This document shows positions 1 through 64,000 of a stretch of DNA of 64,000 nucleotides, piece after piece. A model generated the notes under the pieces. The model made no database searches and was not told the DNA's origin. It worked only from the letters and a program-made list of their open reading frames with translations. The position numbers and the translations under genes are program-made. The DNA comes from Sphingopyxis sp. (GTDB taxonomy: Bacteria; Pseudomonadota; Alphaproteobacteria; Sphingomonadales; Sphingomonadaceae), in NCBI RefSeq assembly GCF_019459305.1, contig NZ_JAIBES010000129.1, forward strand, positions 1 through 64,000, written 5' to 3'. How positions within the stretch are numbered: the first letter of the stretch is position 1; the number at the start of each line of letters is the position of its first letter.

Positions 1-150
1 GTTTTCTCCACCCGCGACGTCCACACCCAGGCCTGCTCTGGCATCCTCTACAGTTTCTAGCCGAAATTCGACTCGACCGTCACCGAGAACCTCTGGGACG
101 ACGGCGCGGTCATGCTGGGCAAGCTCAACATGGACGAATTCGCCGAATGG
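1..150 (+). pseudogene. gatA: Remnant of Asp-tRNA(Asn)/Glu-tRNA(Gln) amidotransferase subunit A (GatA), internal fragment
   Basis: Frame 1 reads [47 protein letters not shown], matching the conserved GatA segment ([37 protein letters not shown]). In-frame TAG at 58-60. GatA similarity stops after NMDEFA. Confidence 0.8.
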
Positions 151-909
151 GGGGTTACCGGCGCGACCGACGCCGGCGCATCGAACGGCCCGGCCGAGGC
201 AAGACTGCTCACCGGAGCGATACCGCAGCGGCTGGTGCTGATGGGAACGGCGGAACTGCCTGCCGGCGAGGGCTACACGCTCGGCCCGGTCAAGCTGCTG
301 CTCGATGAAAATGACCTGCCCCCGATCGAAACGCTCGCGGAGCACATCAAGGCGGCACGCGCACTGCACCGGACCGTCGCCGCGCACTGCGTGACGCTGG
401 GCGAACTCGTTTTTTTCCTGCAGGCACTCGCCGAAGCGGGGGGATCGCGCAACGGCGACCGCATCGAGCATGGCGGTGTCATCCCTGAAAGCCTGATCGG
501 CGACATTGCCGCCGCCGGGCTGACAGTGGTCACCCAGCCCAACTTCATTCATGACCGCGGCGACCGCTATCTGGCGCAAATGGACGCGCAAGAACTTGCC
601 GATCTCTATCGGCTCGGCTCGCTGCTGAACGGCGGGGTGCGGGTGCTTGGCGGATCGGACGCGCCCTATGGCGATGCCAATCCGTGGATAGCGATTCGTG
701 CGGCGACCGATCGGCGAACGCGGGAGGGCCACGTCATCGGCGCAGACGAAGCGATCGGCCGGCGGTCCGCGCTGGCGCTTTATCAGCCCGCTCCGCTCGC
801 TGCCGGGTCGCCGGCCGACTTGATCCTCTATGAATGGCCAGAAGAGGCGCGCGCCCTTGCCACTGTGGGGCTTACGCTGATTGGCGGCACTATCGTTTGG
901 CAGCGCTAA
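142..909 (+). pseudogene. C-terminal part of a YtcJ-like amidohydrolase (Amidohydro_3), 5' truncated and joined in frame to the GatA fragment
   Basis: Motifs [29 protein letters not shown] and [12 protein letters not shown]-terminal half absent. Confidence 0.7.
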
Positions 910-2090
910 TCGCGCACCAGCAGCATCGCGCCCGCAAGCGGGCCGCCTGATGTCGACGTCGCGCAAATTCGCGGGTCGTCCCTCACTTGCCGTTCGCCCG
1001 CGCGACCCCACAATTGCGTGCAAGCTTCGTGCACGGCGCCATAAGCATGCAATCGGCCGCCCGACAGCGCCCCCCCGCCCGTGTTCACCGGCAGGTCGCC
1101 ATCAAGCGCGATCCGCGTTCCCCCTTCAAGGAAATCCTTGGCGCCATAACGCTCGCAAAAACCGAAATTTTCGAGCCAGTTGATCGTGTGAAAGCTGAAA
1201 CCGTCGTAAAGCTGCGCAATGTCGACATCGGCGGGTTTGAGGTCGGTGCGGCCCCACATCATCTCGGCGACCTTCGGCTGCGCCTGCGTGTCGAGCGCGT
1301 CGAGCTGGGTCCAGCTGTTACGGTAACGCATTGACGAGCCGATCGCTTCGATCTGGATCGGCGGGTTCTTGAGGGTGCGTGCAATGTCCATGCGGGAGAC
1401 GATGATCGCCGCCGCACCATCGATCGGCACGTCGCAGTCGTAGAGCCTCAGCGGTGTCGCGATCAGCGGCGAGGCAAGATAGTCTTCAAGCGTGATCGGG
1501 GTTTTATAGATCGCATTGGGATTGAGCGCGGCGTTGCGGCGCTGGTTTACCGCAATCTGCCCGACCTGCTCGGGCGCTATGCCGCTCTTGTGGACGTAGA
1601 GGTTGAAGAACAGCGCCTAATGCAAAGCCGCGGCGTAGGTGTAATAGGGGGCATACCACGAAAAAGGCCCCGTCTGCCTTTGCCCCTCGCGGAGCAGGGA
1701 ATTGGCATAGGACGACTTGCGCGCTGTCGCTTCGTACATTGTCCGGAATATAAGGACATTGCGGCAAAGCCCCGCTGCGATCGCGCCGATCGCATTGAAC
1801 ACCGCGCCATATTGGCCGGGAGCCTCGCCGCCGCCGCCGTACCAGCCGACTTCGAGTCGCAGCGCGTCCTGCAGGGCGGCACAGCCGACGGGCGAGAAGC
1901 CCGATCCGTCGGCGCGCTCGCCGGGCCATGTCGCGATGCCGTCGATATCGGCGCGGTTCAGGCCGGCGTCGGCGATCGCTTCGAGCGCGGCATCGACGGT
2001 GAGCGCGAGCGCCGACCTGGTCGCGCCGCGCGAGACTTCGGACATGCCGACGCCGGTGATGGCGGTGTTTTTCTCTGCAAAGCGGGTCAT
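906..2090 (-). pseudogene. Thiolase-like / SCP2-thiolase (Ltp-type) protein interrupted by an in-frame amber codon
   Basis: MTRFAEKNTAITGVGMSEV... continues in the same frame across TAG (1619-1617) to ...DCDVPIDGAAAIIVS...LPVNTGGGALSGGRLHAYGAVHEACTQLWG. Paralogous to 9127..10296. Confidence 0.8.
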
Positions 2091-2512
2091 GAATGCACCG
2101 GGCGGAACAAGGGGATCCAGACGTCTTCGACCCGTTCGAACACCACCTCGACCGGCATGTCGAAGATGACGTCCTGGGGGGCGCAGTCGACGATGTTGCA
2201 GGGAATGCGGACATCGTCCTGTTCTTCGATCGCAACCAGAGCAAGCACATAAGGGACGGGGAGATCCGGCACCCACGACTTGTGGTTGACCGTGAAGGTT
2301 ACCACCCTGCCCCGCCCCGTTACCGCGTGCGGCACGACGTCACGGCTGTCGCATTTCGGACAGAATGGTACCGGCGGATGTACGAAATAGTCGCAGTCGG
2401 CACAGCGATGGACGGCGAGCTTGCCATCGCGGCCCCAGGTCCAAAAGGCCTCGCTGTCGCGGTCGACGACCGGCAGGATGCGGACGGGCGCTTGAGTCAT
2501 ATAGTTGCTCAT
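2087..2512 (-). CDS. DUF35 / Zn-ribbon OB-fold protein, partner of the thiolase-like protein
   Basis: CADCDYFVHPPVPFCPKCDSRD zinc ribbon and GRGRVVTFTVNHKSW OB-fold; 4-bp overlap with the thiolase start. Confidence 0.85.
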   Translation of the reverse strand: MSNYMTQAPVRILPVVDRDSEAFWTWGRDGKLAVHRCADCDYFVHPPVPFCPKCDSRDVVPHAVTGRGRVVTFTVNHKSWVPDLPVPYVLALVAIEEQDDVRIPCNIVDCAPQDVIFDMPVEVVFERVEDVWIPLFRPVHS

Positions 2513-2540
2513 CCCTTTGCACGTGAGCGTTTAGCCCGAC

Positions 2541-2560
2541 TTATCACACTAGGTGATAAA
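2541..2560 (+). promoter_or_regulatory. Motif A site 1 (TTATCACACTAGGTGATAAA)
   Basis: Inverted repeat TTATCAC-N5-GTGATAA with the ACTAGGT core shared with eight other intergenic sites. Confidence 0.65.
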
Positions 2561-2567
2561 CCAATAG

Positions 2568-2582
2568 TTGACACATCGTCAA
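2568..2582 (+). promoter_or_regulatory. Motif B site 1 (TTGACACATCGTCAA)
   Basis: Inverted repeat TTGAC-N5-GTCAA, near-identical to 14708-14722 and to the reverse complement of 12904-12918. Confidence 0.6.
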
Positions 2583-2634
2583 TTTTTGCGATGATGCGGA
2601 CAACAAGAACATCAACTGGAAGAGGAGAGTCGCC

Positions 2635-3948
2635 ATGAAGATGGACGACATGGTGATCATCAGCGTCGACGATCATGCAATCGAGCCCCCCGAGGCGTTC
2701 ATCCGCCACTATCCTGAAGGCAAGAAGGACCGCGCCCCGCGGATCGTGCAGGACAAGGGCAAGGACGTCTGGTCGTGGAACGGCCAACGCTTCCCCACCA
2801 TTGGCCTCAATGCCGTCGTCGGTCGGCCGCGCAGCGAATATGGCATGGAGCCCAGTTCCTTCGATCAGCTTCGTCCCGGCACTTATGATCCGAAGCTTCG
2901 CGTCGATGACATGAATGCCAATGGCGTGCTTGCTTCGCTCAACTTCCCGACCATGCCGAGCTTCGCCGGTGGCACCTTCGTGGGCATGGCGCAGAAGGAT
3001 CCTGAAGAGGCGCTGCTCGCGTGCCGCGCGTGGAACGACTGGCATGTACAGGAATGGTGCGCTGCCGCCCCGGGCCGCTTCATCCCGATGTGCCTGATCC
3101 CGATGTGGAACATGGACGACACGCTCGCCGAGTTGAAGCGAATGCGCGATTTAGGCGTCCATGCGGTCAGCTTCTCCGACAATCCCTCGAACATCGGCTT
3201 GCCGAGCATCCACAACGAATATTGGGAGCCGTTCTGGAAAGCGTGCTCCGACTACAAGATGGTGATCAACTGCCATATCGGCACCGGCGCGCGCGCGATG
3301 CATCCCTCACCCGAAAGCCCGATTGACGCGTGGATTACCGCGATGCCAATCTCGATTGCCAATTCGGCCGCCGACTGGACCTTCGCGACCTTCTGGCAGC
3401 GCTACCCCGATCTGCGTATGGCGCTCAGCGAAGGGGGCATCGGCTGGATACCCTATTTCCTAGAGCGCGCCGATTTCACACACGAACATCATCACGAATG
3501 GACCTTCACCGATTTCAAGGGCGAGCGCCCGTCGGACCTGTTCAAACGCCACATCATCTGCTGCTTCATCGACGACCAGTTCGGGGTGAAGAACCTTGAA
3601 TATATGAATGAGGATATGGTCTGCTACGAATGCGACTACCCTCATTCTGACACGGTGTGGCCCAATGTGCCCGAATATCTCTGGGCATCGGTCAATGGGC
3701 TTTCGAAGGAAACGATCGACAAGATCACGCATCAGAATGTGATTCGCGAGTACAGCTTCGATGCCTTCGCGCTGAACGGCGGCCGGGAAAATTGCACGGT
3801 CGCGCATCTACGCGAACTCGGCAAGGACGTCGACGTCAGCCCGCGGCACAATCTGGGCGGGCTCAAGACCGACAGCATGGATGCAATCGGCCAGGCGCGA
3901 CGTCCCGTGACGTCGGGCGACATCGAACGCATGTTCGCGTCGGCTTGA
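2635..3948 (+). CDS. Amidohydrolase-2 family (COG2159-like) metal-dependent hydrolase/decarboxylase
   Basis: N-terminal SVDDHAIEPPEAF, NCHIGTGA, SEGGIGWIPYFLERAD, ECDYPHSDTVWP. Confidence 0.85.
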   Translation: MKMDDMVIISVDDHAIEPPEAFIRHYPEGKKDRAPRIVQDKGKDVWSWNGQRFPTIGLNAVVGRPRSEYGMEPSSFDQLRPGTYDPKLRVDDMNANGVLASLNFPTMPSFAGGTFVGMAQKDPEEALLACRAWNDWHVQEWCAAAPGRFIPMCLIPMWNMDDTLAELKRMRDLGVHAVSFSDNPSNIGLPSIHNEYWEPFWKACSDYKMVINCHIGTGARAMHPSPESPIDAWITAMPISIANSAADWTFATFWQRYPDLRMALSEGGIGWIPYFLERADFTHEHHHEWTFTDFKGERPSDLFKRHIICCFIDDQFGVKNLEYMNEDMVCYECDYPHSDTVWPNVPEYLWASVNGLSKETIDKITHQNVIREYSFDAFALNGGRENCTVAHLRELGKDVDVSPRHNLGGLKTDSMDAIGQARRPVTSGDIERMFASA

Positions 3949-3961
3949 TAGGAGCGCCCCC

Positions 3962-5236
3962 ATGAGCGAGACGATGTCCCGTTGCCCGATCGCACGCGCG
4001 CCGGCAGATGCGCCGGCCGTTCCTGCGCATGTCCCAGCCGAACTGGTGCTTGATACGCGCTTCGCCCAGGGCCAGGTGGCGAACGACCTGCCCGATCCGT
4101 ACCTGCCGGCGGACGTCATGCGTTCGCCCGACGTACCGCGCATTCTTTATTATCCCTGGCCGACCAGTGGGCGACAGCATGGCGCGTGGACGGTGTCGCA
4201 TTACGACGACATTCGCCGCGTCTATGAGGATAACGACCTGTTCTCTACCGAAGGCGCCGCGCAATTCCAGGCGCTCGCGGGCGAGAGCTTCCCTTCGATC
4301 CCGCTCGGCATCGACCCCCCGGATCATGGCCGCTACCGCAAGTTCCTGAATCCCTGGTTCACGCCGGTCGCGATGAACGACATGGAGCCAAAAATCCACG
4401 CGATCGTCACCGAAATGATCGACGCGGTGATTGCCGAGGGCGAAGTCGATATCGCCTATGATTTCGGGCGAATTTATCCGGTTCGCGTGTTCCTGAACCT
4501 GATGGGTTTTCCGTTCAGCATGTTCGACCAGTTTCTCGAGTGGGAATATGCGATCCTGCACAATCCCGACATCCCGGCGAAGGTCGATGCGGTGAAGGGC
4601 ATCCTTGCCTATCTGCGCGCTTTCATCGCGGAGAAACAGGCGAACCCCGACGCGACGCTCGGGAGTTACATCGCCAACGGCCAGATAGAAGGGACGCCGC
4701 TGACGGCTGACGAGACGATCGGCATGACCTGGTTCCTTTGGCTTGGTGGCCTCGACACCGTGGCTTCGACGATCAGCCAGATGTTCCGCCGCATGGCGCT
4801 CGACACCGAGTTGCAAGCACGCATCCGCGCCAACCCTGAGATGGTGAACAGCGCGGTGGAAGAGTTCCTCCGGGTTCAACCGCTGGTCAACAGTGGCCGC
4901 AGGATCAAGAAGGATTTCACGTGGCATGGCGTCGACCTGAAAGAAGGCGACTGGATCGCCTGCATCAACAGCTCGGGCAATTTCGACGAACAGCAATTCG
5001 CTTGCCCGCGCGACTTCGACCCGGAGCGCAAGAACAACCGGCACTTCACGTTGATTGGCGGCGTGCACATCTGCCTCGGTGCGCATCTGGCGCGGCGCGA
5101 ACTTCGTGTACTGCTCAAGGAATGGCTGACCCGCGTGCCGCCGTTCAAGATCAAGCCCGGCGCGGACACCACAGTAATCCCAGGGCTTTTGTCGATCCGC
5201 AACCTGCCGATCGTCTGGGACGCCCAATCCGCCTGA
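3962..5236 (+). CDS. Cytochrome P450
   Basis: I-helix WFLWLGGLDTVAS, EEFLR, heme-binding IGGVHICLGAHLARRE. Confidence 0.9.
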   Translation: MSETMSRCPIARAPADAPAVPAHVPAELVLDTRFAQGQVANDLPDPYLPADVMRSPDVPRILYYPWPTSGRQHGAWTVSHYDDIRRVYEDNDLFSTEGAAQFQALAGESFPSIPLGIDPPDHGRYRKFLNPWFTPVAMNDMEPKIHAIVTEMIDAVIAEGEVDIAYDFGRIYPVRVFLNLMGFPFSMFDQFLEWEYAILHNPDIPAKVDAVKGILAYLRAFIAEKQANPDATLGSYIANGQIEGTPLTADETIGMTWFLWLGGLDTVASTISQMFRRMALDTELQARIRANPEMVNSAVEEFLRVQPLVNSGRRIKKDFTWHGVDLKEGDWIACINSSGNFDEQQFACPRDFDPERKNNRHFTLIGGVHICLGAHLARRELRVLLKEWLTRVPPFKIKPGADTTVIPGLLSIRNLPIVWDAQSA

Positions 5237-5249
5237 CAGGAACGAGACC

Positions 5250-6725
5250 ATGGCATTTTTGAAATATGACGACGCCATCTATGTCGGCGGCGAATGGCAG
5301 AAGACTGACCGGCGCGAGGCAGTAATCAACCCCGCCGACGAAAGTCTTCTCGTTGAAGCACCGGTCGGCAGCGCGGCGCAAGTCGGCGCTGCGATCGGCG
5401 CGGCGCGCACGGCGTTCGACCAAGGGGATTGGGCTTATATGCCCGTCGCCCAACGGCAGGCGATCCTGACGCGCTTCCTCGACGCACTCGACGCGCGGAA
5501 GGCGGCGATTGTCGACATGATCGTCGCGGAAGCAGGCGCCACGCGGATGCTCGCCGAGTTCCTACAATATGGTATTCCGATGAAGCATGCGCGCCGGACA
5601 GTCGAGCTCGCTTCGCGGCCTGCGGTCTCGTCGCTGCCTGTCGAGCTCACGCCCAATGCACAGGGCCGCACAACGCTGGGCACTGGGGTCGTCAGTCGTG
5701 AGCCAGTGGGCGTCGTCGCCGCGATTTCGCCCTATAACTTCCCGTTCTTCCTCAATATCGGCAAGGTGATCCCGGCACTCGCTGTCGGCTGCACCGTCGT
5801 CCTTAAGCCTTCGCCGTACACGCCGATGGAAGCGCTTGTTCTCGGCGAGATCGCCGATGAGGTCGGACTTCCGAAAGGCGTGCTGAGCATTGTCACCGGC
5901 GACGTCGAAACCGGCAAATTACTGACGACCGACCCGCGCGTCGATCTGGTTCATTTCACCGGGTCGGACAAGGTCGGCGCGATGATCCAGGCGCAGGCGG
6001 CGCCGACGCTCAAGCGTATTGTGATGGAGCTTGGCGGCAAGTCGGCGCTTATCGTCCGTGCCGACGCCGATATCCAGAAGGCAGCGGCGGCCGGCATTAT
6101 GGGATTCACCACGCACTGTGGCCAAGGCTGCGCACTAACAACGCGGCATCTCGTCCATAATAGTATCCGCCCGCAATTCGTCGCTGCGATGCAGGCGATG
6201 CTCGCGCATGTGAAGATCGGCAATCCCTCCGACCCAACCGTCAACTACGGTCCGCTGATCCGCGAAGTCGCGCGTAAACGGACCGAGGATTATGTGGCGA
6301 TCGCGCAGGACGAAGGCGCGACGCTAGTCGCGGGGGGCAAGCGTCCCGAGGGCCTCGGCAAAGGTTTCTATTACGAGCCCACATTGTTCGACAATGTGAA
6401 GAACGACAGCCGTCTCGCGCAGGAAGAGGTGTTCGGCCCGATCGGCGCGGTTATCGGTTTCGACGACGATGATGAGGCCATTTCGATGGCCAACCACAGC
6501 GATTTCGGGCTGTCGGGCGCGGTCTATTCGGCCGACGCGGGGCAGGCTTACCGAATGGCGCTCAAGCTGCGCACCGGCGGGGTCTCGATCAACGGCGGCG
6601 CGGGGACGATGCAGTCCGACGCACCGTTCGGCGGCATCAAACGCTCGGGCTACGGCCGCGAATATGGCGAGGATGGCCTCAACGAATTCACCTATCAGAA
6701 AGTCATCGGCTTTCACGCCGAGTAA
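5250..6725 (+). CDS. Aldehyde dehydrogenase family protein
   Basis: SPYNFPFFLNIGK, VMELGGKSALIV, HCGQGCALTTR, EEVFGPIGAV, PFGGIKRSGYGREYG. Confidence 0.9.
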   Translation: MAFLKYDDAIYVGGEWQKTDRREAVINPADESLLVEAPVGSAAQVGAAIGAARTAFDQGDWAYMPVAQRQAILTRFLDALDARKAAIVDMIVAEAGATRMLAEFLQYGIPMKHARRTVELASRPAVSSLPVELTPNAQGRTTLGTGVVSREPVGVVAAISPYNFPFFLNIGKVIPALAVGCTVVLKPSPYTPMEALVLGEIADEVGLPKGVLSIVTGDVETGKLLTTDPRVDLVHFTGSDKVGAMIQAQAAPTLKRIVMELGGKSALIVRADADIQKAAAAGIMGFTTHCGQGCALTTRHLVHNSIRPQFVAAMQAMLAHVKIGNPSDPTVNYGPLIREVARKRTEDYVAIAQDEGATLVAGGKRPEGLGKGFYYEPTLFDNVKNDSRLAQEEVFGPIGAVIGFDDDDEAISMANHSDFGLSGAVYSADAGQAYRMALKLRTGGVSINGGAGTMQSDAPFGGIKRSGYGREYGEDGLNEFTYQKVIGFHAE

Positions 6726-6736
6726 GGAACAAGCGC

Positions 6737-7969
6737 ATGACCAAAGTTATGGCCGGTATCCGCGTCCTCGAGGTCGCGCAATTCACCTTCGTGCCCGCAG
6801 CGGGCGGGGTCATGACCGACTGGGGCGCCGACGTGATCAAGATCGAGCATCCGGTGCGCGGCGACGCGCAGCGCGGCATCCAGATGCTGCAGCGGCTTGC
6901 GGTAAACCCCCAGCGTTCGTCGCTGATGCAGCATCCCAACCGCGGCAAGCGCAGCGTCGGCATCGATGTTTCGACCGCCGAGGGGCAGCAATTGCTCTAC
7001 GAAATCGCTGTGACCTGCGATGTGTTCCTGACCAATTACCTACCCAGCCAGCGCCAGAAGCTGAAGATCGACCTCGAGCATATCCGCGCCGCCAATCCGA
7101 ACATCATCTATGTTCGCGGCAGCGCGTTCGGCGACAAAGGTCCCGAGCGTGACAAGGGCGGGTTCGATTCGACCGCATATTGGGCGCGCGGCGGGTCGGC
7201 CATATTGGTGACGCCCAAAGCGCTTGATGGACCGCTGACCCAGCCCGGCCCAGCGTATGGCGACACGATCGGGGGAATGAACATCGCAGGCGGGATTGCA
7301 GCAGCGCTGTTCCACCGCGAGCGCACCGGAGAGGCGACCGAGGTCGATGTGTCTTTGCTCTCATCGGGCATCTGGGCGACCGCCTGTTCGGTCGACGTCG
7401 CGATGGAACTGGGCGCGGATCCGTTCGAAAATCAGATGCCCGGCGGCAGCCAGGCGGTCGGCACCAATCCCTTCATGGGCGTGTTCAAGACGTCCGACGG
7501 CAAGTTCATCAACCTGACTGTATTGTCGCCCGGCCCCTATATCGAGGATGTGTTCGGCCATCTCGGCATCGCCGACGCGGCAAAGGACGAGCGTTTCTCG
7601 ACCGCCGAGGCCATCATGGCGAATGCAACCGAGGCCTATCCGCTGGTCAAGGAAGCCATTGCGGCCCGGCCCTATTCCTATTGGGTTCAGCATCTCAAAA
7701 CGATGAAGGGGCAATGGGCCGCCTATCAGTCGGTCCACGACGTCGCGAGCGACGAACAAGTGCTGGCCAATGATCTGATCTTCGAGGTCGAGAGCGCCGA
7801 TGGTGGTGCGCCGATCCGGCTCGTCGCTAACCCGGTGCAGTTCAACCGCGAGGGCGTCGAGAATAGCCGCGCGCCCGAGGCATCGGAGCATACCGAGCTG
7901 TTTCTGATGGAATTGGGGCTCGAATGGGACCGGATCGAGGACTTGAAGAACAAGAAGGCGATCGCCTGA
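6737..7969 (+). CDS. CaiB/BaiF family CoA-transferase
   Basis: MAGIRVLEVAQFTFVPAAGGVMTDWGADVIKIEHPVRGD ... NRGKRSVGIDV. Confidence 0.9.
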   Translation: MTKVMAGIRVLEVAQFTFVPAAGGVMTDWGADVIKIEHPVRGDAQRGIQMLQRLAVNPQRSSLMQHPNRGKRSVGIDVSTAEGQQLLYEIAVTCDVFLTNYLPSQRQKLKIDLEHIRAANPNIIYVRGSAFGDKGPERDKGGFDSTAYWARGGSAILVTPKALDGPLTQPGPAYGDTIGGMNIAGGIAAALFHRERTGEATEVDVSLLSSGIWATACSVDVAMELGADPFENQMPGGSQAVGTNPFMGVFKTSDGKFINLTVLSPGPYIEDVFGHLGIADAAKDERFSTAEAIMANATEAYPLVKEAIAARPYSYWVQHLKTMKGQWAAYQSVHDVASDEQVLANDLIFEVESADGGAPIRLVANPVQFNREGVENSRAPEASEHTELFLMELGLEWDRIEDLKNKKAIA

Positions 7970-7983
7970 GCGGCGGGCGCGGC

Positions 7984-9096
7984 ATGCCGCCCACGCCCCT
8001 TCGCATCGGAATCATCAGTGCGGCCTGGGGCGCCAAGGCACATCTGCCCGCGTGGCGCAGCCTCGACGGGATCGAAGTCACCGCAATCTGCACCTCGCGG
8101 CCCGAGACGGCGGCGAAGGCCGCCGCCGAGTTCGGCGTCGCGCGCGCGTTCCATGATTTCCGTGAGATGGCCGCCGATCCCGATATCGACATCGTCGATT
8201 GCGGCACGCGCCCGCCTTTACGCTACGCCATGGTGATGGCGGCGCTCGGCGCGGGCAAGCATGTGTATAACGGGATTCCCTTTGCCAAGGATATGGCCGA
8301 TGCGCGCGCGATGACCGATGCGTGGCGCACGGCGGGGACGGTCGCGGTTGTTGACGCCTTCATGCAGGCGGTGCCGGCGATGGTACAGATGAAGGCGATG
8401 TTGGGCGACGGCTGGATCGGCGACGTCTTTGGCGCGGATGTCGCGTTCGAGGTGCCGCTATTCAGTTCGGCGCAGACCAACGTACCGGGCTATGTCTGGT
8501 TCGCCGACCCCGCCAACGGCGCAAGCGCTGGCCGCAATCTGGGCAGCCACATGCTGCATCTGTTGGTGCATTTTTTTGGGCCGATCACGTCTGTTGCATC
8601 AGATCACACCTTGGCGCTGAAGCAATGGCCACTCGATGGCGACGTAATCTGCCCCGAGGTGCCCGACCGCGCCTCGATGCTCTTGCGCCACGCGTCGGGA
8701 TTGCCGACGCGGGTGGAGGCCAACTGGTCGAAGATCGGCGGCGAAGGGTTTCGCTTCTCGGTGTGGGGATCGGCGGGAAGGCTCGAAGCACGCGCGCCGG
8801 TGTTTCCGATGGCGCATGATACAAGACTGTTCGGCACCCGAGATACGGCGCTGGGCACCGCGATGATGGGCGAGATTGCGATTGCGCCTGAGTATCTGAC
8901 GGTGCCGGGTTGCCACGCGGTTGCAGACCGGCCTGAGACCGGACTGCTGGCGCTGGCGTCGATTTTTGCAGCGATGCGTGATGCGATCCATGGGTTCGGC
9001 ACGACGGCGCCCGACTTTGCGCAGGGGCTGCATGTACAGCACGTGGTCGAGGCGGCGGCGCAGGCGAGCGACGAGCGGCGGTGGATCGACTTGTAA
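7984..9096 (+). CDS. Gfo/Idh/MocA family oxidoreductase
   Basis: LRIGIISAAWGAKAHLPAWRSLDGIEVTAICTSRPETAA..., DCGTRPPLRYAMVMAALGAGKHVYNGIPFA. Confidence 0.85.
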   Translation: MPPTPLRIGIISAAWGAKAHLPAWRSLDGIEVTAICTSRPETAAKAAAEFGVARAFHDFREMAADPDIDIVDCGTRPPLRYAMVMAALGAGKHVYNGIPFAKDMADARAMTDAWRTAGTVAVVDAFMQAVPAMVQMKAMLGDGWIGDVFGADVAFEVPLFSSAQTNVPGYVWFADPANGASAGRNLGSHMLHLLVHFFGPITSVASDHTLALKQWPLDGDVICPEVPDRASMLLRHASGLPTRVEANWSKIGGEGFRFSVWGSAGRLEARAPVFPMAHDTRLFGTRDTALGTAMMGEIAIAPEYLTVPGCHAVADRPETGLLALASIFAAMRDAIHGFGTTAPDFAQGLHVQHVVEAAAQASDERRWIDL

Positions 9097-9126
9097 TCGC
9101 CCTCCCTCAGGCGGGTGGGAAGGAAG

Positions 9127-10296
9127 CTAGTCGCGCCGGATCAGCATCGATCCCGAAATGAACCCACCCCCCATTCCGCACACCGCCGTTTTCGCGTCCG
9201 CAACCTGCCGCCCGCCCGCATTGCCCCACAATTGCGTGCAAGCCTCGTGCAACAACCCGAAACCGTGCAGTCGCCCACCCGACAATTGACCGCCGCCGGT
9301 GTTCACCGGAAAACGTCCGCCAGGACCGATATTGCCCTCGGCGATGAAGTCCTTTGCCTCCCCATGGCCGCAGAAACCGAAGGCTTCGAGCCAATAGGGC
9401 ACGAAGATGCTGAAGCCGTCGTAGAGTGCGAGCATGTCGACGTCGGCGGGTTTCAGGTCGGTGCGTTTCCACATATCCGCCGCGCTGTCGTGCGCGCCCA
9501 TCGTCGTCAGGTCGGTGCGCTGATCCCAGGTTTCCTGCGACGCGAGCGCCGCACCCATCGCCTCGATCGTCAGCGGCGCGCGCGCACAATCCCTGGCGGC
9601 GTCGGCGGCCGAAACGATGATCACGCACGCCCCGTCGATCGGTACGTCGCAGTCGAACAGCCCGAGCGGCGACGAGATCATCCGCGCGCCCAGATAATCG
9701 TCCATCGACAGCGGCGCCTGCATCACCGCCGATGGATTATGCCGTGCAAAGGCGCGCTGACCGGTCGCGACGAGGCCCAGATGCTCGCGCGTCATGCCGA
9801 ATTCGTGAAAGTATCGCGTCGCCATCCAGCCGGCCCAGTTCGATGCCGACATGGCGTTGGCAGGGACAAGATAGCTGTACCAGCCACCCAGCCGGGCGCG
9901 TCCCGCACCCGGGATGCTCGCGCGCTGGGTCGCAGTCTGCGAACTGCTTTCGGTAAGCGCGCGGAAACAAAGGACGTGACGCGCCTGCCCGGTCGCGACC
10001 GCCATGGCCGCCACCATCAGCGGCGCCATCTGCGACGGGCCATCGGGCACCGCGCTGTGCCAGCGGGTCTGGAGGCCGAGTGCGTTGCGGACCTCGCCGG
10101 TGCCCAGTGGCGACATGCCAGGCGAATTGTCGGCTTTGCCCGGATAGGTCGAGATGCCGTCGATATCGTCCTTGGTCAGCCCGGCGCATTCGAGCGCGCG
10201 CTTCGCGGCTTCGGCAAGATGCGCCATTGCGGGGCGTCCGGTCTTCCGCCCGATGTCGGACATGCCGACGCCAGTAATCGCTGCATTCAGCGTCAT
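9127..10296 (-). CDS. Thiolase-like / SCP2-thiolase (Ltp-type) protein
   Basis: MTLNAAITGVGMSDIGRKTGRP..., VNTGGGQLSGGRLHGFGLLHEACTQLWG. Confidence 0.85.
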   Translation of the reverse strand: MTLNAAITGVGMSDIGRKTGRPAMAHLAEAAKRALECAGLTKDDIDGISTYPGKADNSPGMSPLGTGEVRNALGLQTRWHSAVPDGPSQMAPLMVAAMAVATGQARHVLCFRALTESSSQTATQRASIPGAGRARLGGWYSYLVPANAMSASNWAGWMATRYFHEFGMTREHLGLVATGQRAFARHNPSAVMQAPLSMDDYLGARMISSPLGLFDCDVPIDGACVIIVSAADAARDCARAPLTIEAMGAALASQETWDQRTDLTTMGAHDSAADMWKRTDLKPADVDMLALYDGFSIFVPYWLEAFGFCGHGEAKDFIAEGNIGPGGRFPVNTGGGQLSGGRLHGFGLLHEACTQLWGNAGGRQVADAKTAVCGMGGGFISGSMLIRRD

Positions 10297-10688
10297 TGCG
10301 CCTTCTCCCACTGCGGAAACCAGATATCTTCGATGTTGGCGAAGCTTATGCGCATCGTCTGGCCGATAGCGACGCTTTCAGGGTCGGTTCCGACAACTTC
10401 GGCGGTCACGCGGACACCCGGAGCGCCGTCGAGATCGACCACCGCGAGGGTAAAGGGGACCTGCATTCCGGGGGCCCATGGCTGATGGTTCACCGTATAG
10501 GTATAGACTGTGCCGGTTCCAGGAACCGGCCTGCTTTCAACGGCTTCGCTCCAACACTTCGGACAGATCAGCTGCGGCGGGTGGATCGCGTGGTTGCAGT
10601 CGGCGCAGAAGGCGATCATCAGTTTGCCGTCCGCGCCGCCGGTCCAGAAGGCGGTATTTTCGGGCGTCAGTTCGGGGAGTGGTCTCAT
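10293..10688 (-). CDS. DUF35 / Zn-ribbon OB-fold protein
   Basis: FCADCNHAIHPPQLICPKCWSE, GTGTVYTYTVNHQPW; 4-bp overlap with the thiolase-like gene. Confidence 0.85.
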   Translation of the reverse strand: MRPLPELTPENTAFWTGGADGKLMIAFCADCNHAIHPPQLICPKCWSEAVESRPVPGTGTVYTYTVNHQPWAPGMQVPFTLAVVDLDGAPGVRVTAEVVGTDPESVAIGQTMRISFANIEDIWFPQWEKAQ

Positions 10689-12085
10689 GGCTGTTCCTGC
10701 GGTGAAAGTTGTCGCGGTAGCGCAAATGCGACGAGAATCGCCACGAGGCAGATACCGACGATGACAGTGACGGTGAGGTCGTAGGCGAACGGCGAGGGAT
10801 AGATTTCATCGCCGCGGCGCACGACATCGACCGCGAGCAAGGTCGTTACCATCTGCGCGCCGATACCCAGGAACAGCTGACGGATGACGGTGAGCATTCC
10901 CGAAATCTCGCTGATCCGTTCAGGCGGCGATGCTTGCGCGATGATCGTCGGAGCCACCGAGAATAGCATCGTCGCGCCAAAGCTGATGATGATGAGCTGC
11001 GCGACAGCAATGGCAAAGCCGTCGATATCGACGATAAACCACAGGAGCCACCCCGCGGTGGTGATAAGGCCGCCGACAATAAGCGCGATCCGACCACCCC
11101 CCCTGCCCGCGAGCCAGCCGCCGAGCGGTCCGGCGAAGGTCGAACTGAGGTTCGAGGGAAGCTTGGCAAGTCCCGCCACCGTTGCCGTGAGTCCGAGCCC
11201 GGCAACAGTCCATGCCGGCGCCTGCAGCAGCAGCGAGAAGAATACCGTGATCTGAAGCGTACTCATCGAGACGAGCGCGGTAACTGCGCCGCCCACTGCG
11301 ATCGTGCGGTCGGCGAAGCTGCGGATCGCGATCAGTGGATTGGGGCTGGTCAGGCTGCGGCGGACCCACCAGGTGACAAGCGCGACGCCGAGCGCCAGCG
11401 CACCCAGCGGCATTGGGTTGCCCCAGCCCCAGCTTTTTCCCATGCTGAAATAGACAAGCACGAGCGCCACGCCGGGCGCAAAAGCCAAGCCCGACATCCA
11501 GTCGACCGCCTGCGTCGATGGGCGCCGGATCGAAACGGGCACGAAGGCGAGAATCGCGAGCATAGCCGTCACGCACAGTCCGGCGCTGGTGAAGAAAATG
11601 CCGTGCCAGCTGAACTGATCGACGATCATGCCGCCGACGACGAGCCCTGCCGCCGTTCCGATCGACGCGCCCGAAATCATCAGGCCGATCGCCATTGGCG
11701 CGCGGTCCTTTGGCATATTTTCATGCACCAGCCCTATGCATAAAGGGAGGATCGCGCCGGTGACCCCCTGCATCAGCCGGCCGGCGAGCAGCACCGAGAA
11801 ATTGGTCGAAAGCGCGCTGATCAGAGAACCGATCGCCCCGATCGCTAGGACGACAATCAGCACCCGTCTCCGCCCGAACAAATCGCCGAGACGGCCAACG
11901 ACCGCCGCGATCGCCGCGCCGACGATAAGATAGCCGGTGATCAGCCAGCCGACCATTGCGGGATTTCCAAAATCCTCGATCAGCTTTTTGAGCGCCGCGA
12001 GGATCATCGCAGTTTCGAACGACCCGGTGACTTCGGCGACCCATAGTGCACCGATGAGAAGTGGAAGGTTGCGGCGATCGCTCAC
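10685..12085 (-). CDS. MFS transporter, multidrug-like
   Basis: Many hydrophobic helices; GRLGDLFGRRRVLIV, GRLMQGVTGAILPL. Confidence 0.85.
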   Translation of the reverse strand: MSDRRNLPLLIGALWVAEVTGSFETAMILAALKKLIEDFGNPAMVGWLITGYLIVGAAIAAVVGRLGDLFGRRRVLIVVLAIGAIGSLISALSTNFSVLLAGRLMQGVTGAILPLCIGLVHENMPKDRAPMAIGLMISGASIGTAAGLVVGGMIVDQFSWHGIFFTSAGLCVTAMLAILAFVPVSIRRPSTQAVDWMSGLAFAPGVALVLVYFSMGKSWGWGNPMPLGALALGVALVTWWVRRSLTSPNPLIAIRSFADRTIAVGGAVTALVSMSTLQITVFFSLLLQAPAWTVAGLGLTATVAGLAKLPSNLSSTFAGPLGGWLAGRGGGRIALIVGGLITTAGWLLWFIVDIDGFAIAVAQLIIISFGATMLFSVAPTIIAQASPPERISEISGMLTVIRQLFLGIGAQMVTTLLAVDVVRRGDEIYPSPFAYDLTVTVIVGICLVAILVAFALPRQLSPQEQP

Positions 12086-12868
12086 TCAGCTTGCGACCGT
12101 CTTGGCCCCGTCGGGAACCCCTACCTGCGCTGCGCGAACCTCGATAAGGTCGACCCCGATGTCGGCGGGAAGGCCGATGACCGCCAGCAGCGCCGCAGCC
12201 ATCGATTCGGGGGTCGCCGATTCCCCTGACATCGAGGCGTGGCCCGTCTCGACGATCTTTTTATAGAAAGCTGCCATGGTGTCTTGCGACCATGCCTTGC
12301 CGCCCGACCCGCCCTTGACCGAGCCAGAACGCAGGATGGTGACGCGGATTTCTTCCGAGCGCAGTTCGTCGCGCAGGCCCTGACAAAGCGTTTCGACGGC
12401 CGCCTTGGTCGCCGCATACAGCGCCAACATCGGGAAAGGCATTCGGACCGATTCACTGCTGATCGCGATGATCTGCCCCTTGGTTTCGCGCAAATGCGGA
12501 ATCGCAGCGCGGGCCAGCCAGGCGACGCCGAGGATGTTGATATCGACATGATTGCGGATCAGGTCGTCGCTGCCATGTTCGAACGCGAAAGGGTGGTAGA
12601 TTGCAGCATTGGCAACAACGACGTCGATGCGGCCAAACGCATCGATGGTGCGTGCGATCGCCGCATCGACAGCGGTCGACGAGGTGACGTCACAGGCCAG
12701 CGGCAGGACGGCGTCGCCGAATTGCTGCGCCAGACTGTCGAGTTCGTCCGACGGCCGCGCAAGGCAGGCGACGCGCATCCCCGCCCCCGTCAGCGCGGTG
12801 ACGAAATGACGGCCCATCCCCTTCGAAGCACCCGTGATAACGGCAGTTTTGCCGGAAAGGCTTTCCAT
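12086..12868 (-). CDS. SDR family oxidoreductase
   Basis: MESLSGKTAVITGASKGMGRHFV; YAATKAAVE. Confidence 0.85.
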   Translation of the reverse strand: MESLSGKTAVITGASKGMGRHFVTALTGAGMRVACLARPSDELDSLAQQFGDAVLPLACDVTSSTAVDAAIARTIDAFGRIDVVVANAAIYHPFAFEHGSDDLIRNHVDINILGVAWLARAAIPHLRETKGQIIAISSESVRMPFPMLALYAATKAAVETLCQGLRDELRSEEIRVTILRSGSVKGGSGGKAWSQDTMAAFYKKIVETGHASMSGESATPESMAAALLAVIGLPADIGVDLIEVRAAQVGVPDGAKTVAS

Positions 12869-12903
12869 CCCGATTCCCCAATTACTATGCTTTTCTTTTG
12901 TTT

Positions 12904-12918
12904 CTGACGATACGTCAA
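12904..12918 (-). promoter_or_regulatory. Motif B site 2 (TTGACGTATCGTCAG on minus strand)
   Basis: In the divergent intergenic region between the SDR (12868, -) and the TetR gene (about 12981, +). Confidence 0.6.
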
Positions 12919-12980
12919 TTTTTTGCCTTATCGCAACCCAGCTGTTAGGAAGAGTGGCACATTTTGAGCGGGGCACGAAT

Positions 12981-13658
12981 TTGACGACACAGCAACAAGC
13001 CGTGGTTGAGCAGCGCGTGGCGTCTGATGCGGTGTCCGAGGGCACTGGTCGCAAGCTGGGCGCCAAAGGTCAGCGCACCCGTCAGCAACTGATCGATGCC
13101 ACGGTTGCGTTGCTGGAAACGCACGGGTTGCGGGACGTTTCCGTGGTCGACGTCGCTCGCGCCGCCAATACCTCGCCAGCGACTTTCTATGTCTATTTCA
13201 AAGGCGTGCCAGAGGTTGTTCTGGCGGCGCTTGAAAGTGCGACGCAAACGTCCCCGGAACTGGAGGCGATCGTGGCGAGCGACTGGCTGGCGGCTGGGGC
13301 CGCGGCAAATGCGCGAGCGTTCGTCGATTGTTATACCGATATCTGGAATCGCAACCGGACAATATTCGTGGTCCGCAACCTCGCCGCCGAAGAAGGCGAC
13401 GCGCGCTTTTACGAAGCGCGAATGACCTTGGCGCGGCCCATCCTGATTGCGATCAGCGAGCAGGTCGAGCGCGCGCAGGCGGCTGGCCGTATCCCAGCCG
13501 ACCTGTCGCCGCGTTCGTGCGCCGGAACGATGCTGATGATGCTGGAACGCCTTTCGGCCATCGGCCCGATGAGCCGCGACGATGACGGGGTCGGCTATGC
13601 CGACCTCAAGGCCGCAGCCGCGTACAGCATATCGACGATGCTGGGCGCCAGAGGGTAG
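12981..13658 (+). CDS. TetR/AcrR family regulator, probable TTG start
   Basis: GQRTRQQLIDATVALLETHGLRDVSVVDVARAANTSPATFYVYFKGVPEVVLAAL helix-turn-helix. Confidence 0.85.
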   Translation: MTTQQQAVVEQRVASDAVSEGTGRKLGAKGQRTRQQLIDATVALLETHGLRDVSVVDVARAANTSPATFYVYFKGVPEVVLAALESATQTSPELEAIVASDWLAAGAAANARAFVDCYTDIWNRNRTIFVVRNLAAEEGDARFYEARMTLARPILIAISEQVERAQAAGRIPADLSPRSCAGTMLMMLERLSAIGPMSRDDDGVGYADLKAAAAYSISTMLGARG

Positions 13659-13807
13659 CTGTGGCGATCCCCCCTGTCGCGCAGCGATGGGAAGCCGACA
13701 GCGGTGTAACCCCTGACGGAGGGGCCTTGGCACTGCCGTCGCCGCGCCTTCACCACTCGCTGGGCGAGCGGTTCCCTTCCCCATGACTTCGTCACCGGGA
13801 GGTTGAG

Positions 13808-14638
13808 TCACGCCGCCGACGCCTCTGCAATCATCTGCTGAATGTTGAGAACGCCGGTGGCCAATCCGCCGGCAAGACCCGCATCGACCGGCAGGCAGAC
13901 GCCGCTGATGAAACGTGCCGCGTCGCTGTTGAGAAGGATCAGCGGCAGCGCCTGTTCCTCCGGGGTCGAATAACGGCCCTTTGCTTTGGCAAATGCGCCA
14001 AGCACCGCATCGCCCGCAATCTTGCGAAATTCGCCAAGCATCGGGGTGTCGATCGGGCTGGGCATCGTGCAGTTGATGCGGATGTCGCGAGCGATCAGGG
14101 CGGGGGCGCTGATCTGGGTCCAGGTATTGATGAGTTCTTTTGACAATGTGTAGGGATCACCGAGTTCGTCGGCGCGATCGGTGTACCATTGCCGCGCCTT
14201 TGCAAAGTCGGTGATACCCATAAATTCGCGCAGCAGCGGCTGACGCGCCAGATAACCCATACCAGCGAGCGACGAGACGCTGACAATGGATGCGCCCGGG
14301 TTTAGGTTCGGAATCCAGCCTTCGGTCCAGGCGCGGATGCCAAGGAAATTGACCGTGACCACATCCTCGCCCGGGAAAGTCTGCGGCAGGCCCGAGACGT
14401 TGAACACCGCATCAACCTTGCCACCAATGCTGGCGATGCCCGCCGCGATCGCTTCAGGGCTTTTCAGGTCGATTTCGGTAAAGCTGGCGAGGTCGACGGG
14501 CGACGGTTTGACATCGGCGCCATGCACTTCCGCGCCCAGATCGACGAGTGCGCGGGCGGCGGCTTCGCCGGTTCCCGAGAAACAGCCCATGACGACCACG
14601 CGCTTGCCCTTATAGCCCAAAATATCGGTAGCCATCAC
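13808..14638 (-). CDS. SDR family oxidoreductase, 3-alpha-HSD / coniferyl-alcohol-dehydrogenase-like subgroup
   Basis: VVVMGCFSGTGEAAARALVDLGAEVHGADVKPS; YTLSKELIN; C-terminal FISGVCLPVDAGLAGGLATG. Confidence 0.75.
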   Translation of the reverse strand: MMATDILGYKGKRVVVMGCFSGTGEAAARALVDLGAEVHGADVKPSPVDLASFTEIDLKSPEAIAAGIASIGGKVDAVFNVSGLPQTFPGEDVVTVNFLGIRAWTEGWIPNLNPGASIVSVSSLAGMGYLARQPLLREFMGITDFAKARQWYTDRADELGDPYTLSKELINTWTQISAPALIARDIRINCTMPSPIDTPMLGEFRKIAGDAVLGAFAKAKGRYSTPEEQALPLILLNSDAARFISGVCLPVDAGLAGGLATGVLNIQQMIAEASAA

Positions 14639-14707
14639 ACCTTCTCCGTCCGTTTTTATCTAGAGAAACCGGGGTAAACCCGCGCCGACCGAGCAGCAAG
14701 TCAAAAC

Positions 14708-14722
14708 TTGACACTTCGTCAA
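14708..14722 (+). promoter_or_regulatory. Motif B site 3 (TTGACACTTCGTCAA)
   Basis: About 70 bp upstream of the minus-strand SDR start (14638). Confidence 0.6.
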
Positions 14723-14742
14723 TAATTTGGATACGCTGTAAA

Positions 14743-16116
14743 TCATTCCAGCGGTGCGAACGTCGTCTGGGCGAGCCCGCCCATAGCTTCGGCCATCAAT
14801 GCCGCCTCACGCGCTTCATGCGCATTGCAGAGGATCATCGCGGTTGCAGTTGCGATGCGATCGGCGGCCACCGAGTCGCGGAAAGCGGCCCAGGCGGCGG
14901 CATGATCGGAAAATTGGCGAGCCAGTGCAGCCTCGACCTCCTGCTTCTCGACCGCGTGAAAACCCGGTTCGAAGCGTTCGATCGCGCGCCACCATTTGAT
15001 CAGCCGCGCCATGCCCTTGGCCTTCACCGCGGCCTGTTGGTCGGCGATGCGCGGAACGATGCTGTTGCGGATATCGTCGAGCGCGATCGTGAAGCTGCGG
15101 TCATGGGCACCGAGAGGCGCGTCGGGCATGGCGACAGGCGGCATAGCCACCCCCGCCGCGTCGGCCAGCGCCTCCGACAACACGCGGCGGTGGATCGTCG
15201 AGTAGACGAGGTTCATGCCGAGGTTTGGCGGCGGCGGCGCATCGGGATCGTCATAGCGCGAGCGCCGTGCGAAGCCGGTTTGAAAGAGCAGCCGCCAATA
15301 GCGCACGCGCGCCAGATCGATCGGGTAACCGCCCGCAGCTTCATAATCTGCGAAAGCTTTGGGAAGCGGGACAAAGCCCTGGAACAGCATCCGCAGGCAG
15401 AGCATCGCGAGGTCCGCCATCGGGTCGCCGTAATGCACCAGTTCCCAGTCGAGCAGCGCAGTGACCCGCTTGCCGTCGTAAAGGAAATTCCCCGGCCCGG
15501 CGTCGCCGTGGACGATCACAGGCGCGGGCATATCGGCGGGGATATTTGCGTCAAGCCAGTTCAATGACAGGTGGATCAGCGGATCCCAAGCCTTTCCGCT
15601 ATTCGCCGCGCGCAGCACGGCGAGCCGCCGGCGGATGAAAGAGTCGGCGGGCTCGACCGCGCCCATGCCCTCGACCGGGCTGGCGGTCACGTCGATGCGA
15701 TGGAGTGCTGCGAGTTGTGCCATAAAATCGGCCGCGATTGCGCTGCGCTGAGCCGGATCGGCGATGCCGCCGAAGCGGTCCTTGCCGGGCACCATACCGC
15801 ACACGAGCGCGCGCTGGTCCGGCACCGATGCGAAATAGGGCGCTACACGCACGCCTGCCGATGCCAACGGACCCGACAGCGCGCGCAGCACGGCCGCTTC
15901 GCGCAGGAAAGCGGCGTCGTCCCCTGCCCCCGCTTTAAGCACATCATAATTCATGTACGCGCTTGCAGTGCGTCCGTCGGGCCAGGCGAGGTCGAGTTCG
16001 GCGCCGTCGCGCGATGCGCCTCCGCCGCCGCGCGGCCGGACGGCTGTCACGCGCGCGCCGCTTGCCGCCTCAACTGCAACTGCGAGGCCGTCAGGCAGAA
16101 GTGCTGCGGGCTCCAT
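14743..16116 (-). CDS. APH/ACAD10-like phosphotransferase with C-terminal helical extension
   Basis: VIVHGDAGPGNFLYDGKRVTALLDWELVHYGDPMADLA Brenner and DFG-like motifs; about 130 aa extra C-terminal region. Confidence 0.8.
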   Translation of the reverse strand: MEPAALLPDGLAVAVEAASGARVTAVRPRGGGGASRDGAELDLAWPDGRTASAYMNYDVLKAGAGDDAAFLREAAVLRALSGPLASAGVRVAPYFASVPDQRALVCGMVPGKDRFGGIADPAQRSAIAADFMAQLAALHRIDVTASPVEGMGAVEPADSFIRRRLAVLRAANSGKAWDPLIHLSLNWLDANIPADMPAPVIVHGDAGPGNFLYDGKRVTALLDWELVHYGDPMADLAMLCLRMLFQGFVPLPKAFADYEAAGGYPIDLARVRYWRLLFQTGFARRSRYDDPDAPPPPNLGMNLVYSTIHRRVLSEALADAAGVAMPPVAMPDAPLGAHDRSFTIALDDIRNSIVPRIADQQAAVKAKGMARLIKWWRAIERFEPGFHAVEKQEVEAALARQFSDHAAAWAAFRDSVAADRIATATAMILCNAHEAREAALMAEAMGGLAQTTFAPLE

Positions 16117-18323
16117 CAGGCGATGATCTTTGCTTCGCGGAAGCCCGCGATCTCGGAATCCGAATAGCCGATTTCGCGCAGAATCTCGTCGCTATGCTCG
16201 CCGACCGCGGGGGCGCAACGTTTGAAGACAATCGGCACGTCACCGAAATTCCAGAAGGCGCCGGGCTGTTCGACGAGGCCATAGAGTGGCTGAGGCAGGG
16301 CCGAAACAAGGTTCAATTCGCGATTCTGCGGATCGTCGAAGAAACGGTGCATCGCATCTTCGAAATTAACCGCGTCGCTGGGCACACCAGCGGCTTCGAG
16401 CGCAGCGAGCAGGTCGGCTGCTTTCCACCCTTCAGTGGCGGCTTCAAAGCGCGATTCTTCGCCCAGCAGATCGCGCAGGGCGGCCTGCTGTTCGGGTCGG
16501 TGCGCGGCGACCGCGACCCACTGATCGTCGGAACATTCATAGATGCGGTGATAGGGCGAGAAACCCGTCTGGTCGTCGGTCAGATGATAGGTTTCGGTGA
16601 GCTTTCCTTCGGCGTCGATCAGCCGCTCGCCCTGTGTGAAAGCGGCGACGCCGAGCAGCGAGCTTTGCGTCGTATACCCCCTGCTCCCCGCACGCTTGGC
16701 GTATAGCGACGCCATGATTTCGACGAGGCAGGATTGCGCCGACGTGACATCCATCGTGCCGGGGCGGTTGAACACGGGTTTGTTGCCGGCACCCGCATTT
16801 TCGAACTCCCAGCCCGCAATCGCGTTGAAGATCGAGTCATAGCCCGGCCAATTGCCGCGCGCGCCCTTTTGGCCATAAGCGCTGACATAGTTGAACGCGA
16901 CGTCGGGGTTATATTTACGGATGCCCTCTTCGCTGAGGCCGAGTTTCGCCGCGCCCCTGAACCGCATATTGTGATGGACGACCTCGGCCCACTGGATCAG
17001 TCGTTCGAGGATCGGCTGCGCCTCGGGCCGTGTCAAGTCGAGTGCGAGGCTGCGCTTTGAGCGCGCCGCCGCCTGATAATAGCGGTGCATGAAACGGATG
17101 CGGTCGCCGGTCAGCGCCTCGACCTTGATCACATTGGCGCCCATGTCGCCCATCATCGATGGCCCCATCGGGCCAGCGAGGAACATGCCAAGGTCGAGGA
17201 CGCGGACGCCTTCGAGGATTTCGGCGGGGGCGGCGTCGGGTGCAGGGGCGATGGACTCTGAGGTCCAGCTCTCGTCGCCGCCTTCGCCGAGGCGCGGTGC
17301 GGGGCGCCCCTGCGGCAGGTCGGCGTCGGTGTGGAAAGGGACGTTGGGCTGGCGCGTCTTACCGAGATCGGGGTCGTCGACGGCGATGACATAGCCATTC
17401 GCCTCGACCTCCGGATGACGCAGGACTTCGCCCATCGGATAGGCGGGTTCGACCGCGATGTCGGCAGCGCGCAAATCGGCGATCCAGCTGTCGCGCGGGC
17501 GCAGACGAAACGCCGCCTCGATGCCTTCGGGGGTCTCGAGGTCGACGTCCGCCTCTGCCATCACGTCCCACATCGTCGGCATCGTGGCGTAATCGAACTG
17601 GCGGGTCGGATCCATGATCTGCAACCAGTCGCCGCCCTGGCACTCGAACAGCTGCTGCGCCATTGCGCGCGGGGCACCGGGGGCATAGGTCGGCGGATTG
17701 GGCATGGGCCCTTCGCTGTTGCGCGCCCAGACGAGCGGCAGCGTCGAGAGAAATCCCTGGAACAGCGAGGTGTGCGCGGCGCCGCCCTGCCCCGACTGGA
17801 GCCGCATGACGAGCCGCGCGAGGATGCCCGATGCGGCGAGGTGCGCCGCGGCCCAGCTTCCCTGACGGTAGCGGTAGACGATCGGGCCGCCACGATAGCC
17901 GTCATTCTCGTAAAGCACGCCGACGCGCGCGGCGACGAGCAGATCGTCGGCGCCGCGTTCGACATCGGGGTGATTATGCGGGCTGCCGGTGATGCCGCAG
18001 GTGACGAGACGGGGGAAGGCGCGGGCCAGTGCTGCGTCGTCGAAGCCCAGCGCTTGCGCCTGCTGCGGCGTGAACTGGTGGAGCAGGACGTCGGCGCCCG
18101 GGAGGCGGTCGGTCAGCGCGGCAAGGCCGTCGGCGGTATCAAGGTCGAGGATCAGGCTGCGCTTGCCGCGGTTCCAGTTGGCAAAGGGTGCGGTGCCGCG
18201 CGCGGGGTCGCCACCGGGGCGCTCCACCTTCAGCACGTCGGCGCCGAGTTCGCACAGCATCAGCCCCGCGACCTGGACCGCCATTCCCTCGCCGATCTCG
18301 ACGATGCGAAGGTCGCCGAGCAT
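16116..18323 (-). CDS. Double-domain CaiB/BaiF family CoA-transferase
   Basis: Two tandem CaiB repeats: MLGDLRIVEIGEGMAVQVAGLMLCELGADVLKVERPGGD... and LEGVRVLDLGMFLAGPMGPSMMGDMGANVIKVEALTGD... in 735 aa. Confidence 0.85.
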   Translation of the reverse strand: MLGDLRIVEIGEGMAVQVAGLMLCELGADVLKVERPGGDPARGTAPFANWNRGKRSLILDLDTADGLAALTDRLPGADVLLHQFTPQQAQALGFDDAALARAFPRLVTCGITGSPHNHPDVERGADDLLVAARVGVLYENDGYRGGPIVYRYRQGSWAAAHLAASGILARLVMRLQSGQGGAAHTSLFQGFLSTLPLVWARNSEGPMPNPPTYAPGAPRAMAQQLFECQGGDWLQIMDPTRQFDYATMPTMWDVMAEADVDLETPEGIEAAFRLRPRDSWIADLRAADIAVEPAYPMGEVLRHPEVEANGYVIAVDDPDLGKTRQPNVPFHTDADLPQGRPAPRLGEGGDESWTSESIAPAPDAAPAEILEGVRVLDLGMFLAGPMGPSMMGDMGANVIKVEALTGDRIRFMHRYYQAAARSKRSLALDLTRPEAQPILERLIQWAEVVHHNMRFRGAAKLGLSEEGIRKYNPDVAFNYVSAYGQKGARGNWPGYDSIFNAIAGWEFENAGAGNKPVFNRPGTMDVTSAQSCLVEIMASLYAKRAGSRGYTTQSSLLGVAAFTQGERLIDAEGKLTETYHLTDDQTGFSPYHRIYECSDDQWVAVAAHRPEQQAALRDLLGEESRFEAATEGWKAADLLAALEAAGVPSDAVNFEDAMHRFFDDPQNRELNLVSALPQPLYGLVEQPGAFWNFGDVPIVFKRCAPAVGEHSDEILREIGYSDSEIAGFREAKIIA

Positions 18324-18326
18324 CGG

Positions 18327-18755
18327 TCAGGCCTTCTTGAAGTTCGGGAGAACCCAGTCGTCCTGGATCGGAGTCCAGTCGACGATGACTTTCATCCCGA
18401 TATGGACGTCCTCGGCATCGCAGCCCGACACATTGGCGTTCAGGCGCGTGCCGGGCGCGCCATCGAGGTCGACGACAACGGGGACATAGACATAATCCTC
18501 GCCATTCTTGGGGTTCTTGTTGCAGATCGCATAACTGAACACCGTGCCGGTGCCTGGGAGCGCGGGCCAGTTTTTGGCGCGGCTGCCGCATTCGGGACAG
18601 ACCGCGGTCGGCGGCATCCGGAAGTGGCCGCATTCGCCGCATTCGCACGCGGTAAGCTTATGCTCTTTCGCCGCCTGCCAGAAAGGTTCGGTGTCGGGGT
18701 TGGTGGTGATGCGGATCTGGTCGCCGGGAAGCGCGCGGGCGGGGCCATAGGTCAT
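18327..18755 (-). CDS. DUF35 / Zn-ribbon OB-fold protein
   Basis: CECGECGHFRMPPTAVCPECGSR zinc ribbon; GTGTVFSYAICNKNP. Confidence 0.85.
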   Translation of the reverse strand: MTYGPARALPGDQIRITTNPDTEPFWQAAKEHKLTACECGECGHFRMPPTAVCPECGSRAKNWPALPGTGTVFSYAICNKNPKNGEDYVYVPVVVDLDGAPGTRLNANVSGCDAEDVHIGMKVIVDWTPIQDDWVLPNFKKA

Positions 18756-18760
18756 GAGGG

Positions 18761-19978
18761 TCAGTCCTTGCGCAGGATGAGGCTGGAGACGGGGAGCGAC
18801 GCCGGGCCGCCCGAGACAAGCGCGAATTCAGCGTCCTTGACCTGGTTGATCGCGGTGCCGCGCACCTGTTCGACGCCCTCGACGATATGGGTCATACCGA
18901 TGATATAAGCCTCGTTGAGGTTCCCGCCGTGGGTGTTCACCGGCGTGCCGCCGTTGACGCCCTTGCCGGTCACCGGATCGTATCGAAGCTTGCCCGAGAG
19001 GACATAATCATTGCCCTCCCCCTTTTCGCAGAAGCCATAATCTTCGAGCTGCATCAGCACCATCGGGCTGAAATGATCGTAGATCAGCGCGACGTCCATA
19101 TCCTTGGCCGACAGACCCGACTGCGCCCAGACGCGGTCGGCGGTGAATTTATGCCCCGAGCTGGCGAAATGCGGGTCTGGCATTCCCATCCACGCGAAGG
19201 CCCGGCCCCATTCGCGCTGGCCGCCATGCGCCGCAGCATGAACGACCGCGGGCTTGTGGCGACAGTCTTTGGCCCTGTCCATCGTCGTTGTGATAACAGC
19301 GACCGCACCGTCGGTTTCGAGACAGAAATCGAGGCGCCGGAGCGGGTCGGCTAGCATTACCGACGCGTCATATTGTTCCTTGGTCAGCGGTTCCTTGCGC
19401 ACCGCTTTCGGGCGGTTATGGGTGTTCGCGCGGGTGGCCATCACAACCTCGCCGAAAGCGTCCTGCGTGGTACCGTAAAGGTGCATATGTCGGCGCGCGA
19501 GAACGGACATCAGATGGCCAGGACCGACAAGACCCGATGGCTGGAGGAAGCTGTTTTCAGGATTGGGCGCGGCCGAACCGAACACCACGCCGAGGCGATG
19601 CTGCGGCAGTTGCTGCAGCGCCATCAGCGTTACGCTATAGGTGCAATCCTCGTTCATCAGCCCCGCTGTCGCGAGGCCGATTGCGCCCGGACAGCCGCCG
19701 CCGCCGCTGGTCAAAGTCGCCGACCAGCTGATATGCGGCATGCCCAATGTTTCCATCAGGCTGGCGGTATCGAACTTGTCGAGATAACCCGCGCCCGCGG
19801 TTGAATAATATGAGAAGCCGTCGATCTGCTTATGGCTGATCCCCGCATCGGCGCAAGCGTTCATGATCGCCTCGACCGCCATATCGTTGATCGTGCGCGG
19901 CCAGCTTTTGCCCCGGACATAATAGTCGGTAGACCCGACGCCGACGATCGCGCACTTGTCCTGATTGACCCAGGCCAT
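18761..19978 (-). CDS. Thiolase-like / SCP2-thiolase (Ltp-type) protein
   Basis: DKCAIVGVGSTDYYVRGKSWPRT..., GGTPVNTHGGNLNEAYIIGMTHIVEGVEQVRG. Confidence 0.85.
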   Translation of the reverse strand: MAWVNQDKCAIVGVGSTDYYVRGKSWPRTINDMAVEAIMNACADAGISHKQIDGFSYYSTAGAGYLDKFDTASLMETLGMPHISWSATLTSGGGGCPGAIGLATAGLMNEDCTYSVTLMALQQLPQHRLGVVFGSAAPNPENSFLQPSGLVGPGHLMSVLARRHMHLYGTTQDAFGEVVMATRANTHNRPKAVRKEPLTKEQYDASVMLADPLRRLDFCLETDGAVAVITTTMDRAKDCRHKPAVVHAAAHGGQREWGRAFAWMGMPDPHFASSGHKFTADRVWAQSGLSAKDMDVALIYDHFSPMVLMQLEDYGFCEKGEGNDYVLSGKLRYDPVTGKGVNGGTPVNTHGGNLNEAYIIGMTHIVEGVEQVRGTAINQVKDAEFALVSGGPASLPVSSLILRKD

Positions 19979-19998
19979 GCTTTTCTCCCGATTCCCAG

Positions 19999-20020
19999 TT
20001 ATCTAACTAGGTTTGATATG
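19999..20020 (+). promoter_or_regulatory. Motif A site 2 (TTATCTAACTAGGTTTGATATG)
   Basis: About 20 bp upstream of the minus-strand thiolase/DUF35/CaiB operon. Confidence 0.65.
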
Positions 20021-20045
20021 ACGTCGAACGCACCTTGTCCAGCCG

Positions 20046-21272
20046 TCAAGCGAAATGGAGTTTCCGGTATTTGCCGCGGAAGTAGAGCAACGGGTCGCGG
20101 CGGGGCTCGAAAATCGCCTTCACGACGCGCCCGACCAAAAGGAAATGATCGCCGCCGTCGTGCACCGCATCGCGCACGCATTCAAAGCTGCTGAGTGATC
20201 CGGTCAGGACTGGCGTACCAAATTCGCCGGTTTCCCATGGAGTCGCGGCGAAGCGGTCTTCACCCTTTCCCGCGAAACGGTTTGATGTTGGCTGCTGGCC
20301 GATCTGCAGCACATTCACCGCGAAGCGCTCGGCCTTGCGCAGGTGAGGCGCGCTGCCCGCGTTGTTCGCGATGCACACGAGCAGCAGCGGCGGGTCGAGC
20401 GATACCGAAGTGAAGCTGTTCGCGGTCAGCCCGATCGGCGCGCCGTCGGGGCAGAAAGCGGTGACGACCGTGACCCCGGTCGCAAAGCATCCGAGGGCGT
20501 CGCGGAAAGTGCGCGCGTCAGACCCGGCGCGATATTCGGGCGAACCGCGCGGCGCACGTCGTTCGAGAAAATCGATGAGATGGCCGCCCATCGCGTCGAT
20601 CCGGTCCTCGGTCACGACAAATGCCGCGTCCTCCACTTCGACGAGTTCGCCGTCGGGGAGCCGATCGACGAACGCCCCTGCGTCTTCACGCGAGACGATC
20701 TCGCTCATCGCCCCGCGAACGTAGAGCGTCGGCACCGCAATATGCTCGGCGACACCCTCAAGCCGCCCGGTCATCGATGCGGTATCGAACGCGCCCAGCA
20801 TGCGGACGTCCCACTGGGCCTGGCCGGGGCTGAGCGAGGCAACTTCGCGGAGTCGCGCGCCGATCTTGTGCGAGACGGCTGGATTGACGTTGAGCGGGAG
20901 ATCGACAAGCACCAGACCGGCCGCGAGCATCGCTGCATCGCGTTCGAGCGCCGCGCTGGCGATCCAGCCGCCAAGCGTCGATGCGACGACCACCGGCCGC
21001 GTACTAAGTTGCGCGAGCACAGAGCGCAAATCCTGGACCATCGACTCAAAATCATAGCGACCGTCCTCGGGCCATTCGCTGCCGCCATGGCCGCGCAAGT
21101 CGAGGCTGATGACACGGCGCCCAGCCTGTCGAAGGGCCTCGGCAACGCTGTCCCAGACGCGGCGGGTCTGTCCCGCACCGTGGACCAGCAGCACCGACGG
21201 GTCATCATCCGCTCCGACCACTTCGGCCTCCAACCGGACGCCAGCAAAGCCCTGATACTGGATGATGGTCAT
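20046..21272 (-). CDS. Fusion of alpha/beta-hydrolase and flavin reductase (HpaC/HsaB-like) domains
   Basis: N-terminus VLLVHGAGQTRRVWDSVAEALRQAGRRVISLDLRGHGGS...; C-terminus FRDALGCFATGVTVVTAFCPDGAPIGLTANSFTSVSLDPPLLLVCI. Confidence 0.85.
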   Translation of the reverse strand: MTIIQYQGFAGVRLEAEVVGADDDPSVLLVHGAGQTRRVWDSVAEALRQAGRRVISLDLRGHGGSEWPEDGRYDFESMVQDLRSVLAQLSTRPVVVASTLGGWIASAALERDAAMLAAGLVLVDLPLNVNPAVSHKIGARLREVASLSPGQAQWDVRMLGAFDTASMTGRLEGVAEHIAVPTLYVRGAMSEIVSREDAGAFVDRLPDGELVEVEDAAFVVTEDRIDAMGGHLIDFLERRAPRGSPEYRAGSDARTFRDALGCFATGVTVVTAFCPDGAPIGLTANSFTSVSLDPPLLLVCIANNAGSAPHLRKAERFAVNVLQIGQQPTSNRFAGKGEDRFAATPWETGEFGTPVLTGSLSSFECVRDAVHDGGDHFLLVGRVVKAIFEPRRDPLLYFRGKYRKLHFA

Positions 21273-21985
21273 ACCATCTCTTCCTGCGACGCGACGCCGA
21301 GGTGAAGCCAGACGTCAAACTGCTCCGACCGCCGCCGCATCATCAGGCGCGCGATATCGGCGTCGCCCTCGATAATCGCCTGACACAGGCTGCGCTGCAT
21401 CGCGCGCGTGCGCTCGCGCCGATCAGCGTCGGCATAAAGGTCGCTGCCCCGTTCATCGAGGCCGAAGCTGTAGCCGATCTCCATCACCAGTTCGACGACA
21501 GGATTCCCGCTCATCTGTGCGATCATCCGCGCGAGTTCGACTTCGGCTGTGATCAACTCTCGCGCCGTGTCGTGCCCGTCGATTCGATCGACGAACGACT
21601 GCATCCGTCCGACATCCTCGTCGGTGCGCAAGCGTGCGGCTGCGACCGCCGCCTCTTCCGATACCGGGCGCGTGACCTGGATGACGTCACTCAGGCTGGC
21701 GCCGCGCATCCGCAGGAAGCGCGCGAGCGATTGGATTGCATCGCGGGCGTCGGGACGTTCGGCAAAATAGCCGCCCTTGGTGCCGCGCCGGATACTGATC
21801 AACCGGTCGCGCTCGACCATCTTGGCCGCCTGTCGGAGCGTCGGCCGACTGACGCCAAAGCGCCCGAGCAACTCGTCCTCGGCGCCCAGATAGTCGCCGG
21901 GTTCGGCGGCGAGGCTGAGGCCGGCAAGCGCCCGTGCGGTGCGGCTGGCAAGCGTCTCATTAGCGCCGGCAAATTGCATGACCAT
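21269..21985 (-). CDS. GntR family regulator with FCD-type C-terminus
   Basis: LLGRFGVSRPTLRQAAKMVERDRLISIRRGTKGGYFA helix-turn-helix; helical C-terminal ligand domain. Confidence 0.8.
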   Translation of the reverse strand: MVMQFAGANETLASRTARALAGLSLAAEPGDYLGAEDELLGRFGVSRPTLRQAAKMVERDRLISIRRGTKGGYFAERPDARDAIQSLARFLRMRGASLSDVIQVTRPVSEEAAVAAARLRTDEDVGRMQSFVDRIDGHDTARELITAEVELARMIAQMSGNPVVELVMEIGYSFGLDERGSDLYADADRRERTRAMQRSLCQAIIEGDADIARLMMRRRSEQFDVWLHLGVASQEEMV

Positions 21986-22049
21986 CTCCCTTAATAGGTA
22001 TCTGTTTATGTGCAAATAGGCCCAATGTCTAGATTTTCCTTGCCCAGAC

Positions 22050-22071
22050 TTGTATAACTAGGTAGTTATTA
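22050..22071 (+). promoter_or_regulatory. Motif A site 3 (TTGTATAACTAGGTAGTTATTA)
   Basis: Interrupted palindrome ATAACTA-GG-TAGTTAT (22054-22069) between divergent GntR and amidohydrolase genes. Confidence 0.7.
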
Positions 22072-22110
22072 GATCAGACCGGATCGAGCCGAGTCGAGAG
22101 GAAGACCATC

Positions 22111-23226
22111 ATGAAACCCTTCGTATTCAGCGCCGACAGCCATATCATGGAGCCGGCAGATATTTTCCTGGAAGGCCTGCCCGCGTCGCTGAAGGATCAT
22201 GCGATCCACGCGCGTAAAGAGGGTGAATATCTAATCACGGGCACCAAGGATAAGATCATCTATCGCCTGCGCGTCGGCCAGCATCGCGAAAAGGCGCTGG
22301 GCGATAATGAACGGCGGGGTATCCGCGAAATCGCTGGTCGACTGGAAGATATGGAGCTGGAGGGTATCGACAGCGAAATCTGTTTCCCCTCGCTGGGCCT
22401 GTGGCTTTACTGCCTGGACAATGCCGACGCCGAAGCGGCTTCGGCGCGCCTCTACAACGATTGGAACGACAGCTTCCTTGGCGGACACGCAAACCGTTTT
22501 GTCCGCTGCGGGATGCTGCCCGTGCTCGATTTCTCCAACACGCTTGCCGAACTGGACTATCTGTCGTCGAAAGGCTTTACCGCCGCGATGCTTCCGGCTG
22601 TCTCGCCGCCCAACCTGCCCAAATATAACAACGATGCATGGGATCCGGTCTTTGCCAAAGCCGCAGCGTTGGGGATCGTATTTGTCATGCACACGGGGAC
22701 CGGACTGGAAACGGTGGTCATCGAGCGCGGACCTGGCGCGGGCATCATCAATTATACCAATCAGATGACCGATGCGCAGCAAACCGCGATGTACCTCGTT
22801 TCAGGCGGCGTTCTTGACCGCAACCCGGGCGCGCGGGTCGCGTTTATCGAGAGCGGCGCCAGCTGGCTGGTCGCGCTCGCCGAGCGCATGGACGAAGTGT
22901 CGATCGCGCATTCCAATTTCGTCTTTCCGAAGCTGAGCCGCGCGCCAAGCCAGATTGTCGATGACCAGATCTGGGCGAGCTTCCAGCATGACCGCGCCTG
23001 CATCGTTTCCGCCGCGGCCGGGTTGCGGGGCGCGAAGAATGTCATGTGGGGTTCCGATTATCCGCACGCCGAAGGCACTTTCCCGATCAGCCGCCGCATT
23101 GTCGACGAGTTGTTCGAGGACATGGATGTCAGCGAGGAGGTGCGTCGCAATATTCTGGGGCTGAACGCCGCGCGGCTATTCGGTGTCACACCCGAGGTCG
23201 CCACCAGCGCAAAGGCCGCGGCGTAA
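22111..23226 (+). CDS. Amidohydrolase-2 family (COG2159-like) metal-dependent hydrolase/decarboxylase
   Basis: FVFSADSHIMEPADIFLEGLP; VMHTGTG; MWGSDYPHAEGTFP. Confidence 0.85.
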   Translation: MKPFVFSADSHIMEPADIFLEGLPASLKDHAIHARKEGEYLITGTKDKIIYRLRVGQHREKALGDNERRGIREIAGRLEDMELEGIDSEICFPSLGLWLYCLDNADAEAASARLYNDWNDSFLGGHANRFVRCGMLPVLDFSNTLAELDYLSSKGFTAAMLPAVSPPNLPKYNNDAWDPVFAKAAALGIVFVMHTGTGLETVVIERGPGAGIINYTNQMTDAQQTAMYLVSGGVLDRNPGARVAFIESGASWLVALAERMDEVSIAHSNFVFPKLSRAPSQIVDDQIWASFQHDRACIVSAAAGLRGAKNVMWGSDYPHAEGTFPISRRIVDELFEDMDVSEEVRRNILGLNAARLFGVTPEVATSAKAAA

Positions 23227-23367
23227 CATTGCTCCCTCTCCTTCATGGGTACGGCGGCGAGACATACGAACTTGTTCGTTCATCGCAGCGGGGTGGGATC
23301 GGTCATTTTTGCACTATGCCGACAGCCCGCGCCCCAGCGCCTCCCCTGAAGAAGAGGGGCTATTGGC

Positions 23368-24618
23368 TCATTCCGCCAGCGGTCTTGCTGTTCTGCCCGC
23401 CATGATCGCAGCGACACCCCCCACGAGCAGGCACCCCGACAGGATCGCCAGCGCCGGCTGAAGCGACAGCTCGCCATAGCCCGGTGTAAACGCCTTGCTG
23501 AGATAGCCGGCCACAGTGCCGCCAAGCCCGACGCCCGCTAGCCCGATAAACATGTTGATCGTCGCCGACATCATCGCCCGCATCTGAACCGGCACTTGCG
23601 AAAAACAGAGCGCGATGATCGGGCCGAGGTGCAGCGTCATCATGAATTTCACGACAACGAAACAGGCGAGTGCAACATAGGGATCGGCAGAAAGGGCGAA
23701 CCCGACGCCAAAGGGAAATGACACGAGCAATCCGATACCGGCGAACCAGCCGTTGAACCGCGGGTTTGCCTGACCATAACGGTCGCTGACCCAGCCCGCG
23801 ACGAGATTGCCGATCACCAGCCCGGCCGCCATTGCCCCGCCGAGCCAGAAGCCGGTTTCGGTTTTGTCCATGCCGTGGACCCGTTGAAAGAAGGATGCGC
23901 CCCACAGAATGAAGGCAAAACCGGTCAGCGGCACCATGCAAAGCAGCAATCCGACCCAGCGTAGCGACGGGCTGGCCGCCATGGTGCGAAGCACTTCGCC
24001 AAGGCTCGTCTGCGGCGGTGCGACCGGCTCGACTACGCCGCGGCGCCGCGGTTCGGCAGCCAACAGATAGACGAGTAGACCGACGCCAATCCCCGGTAGG
24101 CCGACGATGATGAAGACCGTGCGCCAATCATACCATTGCGACAGCCATCCCGCGAGCGCGAGCCCCCCAGAAAGCCCAACGGCGTTGGCGGCAAGCATGA
24201 CCGAAATGACGGTCGTGCGGCGTTCCTTGGGAAAAATGTCAGTGAGCAGCGACATGCCCGCCGGACCGGCCCCCGCTTCGGCGGCGGCCAACCCGACACG
24301 TGCGAGCAGCATCTGCCAGAAGCTGAACGCAAAGGCCGACAGCGCGGTCGCCGCGCTCCAGATCGACACGCACACCGCGATCACCAGCCGCCGGTCACCG
24401 CGATCGGCATAACGCGCGATCGGAAACGCGGCGAGCGCATAGAAGGCGGCAAAGGCGATACCGGTAAGCAGGCCAAGCTGGCCATCGTCGAGTCCGAGTT
24501 CGGCCTTGATATCATCTTGGAACAGCGTGAAAACCTGGCGATCAACATAGCTGAGGATCGCGACGATTACGAGCAGTCCAAGGGTCAGGCCGCGGCGGCT
24601 CGATGAGTCGGTAGCCAT
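23368..24618 (-). CDS. MFS transporter
   Basis: MATDSSSRRGLTLGLLVIVAILSYVDRQVFTLFQDDIKAELGLDDGQLGLL; typical 12-helix MFS sequence. Confidence 0.85.
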   Translation of the reverse strand: MATDSSSRRGLTLGLLVIVAILSYVDRQVFTLFQDDIKAELGLDDGQLGLLTGIAFAAFYALAAFPIARYADRGDRRLVIAVCVSIWSAATALSAFAFSFWQMLLARVGLAAAEAGAGPAGMSLLTDIFPKERRTTVISVMLAANAVGLSGGLALAGWLSQWYDWRTVFIIVGLPGIGVGLLVYLLAAEPRRRGVVEPVAPPQTSLGEVLRTMAASPSLRWVGLLLCMVPLTGFAFILWGASFFQRVHGMDKTETGFWLGGAMAAGLVIGNLVAGWVSDRYGQANPRFNGWFAGIGLLVSFPFGVGFALSADPYVALACFVVVKFMMTLHLGPIIALCFSQVPVQMRAMMSATINMFIGLAGVGLGGTVAGYLSKAFTPGYGELSLQPALAILSGCLLVGGVAAIMAGRTARPLAE

Positions 24619-24694
24619 GCTATCCCTTCCCAAAAAAGTGGGGAGGTCCGGCAAGCCGTCCCTCCCCCGATGCTCCTAAGAGCGCCCTGTGTTC

Positions 24695-27205
24695 TCAGAA
24701 TCTTATCGTCCCCGTCAGGCCGAAGGTGCGGGGTTCCTGCCGGGTCGATGAGACATAGCCCACCGGCGCCACCAGCAGATTATTCACAAACGTGCGGTTG
24801 TTGGTGATATTACGCACAAAAACCGCGAGTTCGTATGTGTCATCGGCAAAGCTGACCGCCGCGCGCGCGCCGAACAGATCCTGAGCCTTGCGTGTCGTGG
24901 TAAACACGACCGCATCGTTTTGCGTGTTGACGGCACCCGGAACGGCCGTCGATCCCGGGGGAACGGTCGCCGCATTCTGCGGAAAGAAATAGGATCCGGT
25001 CGGGCTCTTGCCGAGGTGGCTGTAGTCGGCGTGAAGTTTCAGACGAAAATCGCCGAAATCGCGATTGAAATCGAGCGCGGCGCCCCACTGCCAACGTGCG
25101 ATCGATTCAAAACGTTCGAAGCTGCGGTCTCCCTGCAAATCCGAATAACTGACATATTTCGGATCGACATGGGCGAGGAAGCCACTGAGCCGAAGATCGT
25201 CGGTGACGGCGAACATCGTCTCGGTTTCGAAACCGCGAACCCGCACCTTGCCCGCATTGCCGAGAACCGTGGCCGACGCGCCTTGGTTAGCCCCGGGCTG
25301 GGCGATCAGGGTGCTACGCTGAATATCGCTGATGTCCGACTGATAAACCGCCGCGTTGAAACGCAAGCGGCGATCGAAAAACTCACCTTTGAACCCCGCC
25401 TCGTAAGAATAGGCGACTTCGGGTTGGAACGGAATCAAGAAGACCGACGACGGCGCGCGCAGATTCTGACCACCCGAGCGGAAGCCCTTCGCGGTCTTGA
25501 GATAGACCATCGTGTCGTCGGTCAGATCATATTCTAAACCCGCCGTATAGGACCAGCCTGAAAAACTGTCGCGGCGCTTCACAGCGCATTGCGGCGTTTC
25601 GACCAGCTCCGGACCAACAATCGGCGGAGCAGTGAACAGCGAACAAGTCGTGGTCTGCGTCGCCCGATTGAAATTGTTGTTGAGGCTGTTGATCCCCTTG
25701 TCATCTACCGAATAGCGAAGGCCGCCGGTGAAGGAAAAGCGATCGGTGAAATGGAACGTGCCCTGTGTGTAGGCACCCATGCTGTCATTGTCGATATTGG
25801 CGAAGAAATGCGACGTAACGGGGTTGATCGCCGGAGCCACGATTGAGATCGACTGATCGAATCCGTTCTCGTGAAAGGCAAAGAATCCGGTCGCAAAGTC
25901 GAGCTTGTCATCGAACGCCGTGCCAGTGATCTGAAACTCGCCCGAATATTGTTCGACCGACTGCTGGCTCTCGGTGAAATGGATCGCGAAGCGGCTGCCG
26001 TCGAGGTCGACGCCGGCATGAGCGTCGATCTTGCGATAACCGAGGATCATCTGCATCTGACCGAAGCTGGTGTCGAGGATGCCCGTCGCACCGAAAGTCT
26101 TCGTCTTGGCGAAGGCGTAGGGCACTTCGTTGTTCGAAGCGATCGACGGGTCGGCAGCGAGCGCCGCAATGTCCGGGTTGAGCAGCGACAGTCCGAGCGC
26201 TGTGGCCGTTGCGGGTGTGGCGCCATTGATCAGGCCGACGAACAGTGCACCAGTCCCACCAAGATTAAAGGTGGAATTGGACGCGGTGAATCCCGAAGTC
26301 GCAAGGCGCAACTGCCGAGAGGGGGACTGCTCATCCATCCGGAAATATTCGCCCGACAGGCGGAGCGTGAAATTTTCGGTTGGCTTGAAATCGACCTTGA
26401 CCCGTCCATTCCACCGGTCGCGGTTGTCGAGCTTTACGCCGTCCGGCGTACCCGCAAACGGCGCCTGTGCGACGGCCGGATTATCGGGCGCGATCGCCGA
26501 CACGGTGCCCGCAGGAACGACATTGGTGGTATAACCCTCGCGGCTCAGTCGCTGAAGCGCCACGCGCACGCCGAGCTTGTCATCGACGATCGGCAAATTG
26601 AGTACGCCGGTCGCCTGAAACTCGTTGAATCGGCCGTACGTGACCGACAGGCTGCCCCCAAAGTCATTGAGATCCGGATTGTTCGAGTTGATCAGCAGCG
26701 CACCGCCGGTGGTGTTGCGACCGAACAGGGTGCCCTGCGGCCCCTTGAGCACCTGCACCGACTGGACGTCGAGGAAATCGCCGTTCAGGCCATAGGATCG
26801 TGCCCAATAAACACCGTCAACATATGTTCCGACCGATGGATCGAGCGTGATAAGCGTATCGGTCTGGACCTGACCGCGCAGTGTTACGGTCAGCGCGCTG
26901 GGGGTGTTCGAACCCGAACGGATCAGCAGGCCAGGCGTAAAATTGGCCAAGTCCTGCACCTGCTGGACATTGCGGTTGGCGAGATCATCGCCCGACAGCA
27001 CAGTAACTGCAACCGGGACGTCCTGGAGGTTTTCGTCGACCTTGCGTGCCTGAACAATGATGGCGTCAAGGCCGCCATATTCCTGGGCTTCGTCAGCCGG
27101 CGCTGCGGCGTCCTGGGCAAAGGCCGGGGCCGATGACAGCGCCACTGCCGCCAACGAAACCTGAGCGAGCATCCGAAACGAATAGCGCTTCTGCTTGAAA
27201 TTCAT
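24695..27205 (-). CDS. TonB-dependent receptor
   Basis: Signal peptide MNFKQKRYSFRMLAQVSLAAVALSSAPAFA; DAIIVQARKVDENLQDVPVAVTVLSGDDL plug; C-terminal ...RTFGLTGTIRF. Confidence 0.93.
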   Translation of the reverse strand: MNFKQKRYSFRMLAQVSLAAVALSSAPAFAQDAAAPADEAQEYGGLDAIIVQARKVDENLQDVPVAVTVLSGDDLANRNVQQVQDLANFTPGLLIRSGSNTPSALTVTLRGQVQTDTLITLDPSVGTYVDGVYWARSYGLNGDFLDVQSVQVLKGPQGTLFGRNTTGGALLINSNNPDLNDFGGSLSVTYGRFNEFQATGVLNLPIVDDKLGVRVALQRLSREGYTTNVVPAGTVSAIAPDNPAVAQAPFAGTPDGVKLDNRDRWNGRVKVDFKPTENFTLRLSGEYFRMDEQSPSRQLRLATSGFTASNSTFNLGGTGALFVGLINGATPATATALGLSLLNPDIAALAADPSIASNNEVPYAFAKTKTFGATGILDTSFGQMQMILGYRKIDAHAGVDLDGSRFAIHFTESQQSVEQYSGEFQITGTAFDDKLDFATGFFAFHENGFDQSISIVAPAINPVTSHFFANIDNDSMGAYTQGTFHFTDRFSFTGGLRYSVDDKGINSLNNNFNRATQTTTCSLFTAPPIVGPELVETPQCAVKRRDSFSGWSYTAGLEYDLTDDTMVYLKTAKGFRSGGQNLRAPSSVFLIPFQPEVAYSYEAGFKGEFFDRRLRFNAAVYQSDISDIQRSTLIAQPGANQGASATVLGNAGKVRVRGFETETMFAVTDDLRLSGFLAHVDPKYVSYSDLQGDRSFERFESIARWQWGAALDFNRDFGDFRLKLHADYSHLGKSPTGSYFFPQNAATVPPGSTAVPGAVNTQNDAVVFTTTRKAQDLFGARAAVSFADDTYELAVFVRNITNNRTFVNNLLVAPVGYVSSTRQEPRTFGLTGTIRF

Positions 27206-27250
27206 GGTCAACATCCTCCCTGCAAGGCTTCCTGCCGGCCTCACTTATCC

Positions 27251-27276
27251 AGTTATATAACTAAGTCTAATAAGAC
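27251..27276 (+). promoter_or_regulatory. Motif A site 4 (AGTTATATAACTAAGTCTAATAAGAC)
   Basis: About 50 bp upstream of the TonB receptor; contains perfect palindrome AGTTATATAACT. Confidence 0.65.
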
Positions 27277-27324
27277 AGACAAGTGGATTGCGCCTTCCGT
27301 TGGGAATGGCGCGCTAAATTGTTC

Positions 27325-28344
27325 TCAACTGCGTCCTTTTGGTAACAATCGTGCGAGCGTGGGGACGTCGGCAAGCGCGCGCAGCACATCATTCAGGTGG
27401 GTGCAACCCAAGGTTCCGACCAGCGTGTCGAGCACCGCCTGCCGGAAGTCCGCCACCTTCTGGCCGACCATCCTTGCCGCCTTCATCGACGCACCGGGAC
27501 ATTCGCGGAACGGCAGGATCAGTGGCAAAACCTGAAGCGACAGCAACATTTCATCCACCTCGTCGATTTCGGCATAGACCCGATACTCGTGAATCGCGGT
27601 GCGTGTGCCCTGCGGGTTGGGGCCGCTGTCCTGAAAGCCCGCGTCGATCTTGAGCACCCCCTCGGAGCGCCACACATCGATTCGCCGCGCACGCCGCGCC
27701 TGCGGACGGCCGGTCTGTTCGGTCATCGCGTGCCAGCCCACTGGATCATCCGGATTGACGAGAGGGCCGACCTCGGTCGAGGATTGATGCGAATGGTCGA
27801 CGCTGCCGACATCGGACAGCGAACTGGCCCCCTCGGTAAACCCGGTGCAGATATTGAGCATCCGCCCCTTGTTGCCGGCGGTCGATTGGGTTCCCTTGCT
27901 GCGCATCGCCGCTTGCCAGTCGGCGATCCACCGCGACCATATCCATCCCGCGACAAGGCTGGCGCCGGCGAAATCGTCGAGAAGCTGAAACGTCGGCGTG
28001 CCGCGAATGTCGCTCAGCGTCGCCGCCAGCGCATGGCGGCTTGCCCCGCCCGCGCGAACGCCGACCATGTCGGACAGGCGGGGATGATCGGGGGTAGCCG
28101 ATATTTCGAGAATCTCGCGCATCGGCGACGTCCGGATACGAAATTCACCGGTCGCCAGCTCGACCGGATCCCCGTCGAAGGGGGTCAGCAGATCGCGGCC
28201 GCGTCCTTGCATCACCCAAGGCTCACCTAAGCCGTCCGGCCATTCCGAGTCGATCGACGTCGTTCGTCGGATCGAACCGGGGCGACGGTCGGGCGCGGGG
28301 CCGGCCGACTGACGTGCAAAGGGGAATTGCTGAGGAGCGTTCAA
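27325..28344 (-). CDS. DUF2889 domain protein, probable TTG start
   Basis: C-terminal CTHLNDVLRALADVPTLARLLP and internal TRTAIHEYRVYAEIDEVDEMLLSLQVLPLILPFRECPGA. Confidence 0.7.
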   Translation of the reverse strand: MNAPQQFPFARQSAGPAPDRRPGSIRRTTSIDSEWPDGLGEPWVMQGRGRDLLTPFDGDPVELATGEFRIRTSPMREILEISATPDHPRLSDMVGVRAGGASRHALAATLSDIRGTPTFQLLDDFAGASLVAGWIWSRWIADWQAAMRSKGTQSTAGNKGRMLNICTGFTEGASSLSDVGSVDHSHQSSTEVGPLVNPDDPVGWHAMTEQTGRPQARRARRIDVWRSEGVLKIDAGFQDSGPNPQGTRTAIHEYRVYAEIDEVDEMLLSLQVLPLILPFRECPGASMKAARMVGQKVADFRQAVLDTLVGTLGCTHLNDVLRALADVPTLARLLPKGRS

Positions 28345-28354
28345 AACATTGATC

Positions 28355-29149
28355 CTATTTCGGCGGCATACGGATGGCGCCGTCGAGCCGCAGAGTCTGG
28401 CCGTTGAAATAGCCGTTACGGACGAGTTCCAGCACCAGCGAACCGAATTCTTCCGGATGCCCAAGGCGCTTGGGGAATGGTACCGACGCCGCCAACCCCT
28501 CGAAAATCGCGGGGGCGCGATCCTTGACCGCCAGCATCGGCGGCGTCGCGAAAATGCCGGGCATGATGGAATTGACCCGGATGCCAAGATCCATGAGATC
28601 GCGCGCCAGCGGTAGCACCAGACCGTTCACCCCCGCCTTCAAAGACCCATAGCCGACCTGACCGATTTGAGCGTCCTGCGCCGCAGCGGATGCCGTGAGA
28701 ATGATTGCACCGCGTTCGCCATCGTCATTGAGCGGTTCGGCGTTTGCCATGCCAAGCGCCGACAGTGACGCGAGGCGGTAGCTTGCGATCAAAATGCCCT
28801 GCGCGGAAAAGGCATAGTCGTCGGTCGAGTAACGGACATAGCCGCCGCTGGCCTTGTCGTAGCGGACCGTCTTGCCGCCCTTCGAGATTTGCGCGCAGTG
28901 GACGAGCACCCGTTCCTGTCCGTGCGCGGCGCGGGCCGCTTCGAATCCCGCGATAACGCTGTCCTCGCTGGTAATATCCACTTTGCAGAAGATACCGCCG
29001 ATTGCGTCGGCGACCGCCTGACCACCCTCTTCATTGACGTCAAAGATCGCCACCTTCGCGCCCGCGCTTGCGAGCGCCTCGGCGCTGGCACGGCCAAGGC
29101 CTGAAGCGCCGCCGGTAACGACTGCGACCAAATTATCGTCGAGTTTCAT
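28355..29149 (-). CDS. SDR, 3-hydroxyacyl-CoA dehydrogenase type-2-like
   Basis: LVAVVTGGASGLGRASAEALASAGAKVAIFDVNEEGGQ; PFPKRLGHPEEFGSLV. Confidence 0.8.
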   Translation of the reverse strand: MKLDDNLVAVVTGGASGLGRASAEALASAGAKVAIFDVNEEGGQAVADAIGGIFCKVDITSEDSVIAGFEAARAAHGQERVLVHCAQISKGGKTVRYDKASGGYVRYSTDDYAFSAQGILIASYRLASLSALGMANAEPLNDDGERGAIILTASAAAQDAQIGQVGYGSLKAGVNGLVLPLARDLMDLGIRVNSIMPGIFATPPMLAVKDRAPAIFEGLAASVPFPKRLGHPEEFGSLVLELVRNGYFNGQTLRLDGAIRMPPK

Positions 29150-29171
29150 GCTGTTATTTCCTTGCTTTCAA

Positions 29172-29966
29172 TCATTGCAGAACTTCCAGATTGCCGCCAT
29201 CAACGATCAGCACCTGACCTGTGATGAACCCCGCACGATCCGAACAGAGGAAGGCAGCGGCAGCCGCCATGTCCTGCGGCGTCCCCATCCGCGGGATCGG
29301 ATAATGGCTGGTGCGTTCGGCGATATGCTCGTCATAGGTCTGTCCCTGCGCCTCGGCGATTTTCGTGAACACATCGCGAAATTGCGGCGTGGCGATCGCG
29401 CCGGTGCCCAGCGTGTTGACGGTGATGCCGAAGGGACCGAGTTCAGCCGACAATGTTTTCGAGAGCGCAAGCGCTCCGACCCGATAGGTGTTCTGTGCCG
29501 CACGCGCGAGCTTGCGGTGCGGCGCCTTTACCGAATTGGTGCCGATGGTCAGGATGCGGCCCCAGCCCTTGCCCTGCATATGCGGAAAAACCGCCTGCAC
29601 CGCCCAGCGAAAGGCCATGACATTGTTGTTGTTCGCCGCCGCGAAGGTTTCGTCGTCGACATCGAGGAAGGCGCCCTTTGGGCCGGAATCGACGTTGAAG
29701 ATCAATATGTCTGGCGACCCGAACGTTTCGCTCGCCGTCTTCACCGCCGACGCGATTCCGTCTTTCGTGGTGCAATCGGCCGAAACGCCCATCGCCTGCC
29801 CGCCCGCCGCCTGCAATTCGGCGACAGCATCATCGATCGTCGTCTGCGTGCGCGCGGCGATCACGACCCGGCAGCCTTCGCCCGCGAATTCGTGCGCGCA
29901 GCCGAGGCCGATCCCCTTTGAGCCGCCGAAAACGAGCGCAACCTTGCCGGTGATGCCCAAGTCCAT
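29172..29966 (-). CDS. SDR family oxidoreductase
   Basis: MDLGITGKVALVFGGSKGIGLGCAHEFAGEGCRVVIAART; ITGQVLIVDGG. Confidence 0.85.
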   Translation of the reverse strand: MDLGITGKVALVFGGSKGIGLGCAHEFAGEGCRVVIAARTQTTIDDAVAELQAAGGQAMGVSADCTTKDGIASAVKTASETFGSPDILIFNVDSGPKGAFLDVDDETFAAANNNNVMAFRWAVQAVFPHMQGKGWGRILTIGTNSVKAPHRKLARAAQNTYRVGALALSKTLSAELGPFGITVNTLGTGAIATPQFRDVFTKIAEAQGQTYDEHIAERTSHYPIPRMGTPQDMAAAAAFLCSDRAGFITGQVLIVDGGNLEVLQ

Positions 29967-30787
29967 CAGGGTGCCTTGCCCTGCTGAAGCTTGAGCCGTT
30001 CTTGCAAGATATCGTTACGTCCTGGCGATGCGGCGACGGTCGAGCCGCCGTCCATCTTGATCGTCGTGCCGGTGATATAGTCGGACTTTGCCGATGCGAG
30101 AAACAGACAGGCATGCGCAATGTCGGCGGGCGTACCGGCGCGTCCAACGGGGACCGTCGCACCATAGGCGGCAAGCCCCTCGTCGCCGAGCACGGCTTTC
30201 GCGCGATCGCTGGCAATGAGGCCAGGGTTGACCGCGTTTACGGTGATCCCTTCCCCCACCACATCGCCCGCGGCGGCGCGAATAAAGGCATCGAGCGCAG
30301 CTTTGGCCATGCCATAAGCGGTCATGTTCGGAACGACGTTGAACGTGCCATTGATCGACCCGATCGCTATGAAGCGGCCGCCGCCCTGTGCCTTGGCAAG
30401 GTAAGGCCGCGCTGCGTCGAGCAGCCACCACGCTGCTTTGGCAGTGCTGGCAAAGCCCGCCTCAAGGCGCTCGTCGTCGACTTGTCCAACACCGCCGTGC
30501 GGAATGTCGGCGGCGGCGTGGACGATGATATCGATCGTACCAAAGGCCTCTACGGTCGCCGCAACGAGCGCGCGGCAGTCGGCGTGGCGTGCGATGTCGG
30601 CGGCATAGCATTCGGCGGCGCCGCCTGCTTCTTCGATCTCTGCTTTCACATCTTCGGCATAAGCGATGGTCCGGGCGCCCAGCATGACCTGTGCCCCCCC
30701 GTTTGCGAAAGCCTTCGCGACACCGCGACCAACCCCACGACCGCCACCGGTCACAATCACCGACTTGCCGACAAAAGACTCTTCCAT
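29966..30787 (-). CDS. SDR family oxidoreductase
   Basis: VGKSVIVTGGGRGVGRGVAKAFANGGAQVMLGART; YGMAKAALD. Confidence 0.85.
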   Translation of the reverse strand: MEESFVGKSVIVTGGGRGVGRGVAKAFANGGAQVMLGARTIAYAEDVKAEIEEAGGAAECYAADIARHADCRALVAATVEAFGTIDIIVHAAADIPHGGVGQVDDERLEAGFASTAKAAWWLLDAARPYLAKAQGGGRFIAIGSINGTFNVVPNMTAYGMAKAALDAFIRAAAGDVVGEGITVNAVNPGLIASDRAKAVLGDEGLAAYGATVPVGRAGTPADIAHACLFLASAKSDYITGTTIKMDGGSTVAASPGRNDILQERLKLQQGKAP

Positions 30788-30817
30788 CGCTCTCTCCCTT
30801 GCCCTTATCCTTCGCTA

Positions 30818-30840
30818 CATATATTACCTAGTTTGATAGG
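30818..30840 (-). promoter_or_regulatory. Motif A site 5 (minus: CCTATCAAACTAGGTAATATATG)
   Basis: Divergent intergenic region between 30787 (-) and 30859 (+). Confidence 0.65.
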
Positions 30841-30858
30841 TCGAGCAAGGAGAATGGG

Positions 30859-31470
30859 ATGACGGTCAAGGGTCTCGAGCCAGGAAAGCGGCCTGCGTTG
30901 CTAATTTCTGAGATGCAGAACGGTATCACCGACCGAGCGTTTCGGGATACTCCGCTCGCCGAACAAGTCGCAACGCGCGGCATTGTCGGCAAGATCAATG
31001 CGCTCTCTGCGGGTTTTCGTGAGCGTGGATTTCCGGTTATTCATTGCACGATCACCGCACGTGCCGATTTTTACGGGTGGAACCGCAATTGCGTACTTGC
31101 AGCCCGGATTTTCAGGGAGGGTAACCTTGTATCGGGCAGCCACTTCGCGGCGATCCATGACGATATCGTCGTAGGCGGCCAGGATATCGTTTCTGAACGC
31201 CACCATGGCATGGCTGCGTTCACGGGTACGGATCTCGCTTCCACCCTCCGCGGGCTCGGGATCGACACTGTGGTATTCTGCGGTGTTTCGACAAATGTCG
31301 CGCTGATGGGCGGATCGGTCGAAGCAGTGGGTCATGGCTATACTTCGGTGATTGCCGAGGACAGCGCCGCAGGCGGCACTGCGGAGACGCATCAGATTCA
31401 GGTGACGATGCACCTCCCGCTCGTAGCGACGGTTTCCCGACACGCCGATATCATAGAGGCGCTCGGTTAG
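30859..31470 (+). CDS. Isochorismatase/cysteine-hydrolase-fold protein with non-canonical triad
   Basis: RPALLISEMQNGITD...; SERHHGMAAFTGTDLASTLRGLGIDTVVFCGVSTNVALMGGSVEAVGHGY. Confidence 0.8.
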   Translation: MTVKGLEPGKRPALLISEMQNGITDRAFRDTPLAEQVATRGIVGKINALSAGFRERGFPVIHCTITARADFYGWNRNCVLAARIFREGNLVSGSHFAAIHDDIVVGGQDIVSERHHGMAAFTGTDLASTLRGLGIDTVVFCGVSTNVALMGGSVEAVGHGYTSVIAEDSAAGGTAETHQIQVTMHLPLVATVSRHADIIEALG

Positions 31471-32963
31471 GCGTCGCCGAACAGACGCCGCAGTTCAGGC
31501 GCCGATGGTTTCATCGAAGGGGTGCGCGGAAAATCGGCAACGAATCGGAAATGGAGCGGAACCTGATAGGGGATCAGCCGGTCCTTAAGCCAAGCCCTGA
31601 GGTCGTCGGCTGCCGGTTCGCTGGCACCGTCCTTCAAGATGATCGCAGCGACGGGCACTTCGCCGAGCCGTTCGTCTGGGACACCGACGACGGCGGCTTC
31701 GCGCACAGCAGGATGATCGTTGATCGCGCGCGCGACGTCGTCCGGGTGAATCTTGAACCCGCCGCGGATGATCGCATTGTCCGCGCGGCCCCGGATATAA
31801 AGAAAGCGATCGGGATCGAGCACGGCGCGGTCGGTCGTGCGCAGCCATTGCATATCGTTGGCGAGCTGCTGGCCCTTGAGCTCGAGCAGCCCTTCCGCGC
31901 CGTCCGGCAGAATGGCCCCGGTTTCGGGATCGACGATCCGCGCCTCGATATCGCCGTGGACGCGGCCTACCGCGCCGCGCTTCTCCGCCCAACGCAGGCG
32001 GAAATCATCAATCGTCCAGCCGGCGATGGCGCCCGCAAACTCGGTCGCGCCGTAATTGCTGCAGATCGGGATGCCATATTTGGCGAGAAACGCATCGACC
32101 AGATCAGGCGATAGCGGAGCCGTACCCGAGATGAGCGATTTGAGGCTGGACAGGTCGGCGGGTTCGACGTCGGCATCGAGCAGCATGCGTACGGCCGAGG
32201 GCACGGCCGGAGCGACCGAGGGCTTGTTGCGCTTTACCGATGCGACCCAGGCATCGACGCTGAACTTTTCGAGCAGCGCGATCTTTCGCCCCGCCGCAAG
32301 CGCAGCGATACAGCCATAAATCCCGCCGATGTGGGTGAGCGGGTTGACCACCATCGTGCAACCCGAATTGAGCTTTGGCGGGTCGTCGAAGCTGCGCCCG
32401 CGTTCATATTTGGTGAAACCGCGAAAGCTCGCGTCGAAGGCCGCTCGGCTCAGTGGCACGCGTTTCGGCGCACCGGTGGTGCCGCTAGTGAGCATTTCGA
32501 CGGCGACCCCCGACGAGGTTTTGACCTCGACCCCGACCGCAGCTTGGACGATGCGAACGCCGCCGAGGAGCGGGTCGATCTCGATGACAGCAGATCCGGC
32601 CCGCTCGAGCGCCGCCGCGACGCCGGATCGCGCGAGATCGGTTGCGTCGGCGATGACGACGGGAAGCACCAATCCCTCGACATCGGCCATCAGTCTTGCG
32701 TCGGGCAGGATCGGATTGAGCGTCACGAGGCAGCGATCGGACGAGAGGACCGCAACGATCGCCGCAATATGGCCCGGACGATTGCGCAGCATCACGCCGA
32801 CGCGCGCGGCTTCGGGCAGGTCCATGGCGTCCATTGCGGCTTCGATGGCGCGGACCGACGCAGCAATCTGGCCCCAGCTATAATCCCGCCCCTCGAAATC
32901 AATTTCGGTTCGTTCGGGATCAAGCGCCATGATCGCGCGCAATTTTTCAGTCATCAGCGCCAT
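31467..32963 (-). CDS. Class I adenylate-forming enzyme / acyl-CoA ligase
   Basis: VEMLTSGTTGAPKRVPLSRAAF; YGATEFAGAI; RGRADNAIIRGGFKIHPDDVARAI. Confidence 0.88.
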   Translation of the reverse strand: MALMTEKLRAIMALDPERTEIDFEGRDYSWGQIAASVRAIEAAMDAMDLPEAARVGVMLRNRPGHIAAIVAVLSSDRCLVTLNPILPDARLMADVEGLVLPVVIADATDLARSGVAAALERAGSAVIEIDPLLGGVRIVQAAVGVEVKTSSGVAVEMLTSGTTGAPKRVPLSRAAFDASFRGFTKYERGRSFDDPPKLNSGCTMVVNPLTHIGGIYGCIAALAAGRKIALLEKFSVDAWVASVKRNKPSVAPAVPSAVRMLLDADVEPADLSSLKSLISGTAPLSPDLVDAFLAKYGIPICSNYGATEFAGAIAGWTIDDFRLRWAEKRGAVGRVHGDIEARIVDPETGAILPDGAEGLLELKGQQLANDMQWLRTTDRAVLDPDRFLYIRGRADNAIIRGGFKIHPDDVARAINDHPAVREAAVVGVPDERLGEVPVAAIILKDGASEPAADDLRAWLKDRLIPYQVPLHFRFVADFPRTPSMKPSAPELRRLFGDA

Positions 32964-33721
32964 CAGAGCGCGAGCCCTCCGCTCGCTTCGATGATCTGGC
33001 CCGTCACCCAGCGTGCGTCGTCGCCCAGCAACATCATCACCGCGCCGGCAATATCATCCGGCTCGCCAAGACGGCCCATCGGGGTATGCTTTGCGGTCGC
33101 TTCGTCCCAGCCGGGCTGGTCGCGCAATGCCGTGATGAAGTCGGTCGCGACCGCGCCGGGCGCGATACAGTTGCAGGTGATCTGGCGTTTGGCGACAGCC
33201 AGAGCGGTGCTGAAGGTCAGGCTCTGCACCGCGCGCTTGGTCATGGCATAGCTTGCGGCGAAGGGCTGGCCGACCTTGCCCGACATCGAGCCGATGTTGA
33301 CAATCCGCCCGCCGTCACGAAGCCGCGGGAGCGCCGCCTGCGTCACGAAATGCGGACCCTTCACATTGACCGCGAAAAGCTCGTCGAACAGATCCTCGTC
33401 CGCACCCTTTAACGTGCCATCGCGCCCGCTGCGCCCGACCCCGGCATTGTTGATGAGGAAGTCGAGATTGGGGGCGCCGCCAAACTGCGCGTCGCAGGCG
33501 TCGAACATCGCCGCAATGCCCGAAAGGGTCGACACGTCGGCCTGGACCGCGAACGCCTTGCCCCCGGTGGCGACGATATCGGCCGCGAGCGCGTCGGCGG
33601 CATCCTTGCTGCCGGCATAGTTGATCGCGACATGCGCGCCCGCGGCGCCGAGTCGCCTTACGATCGACGCGCCGATGCCGCGCGATCCGCCCGTGACCAA
33701 TGCCGTTTTGGCTTCGAACAT
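32963..33721 (-). CDS. SDR family oxidoreductase
   Basis: TALVTGGSRGIGASIVRRLGAAGAHVAINYAGS; YAMTKRAVQ. Confidence 0.87.
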   Translation of the reverse strand: MFEAKTALVTGGSRGIGASIVRRLGAAGAHVAINYAGSKDAADALAADIVATGGKAFAVQADVSTLSGIAAMFDACDAQFGGAPNLDFLINNAGVGRSGRDGTLKGADEDLFDELFAVNVKGPHFVTQAALPRLRDGGRIVNIGSMSGKVGQPFAASYAMTKRAVQSLTFSTALAVAKRQITCNCIAPGAVATDFITALRDQPGWDEATAKHTPMGRLGEPDDIAGAVMMLLGDDARWVTGQIIEASGGLAL

Positions 33722-33751
33722 CCGCTCTCTCCCTGATCTTATTTGTCACGA

Positions 33752-33777
33752 CATAATTGACCTAGTTATATAACTCG
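33752..33777 (-). promoter_or_regulatory. Motif A site 6 (minus: CGAGTTATATAACTAGGTCAATTATG)
   Basis: Divergent intergenic region between 33721 (-) and 33818 (+); contains AGTTATATAACT. Confidence 0.7.
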
Positions 33778-33817
33778 TGCAAGGCCTATGTCGAAATGCT
33801 TTGGGAGAATCGCGGTC

Positions 33818-34597
33818 ATGGCCGATCAAATATTGAGCGAAATCGACGGTTCTCTGCGCATCATCACGTTGAACCGGCCCGACCGACACAACGCGATGGA
33901 CGACGATATGTCGGCGCTGTTTCAGGCGCTGATCGGAGAGGCGCTTGAGGAGACCGAGTCGAACGCGATCCTGATCCGCGCGACCGGCAAAAGCTTCTGC
34001 TCGGGGCGCGACACCAATGTGCTCGGCCAGCGCGCGCGCGACGAAAGCGACTTTCACTTTGTGCGCCGCCACCAGGAAGGCCGTCTGCGGATGCAGGAAT
34101 CGACCAAACCCATTATCGCCGCGCTGAAGGGCGGCGCGATCGGCGGCGGGTGCGAACTCGCCATCGCGGCCGATATCCGGATCAGCGACACCACGCTGAA
34201 AATGGCGTTGCCCGAAATACTTTACGGTGTGCTGCCCGACACCGGCGGGACGCAGATGATGACCGCGCTGATCGGGCCATCGCGCACCAAATATATGGTG
34301 ATGACCGGCCAGAAGATCGACGCCGCCACCGCGCTCGAATGGGGGGCGGTCGATTTCGTCGTGGAGCCGGAAAGCCTCGATGCGAAAGCGCTGGAGGTCG
34401 CACGCGACATCGCCGCCAAACCGCCGATCAACCTCGCAATGGCGAAGGAGATGATCAACCTGATGCATGGCGCGACGATCCGCTCCGGCACGCGCGCCGA
34501 GCTTTATGCGCAAAGCTACCTCTTCAAGACCGAAGACTATCACGAGGCCCGCGCCGCAATCCGCGAAAAGCGCGCGCCCCACTATAAAGGCAAGTAA
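33818..34597 (+). CDS. Enoyl-CoA hydratase/isomerase family protein
   Basis: LRIITLNRPDRHNAMDDDM; GGAIGGGCELAIAADIRIS. Confidence 0.88.
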   Translation: MADQILSEIDGSLRIITLNRPDRHNAMDDDMSALFQALIGEALEETESNAILIRATGKSFCSGRDTNVLGQRARDESDFHFVRRHQEGRLRMQESTKPIIAALKGGAIGGGCELAIAADIRISDTTLKMALPEILYGVLPDTGGTQMMTALIGPSRTKYMVMTGQKIDAATALEWGAVDFVVEPESLDAKALEVARDIAAKPPINLAMAKEMINLMHGATIRSGTRAELYAQSYLFKTEDYHEARAAIREKRAPHYKGK

Positions 34598-35509
34598 ATG
34601 GCCCTTCCCGCCCCGCCGCCACTCGGCGCGAAAGCGCTGCCCGATGGAACCTACACCGGCCAAGTGGTCGCGGTGACCGGCGGCGGCACGGGACTGGGCA
34701 AGGGCATGGCGATCGAGTTCGCGCGGCTGGGCGCGAAGATCGCGGTGCTGAGCCGCAAGCCCGAGCATCTGGAAGCAGGGCTGGCGGCTATTCGGGACGT
34801 TGGTGCCGAAGCGATTGCGGTCGCGTGCGACGTGCGCGATCCCGAAGCGATCGCAGCGGCGTTCGACGAGATCGAGGCGACGCTGGGGCCAGTGGACGTG
34901 CTGATCAACAATGCGGCGGGGAATTTTCCGGCCCCGGCCGAGGAAATGACGCCGAACGGGTTTCGCACCGTCGTCGATATCGTCCTCAATGGCACCTATA
35001 ATTGCAGCCGCGAGTTTGCGATCCGCCGACTTGCGGCGGGGCTGCCGGGGGCGATCCTCAATATCGGCGCGACCTATAGCTGGACGGGCGGACCCGGAAC
35101 CGCGCACTCGGCGGCGGCGAAGGCGGGGGTCACCAATTTGACGCAGAGCCTTGCGGTCGAATGGGCGCCCGACGGCATCCGCGTCAATTGCATCGCGCCG
35201 GGACGCTTTCCGCACGACGATCTGCCCGAGCATATGACGCGCCACCGCGTCGGCGAACGCGGTGACAACACGATCCCGGGGATGCGCGTCGGCGAAGTGC
35301 GCGAACTGGGCTGGGCCGCGACGTTCCTCTGCTCGCCCTATGCGACGTATATCAGCGGTCATACGCTGGTCGTCGACGCCGCCAACTGGCTTCGCCGGTC
35401 GCTGGTGATGCCCGAGTTTGTGCCGATCCGCGAACAGTTCGGCCAGCGCGCCCGCGCCGACGGGACCGCCGCGGCCGCCATCGCCAAGACACGCGGAGAC
35501 AAGATATGA
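34598..35509 (+). CDS. SDR, 2,4-dienoyl-CoA reductase-like
   Basis: GQVVAVTGGGTGLGKGMAIEFARLGAKIAVLSRK; LINNAAGNFPAPAEEMTPNGF; NCIAPGRFPHD. Confidence 0.8.
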   Translation: MALPAPPPLGAKALPDGTYTGQVVAVTGGGTGLGKGMAIEFARLGAKIAVLSRKPEHLEAGLAAIRDVGAEAIAVACDVRDPEAIAAAFDEIEATLGPVDVLINNAAGNFPAPAEEMTPNGFRTVVDIVLNGTYNCSREFAIRRLAAGLPGAILNIGATYSWTGGPGTAHSAAAKAGVTNLTQSLAVEWAPDGIRVNCIAPGRFPHDDLPEHMTRHRVGERGDNTIPGMRVGEVRELGWAATFLCSPYATYISGHTLVVDAANWLRRSLVMPEFVPIREQFGQRARADGTAAAAIAKTRGDKI

Positions 35510-36261
35510 CCGACGCCCTCGTCCTGCGTGACGATGCAGATGGCGTCTGCACGCTGACCCTCAACCGCCCCGCGAAGCGCAACGCGGTCAACCGCGCGCT
35601 GTTTCGCGAATTTCGCGCCCATATCCGCGATATCGAGGCGAATGACAGCGCGGTGGGAGTGATCGTCGTGACGGGCGCGGGCGGGCATTTCTGTGCCGGA
35701 CACGATCTGAAGCAGCCACCCCACGCCGATGCGCTGGGCTGGCTGCGGCAGGAGATGCTGATCCTCGAACGGCTGACCAAGCTGCCGCAACCGGTGATCG
35801 CGAAGGTGAGCGGCAGTTGTTATACCGGCGGGCTCGAATTCGCGCTGTCGGCCGACTTCATTGTCTGCGACCCCAGCGCACGCTTCGCCGATACGCATGG
35901 CAAATGGGGGCTGGTGCCGGGGTGGGGCCTGTCGCAGCGCCTGCCGCGCCGGGTCGGGCAGGCAAAGGCGCTGGAAATGATGCTGACGTGCCAGCCCTAT
36001 TCGGGCGAGGACGCGGCGGCGATGGGGCTGGCCAATTATTGCGTGACGGAAGACGCGCTCGACGCCAAGGTCGCCGAACTTGCCGCGCTGATGCTGGGCA
36101 ACAGTCGCCACAGCAGTGCCGAAAACAAACGGCTGATCTATGACACCGACGGCATGGCGCTGGGCGCCGGGCTTAGCCATGAATTGATGCGCAACGCGGG
36201 CTTCGATCCGGCGATGCGCAAGAAGGGCGAGCCGATCGGCCGCGCCAAAAAGGCCGATTGA
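35506..36261 (+). CDS. Enoyl-CoA hydratase/isomerase family protein
   Basis: VCTLTLNRPAKRNAVNRALF; GAGGHFCAGHDLKQP; GLEFALSADFIVCD. Confidence 0.87.
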   Translation: MTDALVLRDDADGVCTLTLNRPAKRNAVNRALFREFRAHIRDIEANDSAVGVIVVTGAGGHFCAGHDLKQPPHADALGWLRQEMLILERLTKLPQPVIAKVSGSCYTGGLEFALSADFIVCDPSARFADTHGKWGLVPGWGLSQRLPRRVGQAKALEMMLTCQPYSGEDAAAMGLANYCVTEDALDAKVAELAALMLGNSRHSSAENKRLIYDTDGMALGAGLSHELMRNAGFDPAMRKKGEPIGRAKKAD

Positions 36262-37412
36262 TGGATATCGGTTTTTCGCCCGAGGAAATGCGGTTTCGCG
36301 ACGAATGCCGCGACTGGTTGCAGTCCAATGTGCCGCTTGAAAAGCGCCCGATCGATGCCGCCGACGCGATCGGTTTCGACAAGGCGTGGCAACGCCGCCT
36401 GTTCGACGCCGGCTGGGCGGGGATAAACTGGCCCACGGCCTATGGCGGGCGCGGACTGTCGATCGTCCAGCAGGTCATCTGGCTGGAGGAATATGCCAAG
36501 GCGCACGCACCATGGATCGGTGCCAATTTCGTCGGCGTCAACCATGGCGGGCCGACGCTGATCCTGAACGCGAGCGAGGCACAGAAGTCTTATCACCTGA
36601 CGCGCATCCTGCAGGGCGAGGCGATCTGGTGTCAGGGTTTTTCCGAACCCGGCGCGGGGTCCGATCTTGCGAGCATCAAGACGCGCGGGCGGATCGAGGG
36701 CGATGAACTGGTCGTCAACGGGTCGAAAATCTGGACAAGCTTTGCTCATGTTGCCGACTGGCAGGAACTGGTCTTGCGCACCGAAGAGGGATCGCAGCGC
36801 CACGCCGGGCTGAGCTGGGCGATCTGCGACATGCACGCGCCGGGCATCACGATCCGCCCTATCCGTAAAATGTCGGGGCAGACCGAATTTGCCGAGGTGT
36901 TTTACGACGATGTCCGCATTCCGCTGTCGAATGTCGTCGGGGGCTTGGGCAACGGCTGGAAGGTTGCCATGTCGACGCTGAGCTTTGAGCGCGGCACCGG
37001 CTTCATCGCCGAGCAGGTAAGAGCGGGTCAGGAGATCGCCGAGCTGATTGCGACCGCTCGCGCCAATGGCATGATCAGGGATGACGGCATCGCCGATCAG
37101 CTGGCGCAGATGCGCGCCGAGGTCGCTGCGCTCCGCGCGATGACATATCGCAACATTTCCGAGGTGGTGCGGACGGGCCAGCCAGGGCCCGAAGCGTCCG
37201 TGATCCGCCTGTTCACGGCCGAGCTGGGTCAGCGGCTGGAACGGATGGCGGTGTTGCTGATGGGCGAGGACATGATCGACTTCGCCTATGGCGACGACAA
37301 TGCGGTGCAGGATTATCTTCGCGGCTTTGCATCGACTATCGCGGGCGGAACCGCGCAGATTCAGCGCGACATCATCGGCGAGCGCCTGCTCGGCCTGCCG
37401 AAATCGAGGTGA
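36258..37412 (+). CDS. Acyl-CoA dehydrogenase
   Basis: GWAGINWPTAYGGRGLS; WCQGFSEPGAGSDLASIKTRG; AGGTAQIQRDIIGERLLGLP. Confidence 0.92.
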   Translation: MMDIGFSPEEMRFRDECRDWLQSNVPLEKRPIDAADAIGFDKAWQRRLFDAGWAGINWPTAYGGRGLSIVQQVIWLEEYAKAHAPWIGANFVGVNHGGPTLILNASEAQKSYHLTRILQGEAIWCQGFSEPGAGSDLASIKTRGRIEGDELVVNGSKIWTSFAHVADWQELVLRTEEGSQRHAGLSWAICDMHAPGITIRPIRKMSGQTEFAEVFYDDVRIPLSNVVGGLGNGWKVAMSTLSFERGTGFIAEQVRAGQEIAELIATARANGMIRDDGIADQLAQMRAEVAALRAMTYRNISEVVRTGQPGPEASVIRLFTAELGQRLERMAVLLMGEDMIDFAYGDDNAVQDYLRGFASTIAGGTAQIQRDIIGERLLGLPKSR

Positions 37413-37416
37413 CGCG

Positions 37417-38319
37417 ATGGATTTGACCCTCAACGACGAGCAGGAAGCTCTGCGGACCGCGACCGCAGACTGGTGCCGCGACAACATGGCGTTGGAGGAT
37501 GCGCGATGGCGTGCTCCGGGACTGTGGGCTGAATTGGAAGCGATGGGCTGGACGGGCATGACCGCGCCCGGAATGGACCTGGATCATGCCACCGAAGCCG
37601 TGGTGTTTTGCGAACTCGGCCGTTCTATCGCGCCGATCGGCTTGCTCTCCACCGCGGCGGCCAACCGCTGGTTCGCCGACGGCTTTGCTGGCAAGGTCGC
37701 CCTTGCGCTGCCCGCCGACGAGCCCGGCGATATGCGCGTGCTCGATCCCGGGGGATCGGCCGCGGTGCTGATGTGGCAAGCCGACAAGCTTTGTCTGTTC
37801 GTCACGCCCGACGACGCTCCACACGCGCCGACGATCGATCTGTCGACCGACCAGTGCCGTCGGTCGTGGACGGTGTCGGTACAGAGCGACAATACGGCCG
37901 CACCGCTGCACCTCCAATTGCTCGCCGCCGCCTATGCCGTGGGGTGCGCCGATGCAGCGCGCGACATGGCGGCGGATTATGCCAAGCTGCGCCAGCAGTT
38001 CGACCGCCCGATCGGCTGGTTCCAGGCGTTAAAACACATCTGTTCGGACATGGCGGTGCGCGCTGCGGTTGCGCGGTCGCAGCTCTACTATGCCGCTTGC
38101 GCGCTCGACGCCGGGCACGCCGACGCAGCTTTTCACATCTCCGCCGCCAAACGGCTCGCCGATCAGGCCGCGCTCGATAACGGCCGCGCCAATATCCAGG
38201 TCCATGGCGGTATCGGTATGACCGACGAAGCGGCGCCGCATCTTTGCCTGAAGCGCGCGCATCTGTTGCAGTTCATCGCGCCTGCCGACGCGGCCCTGTT
38301 GCTGAAGGATCCGGTATGA
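37417..38319 (+). CDS. Acyl-CoA dehydrogenase, small FadE-like subunit
   Basis: MDLTLNDEQEALRTATADWCRDN; YAKLRQQFDRPIGWFQALKHICSDMAV; adjacent to a full-length ACAD. Confidence 0.85.
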   Translation: MDLTLNDEQEALRTATADWCRDNMALEDARWRAPGLWAELEAMGWTGMTAPGMDLDHATEAVVFCELGRSIAPIGLLSTAAANRWFADGFAGKVALALPADEPGDMRVLDPGGSAAVLMWQADKLCLFVTPDDAPHAPTIDLSTDQCRRSWTVSVQSDNTAAPLHLQLLAAAYAVGCADAARDMAADYAKLRQQFDRPIGWFQALKHICSDMAVRAAVARSQLYYAACALDAGHADAAFHISAAKRLADQAALDNGRANIQVHGGIGMTDEAAPHLCLKRAHLLQFIAPADAALLLKDPV

Positions 38320-39359
38320 CTGAAGCTGTAGCCGCCTGGGGCGCAATCGCCCCCGACGCCGCCATCGCCCCGCTGCCGATCGAGCGACGCGACCTTCGCA
38401 TCGACGATGTCGCAATCGATATCCTCTATTGCGGTGTTTGTCATTCCGACCTGCACACCGCACGCAACGACTGGGGACGGACACGCTATCCGATCGTGCC
38501 GGGACATGAGATCGTCGGCCGCGTCAGCGCCGTCGGGAGCGCGGTTTCGGGTTTTGCGATTGGCGACGCTGTCGCGGTCGGCTGCCTCGTCGACGCCTGT
38601 CTGGAATGCCCGAACTGCGCCGACCATCAGGAGCAATATTGCCCTGGCAGCGTCGGCACCTACAATAGCCGCGACCGGCACGACGGCAGTCAGACGCAAG
38701 GCGGGTATTCGAAGCGCGTGATCGTGCGCGATGCGTTTGTGCTGCGCGTTCCCGAAGCGCTCGACCTCGCGAAAGCCGCGCCGCTGCTCTGCGCGGGCAT
38801 TACCACCTACTCGCCGCTGCGGCATTGGGGCGTCGGCCCTGGCCAGCAGGTCGCGGTGGCCGGACTCGGTGGGCTCGGCCATATGGGGGTAAAGTTCGCC
38901 GCCGCGCTCGGCGCCGAGGTGACGATGATCACCACCTCACCATCCAAAGCCGACGACGCGCGTGCGCTAGGCGCCGCGCATGTGCTGATCGCGACCGAAA
39001 AGGAAGCAATGAAGGCAGCGAACGGCCGCTTCGATTTCATCCTCGACACGATCCCGGTCGGGCATGAGTATCAGAATTATCTGCGCCTGCTCAAGACATC
39101 CGGCCATCTGGTGATCGTCGGGGCGATCGAGCAAATGCCCGGCTTTCATTCGGGGCTGCTGTTAGGCGGCCGCAAATCCATTGGCGGCTCCGCTATCGGC
39201 GGTATCCAGGAAACGCAGGAAATGCTCGATTTCTGCGCCGTGCATGGCATCCTGCCCGACATCGAAACGATCGCGATGGCCGACATCAATGCGGCCTATG
39301 AGCGCATGGAGAAATCGGACGTCAAATACCGGTTCGTGATCGACATGGGGACGCTATGA
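38316..39359 (+). CDS. Zinc-dependent alcohol dehydrogenase (cinnamyl-ADH/YahK-like)
   Basis: ILYCGVCHSDLHTARNDWG; VPGHEIVGRV; VAVAGLGGLGHMGVKFA. Confidence 0.9.
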   Translation: MTEAVAAWGAIAPDAAIAPLPIERRDLRIDDVAIDILYCGVCHSDLHTARNDWGRTRYPIVPGHEIVGRVSAVGSAVSGFAIGDAVAVGCLVDACLECPNCADHQEQYCPGSVGTYNSRDRHDGSQTQGGYSKRVIVRDAFVLRVPEALDLAKAAPLLCAGITTYSPLRHWGVGPGQQVAVAGLGGLGHMGVKFAAALGAEVTMITTSPSKADDARALGAAHVLIATEKEAMKAANGRFDFILDTIPVGHEYQNYLRLLKTSGHLVIVGAIEQMPGFHSGLLLGGRKSIGGSAIGGIQETQEMLDFCAVHGILPDIETIAMADINAAYERMEKSDVKYRFVIDMGTL

Positions 39360-39367
39360 GGCCGTGC

Positions 39368-39931
39368 CTAGTCGTCGACGATGGCCTGGAACTCGCTTTC
39401 CAGCCAGGCGCGAAGACTGGGTTCGACTGGACCCGCGAATTCGGCGAGCGGCAACTGGTCGCGGTAAGCAAAGAAGCCGAGCGAAACCATCATGAACCGC
39501 GCCGCCTTGACCGCCGCAATGTCGCCGCCGAACCATATCTGCAACGGCTCGAACACCCGGTCGCGCAGCAATCGCGCGGTGATTGCGCGCGCTTCGCTGT
39601 CACCGGCGGCACGGAACATCATCGGCAGCGGACTAACGCGATCATCCTCGTCGGCAAAGCGCGCGACAATGAGTTTGCCGAAATTTTCCTTGGGCAGGTT
39701 GGTCATCAGCCGGGGATCGAGTGCAGCATCGAGCGCCGCCTCGAACAGTTTGAGCTTGCCGCCAAAATAGCGGCTGACCAGCGACGGGTTCACGCCGGCG
39801 AGCGCGGTAATGTCGCGCACGCCGGCTTCGGCAAAGCCCTTTTCGGCGAAAATTTGCTGCGCAGCAAAAAGGATCGCCGCCCTTGTCCGGTCGGCATCGC
39901 GCGAAGGCTGTTCGATTGTGGTCGTCATCAT
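39368..39931 (-). CDS. TetR/AcrR family regulator
   Basis: RAAILFAAQQIFAEKGFAEAGVRDITALAGVNPSLVSRYFGGKLKLFEAAL. Confidence 0.88.
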   Translation of the reverse strand: MMTTTIEQPSRDADRTRAAILFAAQQIFAEKGFAEAGVRDITALAGVNPSLVSRYFGGKLKLFEAALDAALDPRLMTNLPKENFGKLIVARFADEDDRVSPLPMMFRAAGDSEARAITARLLRDRVFEPLQIWFGGDIAAVKAARFMMVSLGFFAYRDQLPLAEFAGPVEPSLRAWLESEFQAIVDD

Positions 39932-39952
39932 ATCTCCCCGTTGACTCCTTAT

Positions 39953-39968
39953 GTAAACACTCGTTTAC
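39953..39968 (+). promoter_or_regulatory. TetR-type operator GTAAAC-ACTC-GTTTAC
   Basis: Perfect 6-bp arms between divergent TetR (39931, -) and P450 (39991, +), inside candidate -35/-10 spacers. Confidence 0.7.
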
Positions 39969-39990
39969 TTACGTCAATGGGAGAGAGAAT

Positions 39991-41178
39991 ATGACCGATT
40001 CGCAAGCACCGGCGCGTTCGCCGGTCTATGAGTTCGACTATATTGCCGACCCCGGCCTGCTGGCCGACGTCCATGACCGTTATTGGGAACTGAAGGAAAC
40101 CGCGCCGCCGGTGTTCTGGACCAACGCTCATGGCGGACATTGGATGTGCAACACGTCGGCGTCGGTTTCGAAGGTGATACGGCATCCTGAAATCTTCTCC
40201 AGCCGCTATCTGTCGATCCCGCCCAATCCCAACCAGCCGAAGATGATCCCCGAGATGCTCGATCCGCCCGAGCATCGCCCCTATCGACAGATGCTGCGCC
40301 CGTTCTTTGAATCGAAAGCGATCGAACCGCTCGAAGGACGGGTCGTCGAATGGACCGACCAGTTGTTGGGTGAAATCGTCGATGCGGGGGAATGCGAGTT
40401 TGTATCGACCATCGCATCGCGCCTACCGGTTGCTGTGTTCATGGAATTGTTCGGCTTTCCGATGTCGAAGTTCGACGAGTTCCGTCATCTTGTCGTCAGT
40501 TTTTTCAATGCGCGCGCGACGCCAGACGAGCGCAATGCGCTGGCGCAACAAATCCTGGGGCATCTGGCCGAGTTGATCCAGCAGCGGATGGCGGAACCTC
40601 AGGACGACATGATTTCCAAGATCATCGTCAGCGACGTCGATGGCCGGCGGGTGACATTCGAGGAGATGATGTCGATCGGCTTCCTGATGTTCCTGGCCGG
40701 ACTCGACACGGTCACAAATGCGATGAGTTTCGGGATGCGCCACCTTGCGCATGACGAAAAGCTGCGCCAGCGGGCGATCGACGACCCGGCCGTGATCCCC
40801 GATCTGGTCGAGGAACTGCTGCGCCGCTATGCCTTTGTCGCGACCCCGCGCTACATCGTCCAGGACACCGAGCTTGAAGGCGTGCAGCTGCACGCCGGGG
40901 ACTGTATTCTGGCCCCTTTGCCACTTGTCGGGTGGGACGAGGGTCTTAATCCCGATCCGAAAATCGTGTCGCTCGAGCGACAATTCTATCGCCACGCGGC
41001 TTTCGGGGCGGGCATTCACACCTGCCTTGGCCTTCACCTCGCGCGCATGGAGCTGATCGTTTTCTACCGCGCCTGGTTCGCCCGCGTCGGACATTTCGAA
41101 CAGGTCCAAAAGGGTGACGAGACGTGCCGGGGCGGCAGCGTAATGGCGCTCGAACATCTGCATCTGGCGTGGAGCTAA
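39991..41178 (+). CDS. Cytochrome P450
   Basis: FLMFLAGLDTVTNAM I-helix; AAFGAGIHTCLGLHLARMEL heme motif. Confidence 0.92.
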   Translation: MTDSQAPARSPVYEFDYIADPGLLADVHDRYWELKETAPPVFWTNAHGGHWMCNTSASVSKVIRHPEIFSSRYLSIPPNPNQPKMIPEMLDPPEHRPYRQMLRPFFESKAIEPLEGRVVEWTDQLLGEIVDAGECEFVSTIASRLPVAVFMELFGFPMSKFDEFRHLVVSFFNARATPDERNALAQQILGHLAELIQQRMAEPQDDMISKIIVSDVDGRRVTFEEMMSIGFLMFLAGLDTVTNAMSFGMRHLAHDEKLRQRAIDDPAVIPDLVEELLRRYAFVATPRYIVQDTELEGVQLHAGDCILAPLPLVGWDEGLNPDPKIVSLERQFYRHAAFGAGIHTCLGLHLARMELIVFYRAWFARVGHFEQVQKGDETCRGGSVMALEHLHLAWS

Positions 41179-41182
41179 ACAA

Positions 41183-41617
41183 TTGGATCAAGCCCTTCAT
41201 ATGGTGATGATGCCTGCCACCGACATGGCGGCGCTGCGCAGATTTTATCTGGGCGATCTGGGCTGGAATAGCTGGGGTCCGGATATGCCGGGGTCATTGA
41301 TGCTGCGCGCCGGCACCGCGGTGATCGTGTTTGTCCCGCGCGACTATCTGGCCGCAGAAAGCGGCATCGACCTGTCGGCGACTCCGCGCGCCATCAATGC
41401 CATCTTTGTTGAGACCAAGGCCGACGTTGATGCGCAGTTCGCCAAGGCGATCGATGCAGGCGCCACCGTCACCAGTGCGATCCGCGACCGCGATGGCGGG
41501 CTCTATTCGGGTTATTTCAGCGATCCTGAAGGCAATGGGTGGGAAATCGTCTGGAGTCCCGTGATGCGGCCCGGCGCCGACGGCGGCCTGACGCTCGTCC
41601 TGCCCGATACCAACTGA
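41183..41617 (+). CDS. VOC/glyoxalase family protein, single domain, probable TTG start
   Basis: HMVMMPATDMAALRRFYLGDLGW; GYFSDPEGNGWEIVWSP. Confidence 0.8.
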   Translation: MDQALHMVMMPATDMAALRRFYLGDLGWNSWGPDMPGSLMLRAGTAVIVFVPRDYLAAESGIDLSATPRAINAIFVETKADVDAQFAKAIDAGATVTSAIRDRDGGLYSGYFSDPEGNGWEIVWSPVMRPGADGGLTLVLPDTN

Positions 41618-41636
41618 ACAACCCGAAGAGGATAGA

Positions 41637-43124
41637 ATGATGACCAGCGCAGCACCCGCAGTTCACCTGCATTTGGGACATGAGCAACGCAGCAGCGGCA
41701 GCGGCGGAACGCACGCCCATCTGCATCCCGTGACCCAATCGGTGCAGGCGGACATTCCGCTCGCCGGGACCAAAGAGGTCGAGGAAGCGGTCGCCAAGGC
41801 CGAGGGGGTGCGCGAGGCTTGGCGTCGCACCAAGCCGGAGGCGCGGCGCGATATCCTCAACCGACTGGCCGACCTGCTCGAGGAAAATCGGGCCGAACTG
41901 GCCCATGCGGCGGCGCTCGACGGCGGCACGACGCTGATGGTCGGTGAACGCGGGGTCGACACCGCGGTGGGGTGGACGCGCTACTATGCCGGCTGGTGCG
42001 ACAAGCTGTCGGGCGAGCTGCTCAGCACCTTCGATACGCGCGGCGAGCTGTCCTATACGGTGCCCGAGCCGATCGGCATCGTCGGTATCATCATCACTTG
42101 GAACGGCCCGCTGATCTCGCTGGGGATGAAGGTGTGTGCGGCGCTTGCCGCGGGTAACTGCGTGATCTGCAAACCCGCCGAGATTACGCCGTTCGCGCCC
42201 GAACTATTTGCGCAATTGTGCGCCAAGGCCGGAGTACCCGACGGTGTATTGTCGATCCTGCCCGGCACCGCCGAGGCGGGCGACGCAATCGTGCGCCATA
42301 AGAAGGTCCGCAAGATCAGCTTTACCGGCGGACCGATCACCGCCCGCAAAATCCTCGCCGCGTGCGCCGAGGAGATCAAACCGAGCGTGATGGAATTGGG
42401 CGGCAAGTCGGCCAGCCTGGTCTTTCCCGATTGCGACGTCCAGGCGGCGGCGGAACGCGCGGTGTTCTGGACCGTCGGCTGTCTGTCGGGACAGGGATGC
42501 GCGCTGCCCACTCGCCAGCTGGTCCATGCCGACATCTACGACGATTTCGTCGCGCGACTGAAGGCAATCATCACCCAGTTCAAGGTCGGCGATCCGATGG
42601 ATCCGACGGTCGCGGTCGGCCCCGTTATCAACAAGGCGGCGGTCGACCGGATTACCGCCATGTTCGACCGCGCCCGGGCCGACGGCGCCGCGACCTTCCT
42701 GCTCGGCGGTGGGCGCTGCGGCGGCGATCTGGCGAGCGGCAACTTCATCGAACCGACGCTGATCGTCGATGCCGACCCCGACCATGAGATCAGCCAGGTC
42801 GAAATCTTTGGTCCCGCGGTCGTCGTGATCAAGTTCCACGACGAGGATGAGGCGGTCGCCATCGCCAACAACAGCGAATATGGCCTCGCCGCCTATATCC
42901 AGTCGAACGATCTGCAGCGCGTCCACCGGCTGTCCGAGCGGCTTAACGCCGGCGGCGTCTATAACAATGGCGGATTCCAGATCAATCCGCACACGCCGTT
43001 CGGCGGGGTGGGCATCTCGGGCTTCGGCAAAGAGGGCGGCAAGGCTGGGATCGACGAATTCCTGCACTACAAGACCGTCACCATCGGCGTCGGCGCCCCC
43101 ATTTTCCCGAAGCAGGAGGCGTGA
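41637..43124 (+). CDS. Aldehyde dehydrogenase family protein
   Basis: ITWNGPLISLGMKV; VMELGGKSASLVFPD; LSGQGCALPTRQ; EIFGPAVVVIKF. Confidence 0.9.
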   Translation: MMTSAAPAVHLHLGHEQRSSGSGGTHAHLHPVTQSVQADIPLAGTKEVEEAVAKAEGVREAWRRTKPEARRDILNRLADLLEENRAELAHAAALDGGTTLMVGERGVDTAVGWTRYYAGWCDKLSGELLSTFDTRGELSYTVPEPIGIVGIIITWNGPLISLGMKVCAALAAGNCVICKPAEITPFAPELFAQLCAKAGVPDGVLSILPGTAEAGDAIVRHKKVRKISFTGGPITARKILAACAEEIKPSVMELGGKSASLVFPDCDVQAAAERAVFWTVGCLSGQGCALPTRQLVHADIYDDFVARLKAIITQFKVGDPMDPTVAVGPVINKAAVDRITAMFDRARADGAATFLLGGGRCGGDLASGNFIEPTLIVDADPDHEISQVEIFGPAVVVIKFHDEDEAVAIANNSEYGLAAYIQSNDLQRVHRLSERLNAGGVYNNGGFQINPHTPFGGVGISGFGKEGGKAGIDEFLHYKTVTIGVGAPIFPKQEA

Positions 43125-43126
43125 GC

Positions 43127-43915
43127 ATGGCCGATTTCACCAACGACCAATTTCGGCTCGACGGCAAAGTCGCGATCGTCACCGGCGCGGGGGGGCGCGG
43201 CAACAGCATCGGGCGCGCTTATGCGGTCGGGTTGGCGAATGCGGGTGCCCGCGTCGTCGTCGCCGATCTCAACAAAGAGGGCGCCGATCGCGTTGCGGAC
43301 GAGATTACTGCGGCCGGTGGCAGCGCGATCGCGGTCGAGGCCGACATCGCCGACGAAGCGTCGGTAGCGGCCATGATGGCCGCCACGAAGGCTACCTTTG
43401 GCGGACTTGATATCCTCGTGAACAATGCCGCACTGATGGTGGAAGCAGTGGGTACACCTGCGATCCAGACAAGCGTCGCCGATTTCGAGAAGCTGATGCG
43501 CGTCAATCTGACCGGCGCGCTGATCTGTTCCAAAGCGGCCGTGCCGCTGTTTCAGGCGCGCGGCGGCGGAAAGATCGTCAACCAGCTGTCGGCAGGCGGC
43601 TTTCCGGCGCAAACCACCTATGGCATCAGCAAGATTGCGCTGCTCGGCCTGACCACCACGCTAGCCACCGAGCTTGGCAAGCTGAACGTCAACGTCAACG
43701 CGATCGCGCCTGGCATGACGATGTCCGACGCGGGCAAGGCGCTGACCCCCGAGGAAAGCCCGTTCGTGCAAGCGGCGATGGCGCGCGTTGTCAAGCAACC
43801 GCGCGGCGAACCGCAAGAGCTGGTCGGCGCGCTGCTGCTACTTTGTTCGCCGGCGGGTGACTGGATCACGGGTCAGGCGCTCAACGTCGATGGCGGCTTT
43901 ATTATGCGCAACTAG
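43127..43915 (+). CDS. SDR family oxidoreductase
   Basis: GKVAIVTGAGGRGNSIGRAYAVGLANAGARVVVADLN; YGISKIALLG; ITGQALNVDGGFIM. Confidence 0.87.
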   Translation: MADFTNDQFRLDGKVAIVTGAGGRGNSIGRAYAVGLANAGARVVVADLNKEGADRVADEITAAGGSAIAVEADIADEASVAAMMAATKATFGGLDILVNNAALMVEAVGTPAIQTSVADFEKLMRVNLTGALICSKAAVPLFQARGGGKIVNQLSAGGFPAQTTYGISKIALLGLTTTLATELGKLNVNVNAIAPGMTMSDAGKALTPEESPFVQAAMARVVKQPRGEPQELVGALLLLCSPAGDWITGQALNVDGGFIMRN

Positions 43916-45417
43916 GCGGTTTGCCGCAGTGCGTGCTTCAGCACCTTGCCCGAGGCGTTGCGCGGTAATTCGGGCAGGATGCTGAGCCGTTCGGGCGTCT
44001 TTTGTCTGGCAATCCCCGCTCCGGCAAAATGGTTGCGCACATCATCCAAAGTCAGCGCGGCGTCCGGCGCCAGCACGACGCAGGCCAGCACGACCTCGCC
44101 CATCCGGTCATCAGGCGCGGCGACTGCGGCGGCATCGACGATCGCGGGGTGCGACAACAGCACCGCCTCGACCTCTTTCGACGAGATATTTTCTCCGCCG
44201 CGGATGATGATGTCCTTTTTGCGGTCGGTGATCAGCAAATAGCCGTCGGCATCAACGCGGCCGATGTCGCCGGTGCGATACCAACCGCCCGGAAGAAAGG
44301 CCGCCGCGTTGAGCGTAGGGTCCAGATAGCCCATGAAGAGTTCGGGGCCACGGGTGCAGATTTCGCCGTCTTCCCCCGCGGCGACGTCATGGCCGTCGTC
44401 ATCGACGAAGCGCATTTCGGATCCCATGATCGCGCGGCCTTCGGTGTGGAGTTGCTTGTCGAGCGGATCGTCGACAACGCCTGAAGTCACTGTTGGATGT
44501 TCGCTCGACCCGTAGCAATGATAGACCGCCAGCCCCTGTGCCTGACAGCGCGCGATCAGGGACGGTGGCACCGGCGCCGCGCCCACCAGATACTGGCGCA
44601 GCGAGCTGAGGTCATTGCCGTTGGCGTCAGCCGCCGCAATCATGCCAGACAGATGGAAAGGCGTGCCAGACGACGTGGTGACGCGGTGCCGTTCCACCAG
44701 TTCGGCGGCCAGGGACGCGTCCCACTGGTCCATCAGCACCAGCGGCGCGCCCTGGCAAAGATAGCGGTACATCGACAATGCGCCTGCGACATGGCCGGGC
44801 GGCCAGGGCGAGATGACGGCATCGTTTCCATCGCCGCCGCGCGTTGCCTGCATCGTCGCCAGTTCCGCGAGCAGACCGCGCGCCGAGTGCATAACGCCTT
44901 TGGGATCGGCGGTGGTGCCGGATGTGTAGACGAGCAGCGCCATATCGTCCGGGTCGATGCGCACCGGATCGGCGATGGGACCGTCGGCCTCCAGTGCGTC
45001 AAAAGCGGGACCGGTCGCGATATGACGTTCGAGCGCGGGCAGAGCACCGCAATCTGCAACGACGCGGTCATAATCTACGCCGCGAAAATGATCGGGGGTG
45101 AAGAGCCATCTGGCGCCGGACTGGCGAAGAATGAAGCCAAGCTCCTTGGCGCCATAAATCGTGACGATCGGGAGCATCACGGCACCCGCCTGCGCCGCGG
45201 CGACCGCGACCACCAGCCATTCGCGCCAGTTGGGCACCATACAGCCGACAATATCGCCGGGTCCGACGCCCGAGGCCGTCATTCGTGTGCCCATGCGGCG
45301 GCCCGCGGCGATCACTTCGCCCAAAGCCGTTGTGCAGGGGCGGATATCCGAAGCAACGGTGAGCGGCGCAGCAGCTGCCCGCTCCGCCGCAACGATCATC
45401 GCTTCGATGAAGCTCAT
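43912..45417 (-). CDS. Acyl-CoA synthetase (class I adenylate-forming)
   Basis: LLVYTSGTTADPKGVMHSARG; YGSSEHPTVTSG; ITDRKKDIIIRGGENISSKEVEAVL. Confidence 0.9.
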   Translation of the reverse strand: MSFIEAMIVAAERAAAAPLTVASDIRPCTTALGEVIAAGRRMGTRMTASGVGPGDIVGCMVPNWREWLVVAVAAAQAGAVMLPIVTIYGAKELGFILRQSGARWLFTPDHFRGVDYDRVVADCGALPALERHIATGPAFDALEADGPIADPVRIDPDDMALLVYTSGTTADPKGVMHSARGLLAELATMQATRGGDGNDAVISPWPPGHVAGALSMYRYLCQGAPLVLMDQWDASLAAELVERHRVTTSSGTPFHLSGMIAAADANGNDLSSLRQYLVGAAPVPPSLIARCQAQGLAVYHCYGSSEHPTVTSGVVDDPLDKQLHTEGRAIMGSEMRFVDDDGHDVAAGEDGEICTRGPELFMGYLDPTLNAAAFLPGGWYRTGDIGRVDADGYLLITDRKKDIIIRGGENISSKEVEAVLLSHPAIVDAAAVAAPDDRMGEVVLACVVLAPDAALTLDDVRNHFAGAGIARQKTPERLSILPELPRNASGKVLKHALRQTA

Positions 45418-46190
45418 CCGTGCAGCGAATCGACGATCCGCTCGCCTTCGCCGCGCACCGCCCACGTTTCGTTGGCGTTGCGCAGGTGCAGCCGCCAGTG
45501 CGCGACGGCTTCCTCGACCTCACCCTTTTCAATCAGGCCGATCAGCTTGTCGTAGGATTTAAACCCGGCGCGGATGCTTTTCATCCGTTCCTCCGTCGTG
45601 CGTGGGTGGCGGCGCTGATAATCATTCTGGTGGGTACGCGCGAGGTTCAGGAGCATCCGGTTCATAAAACTGAGCGTCTTGTTGCCCGTCGCCTCGACAA
45701 GCACCTGATGGAAATAGGCGATATTATCGATGAATTCGTCATATTGCTCGTTGGCGAGCATATCACCGAGGTCCTTGAGCACGGACTTGAGTTTGGGCAT
45801 CCCCGGAGTCTTGCCCTTAACCGTCGCCAGCCAGCGCACCACCGTCGGCTCGATCGCCAGACGCGCGGCGTAAAAATCCGCGATCGTCGTACCCTGTGAT
45901 TCCAGCACGTAGCCGGCATAACGCGAAACAAGCTCGGTCGAAGGGCGATGCACGCGCGCGCCGCTGCGCGATCCGCGCACGACGCTGATCAGGCTCTCGG
46001 CCTCGAGAATACGAAACGCCTCGCGCAGCGTCGGCCGCGACACACCGAGCGTGGTCATCAACACGCCTTCGGGTGGCAACGAATCGCCCTCGGTCAGTTC
46101 GCCGCGAATAATCTGCGCCCGGATCTGATCGGCCACCAGCTCCGAAGTCTTGGGAACGCGAATCCGCCCATTGTCCCTATCGCTCTGCAA
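45414..46190 (-). CDS. GntR family regulator, FCD domain (FadR subfamily)
   Basis: VADQIRAQIIRGELTEGDSLPPEGVLMTTLGVSRPTLREAFRILEAESLISVVRGSRSGARV. Confidence 0.9.
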   Translation of the reverse strand: MQSDRDNGRIRVPKTSELVADQIRAQIIRGELTEGDSLPPEGVLMTTLGVSRPTLREAFRILEAESLISVVRGSRSGARVHRPSTELVSRYAGYVLESQGTTIADFYAARLAIEPTVVRWLATVKGKTPGMPKLKSVLKDLGDMLANEQYDEFIDNIAYFHQVLVEATGNKTLSFMNRMLLNLARTHQNDYQRRHPRTTEERMKSIRAGFKSYDKLIGLIEKGEVEEAVAHWRLHLRNANETWAVRGEGERIVDSLHG

Positions 46191-46236
46191 TCTACCGTCC
46201 CTTTGCCAAAGCCCGTTAATTCTGGGGTTTCTGGTG

Positions 46237-46252
46237 CGTCATTATGGTGACG
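46237..46252 (+). promoter_or_regulatory. Inverted repeat CGTCA-N6-TGACG upstream of GntR gene 45414
   Basis: CGTCATTATGGTGACG about 47 bp upstream of the minus-strand GntR start. Confidence 0.4.
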
Positions 46253-46288
46253 AGTGCAACTTCGCAATGCCGGGAGCCAATCTGCCGC

Positions 46289-47149
46289 TTACCCGCCAAA
46301 CGCCAACCCCTCGTTCAGCGTCCACCGGCGGTCGCGGCCGCGCACCCAGCCTGACGACGCCCAGGTGCCGCCATCGACGGGCAGCAGGACGCCGGTGATG
46401 TAAGTCGACATCGCGCTTGCCAGGAACACCGCCGCGTCGCCGCATTCCATATCCACCCCCTCGCGCCCCAGCGGGATCAACCGGTTCATCGCGTCGATTT
46501 CGTCGTCACTGCGTTTTTTCCATGTCGCGGGATCGACCGGACCTGCTCGATTGCCCTGATTCCCGGGGGTGATCGTATGATCGGGCGCAAGACAGTTTAC
46601 GCGTATGCCATGCTCCGACAACTCGACAGCCATCGACTTGGTGAAGCTGAGCATCCCCGCCTTGCACGCCGCATAGACTGCAAAATTCGGCGCCGCCCGG
46701 CTCGCCTCGATGCTGGCGACGTTGATCATCGTGCCGCCGCGCCCGCCCGCCACCATATGAAGCGCCGTCGCCTGCGTCGCGACGAGCATCGACATCAGGT
46801 TGATGTCGATATGCTTGCGCATGCTGCGCTCGCTTTGTTCAAGGAATGGGCGCGCCGAAACGCCACCGGCGTTATTGACCAGTATATCGAGTCGTCCGAA
46901 CGTGGCCGCCGCCATATCGATCGCGGACCGTAACGCCGCGGAATCCATGACGTCACCGACAATCGGGATTGCCTGTCGGCCCTGTTCGCGTACGCGCGCG
47001 ACGGCTTCATCAGCGCGTTCGGGAAAAATGTCGAAGATCGCGACATCGGCGCCTGCTTCGGCAAGCCGCAGTGCGATGGCGCGCCCGATGCCACCGCCGC
47101 CGCCAGTGACGAACGCCGCCTGCCCGTTGAGGCGCGACCGGTCAGTCAT
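46289..47149 (-). CDS. SDR family oxidoreductase
   Basis: MTDRSRLNGQAAFVTGGGGGIGRAIALRLAEAGADVAIFD; YAACKAGML. Confidence 0.85.
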   Translation of the reverse strand: MTDRSRLNGQAAFVTGGGGGIGRAIALRLAEAGADVAIFDIFPERADEAVARVREQGRQAIPIVGDVMDSAALRSAIDMAAATFGRLDILVNNAGGVSARPFLEQSERSMRKHIDINLMSMLVATQATALHMVAGGRGGTMINVASIEASRAAPNFAVYAACKAGMLSFTKSMAVELSEHGIRVNCLAPDHTITPGNQGNRAGPVDPATWKKRSDDEIDAMNRLIPLGREGVDMECGDAAVFLASAMSTYITGVLLPVDGGTWASSGWVRGRDRRWTLNEGLAFGG

Positions 47150-47645
47150 CGAGGTCGATCCCCATAACGGCGCCGGTAACATAGGCGGCGTAATCGCTGA
47201 CCAGATAAGCCGCGAGATTGCCTAGTGTGTTGCCAGTGTCGCGGGTCAGGATGCTATTCACCCGGATGCCGTCACGTGCCCATTCGACGCTCAGCGTCTT
47301 GGTCAGATTGCCAAGAGCGCCAGCAGCGGCGGCGTGATCGGCGCCGAGCGCCTGTTCGGGCGCACCAACGAAAAGCACCGCGCCGCCCGTCCCGCGCGCA
47401 CGGCATTGCGCGGCGAAATCCCTGGCGCCGAGGAAGCGGCGATCAAGCCCGATGTCTAGGCTCGCGCGCCATTCGCTGTGGGTCAATTCGTGTGCGAGCC
47501 TGATCGCAGGGGGCGGGGCAACATGCACCCAGATGTCGCAATCTTCAGAATCATCAACGGCGGCGTCTTGCGCGGCCAATGCCGATGCAATCGCGGGACT
47601 GACGCCCTCGATGCGCACGCGCTTCCCCGAAAGCCAGCCGCTCAT
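47142..47645 (-). CDS. Degenerate SDR-like protein lacking cofactor and catalytic motifs
   Basis: SDR-like C-terminal half (GALGNLTKTLSVEWARDGIRVNSIL...LAAYLVSDYAAYVTGAVMGIDLDD) but no TGxxxGxG and no YxxxK. Confidence 0.65.
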   Translation of the reverse strand: MSGWLSGKRVRIEGVSPAIASALAAQDAAVDDSEDCDIWVHVAPPPAIRLAHELTHSEWRASLDIGLDRRFLGARDFAAQCRARGTGGAVLFVGAPEQALGADHAAAAGALGNLTKTLSVEWARDGIRVNSILTRDTGNTLGNLAAYLVSDYAAYVTGAVMGIDLDD

Positions 47646-48523
47646 TGCCACCCCCAGGGTCCATCGCCGCGTTCGCGCGGCGGGACGAAGTCGGGCATCA
47701 TCAGCGAGCGGCGGAGGCTTTCGCCGCCATCCTGGACAATCACCTGTCCGGTCATATCGCCAAAAAGCGGCGTGCAAGTCATCGCGGACAGCCAACCAAA
47801 TTCCCATATGCTGCCGGTACGGCCGGCAGGGATCATGTTCTGAAGCAGCTCGACGCCGCCCTCGCGGCGCCCCGCCGTCGACGTGTCGTGCGGGAAGAAA
47901 CCGGCAGCAATGGCATTCACGCGGATGCCATAGGGCGCCCAGTCTGCGGCGAGTTTCCTGGTCATCGTCGCCTGAGCGGTCTTTGCGGCGGCGCTGTGCG
48001 CATCGCCGGGAAAGCCGGTCCAGATATATTGCGCGCTGTTGTTGACGATCGCCCCGCCCTCGCCGCGCGCGATCAGGCGGCGGGCAAATTCGGCCGAGCA
48101 GAGGAAGGTGCCGTCAATCGCGATACGCGTGACGGCGTTCCAGGCATTGGGTGAAATATCCTCGGCCAGGATCGGGAAATTGGCACCGGCATTGTTGGCG
48201 AGCAGGCCGATCGGACCCAGGGCGCGTTCGGCCTCATCGAAGGCGGCGGCTATTGCATCGGGCTGACGGACGTCGCAACTCATCGCATGGGCGCGAACAC
48301 CCAGTGCAGCAATCTGCTGCGCCCCCTCTTCGGCCCGCTCGATGCTCCGTCCCAGGACCGCGACCTGCGCGCCGCCCTGTGCAAAAGCCTTGGCCATTGC
48401 AAGGCCCATTCCCGAACCGCCGCCGGTAACGAGCACGGTCTGTCCGGAAAATATATCCGCCGGATAAGGCGGATGGTCGAAGGGTGGCGGTGTCGCCACA
48501 ATATGATGCTGCGGTACCGGCAA
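47642..48523 (-). CDS. SDR family oxidoreductase (2,4-dienoyl-CoA reductase-like), start approximate
   Basis: FSGQTVLVTGGGSGMGLAMAKAFAQGGAQVAVLGRS; LANNAGANFPILAEDISPNAW. Confidence 0.82.
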   Translation of the reverse strand: MPVPQHHIVATPPPFDHPPYPADIFSGQTVLVTGGGSGMGLAMAKAFAQGGAQVAVLGRSIERAEEGAQQIAALGVRAHAMSCDVRQPDAIAAAFDEAERALGPIGLLANNAGANFPILAEDISPNAWNAVTRIAIDGTFLCSAEFARRLIARGEGGAIVNNSAQYIWTGFPGDAHSAAAKTAQATMTRKLAADWAPYGIRVNAIAAGFFPHDTSTAGRREGGVELLQNMIPAGRTGSIWEFGWLSAMTCTPLFGDMTGQVIVQDGGESLRRSLMMPDFVPPRERGDGPWGWQ

Positions 48524-48573
48524 TTGTCTCTCCCGGCGCCAAGGGTTGCGCGCTACGCTGTCGCGTGTCAAGA

Positions 48574-48598
48574 CATACATAACTAGGTTATATAGGAC
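48574..48598 (+). promoter_or_regulatory. Motif A site 7 (CATACATAACTAGGTTATATAGGAC)
   Basis: Divergent intergenic region between SDR (about 48523, -) and SMP-30-like gene (48606, +). Confidence 0.65.
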
Positions 48599-48605
48599 AG
48601 GGTGG

Positions 48606-49466
48606 ATGGAGAGCATCGCGGAGGGCCTCGCCTTTCCCGAAGGGCCGGTCGTGATGGCCGATGGATCGGTGATCGTCGTCGAACTGGCGGCAGGACGTAT
48701 CACGCGGTGCTGGAATGGTCGGACCGAGCCGATGTGCGAGATCGGCGGCGGACCCAATGGCGCTGCTATCGGACCCGATGGCGCGCTGTATGTCTGCAAC
48801 AACGGCGGGCTGGATTTAGTCAAATTCCAGAATGCTCGGGGTGCCGGGCACGAAGGCCGGGTCGAGCGCGTCGATCTGGCCACCGGCAGGTTCGAGCGGC
48901 TTTACGACAGCTGCGAGGGGATCGCGCTGGAAGCGCCGAACGATATCATATTCGACGCCGACGGGCGGATCTGGTTTACCGACCTTGGCAAGACGCACGA
49001 CGGCATTCGCACCGCGAGCGGGTTGTTCAGCGCGCTGCCCGACGGATCGTCGATTGCCGCGATCAACCGCCACGCGGTGTCATATAACGGCGTTGGCCTG
49101 TCGCCGGACGGTGAGCATCTCTATGTCGCCGACACGCATCAGGGCCGGCTGTGGCGCTATGACCGTCACTTCGCGGCACAGCGCCCGACATGGGTGGCAA
49201 CGGCGCCGGGACCAGTCGGGTTCGACAGTCTGGCGGTAACCGCTGCTGGCAATGTATGCGTCGCGACACTTTATGACGGTGGGATATCGACGATAACCCC
49301 GGGGGGCGATGTTTTCAAATATGTGATCGAAGGTGAACCTTACGTCACCAATATCGCCTTCGGCGGCGAGGATATGCGCGATGCCTGGATCACGCTTTCG
49401 ACAACCGGCCGCCTCATCAAGGTGCGCTGGGACGAGCCCGGCCTGAAGCTCAATTTCAATGGCTGA
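48606..49466 (+). CDS. SMP-30/gluconolactonase-like beta-propeller protein
   Basis: AEGLAFPEGPVVMADGSVIVVELAAGRITRCW; GGGPNGAAIGPDGALYVCNNGG; PNDIIFDADGRIWFTD. Confidence 0.88.
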   Translation: MESIAEGLAFPEGPVVMADGSVIVVELAAGRITRCWNGRTEPMCEIGGGPNGAAIGPDGALYVCNNGGLDLVKFQNARGAGHEGRVERVDLATGRFERLYDSCEGIALEAPNDIIFDADGRIWFTDLGKTHDGIRTASGLFSALPDGSSIAAINRHAVSYNGVGLSPDGEHLYVADTHQGRLWRYDRHFAAQRPTWVATAPGPVGFDSLAVTAAGNVCVATLYDGGISTITPGGDVFKYVIEGEPYVTNIAFGGEDMRDAWITLSTTGRLIKVRWDEPGLKLNFNG

Positions 49467-49890
49467 TCTGGTCGCCGACCGCGACGCGATCCGCGACCTG
49501 CTCGCGCGCTATACTTATAACGGTGATCGTGGGCGCCTCGATGCCCTGACCGCCTGTTTTGCCGCCGACGGGGTGCTCGAGTACCCTGGCGCCAGCCCGA
49601 AAGGCCCTGACGCCATCGCGGCGTCGCTCGGTTCGGGCACGCGCGATCCGCGGCTGACTTTCGTGCGCCACCACATCACCAATCCGCTAATCGCGGTCGA
49701 TGGCGACACCGCGATCGCGCGCAGTTACTTTGCGGTCCACTGCGATTTTGGCCCTGACCACAGCGGCACCTATGACGACCGGCTGGTGCGGACCGCCGAC
49801 GGCTGGCGATTTGCGCACCGCCGGGTGCGGATCGACTGGCAGGCTGAAGCATCGCTGTTCCGGAAGATGACCACACGCCACACACGTTGA
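49459..49890 (+). CDS. SnoaL/NTF2-like protein
   Basis: DRDAIRDLLARYTYNGDRGRLDALTACFAADGVLEYPG; HHITNPLIAVDGDTAIARSYF. Confidence 0.8.
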   Translation: MADLVADRDAIRDLLARYTYNGDRGRLDALTACFAADGVLEYPGASPKGPDAIAASLGSGTRDPRLTFVRHHITNPLIAVDGDTAIARSYFAVHCDFGPDHSGTYDDRLVRTADGWRFAHRRVRIDWQAEASLFRKMTTRHTR

Positions 49891-49922
49891 CACCTTAGTG
49901 TCATTTTGACATTATAGTGTCA
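49888..49922 (+). promoter_or_regulatory. Tandem MarR-type operators TGACAC-CTTA-GTGTCA and TGACA-TTATAG-TGTCA
   Basis: Two 16-bp inverted repeats (49888-49903 and 49907-49922) immediately before and touching the MarR start codon. Confidence 0.7.
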
Positions 49923-50383
49923 TGTCGACACAGCGCTTCACCGATTTCGAACGATTCGCCGACGAAGTCGCAAGGCTGCGCGGTCGGATGCGTGCCCTAT
50001 ATGCCGACACGCGCGCCGCGAGCGGGATCGCGGAAATGGAACTCACCGTGCTGACCGCGGCGGTCAACGCCGCCGACGCACCGACCGTCGCGCAAATCGG
50101 CCGCAGCCTGGGTCATCCGCGGCAGGTCGTGCAGCGCGCCGCAAATGCACTCGCCGAGCGCGGCCTTGTCACCTTTGCCGATAACCCCGATCACAAGCGC
50201 GCGTCGCTGATCGTCGCGACCGACGCCGGACGCGCACTCAAAGCCGCCGACCATGCGCGCGCCCAGGCTGTCACCAATGCCTTGCTGGCGCGGATCGAGG
50301 GCGCGACCTTCGCCGGTGCGGCAAACCAGTTGAACATCATTCGTGCCGAGATCGAAGCCTATTTGCGGGAGCGCGACGGATGA
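49922..50383 (+). CDS. MarR family regulator
   Basis: TVAQIGRSLGHPRQVVQRAANALAERGLVTFADNPDHKRASLIVATDAG wHTH. Confidence 0.8.
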   Translation: MSTQRFTDFERFADEVARLRGRMRALYADTRAASGIAEMELTVLTAAVNAADAPTVAQIGRSLGHPRQVVQRAANALAERGLVTFADNPDHKRASLIVATDAGRALKAADHARAQAVTNALLARIEGATFAGAANQLNIIRAEIEAYLRERDG

Positions 50384-51447
50384 GCGACGATATAAAAACC
50401 CTCGCCGATCCAGACCGACTGATGCCGTGGCTGGATGCCAACATTCCGGCGCTCGGGGACGGGCCACTGAGGATCGAGAAAATCCACGGCGGCACGTCGA
50501 ACGTGATCCTGTCGCTGAACCGCGGCGGCGAGACGCTGATCCTTCGCCGTCCGCCAGCCGTGCCGCCGCCGGGCAGCGAGAAGAGCGTGATGCGCGAGGC
50601 GCAGGTGCTGACCGCGCTCAGCGGCACCGACGTGCCGCATCCAAAATGCCAGGGCAGCTGCGCCGATGCGAATGTGATTGGCGCCCCCTTTTATGTCATG
50701 GAGCTGGTTACCGGGTGGCCCGCCGACCTGCGCGACGGGAAAATCCACGACCGCCCACCGTTCGACAGGCCGCCGCACGCGCACGAAGTCCCGCTCGCAA
50801 TGGTCGACGGGCTGATCGCGTTGGCCAATGTCGATTACAAGGCGGTCGGACTTGAAGGCTTTGGCAAGCCGGACAATTACCTGCAGCGCCAGGTCGACCG
50901 TTGGGAGGGTCAGATCAGGAGCTACAAGCAGCTTTATGACTATGAATGGCGCGACATTCCCGGCTTTGCGCTGCTGCGCGACTGGCTGCGCGCCAATATC
51001 CCGGACGATTTCCGGCCGGGGATCATCCACGGCGATGTTGGAACACCCAATGCACTGTTCAGCTTTGATGCGCCGTGCCGCCTGACCGCACTGATCGATT
51101 GGGAGTTGTCGACGATCGGCGATCCGCTGCTCGATCTTGCATGGTTCTGCAACGGCATCTGCGACAACCGCTTCCCCAGTCATGTACCCGAAAAGGCGCT
51201 CTATAATGTCGGCGACTGGCCGAGCCGGCAGGCGTTGATGGCCCATTATGCCGCAGGCACCGGGCGCGGCATGGCAAGCTTCGATTATTATCTGTTGCTC
51301 GCGATGTTCAAGGGCGGCTGCATCCTCGAATACAAGGTGGCGCAGGCGGCCAAAGGCATATTGAGCGCCGAGACGGGGCGCTTTTTCGACCGGCTGGTGC
51401 GCGGCAATTTCGCCGAGGCCGAAAAACTAATCAGGCTGATCGGCTAA
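50380..51447 (+). CDS. APH-family phosphotransferase, ACAD10/11-N / LvaA-like (putative hydroxyacyl-CoA kinase)
   Basis: LRIEKIHGGTSNVILSLNRGGETLILRRPPA; GIIHGDVGTPNALF; LTALIDWELSTIGDPLLDLAWF. Confidence 0.85.
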   Translation: MSDDIKTLADPDRLMPWLDANIPALGDGPLRIEKIHGGTSNVILSLNRGGETLILRRPPAVPPPGSEKSVMREAQVLTALSGTDVPHPKCQGSCADANVIGAPFYVMELVTGWPADLRDGKIHDRPPFDRPPHAHEVPLAMVDGLIALANVDYKAVGLEGFGKPDNYLQRQVDRWEGQIRSYKQLYDYEWRDIPGFALLRDWLRANIPDDFRPGIIHGDVGTPNALFSFDAPCRLTALIDWELSTIGDPLLDLAWFCNGICDNRFPSHVPEKALYNVGDWPSRQALMAHYAAGTGRGMASFDYYLLLAMFKGGCILEYKVAQAAKGILSAETGRFFDRLVRGNFAEAEKLIRLIG

Positions 51448-51462
51448 ACCAGGGACATAAGC

Positions 51463-52758
51463 ATGATCGATTTTCGTATCGAAGCCCAGTTGCAGGCAAA
51501 ACTCGACTGGATGGCCACCTTTGTCCGTGAGCAATGCGAGCCGATGGATATGATTTTTCCGGGTCATGGCGCGCCCTATAACGTCGCGAACACCGAATCG
51601 CGCGCCTATATGGCGCCGCTGCAAGAGCAGGTGAAGGCGCAGGGACTGTGGGCGTGTCACCTGGGCAAAGAGCTGGGCGGGCCGGGCCATGGCCAGCTGA
51701 CGCTGGCGCTGATGAATGAAATTCTCGGCCGCAGCTATTGGGCGCCGACGGTGTTCGGCACTGCCGCGCCCGATACCGGAAACAGCGAAATTCTCGCGAT
51801 GTTCGGGACCGAGGAGCAGAAAGCCCGCTTCCTGAAGCCGTTGATGGCGGGAACGATCGTCTCGACCTTTTCGATGACCGAGCCGCAAGCGGGCGCCGAC
51901 CCCAAGGAGTTCACTTGCCGCGCCTGGCAGGATGGCAACGAGTGGGTGATCGAAGGCGAGAAATGGTTCTCGTCCAACGCACGCTATGCTGCCTTCCTGA
52001 TCGTGATGGTCGTGACCAACCCCGACAATCCGCCACACAGCCGCATGTCGATGCTGATCGTGCCGACCGACACGCCGGGAATCGAATTTATCCGCCATTC
52101 GCAGACGATGGGCGACAGCAAGGGTGCGGATGACGGCACCCACGCCTATATCCGCTACAATAGGGTGCGCGTGCCGATCGACGCGATGCTCGGCGGACCT
52201 GGCGAGGGCTTCAAGGTCGCTCAGGCGCGGCTTGGCGGCGGGCGGGTTCATCATGCGATGCGCACCGTCGGCAAATGCCAGCGCGCAATCGACATGATGC
52301 TTGAGCGCGCCGTGTCGCGCCGGACACAGGGCAGAATGCTGAGCGAACATCAGTTCGTGCAGGGGGCGATCGCCGATTCGATCATCGAACTGGAACAATT
52401 CCGCCTGCTGGTGCTCAAGACCGCATGGATCATCGACGAAGTGGAACAAGGGCGGGAGCCCCACGGCGCGGCCCGCACGCACATCGCGATGTGCAAGGTG
52501 CAGATGGCCAAGGTCTATCACGACATCGTCCAGCGCGCGATCCAGCTCCACGGAAGTCTGGGCGTGACGCTCGAAACGCCGCTGGCCGATATGTGGATGG
52601 GGCTGCCCAGCCTGGCGCTGGCGGACGGCCCAACCGAAGTACACAAGGCGCAGGTCGCCAAAGCCTATCTGAAAAACGCCCAGCCCGCAGCGGGACTATT
52701 CCCCAGCGAGCATATTCCAACCCGCCTCGCGGCGCTGAAACAGAGCAAAGCCGCATGA
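51463..52758 (+). CDS. Acyl-CoA dehydrogenase, ACAD10/11-C / LvaC-like
   Basis: FSMTEPQAGADPKEFTCRA; GGPGEGFKVAQARLGGGRVHHAMRTVGKCQRAIDMMLERAVSR; LADGPTEVHKAQVAK. Confidence 0.87.
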   Translation: MIDFRIEAQLQAKLDWMATFVREQCEPMDMIFPGHGAPYNVANTESRAYMAPLQEQVKAQGLWACHLGKELGGPGHGQLTLALMNEILGRSYWAPTVFGTAAPDTGNSEILAMFGTEEQKARFLKPLMAGTIVSTFSMTEPQAGADPKEFTCRAWQDGNEWVIEGEKWFSSNARYAAFLIVMVVTNPDNPPHSRMSMLIVPTDTPGIEFIRHSQTMGDSKGADDGTHAYIRYNRVRVPIDAMLGGPGEGFKVAQARLGGGRVHHAMRTVGKCQRAIDMMLERAVSRRTQGRMLSEHQFVQGAIADSIIELEQFRLLVLKTAWIIDEVEQGREPHGAARTHIAMCKVQMAKVYHDIVQRAIQLHGSLGVTLETPLADMWMGLPSLALADGPTEVHKAQVAKAYLKNAQPAAGLFPSEHIPTRLAALKQSKAA

Positions 52759-53501
52759 GCCGCGATCCGCTATTCGATTTCACCGGCAAGGTCATTCTGG
52801 TCACCGGCGGCTCGCGCGGGCTCGGCTATCAGATGGTCAAGGCCTTTGCGGCGCGCGGCGCCGATATGATCGTCGCGAGCCGCAAGTTCGACAATTGCGC
52901 GACCGTCGCCGATGAATGTCGCGCGCTCGGGCGCCGCGCCCTGCCCTTTGCCGCGCATGTCGGAAAATGGACCGAATGCGATGCGCTGATCGATGCCGCT
53001 TATGCCGAATTCGGCCGCGTCGATGTGTTGGTGAACAATGCCGGCATGTCGCCGCCGATGGCAAGCCATGACATGCCCGAAAGCCTGTTCGACAGCGTGA
53101 TGAACCTCAACTTTAAGGGGCCGTTCCGACTTGCGAGCCAGATCGGCAAGCGGATGGCCGATGGTGAGGGCGGCGCGATCATCAATATCAGTTCAACCGG
53201 CGCGCTGATGGCGCTGCCGGGTATCGTACCCTATGGTGCAGCGAAGGCCGCGCTCAATGCGATGACGGTGTCGATGAGCCGCGAATATGGCCCGAAGGTC
53301 CGCGTCAACACCATCTCCGCAGGGCCGTTCCTGACCGACATCGCCGATGCGTGGGACGAGCGAAAGCGCGAGAAGCAACCCGTGGCGCTCGGGCGTCCGG
53401 GAAATCCGCCCGAAATCGTCACCGCGGCATTGATGCTCGCAAGCCCGGCATCGTCTTTTACGACCGGCGCGCTGCTACGTGTCGACGGTGGTCAGCGTTA
53501 G
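52755..53501 (+). CDS. SDR family oxidoreductase
   Basis: FTGKVILVTGGSRGLGYQMVKAFAARGADMIVASRK; YGAAKAALN. Confidence 0.87.
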   Translation: MSRDPLFDFTGKVILVTGGSRGLGYQMVKAFAARGADMIVASRKFDNCATVADECRALGRRALPFAAHVGKWTECDALIDAAYAEFGRVDVLVNNAGMSPPMASHDMPESLFDSVMNLNFKGPFRLASQIGKRMADGEGGAIINISSTGALMALPGIVPYGAAKAALNAMTVSMSREYGPKVRVNTISAGPFLTDIADAWDERKREKQPVALGRPGNPPEIVTAALMLASPASSFTTGALLRVDGGQR

Positions 53502-54349
53502 GGCCGGGGGCGATCGCGCCAGCTATGCTGTGGCTGATAAGCGATCCGTTCGGCAGCGCGGGCCGACGACTGGAGCGACTGGAAACCCTGGACGGCGCGC
53601 AAAGGCACATCGGGGAAATATGTCCGCATCAGATCGGCGCTCGGCTGGTCGATCAGCGTGTCCGTCGCCGCGATGAGCAGCCGTTCGTGGCCAGAGACCG
53701 GCGCCTCGACCGCGCGGACGCAGGCCTGCGCCGCATCCTCGGCATCGACATAGGACCAGAGGTTCCATTTCCGCCGCGCGGGGTCGGCCTGCATCTTTGC
53801 CAGCCCGGCATAATCCTCCGCCGTAAAAACATTGGAAAAGCGCAGTGACACGATCGCCATATCGTCATGCCAGCGAACGAACGTGTCGGCCATCGTCTCG
53901 CCCAGCTGTTTCGCGAGCGCGTAAGACCAGCCTGGCCGGTCGGGATGCGTTTCGTCGAGCGGCGCGAAGGCGGGCGGCTCGTCGAACGGAAGGCCCAGGA
54001 TCGTTTCGCTGGACGCCCACACGATTTTGCGGATGCCTAGCCGCGCGCAAGCCGAGAAGATATTATAGGTCGACCGCGTATTGACCGAAAACGTCGTCTC
54101 GTCGGTCGCCAGACCCGGTGCGGGAATGCCGGCAAGATGGACAACCGCGTCGGGCACCCCGCCCGCCGGATCGATCCCCGACAGCGCGCCCATGACCGCG
54201 CCGAAATCGGTGCAATCGCAGTGCAATTGCCTACCGGACTCTATCGGCCCCACAATATCGAGACCGACCGCGCGATGGCCCGCCGCGCGCAACGCAGCGA
54301 GCGCGGGCCGACCGATCTTTCCAGCGCTGCCCGTAACGATGACCTTCAT
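53498..54349 (-). CDS. NAD-dependent epimerase/dehydratase (extended SDR)
   Basis: MKVIVTGSAGKIGRPALAALRAAGHRAVGLD; YALAKQLGETMADTF. Confidence 0.85.
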   Translation of the reverse strand: MKVIVTGSAGKIGRPALAALRAAGHRAVGLDIVGPIESGRQLHCDCTDFGAVMGALSGIDPAGGVPDAVVHLAGIPAPGLATDETTFSVNTRSTYNIFSACARLGIRKIVWASSETILGLPFDEPPAFAPLDETHPDRPGWSYALAKQLGETMADTFVRWHDDMAIVSLRFSNVFTAEDYAGLAKMQADPARRKWNLWSYVDAEDAAQACVRAVEAPVSGHERLLIAATDTLIDQPSADLMRTYFPDVPLRAVQGFQSLQSSARAAERIAYQPQHSWRDRPRP

Positions 54350-54353
54350 GGCG

Positions 54354-55337
54354 TCAGCGCCGCATGGCAGCGAGCCGCTGATCGAGGATCGACTCCGCGT
54401 CCGAAATGATCCGGTCTATCAGTTCCTGACAGGTCGGAATGTCGTGGATCAGGCCCTGGATCATGCCCGCCCAGAACACGCCTTTGCTGAGATCGCCGGT
54501 CCGCAACAATTCGCGTCCGGCGGTTCCCGCCACCAGTTCCTGCACATCGCTGAATTTGGCGTCAGGCTCGGACAGACGGCGGACCACTTCTTCGCTGACT
54601 TCGCTTTTGCCGACACGCGCGGTGTTCTTGAACTTGCGGAAAATCAGAAAGCTGCCGCGTTCGTCATTGTCGACATAGGCCTGCTTCACATTGTCGTGGA
54701 TCGGCGCTTCCCGGGTGGCGCAGAAACGCGTCCCCATGTTCATGCCGTCGGCGCCGAGCGCGAGCGCCGCGACAAGCCCGCGACCATCACCAAACCCGCC
54801 CGACGCGAGCATCGGGATTTTCACTTTGTCCGCCGCGGCGGGGATCAGGATCAGTCCTGGAATATCATCTTCGCCCGGATGGCCCGCGCATTCGAAACCG
54901 TCGATAGAGATGATATCGCATCCCGCCTTCTCGGCCGACAGCGCGTGGCGAACGGCGGTGCATTTGTGCAGGATCATCACGCCGTGCGGCTTTACCCGCG
55001 CCCAGATTTCGCGCACCGCAGGCGTGCCTGCGGTCTCCATGATCTTGACACCGCTTTCGACAACGGCGTCGGCATAGGCGTTGTAATCGGGCGAATGGAT
55101 CGTCGGGAAGACGGTGAGGTTGACGCCGAAGGGCTTGTCGGTCAGCGAGCGGCATTTTTCGATCTCGTCACGCAGAGCCTGGGGGGTCGGCTGGTTCAGG
55201 GCGGTGATCATGCCCAAACCACCGGCATTCGAGACCGCGCTCGCCATTTGCGCCGTGCCTACCGCTTGCATACCACCCTGGACAATCGGATGTTCGATCC
55301 CCAGCATTTCGGTGATCCGCGTCTTGAAGCCCATCAA
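54354..55337 (-). CDS. Nitronate monooxygenase / 2-nitropropane dioxygenase family
   Basis: ITEMLGIEHPIVQGGMQAVGTAQMASAVSNAGGLGMIT; ISIDGFECAGHPGEDD; ASGGFGDGRGLVAALALGADGMNMGTRF. Confidence 0.9.
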   Translation of the reverse strand: MMGFKTRITEMLGIEHPIVQGGMQAVGTAQMASAVSNAGGLGMITALNQPTPQALRDEIEKCRSLTDKPFGVNLTVFPTIHSPDYNAYADAVVESGVKIMETAGTPAVREIWARVKPHGVMILHKCTAVRHALSAEKAGCDIISIDGFECAGHPGEDDIPGLILIPAAADKVKIPMLASGGFGDGRGLVAALALGADGMNMGTRFCATREAPIHDNVKQAYVDNDERGSFLIFRKFKNTARVGKSEVSEEVVRRLSEPDAKFSDVQELVAGTAGRELLRTGDLSKGVFWAGMIQGLIHDIPTCQELIDRIISDAESILDQRLAAMRR

Positions 55338-55353
55338 CCTGTCCCTTTCCTTA

Positions 55354-55376
55354 CTTATCTAACCTGGTTATACTTC
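55354..55376 (+). promoter_or_regulatory. Motif A site 8 (CTTATCTAACCTGGTTATACTTC)
   Basis: Palindrome TAACC-T-GGTTA; divergent region between 55337 (-) and 55404 (+). Confidence 0.55.
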
Positions 55377-55403
55377 TTCTGAACGCGTGACAAGAGGTGT
55401 CCC

Positions 55404-56402
55404 ATGACAATCGCACCGCCAGCAATTTCCCGCGCCGTGAGGGCGGACGAACTTGGGCCGCCCGACACCTATCGGCTTGTCCTGCATGATCCGGGGCCGC
55501 CTTCTGATACGCAAGTCCGCATTGGTGTCAGGGCGGCGGGGATCAGCTTCGTCGATGTACTGACCGCGTCGGGCGGTTATCAGGTCAAACCGGCGGTGCC
55601 CTTTATCCCCGGCAGCGAATGCGCGGGGATCGTCGAGGCGGTCGGGAGCGCGGTGCGCGATCTTGCCCCCGGCGACAAAGTGGTCGGCAGCGGTTGGGGC
55701 GGGATGTTCGCGGAGGTCGTCAACCTGCCCGCACGCACCGTTCGCAAAATGCCCGCGGCGCTGTCATTCGAGGCAGCAGCGGTGTTCCCGGTCAGCTATG
55801 CAACCGCCTGGCACGCCCTCGTCGACCGCGGGCGGCTCCAGGCGGGCGAGACGCTCCTCGTTCTGGGTGCGGGGGGCGCGACCGGCTATGCTGCGGTGCA
55901 AATCGGCAAATATCTGGGCGCACGCGTCATTGGCTCGGCGTCGAGCGAGGCGAAGCGCGCGCTGGCCACCACGGGCGGCGCCGATGCGGTTGTCGATGCG
56001 CGCGGCGACGACTGGCGCGATCGCGTCAAGGCGGCGAACGGTGGCAAGGGCGTCGATGTTGTATTTGATCCGGTCGGAGGCGCGGCGACCGATCCGGCGT
56101 TTCGGTCGCTGGGGTGGAACGGGCGGCATCTGGTGATCGGCTTTCCGGGCGGGATCGCGGCGCTCCGGACCAATTTGCCGTTGCTTAAGGGCGCCAGCCT
56201 GGTCGGGGTCGACGTCCGCCAGTTCGGGCTATTCGAACCCGAGAAAAGCGAGGCCAATCGCGATGCCGTGTTCGCGCTGGCAGCCGAAGGCAAGCTGCGC
56301 CCGGCGATTGCAAAAACCTACGCGCTCAAGGATTTTCAGGCCGCCATGGAAGATGCGGCTGCCGGGGAAAGAGCGGGGCGAATTGTGCTGACCATGAATT
56401 AG
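55404..56402 (+). CDS. NADPH:quinone oxidoreductase (MDR superfamily)
   Basis: GYQVKPAVPFIPGSECAGIVEAVGSAV; LLVLGAGGATGYAAVQIGKYLGARVIGSASSEAK. Confidence 0.9.
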   Translation: MTIAPPAISRAVRADELGPPDTYRLVLHDPGPPSDTQVRIGVRAAGISFVDVLTASGGYQVKPAVPFIPGSECAGIVEAVGSAVRDLAPGDKVVGSGWGGMFAEVVNLPARTVRKMPAALSFEAAAVFPVSYATAWHALVDRGRLQAGETLLVLGAGGATGYAAVQIGKYLGARVIGSASSEAKRALATTGGADAVVDARGDDWRDRVKAANGGKGVDVVFDPVGGAATDPAFRSLGWNGRHLVIGFPGGIAALRTNLPLLKGASLVGVDVRQFGLFEPEKSEANRDAVFALAAEGKLRPAIAKTYALKDFQAAMEDAAAGERAGRIVLTMN

Positions 56403-57328
56403 GCCCAGCCCTGCGTCCGGTCGGCAAGGCGACCGCGCCAGTCCGGCACCGCTGGCAACGCCTGAAACTCCATCCTTAATCGCGCCACCAGATTAGCGAC
56501 CGGCTCGACTGCGTCGATCAGCCCCGCGCTCTGACCCGCGCTCCAGATATCGCGCCATGGCATCACGCCATCGGGCATTGGCGAACGAACGGTAGGCAAC
56601 GTCTTGGCATCGAGGCCGACCGCCTCGATCGACTGCCGCATCCAATGTGCGGGGACGCCGTTCATGGCCGCGGACGCGACAATATCGTCGGCACTGACGG
56701 TCGGGATCATCGCACGATGCCCCTCGACGACCCCACTCTCGGGTGTCGCTATGAACCGGGTGCCCATGCAGGCGATATCGCCGCCGAGCGCCAGCGATGC
56801 GGCGATGCCATGCGCGTCGGCGATACCGCCCGCGACGATCAGCAACCCGTCGAAGATGCGCCGCACCGCGGGCACGAAGGCCATGGGCGTCAGGAAACCG
56901 GTGTGCCCGCCCGCTCCCGCGCAGGTGAGCATCAGCCCGTCGGCGCCCGCGGCGATCGCCTTTTCGGCGTGCTTCATCGTCGTCACGTCATGGACGACAC
57001 GCCCGCCCCAGCTATGGACACGTTCGACCAGCGCCGTGGGATCACCCAGGCTCGAGAGGACGAGCGGGACGCGATACCGTTCGAGCAACGCGATGCGGTC
57101 GGCGGCCTTGGGGTCGGTGCCCCAGCGCGCGGGCAAATTGACGATCGGCGGAGCACCGCCCGCGTCAGCGAGCGCCTCCAGATATTTCGCGAACAAGATG
57201 GACGGAGTCGCCGTGCCGCCCTGCCAGCCGCCGATCACCCCTGCACGGCAACAGGCGACCGCAAGCGGCACGGATGAGGCAAAGCTCATCGGTGCGCACA
57301 TCAGCGGAAGCGACAGGCCCGAAAGCAT
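56399..57328 (-). CDS. Nitronate monooxygenase / 2-nitropropane dioxygenase family
   Basis: LCAPMSFASSVPLAVACCRAGVIGGWQGG; LTCAGAGGHTGF; VAGGIADAHGIAASLALGGDIACMGTRFI. Confidence 0.87.
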   Translation of the reverse strand: MLSGLSLPLMCAPMSFASSVPLAVACCRAGVIGGWQGGTATPSILFAKYLEALADAGGAPPIVNLPARWGTDPKAADRIALLERYRVPLVLSSLGDPTALVERVHSWGGRVVHDVTTMKHAEKAIAAGADGLMLTCAGAGGHTGFLTPMAFVPAVRRIFDGLLIVAGGIADAHGIAASLALGGDIACMGTRFIATPESGVVEGHRAMIPTVSADDIVASAAMNGVPAHWMRQSIEAVGLDAKTLPTVRSPMPDGVMPWRDIWSAGQSAGLIDAVEPVANLVARLRMEFQALPAVPDWRGRLADRTQGWA

Positions 57329-57332
57329 CAGG

Positions 57333-58391
57333 TCAAACCGTCGCCTTCAGCGCATCGAGCATCCGCGTATAATGCTGGGGATTCCACACATCCTGATCTT
57401 CGCCCCAGCCGATACCGCCGTCAATATCCCAGCGCATCAGCTGATTTACTCCGTAACCCGCCTCGCTCATCGTGCTGACGGTAAAGCCTTCGCTTTTCAT
57501 CTCGCGGCCAAGCTCGTCGACAAGCTCGACCTGCATATGCGTGCTCCAGCCCGTCCTGGGACTGCGGAAAACGCGCATCCGCGACTTAGTGGGGTCAAGA
57601 CTGCCAAAACTGCCGTCGCGGCGGATCCACCCCGCATTCATCGGTGACCATCCGTCGGCGTCACCATCCTGTACCCGCGCGAAACCGAGGAAGCCGGTGC
57701 CGTCCTTGCGGTGGCCGAAGATATACTGGATCCGTCCGCGACCGCGTTCGCGCTCGATCTCGCGCCAGCGCGCGCCGCCGGGACGCTTCACGCGCTCCTG
57801 ATCATTGGCATAGACTTTGGGGCTTGCCGCATAGGGCCCGCCGCGCGGCCCCCAGGTGCGATCGCGCACGCCGATGCCGTCGATACGGATAGGCTCGCCG
57901 CGCAACGTCATCCAGCCTTCGACATGGCCAAGCTGGTCGTAGTGCGGGGTCGCCATGAAGGGCGGCTTGCCCGGGGGGAAACGATGCGGTTCGTGAAGCC
58001 CGCTATGGGTGAAGTCGAGCGCGAAGCCGCGCGAGGGATCGTCATATTGCAGATGATATTTCATGCCCGGCTCGATCATCTTGAGACTGTAGCCGCCGCC
58101 CGCCTTGTCGCCAGGAAAGGTGATATCAGTAAGGTCTGGCGCGTCGGGCATCGGCGCTTCTTCGACCTTGCGGTAATAGGCCATGCGGGCCTGGTCATAC
58201 CCCTCGTCGTCCCACGCAAAGATGCGCCAGGTGACCGATTTGCGGTTTGGATAATAGGGTGCGTGGATCCAGCAGCCAATCTTGCGTTCGGGGATGCTGA
58301 ACGACCACCAGTTGGTTTCAGTTTCATAGTGATCGTCGGACAGCTGGTGGTATCGATCGTCCTCGGGCTTGAACATCAGGTCCTCGGTCAT
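57333..58391 (-). CDS. CrtC/AttH lipocalin-like protein
   Basis: NWWSFSIPERKIGCWIHAPYYPNRKSVTWRIFAWDDEG...VRDRTWGPRGG; two-lobe beta-barrel-like composition. Confidence 0.6.
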   Translation of the reverse strand: MTEDLMFKPEDDRYHQLSDDHYETETNWWSFSIPERKIGCWIHAPYYPNRKSVTWRIFAWDDEGYDQARMAYYRKVEEAPMPDAPDLTDITFPGDKAGGGYSLKMIEPGMKYHLQYDDPSRGFALDFTHSGLHEPHRFPPGKPPFMATPHYDQLGHVEGWMTLRGEPIRIDGIGVRDRTWGPRGGPYAASPKVYANDQERVKRPGGARWREIERERGRGRIQYIFGHRKDGTGFLGFARVQDGDADGWSPMNAGWIRRDGSFGSLDPTKSRMRVFRSPRTGWSTHMQVELVDELGREMKSEGFTVSTMSEAGYGVNQLMRWDIDGGIGWGEDQDVWNPQHYTRMLDALKATV

Positions 58392-59761
58392 GCAAATGTC
58401 TCCAATTCGTCGAGTGCGGCGATGAACAGCGTGGCGATGCGGCCGACATCGACGATCTTTTCGGCATCGGCGATCACGCCCATGTCGAGATTGTCGCCAC
58501 TACGCCGCGAGGTGATGTTGAGGAAACGTCCCGATCCGATGATCGGCACGGGGTAATTATGGCGCTGACGAAAGCCCGCATAGCTGCGCATTTCGGACGG
58601 GCCGGGCACGTTCGACAGGGTGATATTGCCGGGGATCAGCCGCTTGCCACGCGCCATGCGCTCGGCAAAGGCGGCGCGGCGATCGCGCGCGCCATAGGGT
58701 TTTTCGGCGGCGTCGAGCAAAGCTTCGTCATGCGGCGTGCGGCGCATCTCGGCCGCCATCGACATCTGGATCGCGCGCAGCCGATCAACCGGATCGGCGA
58801 GATGAGTCGCAAGGTGCGGGTGAAGCGCGACGATCCGGTTGCCGAAATCGCCATGCTCATCGCGGCGGTAAGAGCGCGCCGAATTGATGACGAGTGGCGT
58901 GTCGGGAAGATCGTCGATTTCGATGAGATAGTTACGCAGCGCGGTGCTGGCGAGGGCGAGGAAAATATCGTTGACCGTGGCGTCGAGACTGTCGGCCACC
59001 ACTTTCACGCGCGTTAGCGGCAGGCTGATCGTGGCATAGCGTCGTCGGCCCGACGTCGGTCCGGACATTTTCAGCGGCGGCGTGGGCGCGCGTTCGTGCC
59101 TAAAGGACTCCAGCGCGGCGAGCGCATCCTTGCGCCGCACCGCCTGTTCTGCTCGCAAACCCGCCTGCGCATCGAACCGCGCGTCGGCGCGCTCAAGCCA
59201 TTTTTCGGGTTCGGGTAGGCGAGCATCGGCAAAGCGCGCTGTTGCGGGCGGCGTGGCATCGCTCAGCAGATGGAGGATGGTCTGGAATCCGATTCCGTCG
59301 GCGACGCTGTGGTGCATCTTGAGATAAAGCGCGCTGCCGCCAGCGACGAGCCGGTCAAAGACATGAACGGCAAAGGGCGGCCCTGACAAGTCGAGCCGCT
59401 GCATATTGAGCGCGGCTATGGCGTCGTAAAGCTCCGCCTCGGTCCAGGCACCGTCATGCGGCACGACAGCGACAAGCGTTTCGAGATCGGCCTTCGCGAC
59501 GTCAACCCAGACGTCGCTATCATAACCGTCGGGTGCTTCGTGCAGCCTCACGAGCAACGGCGTCGCAGGAAGCCGATCGGCGAACTGACGGCGGATCGCC
59601 GCGGCCAGATCATCCTGCCGTTCGGCCGGCACATCGAGCAGGATCATCGCGCCGATGTGCATCGGCGAGGCGTCGGTTTCGGACAGGATCATGAAATGAT
59701 CGTCGGGGCGTAGCCGGCGCACGCCGGGCGCTAGTCGCAGCGGGTCGGTCGCCGCGCTCAA
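58388..59761 (-). CDS. WS/DGAT-family O-acyltransferase
   Basis: LKMHHSVADGIGF (HHxxxDG); MILLDVPAERQD; LTRVKVVADSLDATVNDIFLALASTALRNYL; NITLSNVPGPSE. Confidence 0.88.
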   Translation of the reverse strand: MSAATDPLRLAPGVRRLRPDDHFMILSETDASPMHIGAMILLDVPAERQDDLAAAIRRQFADRLPATPLLVRLHEAPDGYDSDVWVDVAKADLETLVAVVPHDGAWTEAELYDAIAALNMQRLDLSGPPFAVHVFDRLVAGGSALYLKMHHSVADGIGFQTILHLLSDATPPATARFADARLPEPEKWLERADARFDAQAGLRAEQAVRRKDALAALESFRHERAPTPPLKMSGPTSGRRRYATISLPLTRVKVVADSLDATVNDIFLALASTALRNYLIEIDDLPDTPLVINSARSYRRDEHGDFGNRIVALHPHLATHLADPVDRLRAIQMSMAAEMRRTPHDEALLDAAEKPYGARDRRAAFAERMARGKRLIPGNITLSNVPGPSEMRSYAGFRQRHNYPVPIIGSGRFLNITSRRSGDNLDMGVIADAEKIVDVGRIATLFIAALDELETFA

Positions 59762-59764
59762 CGT

Positions 59765-60757
59765 TTACCAGCCCGCCAGATTGGCGGCGCGCGCGCGATG
59801 CTCGGACGGGCTGCCAAGCCAGGCACGGTCGAACGCAGCACGGCGGAACCAGTAATTAAGCCCATATTCCCACGTATAACCGATGCCGCCGTGCGCCGCG
59901 ACCGCAGCGCGCGCGGCGCGAACAAAGACGTCGCACAGATGCGCTTTTGCCATCGCAGCCGCCCGGGGCGCATCGGGCAGAGCTGCGTCCCACGCATAGG
60001 CGGCATACCAAACCAGCGCGCGCGCCGGTTCGGCGTCGAGCGCCATATGGGCGAGCTGATGCTTGAGCGCCTGAAATCGACCGATCGGCTGACCGAACTG
60101 TTCGCGTTCCTTGGCATAGGCGACGCTCATGTCGGTGACCTTTTGCGCGCCCCCGAGCGCGTCTGCGGCGACAAGCACGAGCGCCGCATCGGCGAGGCGC
60201 GCCGTCATCGCATCGGAAGCGGCAAAGATCGCATTCCCTGCCCCGTCGGCGATCACCACCTTTGAAACGGGGCGGCTGCGGTCGGTCGATTTGAGCGGCT
60301 CGATCGTGACGCCCTCGCCCGCAGGGATGAGCCGAACGCCAGCCGCCCGGTCGACGACTAGAAAATAGTCGGCGGCCCGCGCGCACGGCACATAGGCACT
60401 GCCCCCATGCACCAGCGTCGCGACCTTTTCGCCGCTAACCAGTGCATCGAGCGGGAAATCGCTGTTCCCCAAGGCGGCGACCGCCGCGACGGAAAGCAAC
60501 TGGCCGATCAACGGCCCCGGCGCAGCGGCCTCTCCGGCCACTTCGCACGCGAGCGCCGCGTCGAGCAGCCCCATGCCGCTGTCAGGCAACAAGATGTCGC
60601 CAAGGCCCAGCGCCATCAGCGCATTCCAGCTGGTCCGGTCAAAGTCCTGGTCGCCATCAGCGAAAGCGTGGAGCCGATCAAGTGGCCAATTGTCGGCGAG
60701 TGTTCCGCGCACTGCATCCTGGATCGCAGCCTGTTCCTGGGTAAGGTGAAAATGCAT
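59765..60757 (-). CDS. Acyl-CoA dehydrogenase, small FadE-like subunit
   Basis: YAKEREQFGQPIGRFQALKHQLAHMALDAEPARALVWYAAYAWD; VAAHGGIGYTWEYGLNYWFRRA. Confidence 0.87.
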   Translation of the reverse strand: MHFHLTQEQAAIQDAVRGTLADNWPLDRLHAFADGDQDFDRTSWNALMALGLGDILLPDSGMGLLDAALACEVAGEAAAPGPLIGQLLSVAAVAALGNSDFPLDALVSGEKVATLVHGGSAYVPCARAADYFLVVDRAAGVRLIPAGEGVTIEPLKSTDRSRPVSKVVIADGAGNAIFAASDAMTARLADAALVLVAADALGGAQKVTDMSVAYAKEREQFGQPIGRFQALKHQLAHMALDAEPARALVWYAAYAWDAALPDAPRAAAMAKAHLCDVFVRAARAAVAAHGGIGYTWEYGLNYWFRRAAFDRAWLGSPSEHRARAANLAGW

Positions 60758-60760
60758 CGC

Positions 60761-61972
60761 TCATCGCTCTCCGCTCAGCGCGAGATCGCGCGGCAGGCCG
60801 AGACCGCGTTCGCCGATGATGTTGCGCTGGATGTTCGACGCGCCGCCGGCAATCGAATTGCCGAGGCTGCCCATGATCTGGTCGAGCCATTTTTCGGGAC
60901 CGCGCGGACCACGATTGCCGCGCCCGCCCGCGCCCGAAGGCTCGACAAACCCATGTTCGCCAATCAGTTCCTGCGAGAGCAGCGCCATTTCGTGGCCGAT
61001 CTCGGTCAGCAGCAGTTTCATCATCAGCGCCACCGGGCCGGGATCCTCGCCCGCTGCGGCGCAGCTGAACAGGCGGAAACTGGTGTAGCGGTGCGAGAGG
61101 ACAAAGCCTTCGATCTGTGCGAGCTTGTCGCGGATCACCGGTTCGTCGATGCGACCGACGTCCTTTGCCAGCTCGACGAGCTTCGCGAACTGGCGCCCCA
61201 GCCCGTCGGCGCTGCCGATGCTGGCGCGTTCGTGCTTCAGCGTCGTGCGGCTGACGTACCAGCCCTGCCCGCGTTCGCCGACCTGCCAGCCGACCGGCGT
61301 TTCGGCATTGTCGAAGAAGAATTCGCAGAAGGTGTGATCCCCCTCCTCGCCCGTCATTTGGCGGATCGGGCGGCGGGTTATTCCGGGTTGTTCAAGATCG
61401 ATCAGCAGATAGGTGATGCCATCGTGCTTCGGCGCATCGGGCTCTGTGCGCACAAGCATGAACATATGCGTCGATTGCATCCCCTGCGACGTCCAGATTT
61501 TCTGCCCATTGATGATCCATTTGCTACCGTCGGCGGACAGCTCCCCTTTGGTGCGCACGCTGGCAAGGTCAGATCCCGATCCAGGTTCGGAATAACCCTG
61601 TCCCCAGACATAGTCGCCAGCGACCGTCTTGCGGATGAACAGCTCTTTCTGCTCGTCGGTGCCCTTTTCCAATAGGGTCGGCACAGTCATATTCATACCG
61701 TTTCCACCGATTTCCGCTGGCGCTCGGGCGCGAGCGAATTCCTCACGGATCACCTGCGCCTTGATGACATCGACCGGCTGCTGCGAACCGCCGTAGATTT
61801 TCGGGATCGCACGATAGAGATAGCCGGCGTCTGTCGCCTGAGCGCGGAAATCGCGGATGAACGCCTTGAGGTCGGCGCCGCGCAGGTCGGCGGCCCGCGG
61901 CCAATTCGAAGCAAGGAAGGCGCGCACTTCCGCGCGAAAGGCTTCAGCGGCCTGGCCATAGCTTAGATCCAT
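60761..61972 (-). CDS. Acyl-CoA dehydrogenase
   Basis: VWGQGYSEPGSGSDLASVRTKGEL; AGGASNIQRNIIGERGLGLPRD. Confidence 0.92.
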   Translation of the reverse strand: MDLSYGQAAEAFRAEVRAFLASNWPRAADLRGADLKAFIRDFRAQATDAGYLYRAIPKIYGGSQQPVDVIKAQVIREEFARARAPAEIGGNGMNMTVPTLLEKGTDEQKELFIRKTVAGDYVWGQGYSEPGSGSDLASVRTKGELSADGSKWIINGQKIWTSQGMQSTHMFMLVRTEPDAPKHDGITYLLIDLEQPGITRRPIRQMTGEEGDHTFCEFFFDNAETPVGWQVGERGQGWYVSRTTLKHERASIGSADGLGRQFAKLVELAKDVGRIDEPVIRDKLAQIEGFVLSHRYTSFRLFSCAAAGEDPGPVALMMKLLLTEIGHEMALLSQELIGEHGFVEPSGAGGRGNRGPRGPEKWLDQIMGSLGNSIAGGASNIQRNIIGERGLGLPRDLALSGER

Positions 61973-62010
61973 CGCTCGCTCTCCCTGGTTCGTGAGCGAA
62001 TCTATGCCTG

Positions 62011-62034
62011 AGTTATATAACTACGTCAAATATG
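62011..62034 (+). promoter_or_regulatory. Motif A site 9 (AGTTATATAACTACGTCAAATATG)
   Basis: Divergent intergenic region between 61972 (-) and 62067 (+); contains AGTTATATAACT. Confidence 0.65.
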
Positions 62035-62066
62035 TTGTGCGTGCAGCCAGGCCTGTTTAGGAGACG

Positions 62067-62861
62067 GTGATGAGCAGCAAAGCCGATCCGACACCGCATT
62101 ATTTCACGCGCCGGGAAACAGGCTTTGACCCCACCGGCCTGGCGCGCAACCCCTGGTTCGCCGACGCTGTGGCGGGCGGTCCGATATCGGCGCTGTTCGG
62201 CCATATCATCGAAACCGCCGGGTTCGATCCGGGCTTTGAAATTTGCCGGGTAACGATCGATATATTAGGCGTCGTCCCGCGCTCGCTGCTGACGCCGACG
62301 ATCGTGCCCGTACGCCAGGGCCGGCAAGCACAGCTCTATCGCATAGAAATGCGGGCAGGCGACAAGATGGTCGCGCAAGCGCATGTGCTCCTTGCACGCC
62401 AGCTCGATACGCCTGCATTCCCGACACCGCAGTCGCACCCGGCGCCCGAAGACGTCGCGGAGGACAATTTCCTGATCGGCGCGAGCATGGCCGGAGCGAT
62501 CAAGACACGCCCCATCATGGGACGCGTCCGCGAACCGGGGCGCGGCGTGTGCTGGATGCGGATGGATGGCGAAATCGTGCTCGGCGTCCCGACCTCTCCC
62601 TTCGTCAAGGCGTGCCTGTTCGCCGATTTCGGGAACGGCGTCGGCAGCGCGACGCACGCGCATGAATGGAGCTATGCCAATCTCGACATCTCGATCCAGT
62701 TCTTCCGCAAGCCACGCGGCGACTGGTTCCTGCTCGATGCGCATACCGAAGGGGCCGGAAACGGCCATGCGGTGGCGCAGAGCGTCTTCGCCGATGCGGA
62801 CGGGGTTTACGCCAAGGGGACGCAGACGGTCTTCGTCGGGCCGGGACGCCCGCGGCCGTAA
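62067..62861 (+). CDS. Acyl-CoA thioesterase-like (TesB/hotdog) protein
   Basis: FADAVAGGPISALFGHIIET; VTIDILGVVPRSLLTPTIVPVRQGRQAQLYRIEMRAGDKMVAQAHVLLAR. Confidence 0.7.
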   Translation: MMSSKADPTPHYFTRRETGFDPTGLARNPWFADAVAGGPISALFGHIIETAGFDPGFEICRVTIDILGVVPRSLLTPTIVPVRQGRQAQLYRIEMRAGDKMVAQAHVLLARQLDTPAFPTPQSHPAPEDVAEDNFLIGASMAGAIKTRPIMGRVREPGRGVCWMRMDGEIVLGVPTSPFVKACLFADFGNGVGSATHAHEWSYANLDISIQFFRKPRGDWFLLDAHTEGAGNGHAVAQSVFADADGVYAKGTQTVFVGPGRPRP

Positions 62862-62865
62862 ACGC

Positions 62866-62915
62866 GTCATTGCGAGCGAAGCGAAGCAATGTCGCCTTTG
62901 GCTCCTCGCAATGAC
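62866..62915. repeat. REP-like intergenic palindromic repeat
   Basis: GTCATTGCGAG (62866-62876) ... CTCGCAATGAC (62905-62915), 11-bp perfect arms with AGCGAAGCGAAGCAAT interior, between convergent genes. Confidence 0.8.
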
Positions 62916-62920
62916 AGCCG

Positions 62921-63718
62921 CTATTGGCCCACAAAAACCGGCGCGCGCTTTTCGGTCACCGCCGCCAGCCCTTCGCGGTGATCCTTGCTGCCGAGTAAAA
63001 CAGCCTGGTTCGGCAGGTTCGCCTGCCATTCGGCCTCCATGCTGCTTTCGAGCGCGCGCTGGATCGATTGCTTGACCGTCGCATAGCCAAGCGGTGCAGA
63101 GGCGGCGAGTTCGCGCGCGAGTTCCATCCCGCGCGCAGCGAGATCATCCTTTGCAACAACCTCGCCGACCAGCCCGATGCTGAGCGCTTCCTCGGCGCGC
63201 ACTTGCTTGCCGCGCAGGCACATCTCCATCGCGCGGCCCAGCCCGACAATGCGGGGCAGGAGGAAAGTGCCGCCGAGTGGCGGCATGATGCCAAGCTTGA
63301 TCCAGCTTTCCTGGAACATGGCGGTGTCGGCGGCGACGCGGAAATCGCAGGCGAGCGCCAACTCGCACCCCACGGTCACCGCAGCGCCCTGCACCAACGC
63401 CAGCGTCGGTTTCGGGCAGCGATAGATCGCGCGCGCTGCGCCCTGGAAATTGGCGTAGACGGTATCCTTGATTTCGCTTGCTGACATCCCCGTAAGGCGT
63501 TGCAAAAATGCGAAATCGGCCCCCACGGAAAAATGCTTGCCCTCGGCCGCGAAAAGGATCGCGCGAACGTCACGGTCGCCCGACAACGCCACAAAGGCAT
63601 CACGAATCTCGCCGAGCATCTCGGGCGACGACGCATTTCCAATATCCGCGCGCGCCACGACTACGGCAGCAATTCCGTCCGCATGTCTATCGACCCGGAT
63701 ATGCGTGAAATCAGCCAT
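62921..63718 (-). CDS. Enoyl-CoA hydratase/isomerase family protein
   Basis: LFAAEGKHFSVGADFAFLQRL; VQGAAVTVGCELALACDFRVAADTAMFQESWIKLGIMPPLGGTFLLPRIVG. Confidence 0.9.
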   Translation of the reverse strand: MADFTHIRVDRHADGIAAVVVARADIGNASSPEMLGEIRDAFVALSGDRDVRAILFAAEGKHFSVGADFAFLQRLTGMSASEIKDTVYANFQGAARAIYRCPKPTLALVQGAAVTVGCELALACDFRVAADTAMFQESWIKLGIMPPLGGTFLLPRIVGLGRAMEMCLRGKQVRAEEALSIGLVGEVVAKDDLAARGMELARELAASAPLGYATVKQSIQRALESSMEAEWQANLPNQAVLLGSKDHREGLAAVTEKRAPVFVGQ

Positions 63719-64000
63719 CGGAATTCTCAGCCTTCTTCTTTTCGCGCCAGATCATCGCCGTCGCGCTGGTCGACAGTCCCATGTTCAGGGCTTCGGCATC
63801 GAGCGCGGCCTCGAACGCCCAGTCTTCGGCATTATTGAGGTTTGTCTTCATATAGCGATAGCCCATGCGCGGGCCGTCGGCGAGCCGCCGCGCCGCCGCC
63901 ATCGTCGCGTCGCGTAGCGCTTCGTCGTCGAACAGGCGGGTATAGAGTCCCTTCGCAAACGCCTCCTCGGCCGACAGTTTTTCGCCGAGGAGAAACAGTT
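63711..64000 (-). CDS. Enoyl-CoA hydratase/isomerase family protein, truncated by window end
   Basis: Minus-strand frame from 64000: ...SAEEAFAKGLYTRLFDDEALRDATMAAARRLADGPRMGYRYMKTNLNNAEDWAFEAALDAEALNMGLSTSATAMIWREKKKAENSDG. Confidence 0.7.
   Translation of the reverse strand, partial: LFLLGEKLSAEEAFAKGLYTRLFDDEALRDATMAAARRLADGPRMGYRYMKTNLNNAEDWAFEAALDAEALNMGLSTSATAMIWREKKKAENSDG

Follow-up and report, generated by a model that had tools for sequence, protein, structure and literature searches.

The 64,000-nucleotide stretch of Sphingopyxis DNA analysed here (the window) raises the question of whether a short AT-rich sequence, which recurs in its promoter gaps, marks one regulon and, if so, by which protein it is read. 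An earlier note had listed nine such elements and had proposed that they define a single regulon, possibly read by the encoded GntR/FCD proteins, a proposal which is well supported by comparative genomics. The nine elements of the window and three located outside of it are very probably operators of one pathway-specific factor, the GntR/FCD regulator encoded by g43. The window is part of contig C22, which extends 26.7 kb beyond it and comprises 2.3% of the 3.97-Mb genome. Gene calls are mechanical predictions, with the start of g47 being uncertain, and the coordinates of the predicted operators are those of 24-bp PWM windows:

2537–2560, plus strand: predicted operator 1, in the divergon of g3 (ChsH2-like/DUF35, minus) and g4 (amidohydrolase, plus); kept in the orthologous gap of relatives
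19995–20018, plus strand: predicted operator 2, upstream of g18 (thiolase-like, minus-strand operon)
22046–22069, plus strand: predicted operator 3, in the divergon of g20 (second GntR/FCD, minus) and g21 (amidohydrolase, plus)
27249–27272, plus strand: predicted operator 4, upstream of g23 (TonB-dependent receptor, minus strand); includes AGTTATATAACT
30820–30843, minus strand: predicted operator 5, in the divergon of g27 (SDR, minus) and g28 (isochorismatase-like, plus)
33754–33777, minus strand: predicted operator 6, in the divergon of g30 (SDR, with CoA ligase, minus) and g31 (enoyl-CoA hydratase/ACAD operon, plus); top score of the genome
48571–48594, plus strand: predicted operator 7, in the divergon of g47 (SDR, minus) and g48 (SMP-30, plus); near-perfect dyad ATAACTAGGTTAT
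55351–55374, plus strand: predicted operator 8, in the divergon of g55 (NMO, minus) and g56 (quinone reductase, plus); lowest score among the twelve
62009–62032, plus strand: predicted operator 9, in the divergon of g61 (ACAD/WS-DGAT operon, minus) and g62 (acyl-CoA thioesterase, plus); includes AGTTATATAACT
Contig cores 65869 and 69810, C22: two further sites beyond the window, profile match
Core 4509, minus strand, contig C107: twelfth site, profile match

All nine elements were recovered within a few bases of where they had been placed, the earlier inventory being incomplete by the two sites past the window and the one on C107. The core said to be common to all, AACTAGGT, is exact in five of the nine, the other four reading CACTAGGT, AACTAAGT, AACCTGGT and AACTACGT (one to two changes), while the perfect palindrome AGTTATATAACT indeed occurs in three sites, being exact at 27251, 33764 and 62011. 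Divergent promoter regions had been claimed for six sites and hold seven of the nine, those at 20005 and 27259 being single-sided; over the whole of C22, nine of eleven sites are found in divergent gaps, mostly 25–55 bp from both start codons.

That such a recurrence is unlikely to arise by chance had been argued before and was confirmed by EM on the 37 intergenic regions of C22, which ranked the motif best with a log-likelihood of 135 as compared to 68–77 for four shuffled sets. Scored with a 24-column matrix, the eleven C22 sites reach 27–39 bits and the best position outside these gaps 13 bits, and upon leave-one-out a held-out site was outscored by other true sites only. Scanning the 3.97-Mb genome with a profile returned twelve matches, eleven of them concentrated in C22 (binomial P about 1e-17) and one on C107. 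Of the 182 sites located in the fetched relatives, 180 fall outside of mapped genes, and such genes make up 78% of the scanned DNA; hence the motif is not equally common inside unrelated genes, the finding that was to count against the regulon. The assumption of a dispersed repeat or a chance AT-rich sequence may draw on a genome-wide two-mismatch scan, which gave 13 matches for the motif and 24 for its reversed control and is uninformative as a count; however, 12 of these 13 matches cluster in one contig, the flanks are unrelated between sites and orthologous promoters of different genera retain the motif. The profile scans refute this assumption, which is left with practically no probability.

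The shape of the element was derived from 183 sites in 22 genomes, 58 of which are non-redundant and yield the consensus ASWTRTMTAACYARGTWWAYATSW. Within it an everted dyad, TRTNTAAC-YAR-GTTANAYA, was identified, whose symmetry peaks at the A of YAR, with C/G pairing in 100% at the inner position and A/T pairing in 91% at the next one. A second, weaker axis lies 6.5 bp left of the main axis and gives rise to AGTTATATAACT. The simplest reading of this pattern is that the element consists of three RGTTATA-type half-sites, two being everted around YAR and one extra at the left, where ASTTAT overlaps the dyad on one side and forms a box centred about 9.5 nt from the dyad centre. The asymmetric consensus reported earlier would thus result from the third half-site left of the everted pair. 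For GntR-family operators, extra half-sites 7–12 nt from the dyad centre have been reported (PMC4494728). It is very unlikely that the motif is a core-promoter element, that is a –10 region with spacer, and no transcription-factor operator: the elements are AT-rich and located 25–90 bp from start codons, and in several sites, as read by eye, the right half is preceded at about 17 bp by the hexamer TTGNCN, but neither an invariant AC-N3-GT core nor a dyad is needed by a sigma factor, no –35 box or –35/–10 arrangement is fixed relative to the motif as a general rule over the 58 non-redundant sites, and the element is confined to one island.

This island is a Sphingopyxis catabolic island of about 80 kb, and all twelve matches lie inside it. 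The 8-kb contig C107 abuts C22 in relatives, where its sequence is followed immediately by the left end of C22 (in the alignment to G001, C107 reaches 1938598 and C22 starts from 1938611), and therefore all twelve sites belong to one island; its other end was placed at about 74.3 kb of the contig, the point at which the relatives cease to be similar. The island is recurrent in Sphingopyxis, Novosphingobium (N. kunmingense being an example) and Blastomonas, and is found in rearranged form in Henriciella and Parasphingopyxis. Its gene content comprises CoA ligases, paired acyl-CoA dehydrogenases, thiolase/ChsH2-like pairs, SDRs, P450s and a TonB receptor, from which a steroid- or terpenoid-like substrate is inferred. 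Predicted targets beside the sites are ChsH2-like/DUF35 with thiolase-like genes, amidohydrolases, the TonB receptor, SDRs and CoA ligases, together with enoyl-CoA hydratases, acyl-CoA dehydrogenases, NMO, quinone reductase, SMP-30 and thioesterase.

Five regulators are encoded in the island, the GntR/FCD proteins g20 and g43, the TetR proteins g13 and g37 and the MarR protein g50. The features that bear on the choice between them are:

45414–46190, minus strand: g43, GntR/FCD regulator, proposed reader on the grounds of co-occurrence and of a self-site in relatives; 258 aa, TTG start; PF00392 and PF07729
21269–21985, minus strand: g20, second GntR/FCD, predicted target of operator 3; the motif occurs without it (G067 lacks an orthologue)
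12905–12917, no strand: palindrome TGACGATACGTCA, likely own operator of TetR g13 (12954–13658); conserved in Sphingopyxis and Novosphingobium
39953–39968, no strand: palindrome GTAAACACTCGTTTAC, likely own operator of TetR g37 (39368–39931) and P450 g38; conserved in Sphingopyxis

Among 80 Sphingopyxis genomes, 24 possess both the motif and a g43 orthologue (at least 71% identity) and 56, from which the motif is absent, possess neither, so that the two agree in 80 of 80 (Fisher P 6e-21, a nominal value as genomes of one genus are related and not independent). Throughout 401 genomes of the order, the eight with at least four sites are exactly the eight with a g43 orthologue of at least 67%. 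Seven further genomes hold one or two matches: four of them have a 47–49% g43 homologue within about 7 kb of the site, in two the site adjoins a thiolase homologue (g72), and in one the match (E 0.09) looks like chance. Genome G255, which encodes a 47% homologue, gave no match to profile R1 and weak PWM hits only. Searches covering more than 40 genomes used stricter filters, whereby weak sites may be missed. As co-occurrence alone would suit any island gene, reduced islands matter, and here g43 alone among the five regulators has a close orthologue in all of the tested genomes that bear the motif. In particular, the complete genome G067 (three contigs) combines many sites and a 71% g43 orthologue with the lack of g20, g37 and g50, g13 being present at 42% only.

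As a consequence, the suggestion that the encoded GntR/FCD proteins are the readers holds for the protein at 45414–46190, which was chosen by the data, whereas that at 21269–21985 was demoted to a target. That g20 reads the operators, alone or jointly with g43, is quite improbable: it is FCD-type, its promoter gap carries operator 3 and orthologues occur in 22 of the 24 motif-bearing Sphingopyxis genomes, but it is absent from motif-bearing G067 and G081, reaches only 56% in G016, where the motif is unchanged, and shares 35% identity with g43 in the wHTH. It is likewise unlikely that the reader is one of the island's TetR or MarR proteins or a factor encoded elsewhere, although the length of an AT-rich dyad of about 19 bp suits TetR and MarR proteins and g13 was detected in 13 of 14 genomes checked. 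The promoters of g13 and g37 each carry a palindrome other than the motif, retained across relatives; g37 is missing from motif-bearing G067 and G387, and g50 from motif-bearing G067, G016, G030, G227, G305 and G387. Hence none of g20, g50, g13 and g37 tracks the motif, each being missing or diverged in motif-bearing genomes, while a factor from outside the island would leave the absence of the motif from the 56 island-free congeners unexplained, unless it was lost together with the island.

The preferred reader g43, whose start was revised by alignment to the TTG at 46190, belongs by its predicted domains to the FadR (FCD) subfamily of GntR regulators, with a winged helix-turn-helix (PF00392, 62.8 bits, cut-off 27) and an FCD ligand-binding domain (PF07729, 55.2 bits, cut-off 24.3). 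Its AlphaFold2 model (pLDDT 87.6) matches FCD regulator structures, NanR being first by E-value, with moderate global TM-scores of 0.45–0.64, which would fit a different placement of the two domains. Over 29 g43 orthologues, 73% of the wHTH columns are invariant as compared to 35% of those of the FCD domain. In an alignment, His161 and His235 are invariant and His231 nearly so, residues considered with regard to a small carboxylate or metal ligand of the FCD domain.

A scan of named genomes detected relatives of g43 in, among others, Novosphingobium, Blastomonas, Henriciella, Parasphingopyxis, Pontixanthobacter and Altererythrobacter, and nearly all of those with at least 47% identity have sites within 10 kb, while column-permuted matrices give close to none. 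Homologues of at most 46% (Pseudomonas, Gordonia, Nocardioides, Actinomadura and others) have no motif nearby, the exceptions being weak hits in Nocardia arizonensis and one hit in a MAG rich in AT, and around them neither AACNNNGTT nor the FadR-type TNGTNNNACNA is enriched. Four genera, Novosphingobium, Henriciella, Parasphingopyxis and Altererythrobacter, have a site about 100–165 bp upstream of the conserved aligned gntR start; no good site was identified in front of g43 itself in this genome or in its Sphingopyxis relatives. Sequence comparison establishes that the motif exists, is restricted to the island, goes strictly together with g43 and stands at promoters, and that four other genera have a site at the gntR promoter.

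Members of the FadR (FCD) subfamily, such as FadR, LldR, PdhR and DgoR, resemble g43 in the shared wHTH and FCD domains, in the single operator near the middle of a divergon, as found for most C22 sites, and in a weaker extra half-site; the differences are the everted AC-N3-GT of the g43 motif and the packing of twelve operators into one island. Mid-divergon sites and the binding of small carboxylates are typical of this subfamily, for which the consensus TKGT-N2-3-ACMA is common but not universal, NanR and BioR breaking the rule (PMC4494728). The AC-YAR-GT core does not follow this consensus in the 58 non-redundant sites, which, as NanR and BioR are off-consensus as well, excludes a standard operator only and not membership of g43. 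E. coli NanR is the best relative of solved structure by sequence and fold (6on4, 6wfq; about 27% identity) and is an FCD regulator with an off-consensus operator too, its half-site GGTATA resembling the RGTTATA of the island. However, the NanR operator consists of direct repeats of TGGTATAW (PMC4494728), which are absent from the motif alignment, the island half-sites forming an everted dyad; moreover, g43 scores 94.5 bits against the NanR NCBIfam model, below the cut-off of 260, and the context is catabolic and not that of sialic acid. BioR, an alphaproteobacterial GntR protein of biotin genes, has the operator TTATMKATAA (PMC4494728), sharing TTATM with the left end of the island motif. By eye, neither TTATMKATAA nor its ATAA arm is contained in any of the twelve sites, and none of the genes next to them was recognised as a biotin gene. 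A literature search limited to open-licence papers returned no matching description of the island, the motif or the regulator. In actinobacteria, the locally encoded TetR-family regulator KstR acts on many operators across a large steroid-degradation island, which is the same pattern of one local regulator and many operators, with the difference of the protein family and the operator. The regulon concept is ordinary; operator geometry, operator number per island and persistence through rearrangement are less so.

The most likely mode of action is that of a ligand-released repressor at mid-divergon operators. A g43 dimer would bind to the everted pair TRTNTAAC-YAR-GTTANAYA, with the third half-site ASTTAT overlapping one side of the dyad and giving rise to the frequent AGTTATATAACT. 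By this, a single mid-gap operator would govern both divergent transcription units, bound g43 would block both promoters, and ten or more operons of the island would be switched together once an oxidised or CoA-linked pathway intermediate, binding to the FCD domain, releases the protein. A repressor is favoured over an activator by where the sites lie and by what is usual in the family. With this, a large uncharacterised degradation island gains a proposed regulator, a proposed exact operator sequence and a list of proposed targets, and becomes testable, as the substrate should be revealed by whatever induces the one repressor. Furthermore, an off-consensus operator would be added to those of FCD regulators, which bears on how DNA specificity changes within the family.

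As a plausible but tentative idea, this alphaproteobacterial FCD family may use an operator whose geometry is opposite to the FadR-subfamily rule, everted and with a third half-site, and may have grown from a two-site circuit, comprising its own neighbourhood and one thiolase, to a single-regulator network of 10–14 operators, kept through rearrangement of an island of about 80–100 kb, which would imply that operators were gained at each new promoter. A series from two-site to twelve-site circuits would then illustrate a way in which regulon and gene cluster may expand together. At its lower end stands Pontixanthobacter, where two sites only were identified near gntR, one of them beside a thiolase homologue, and in Henriciella and a Caulobacter MAG the islands are rearranged, with sites again located at whichever promoter is present.

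Next to operator 1, the proposed site of the GntR/FCD regulator g43 that lies between the divergent genes g3 (ChsH2-like/DUF35) and g4 (amidohydrolase), a second element was identified, and conserved palindromes were found at both TetR genes of the catabolic island:

2568-2582, element TTGACACATCGTCAA, g3/g4 gap, adjoining operator 1
12905-12917, palindrome, promoter of TetR gene g13
39953-39968, palindrome, promoter of TetR gene g37

The palindromes are probably the own operators of the two TetR genes. As the g3/g4 element, which is conserved in Sphingopyxis and partly in Novosphingobium, resembles the g13 palindrome TTGACGATACGTCAA, g4 may be subject to a second regulator besides the reader of operator 1. 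The element also has the appearance of a -35 box.

The remaining features of the window are:

24695-27214, TonB receptor
906-2090, thiolase-like gene, two adjoining ORFs (g1 and g2)
47142-47378, g45, short ORF (78 aa), SDR C-terminal-like

No island gene varies more than that of the TonB receptor (37-57% identity versus 80-95% for most neighbours), and despite this variability it retains an operator in this genome.

Beyond the Sphingomonads, three g43-like GntR copies (33-39% identity) are encoded at 10966-13402 of a Nocardia arizonensis locus (L299), alongside three weak motif-like sites, an arrangement suggesting that this actinobacterium uses a related operator. Two loci titled Gammaproteobacteria MAG (L229, 84%) and Rudaea MAG (L245, 69%) contain a Sphingomonad-like regulator together with sites, which likely reflects binning errors or transfer.

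A frameshift or an artefact of gene calling may lie behind the g1/g2 split, or the gene may genuinely consist of two parts; in relatives, the two pieces likewise match separately. In relatives, g45 is kept at 65-92%, beside full-length SDRs.
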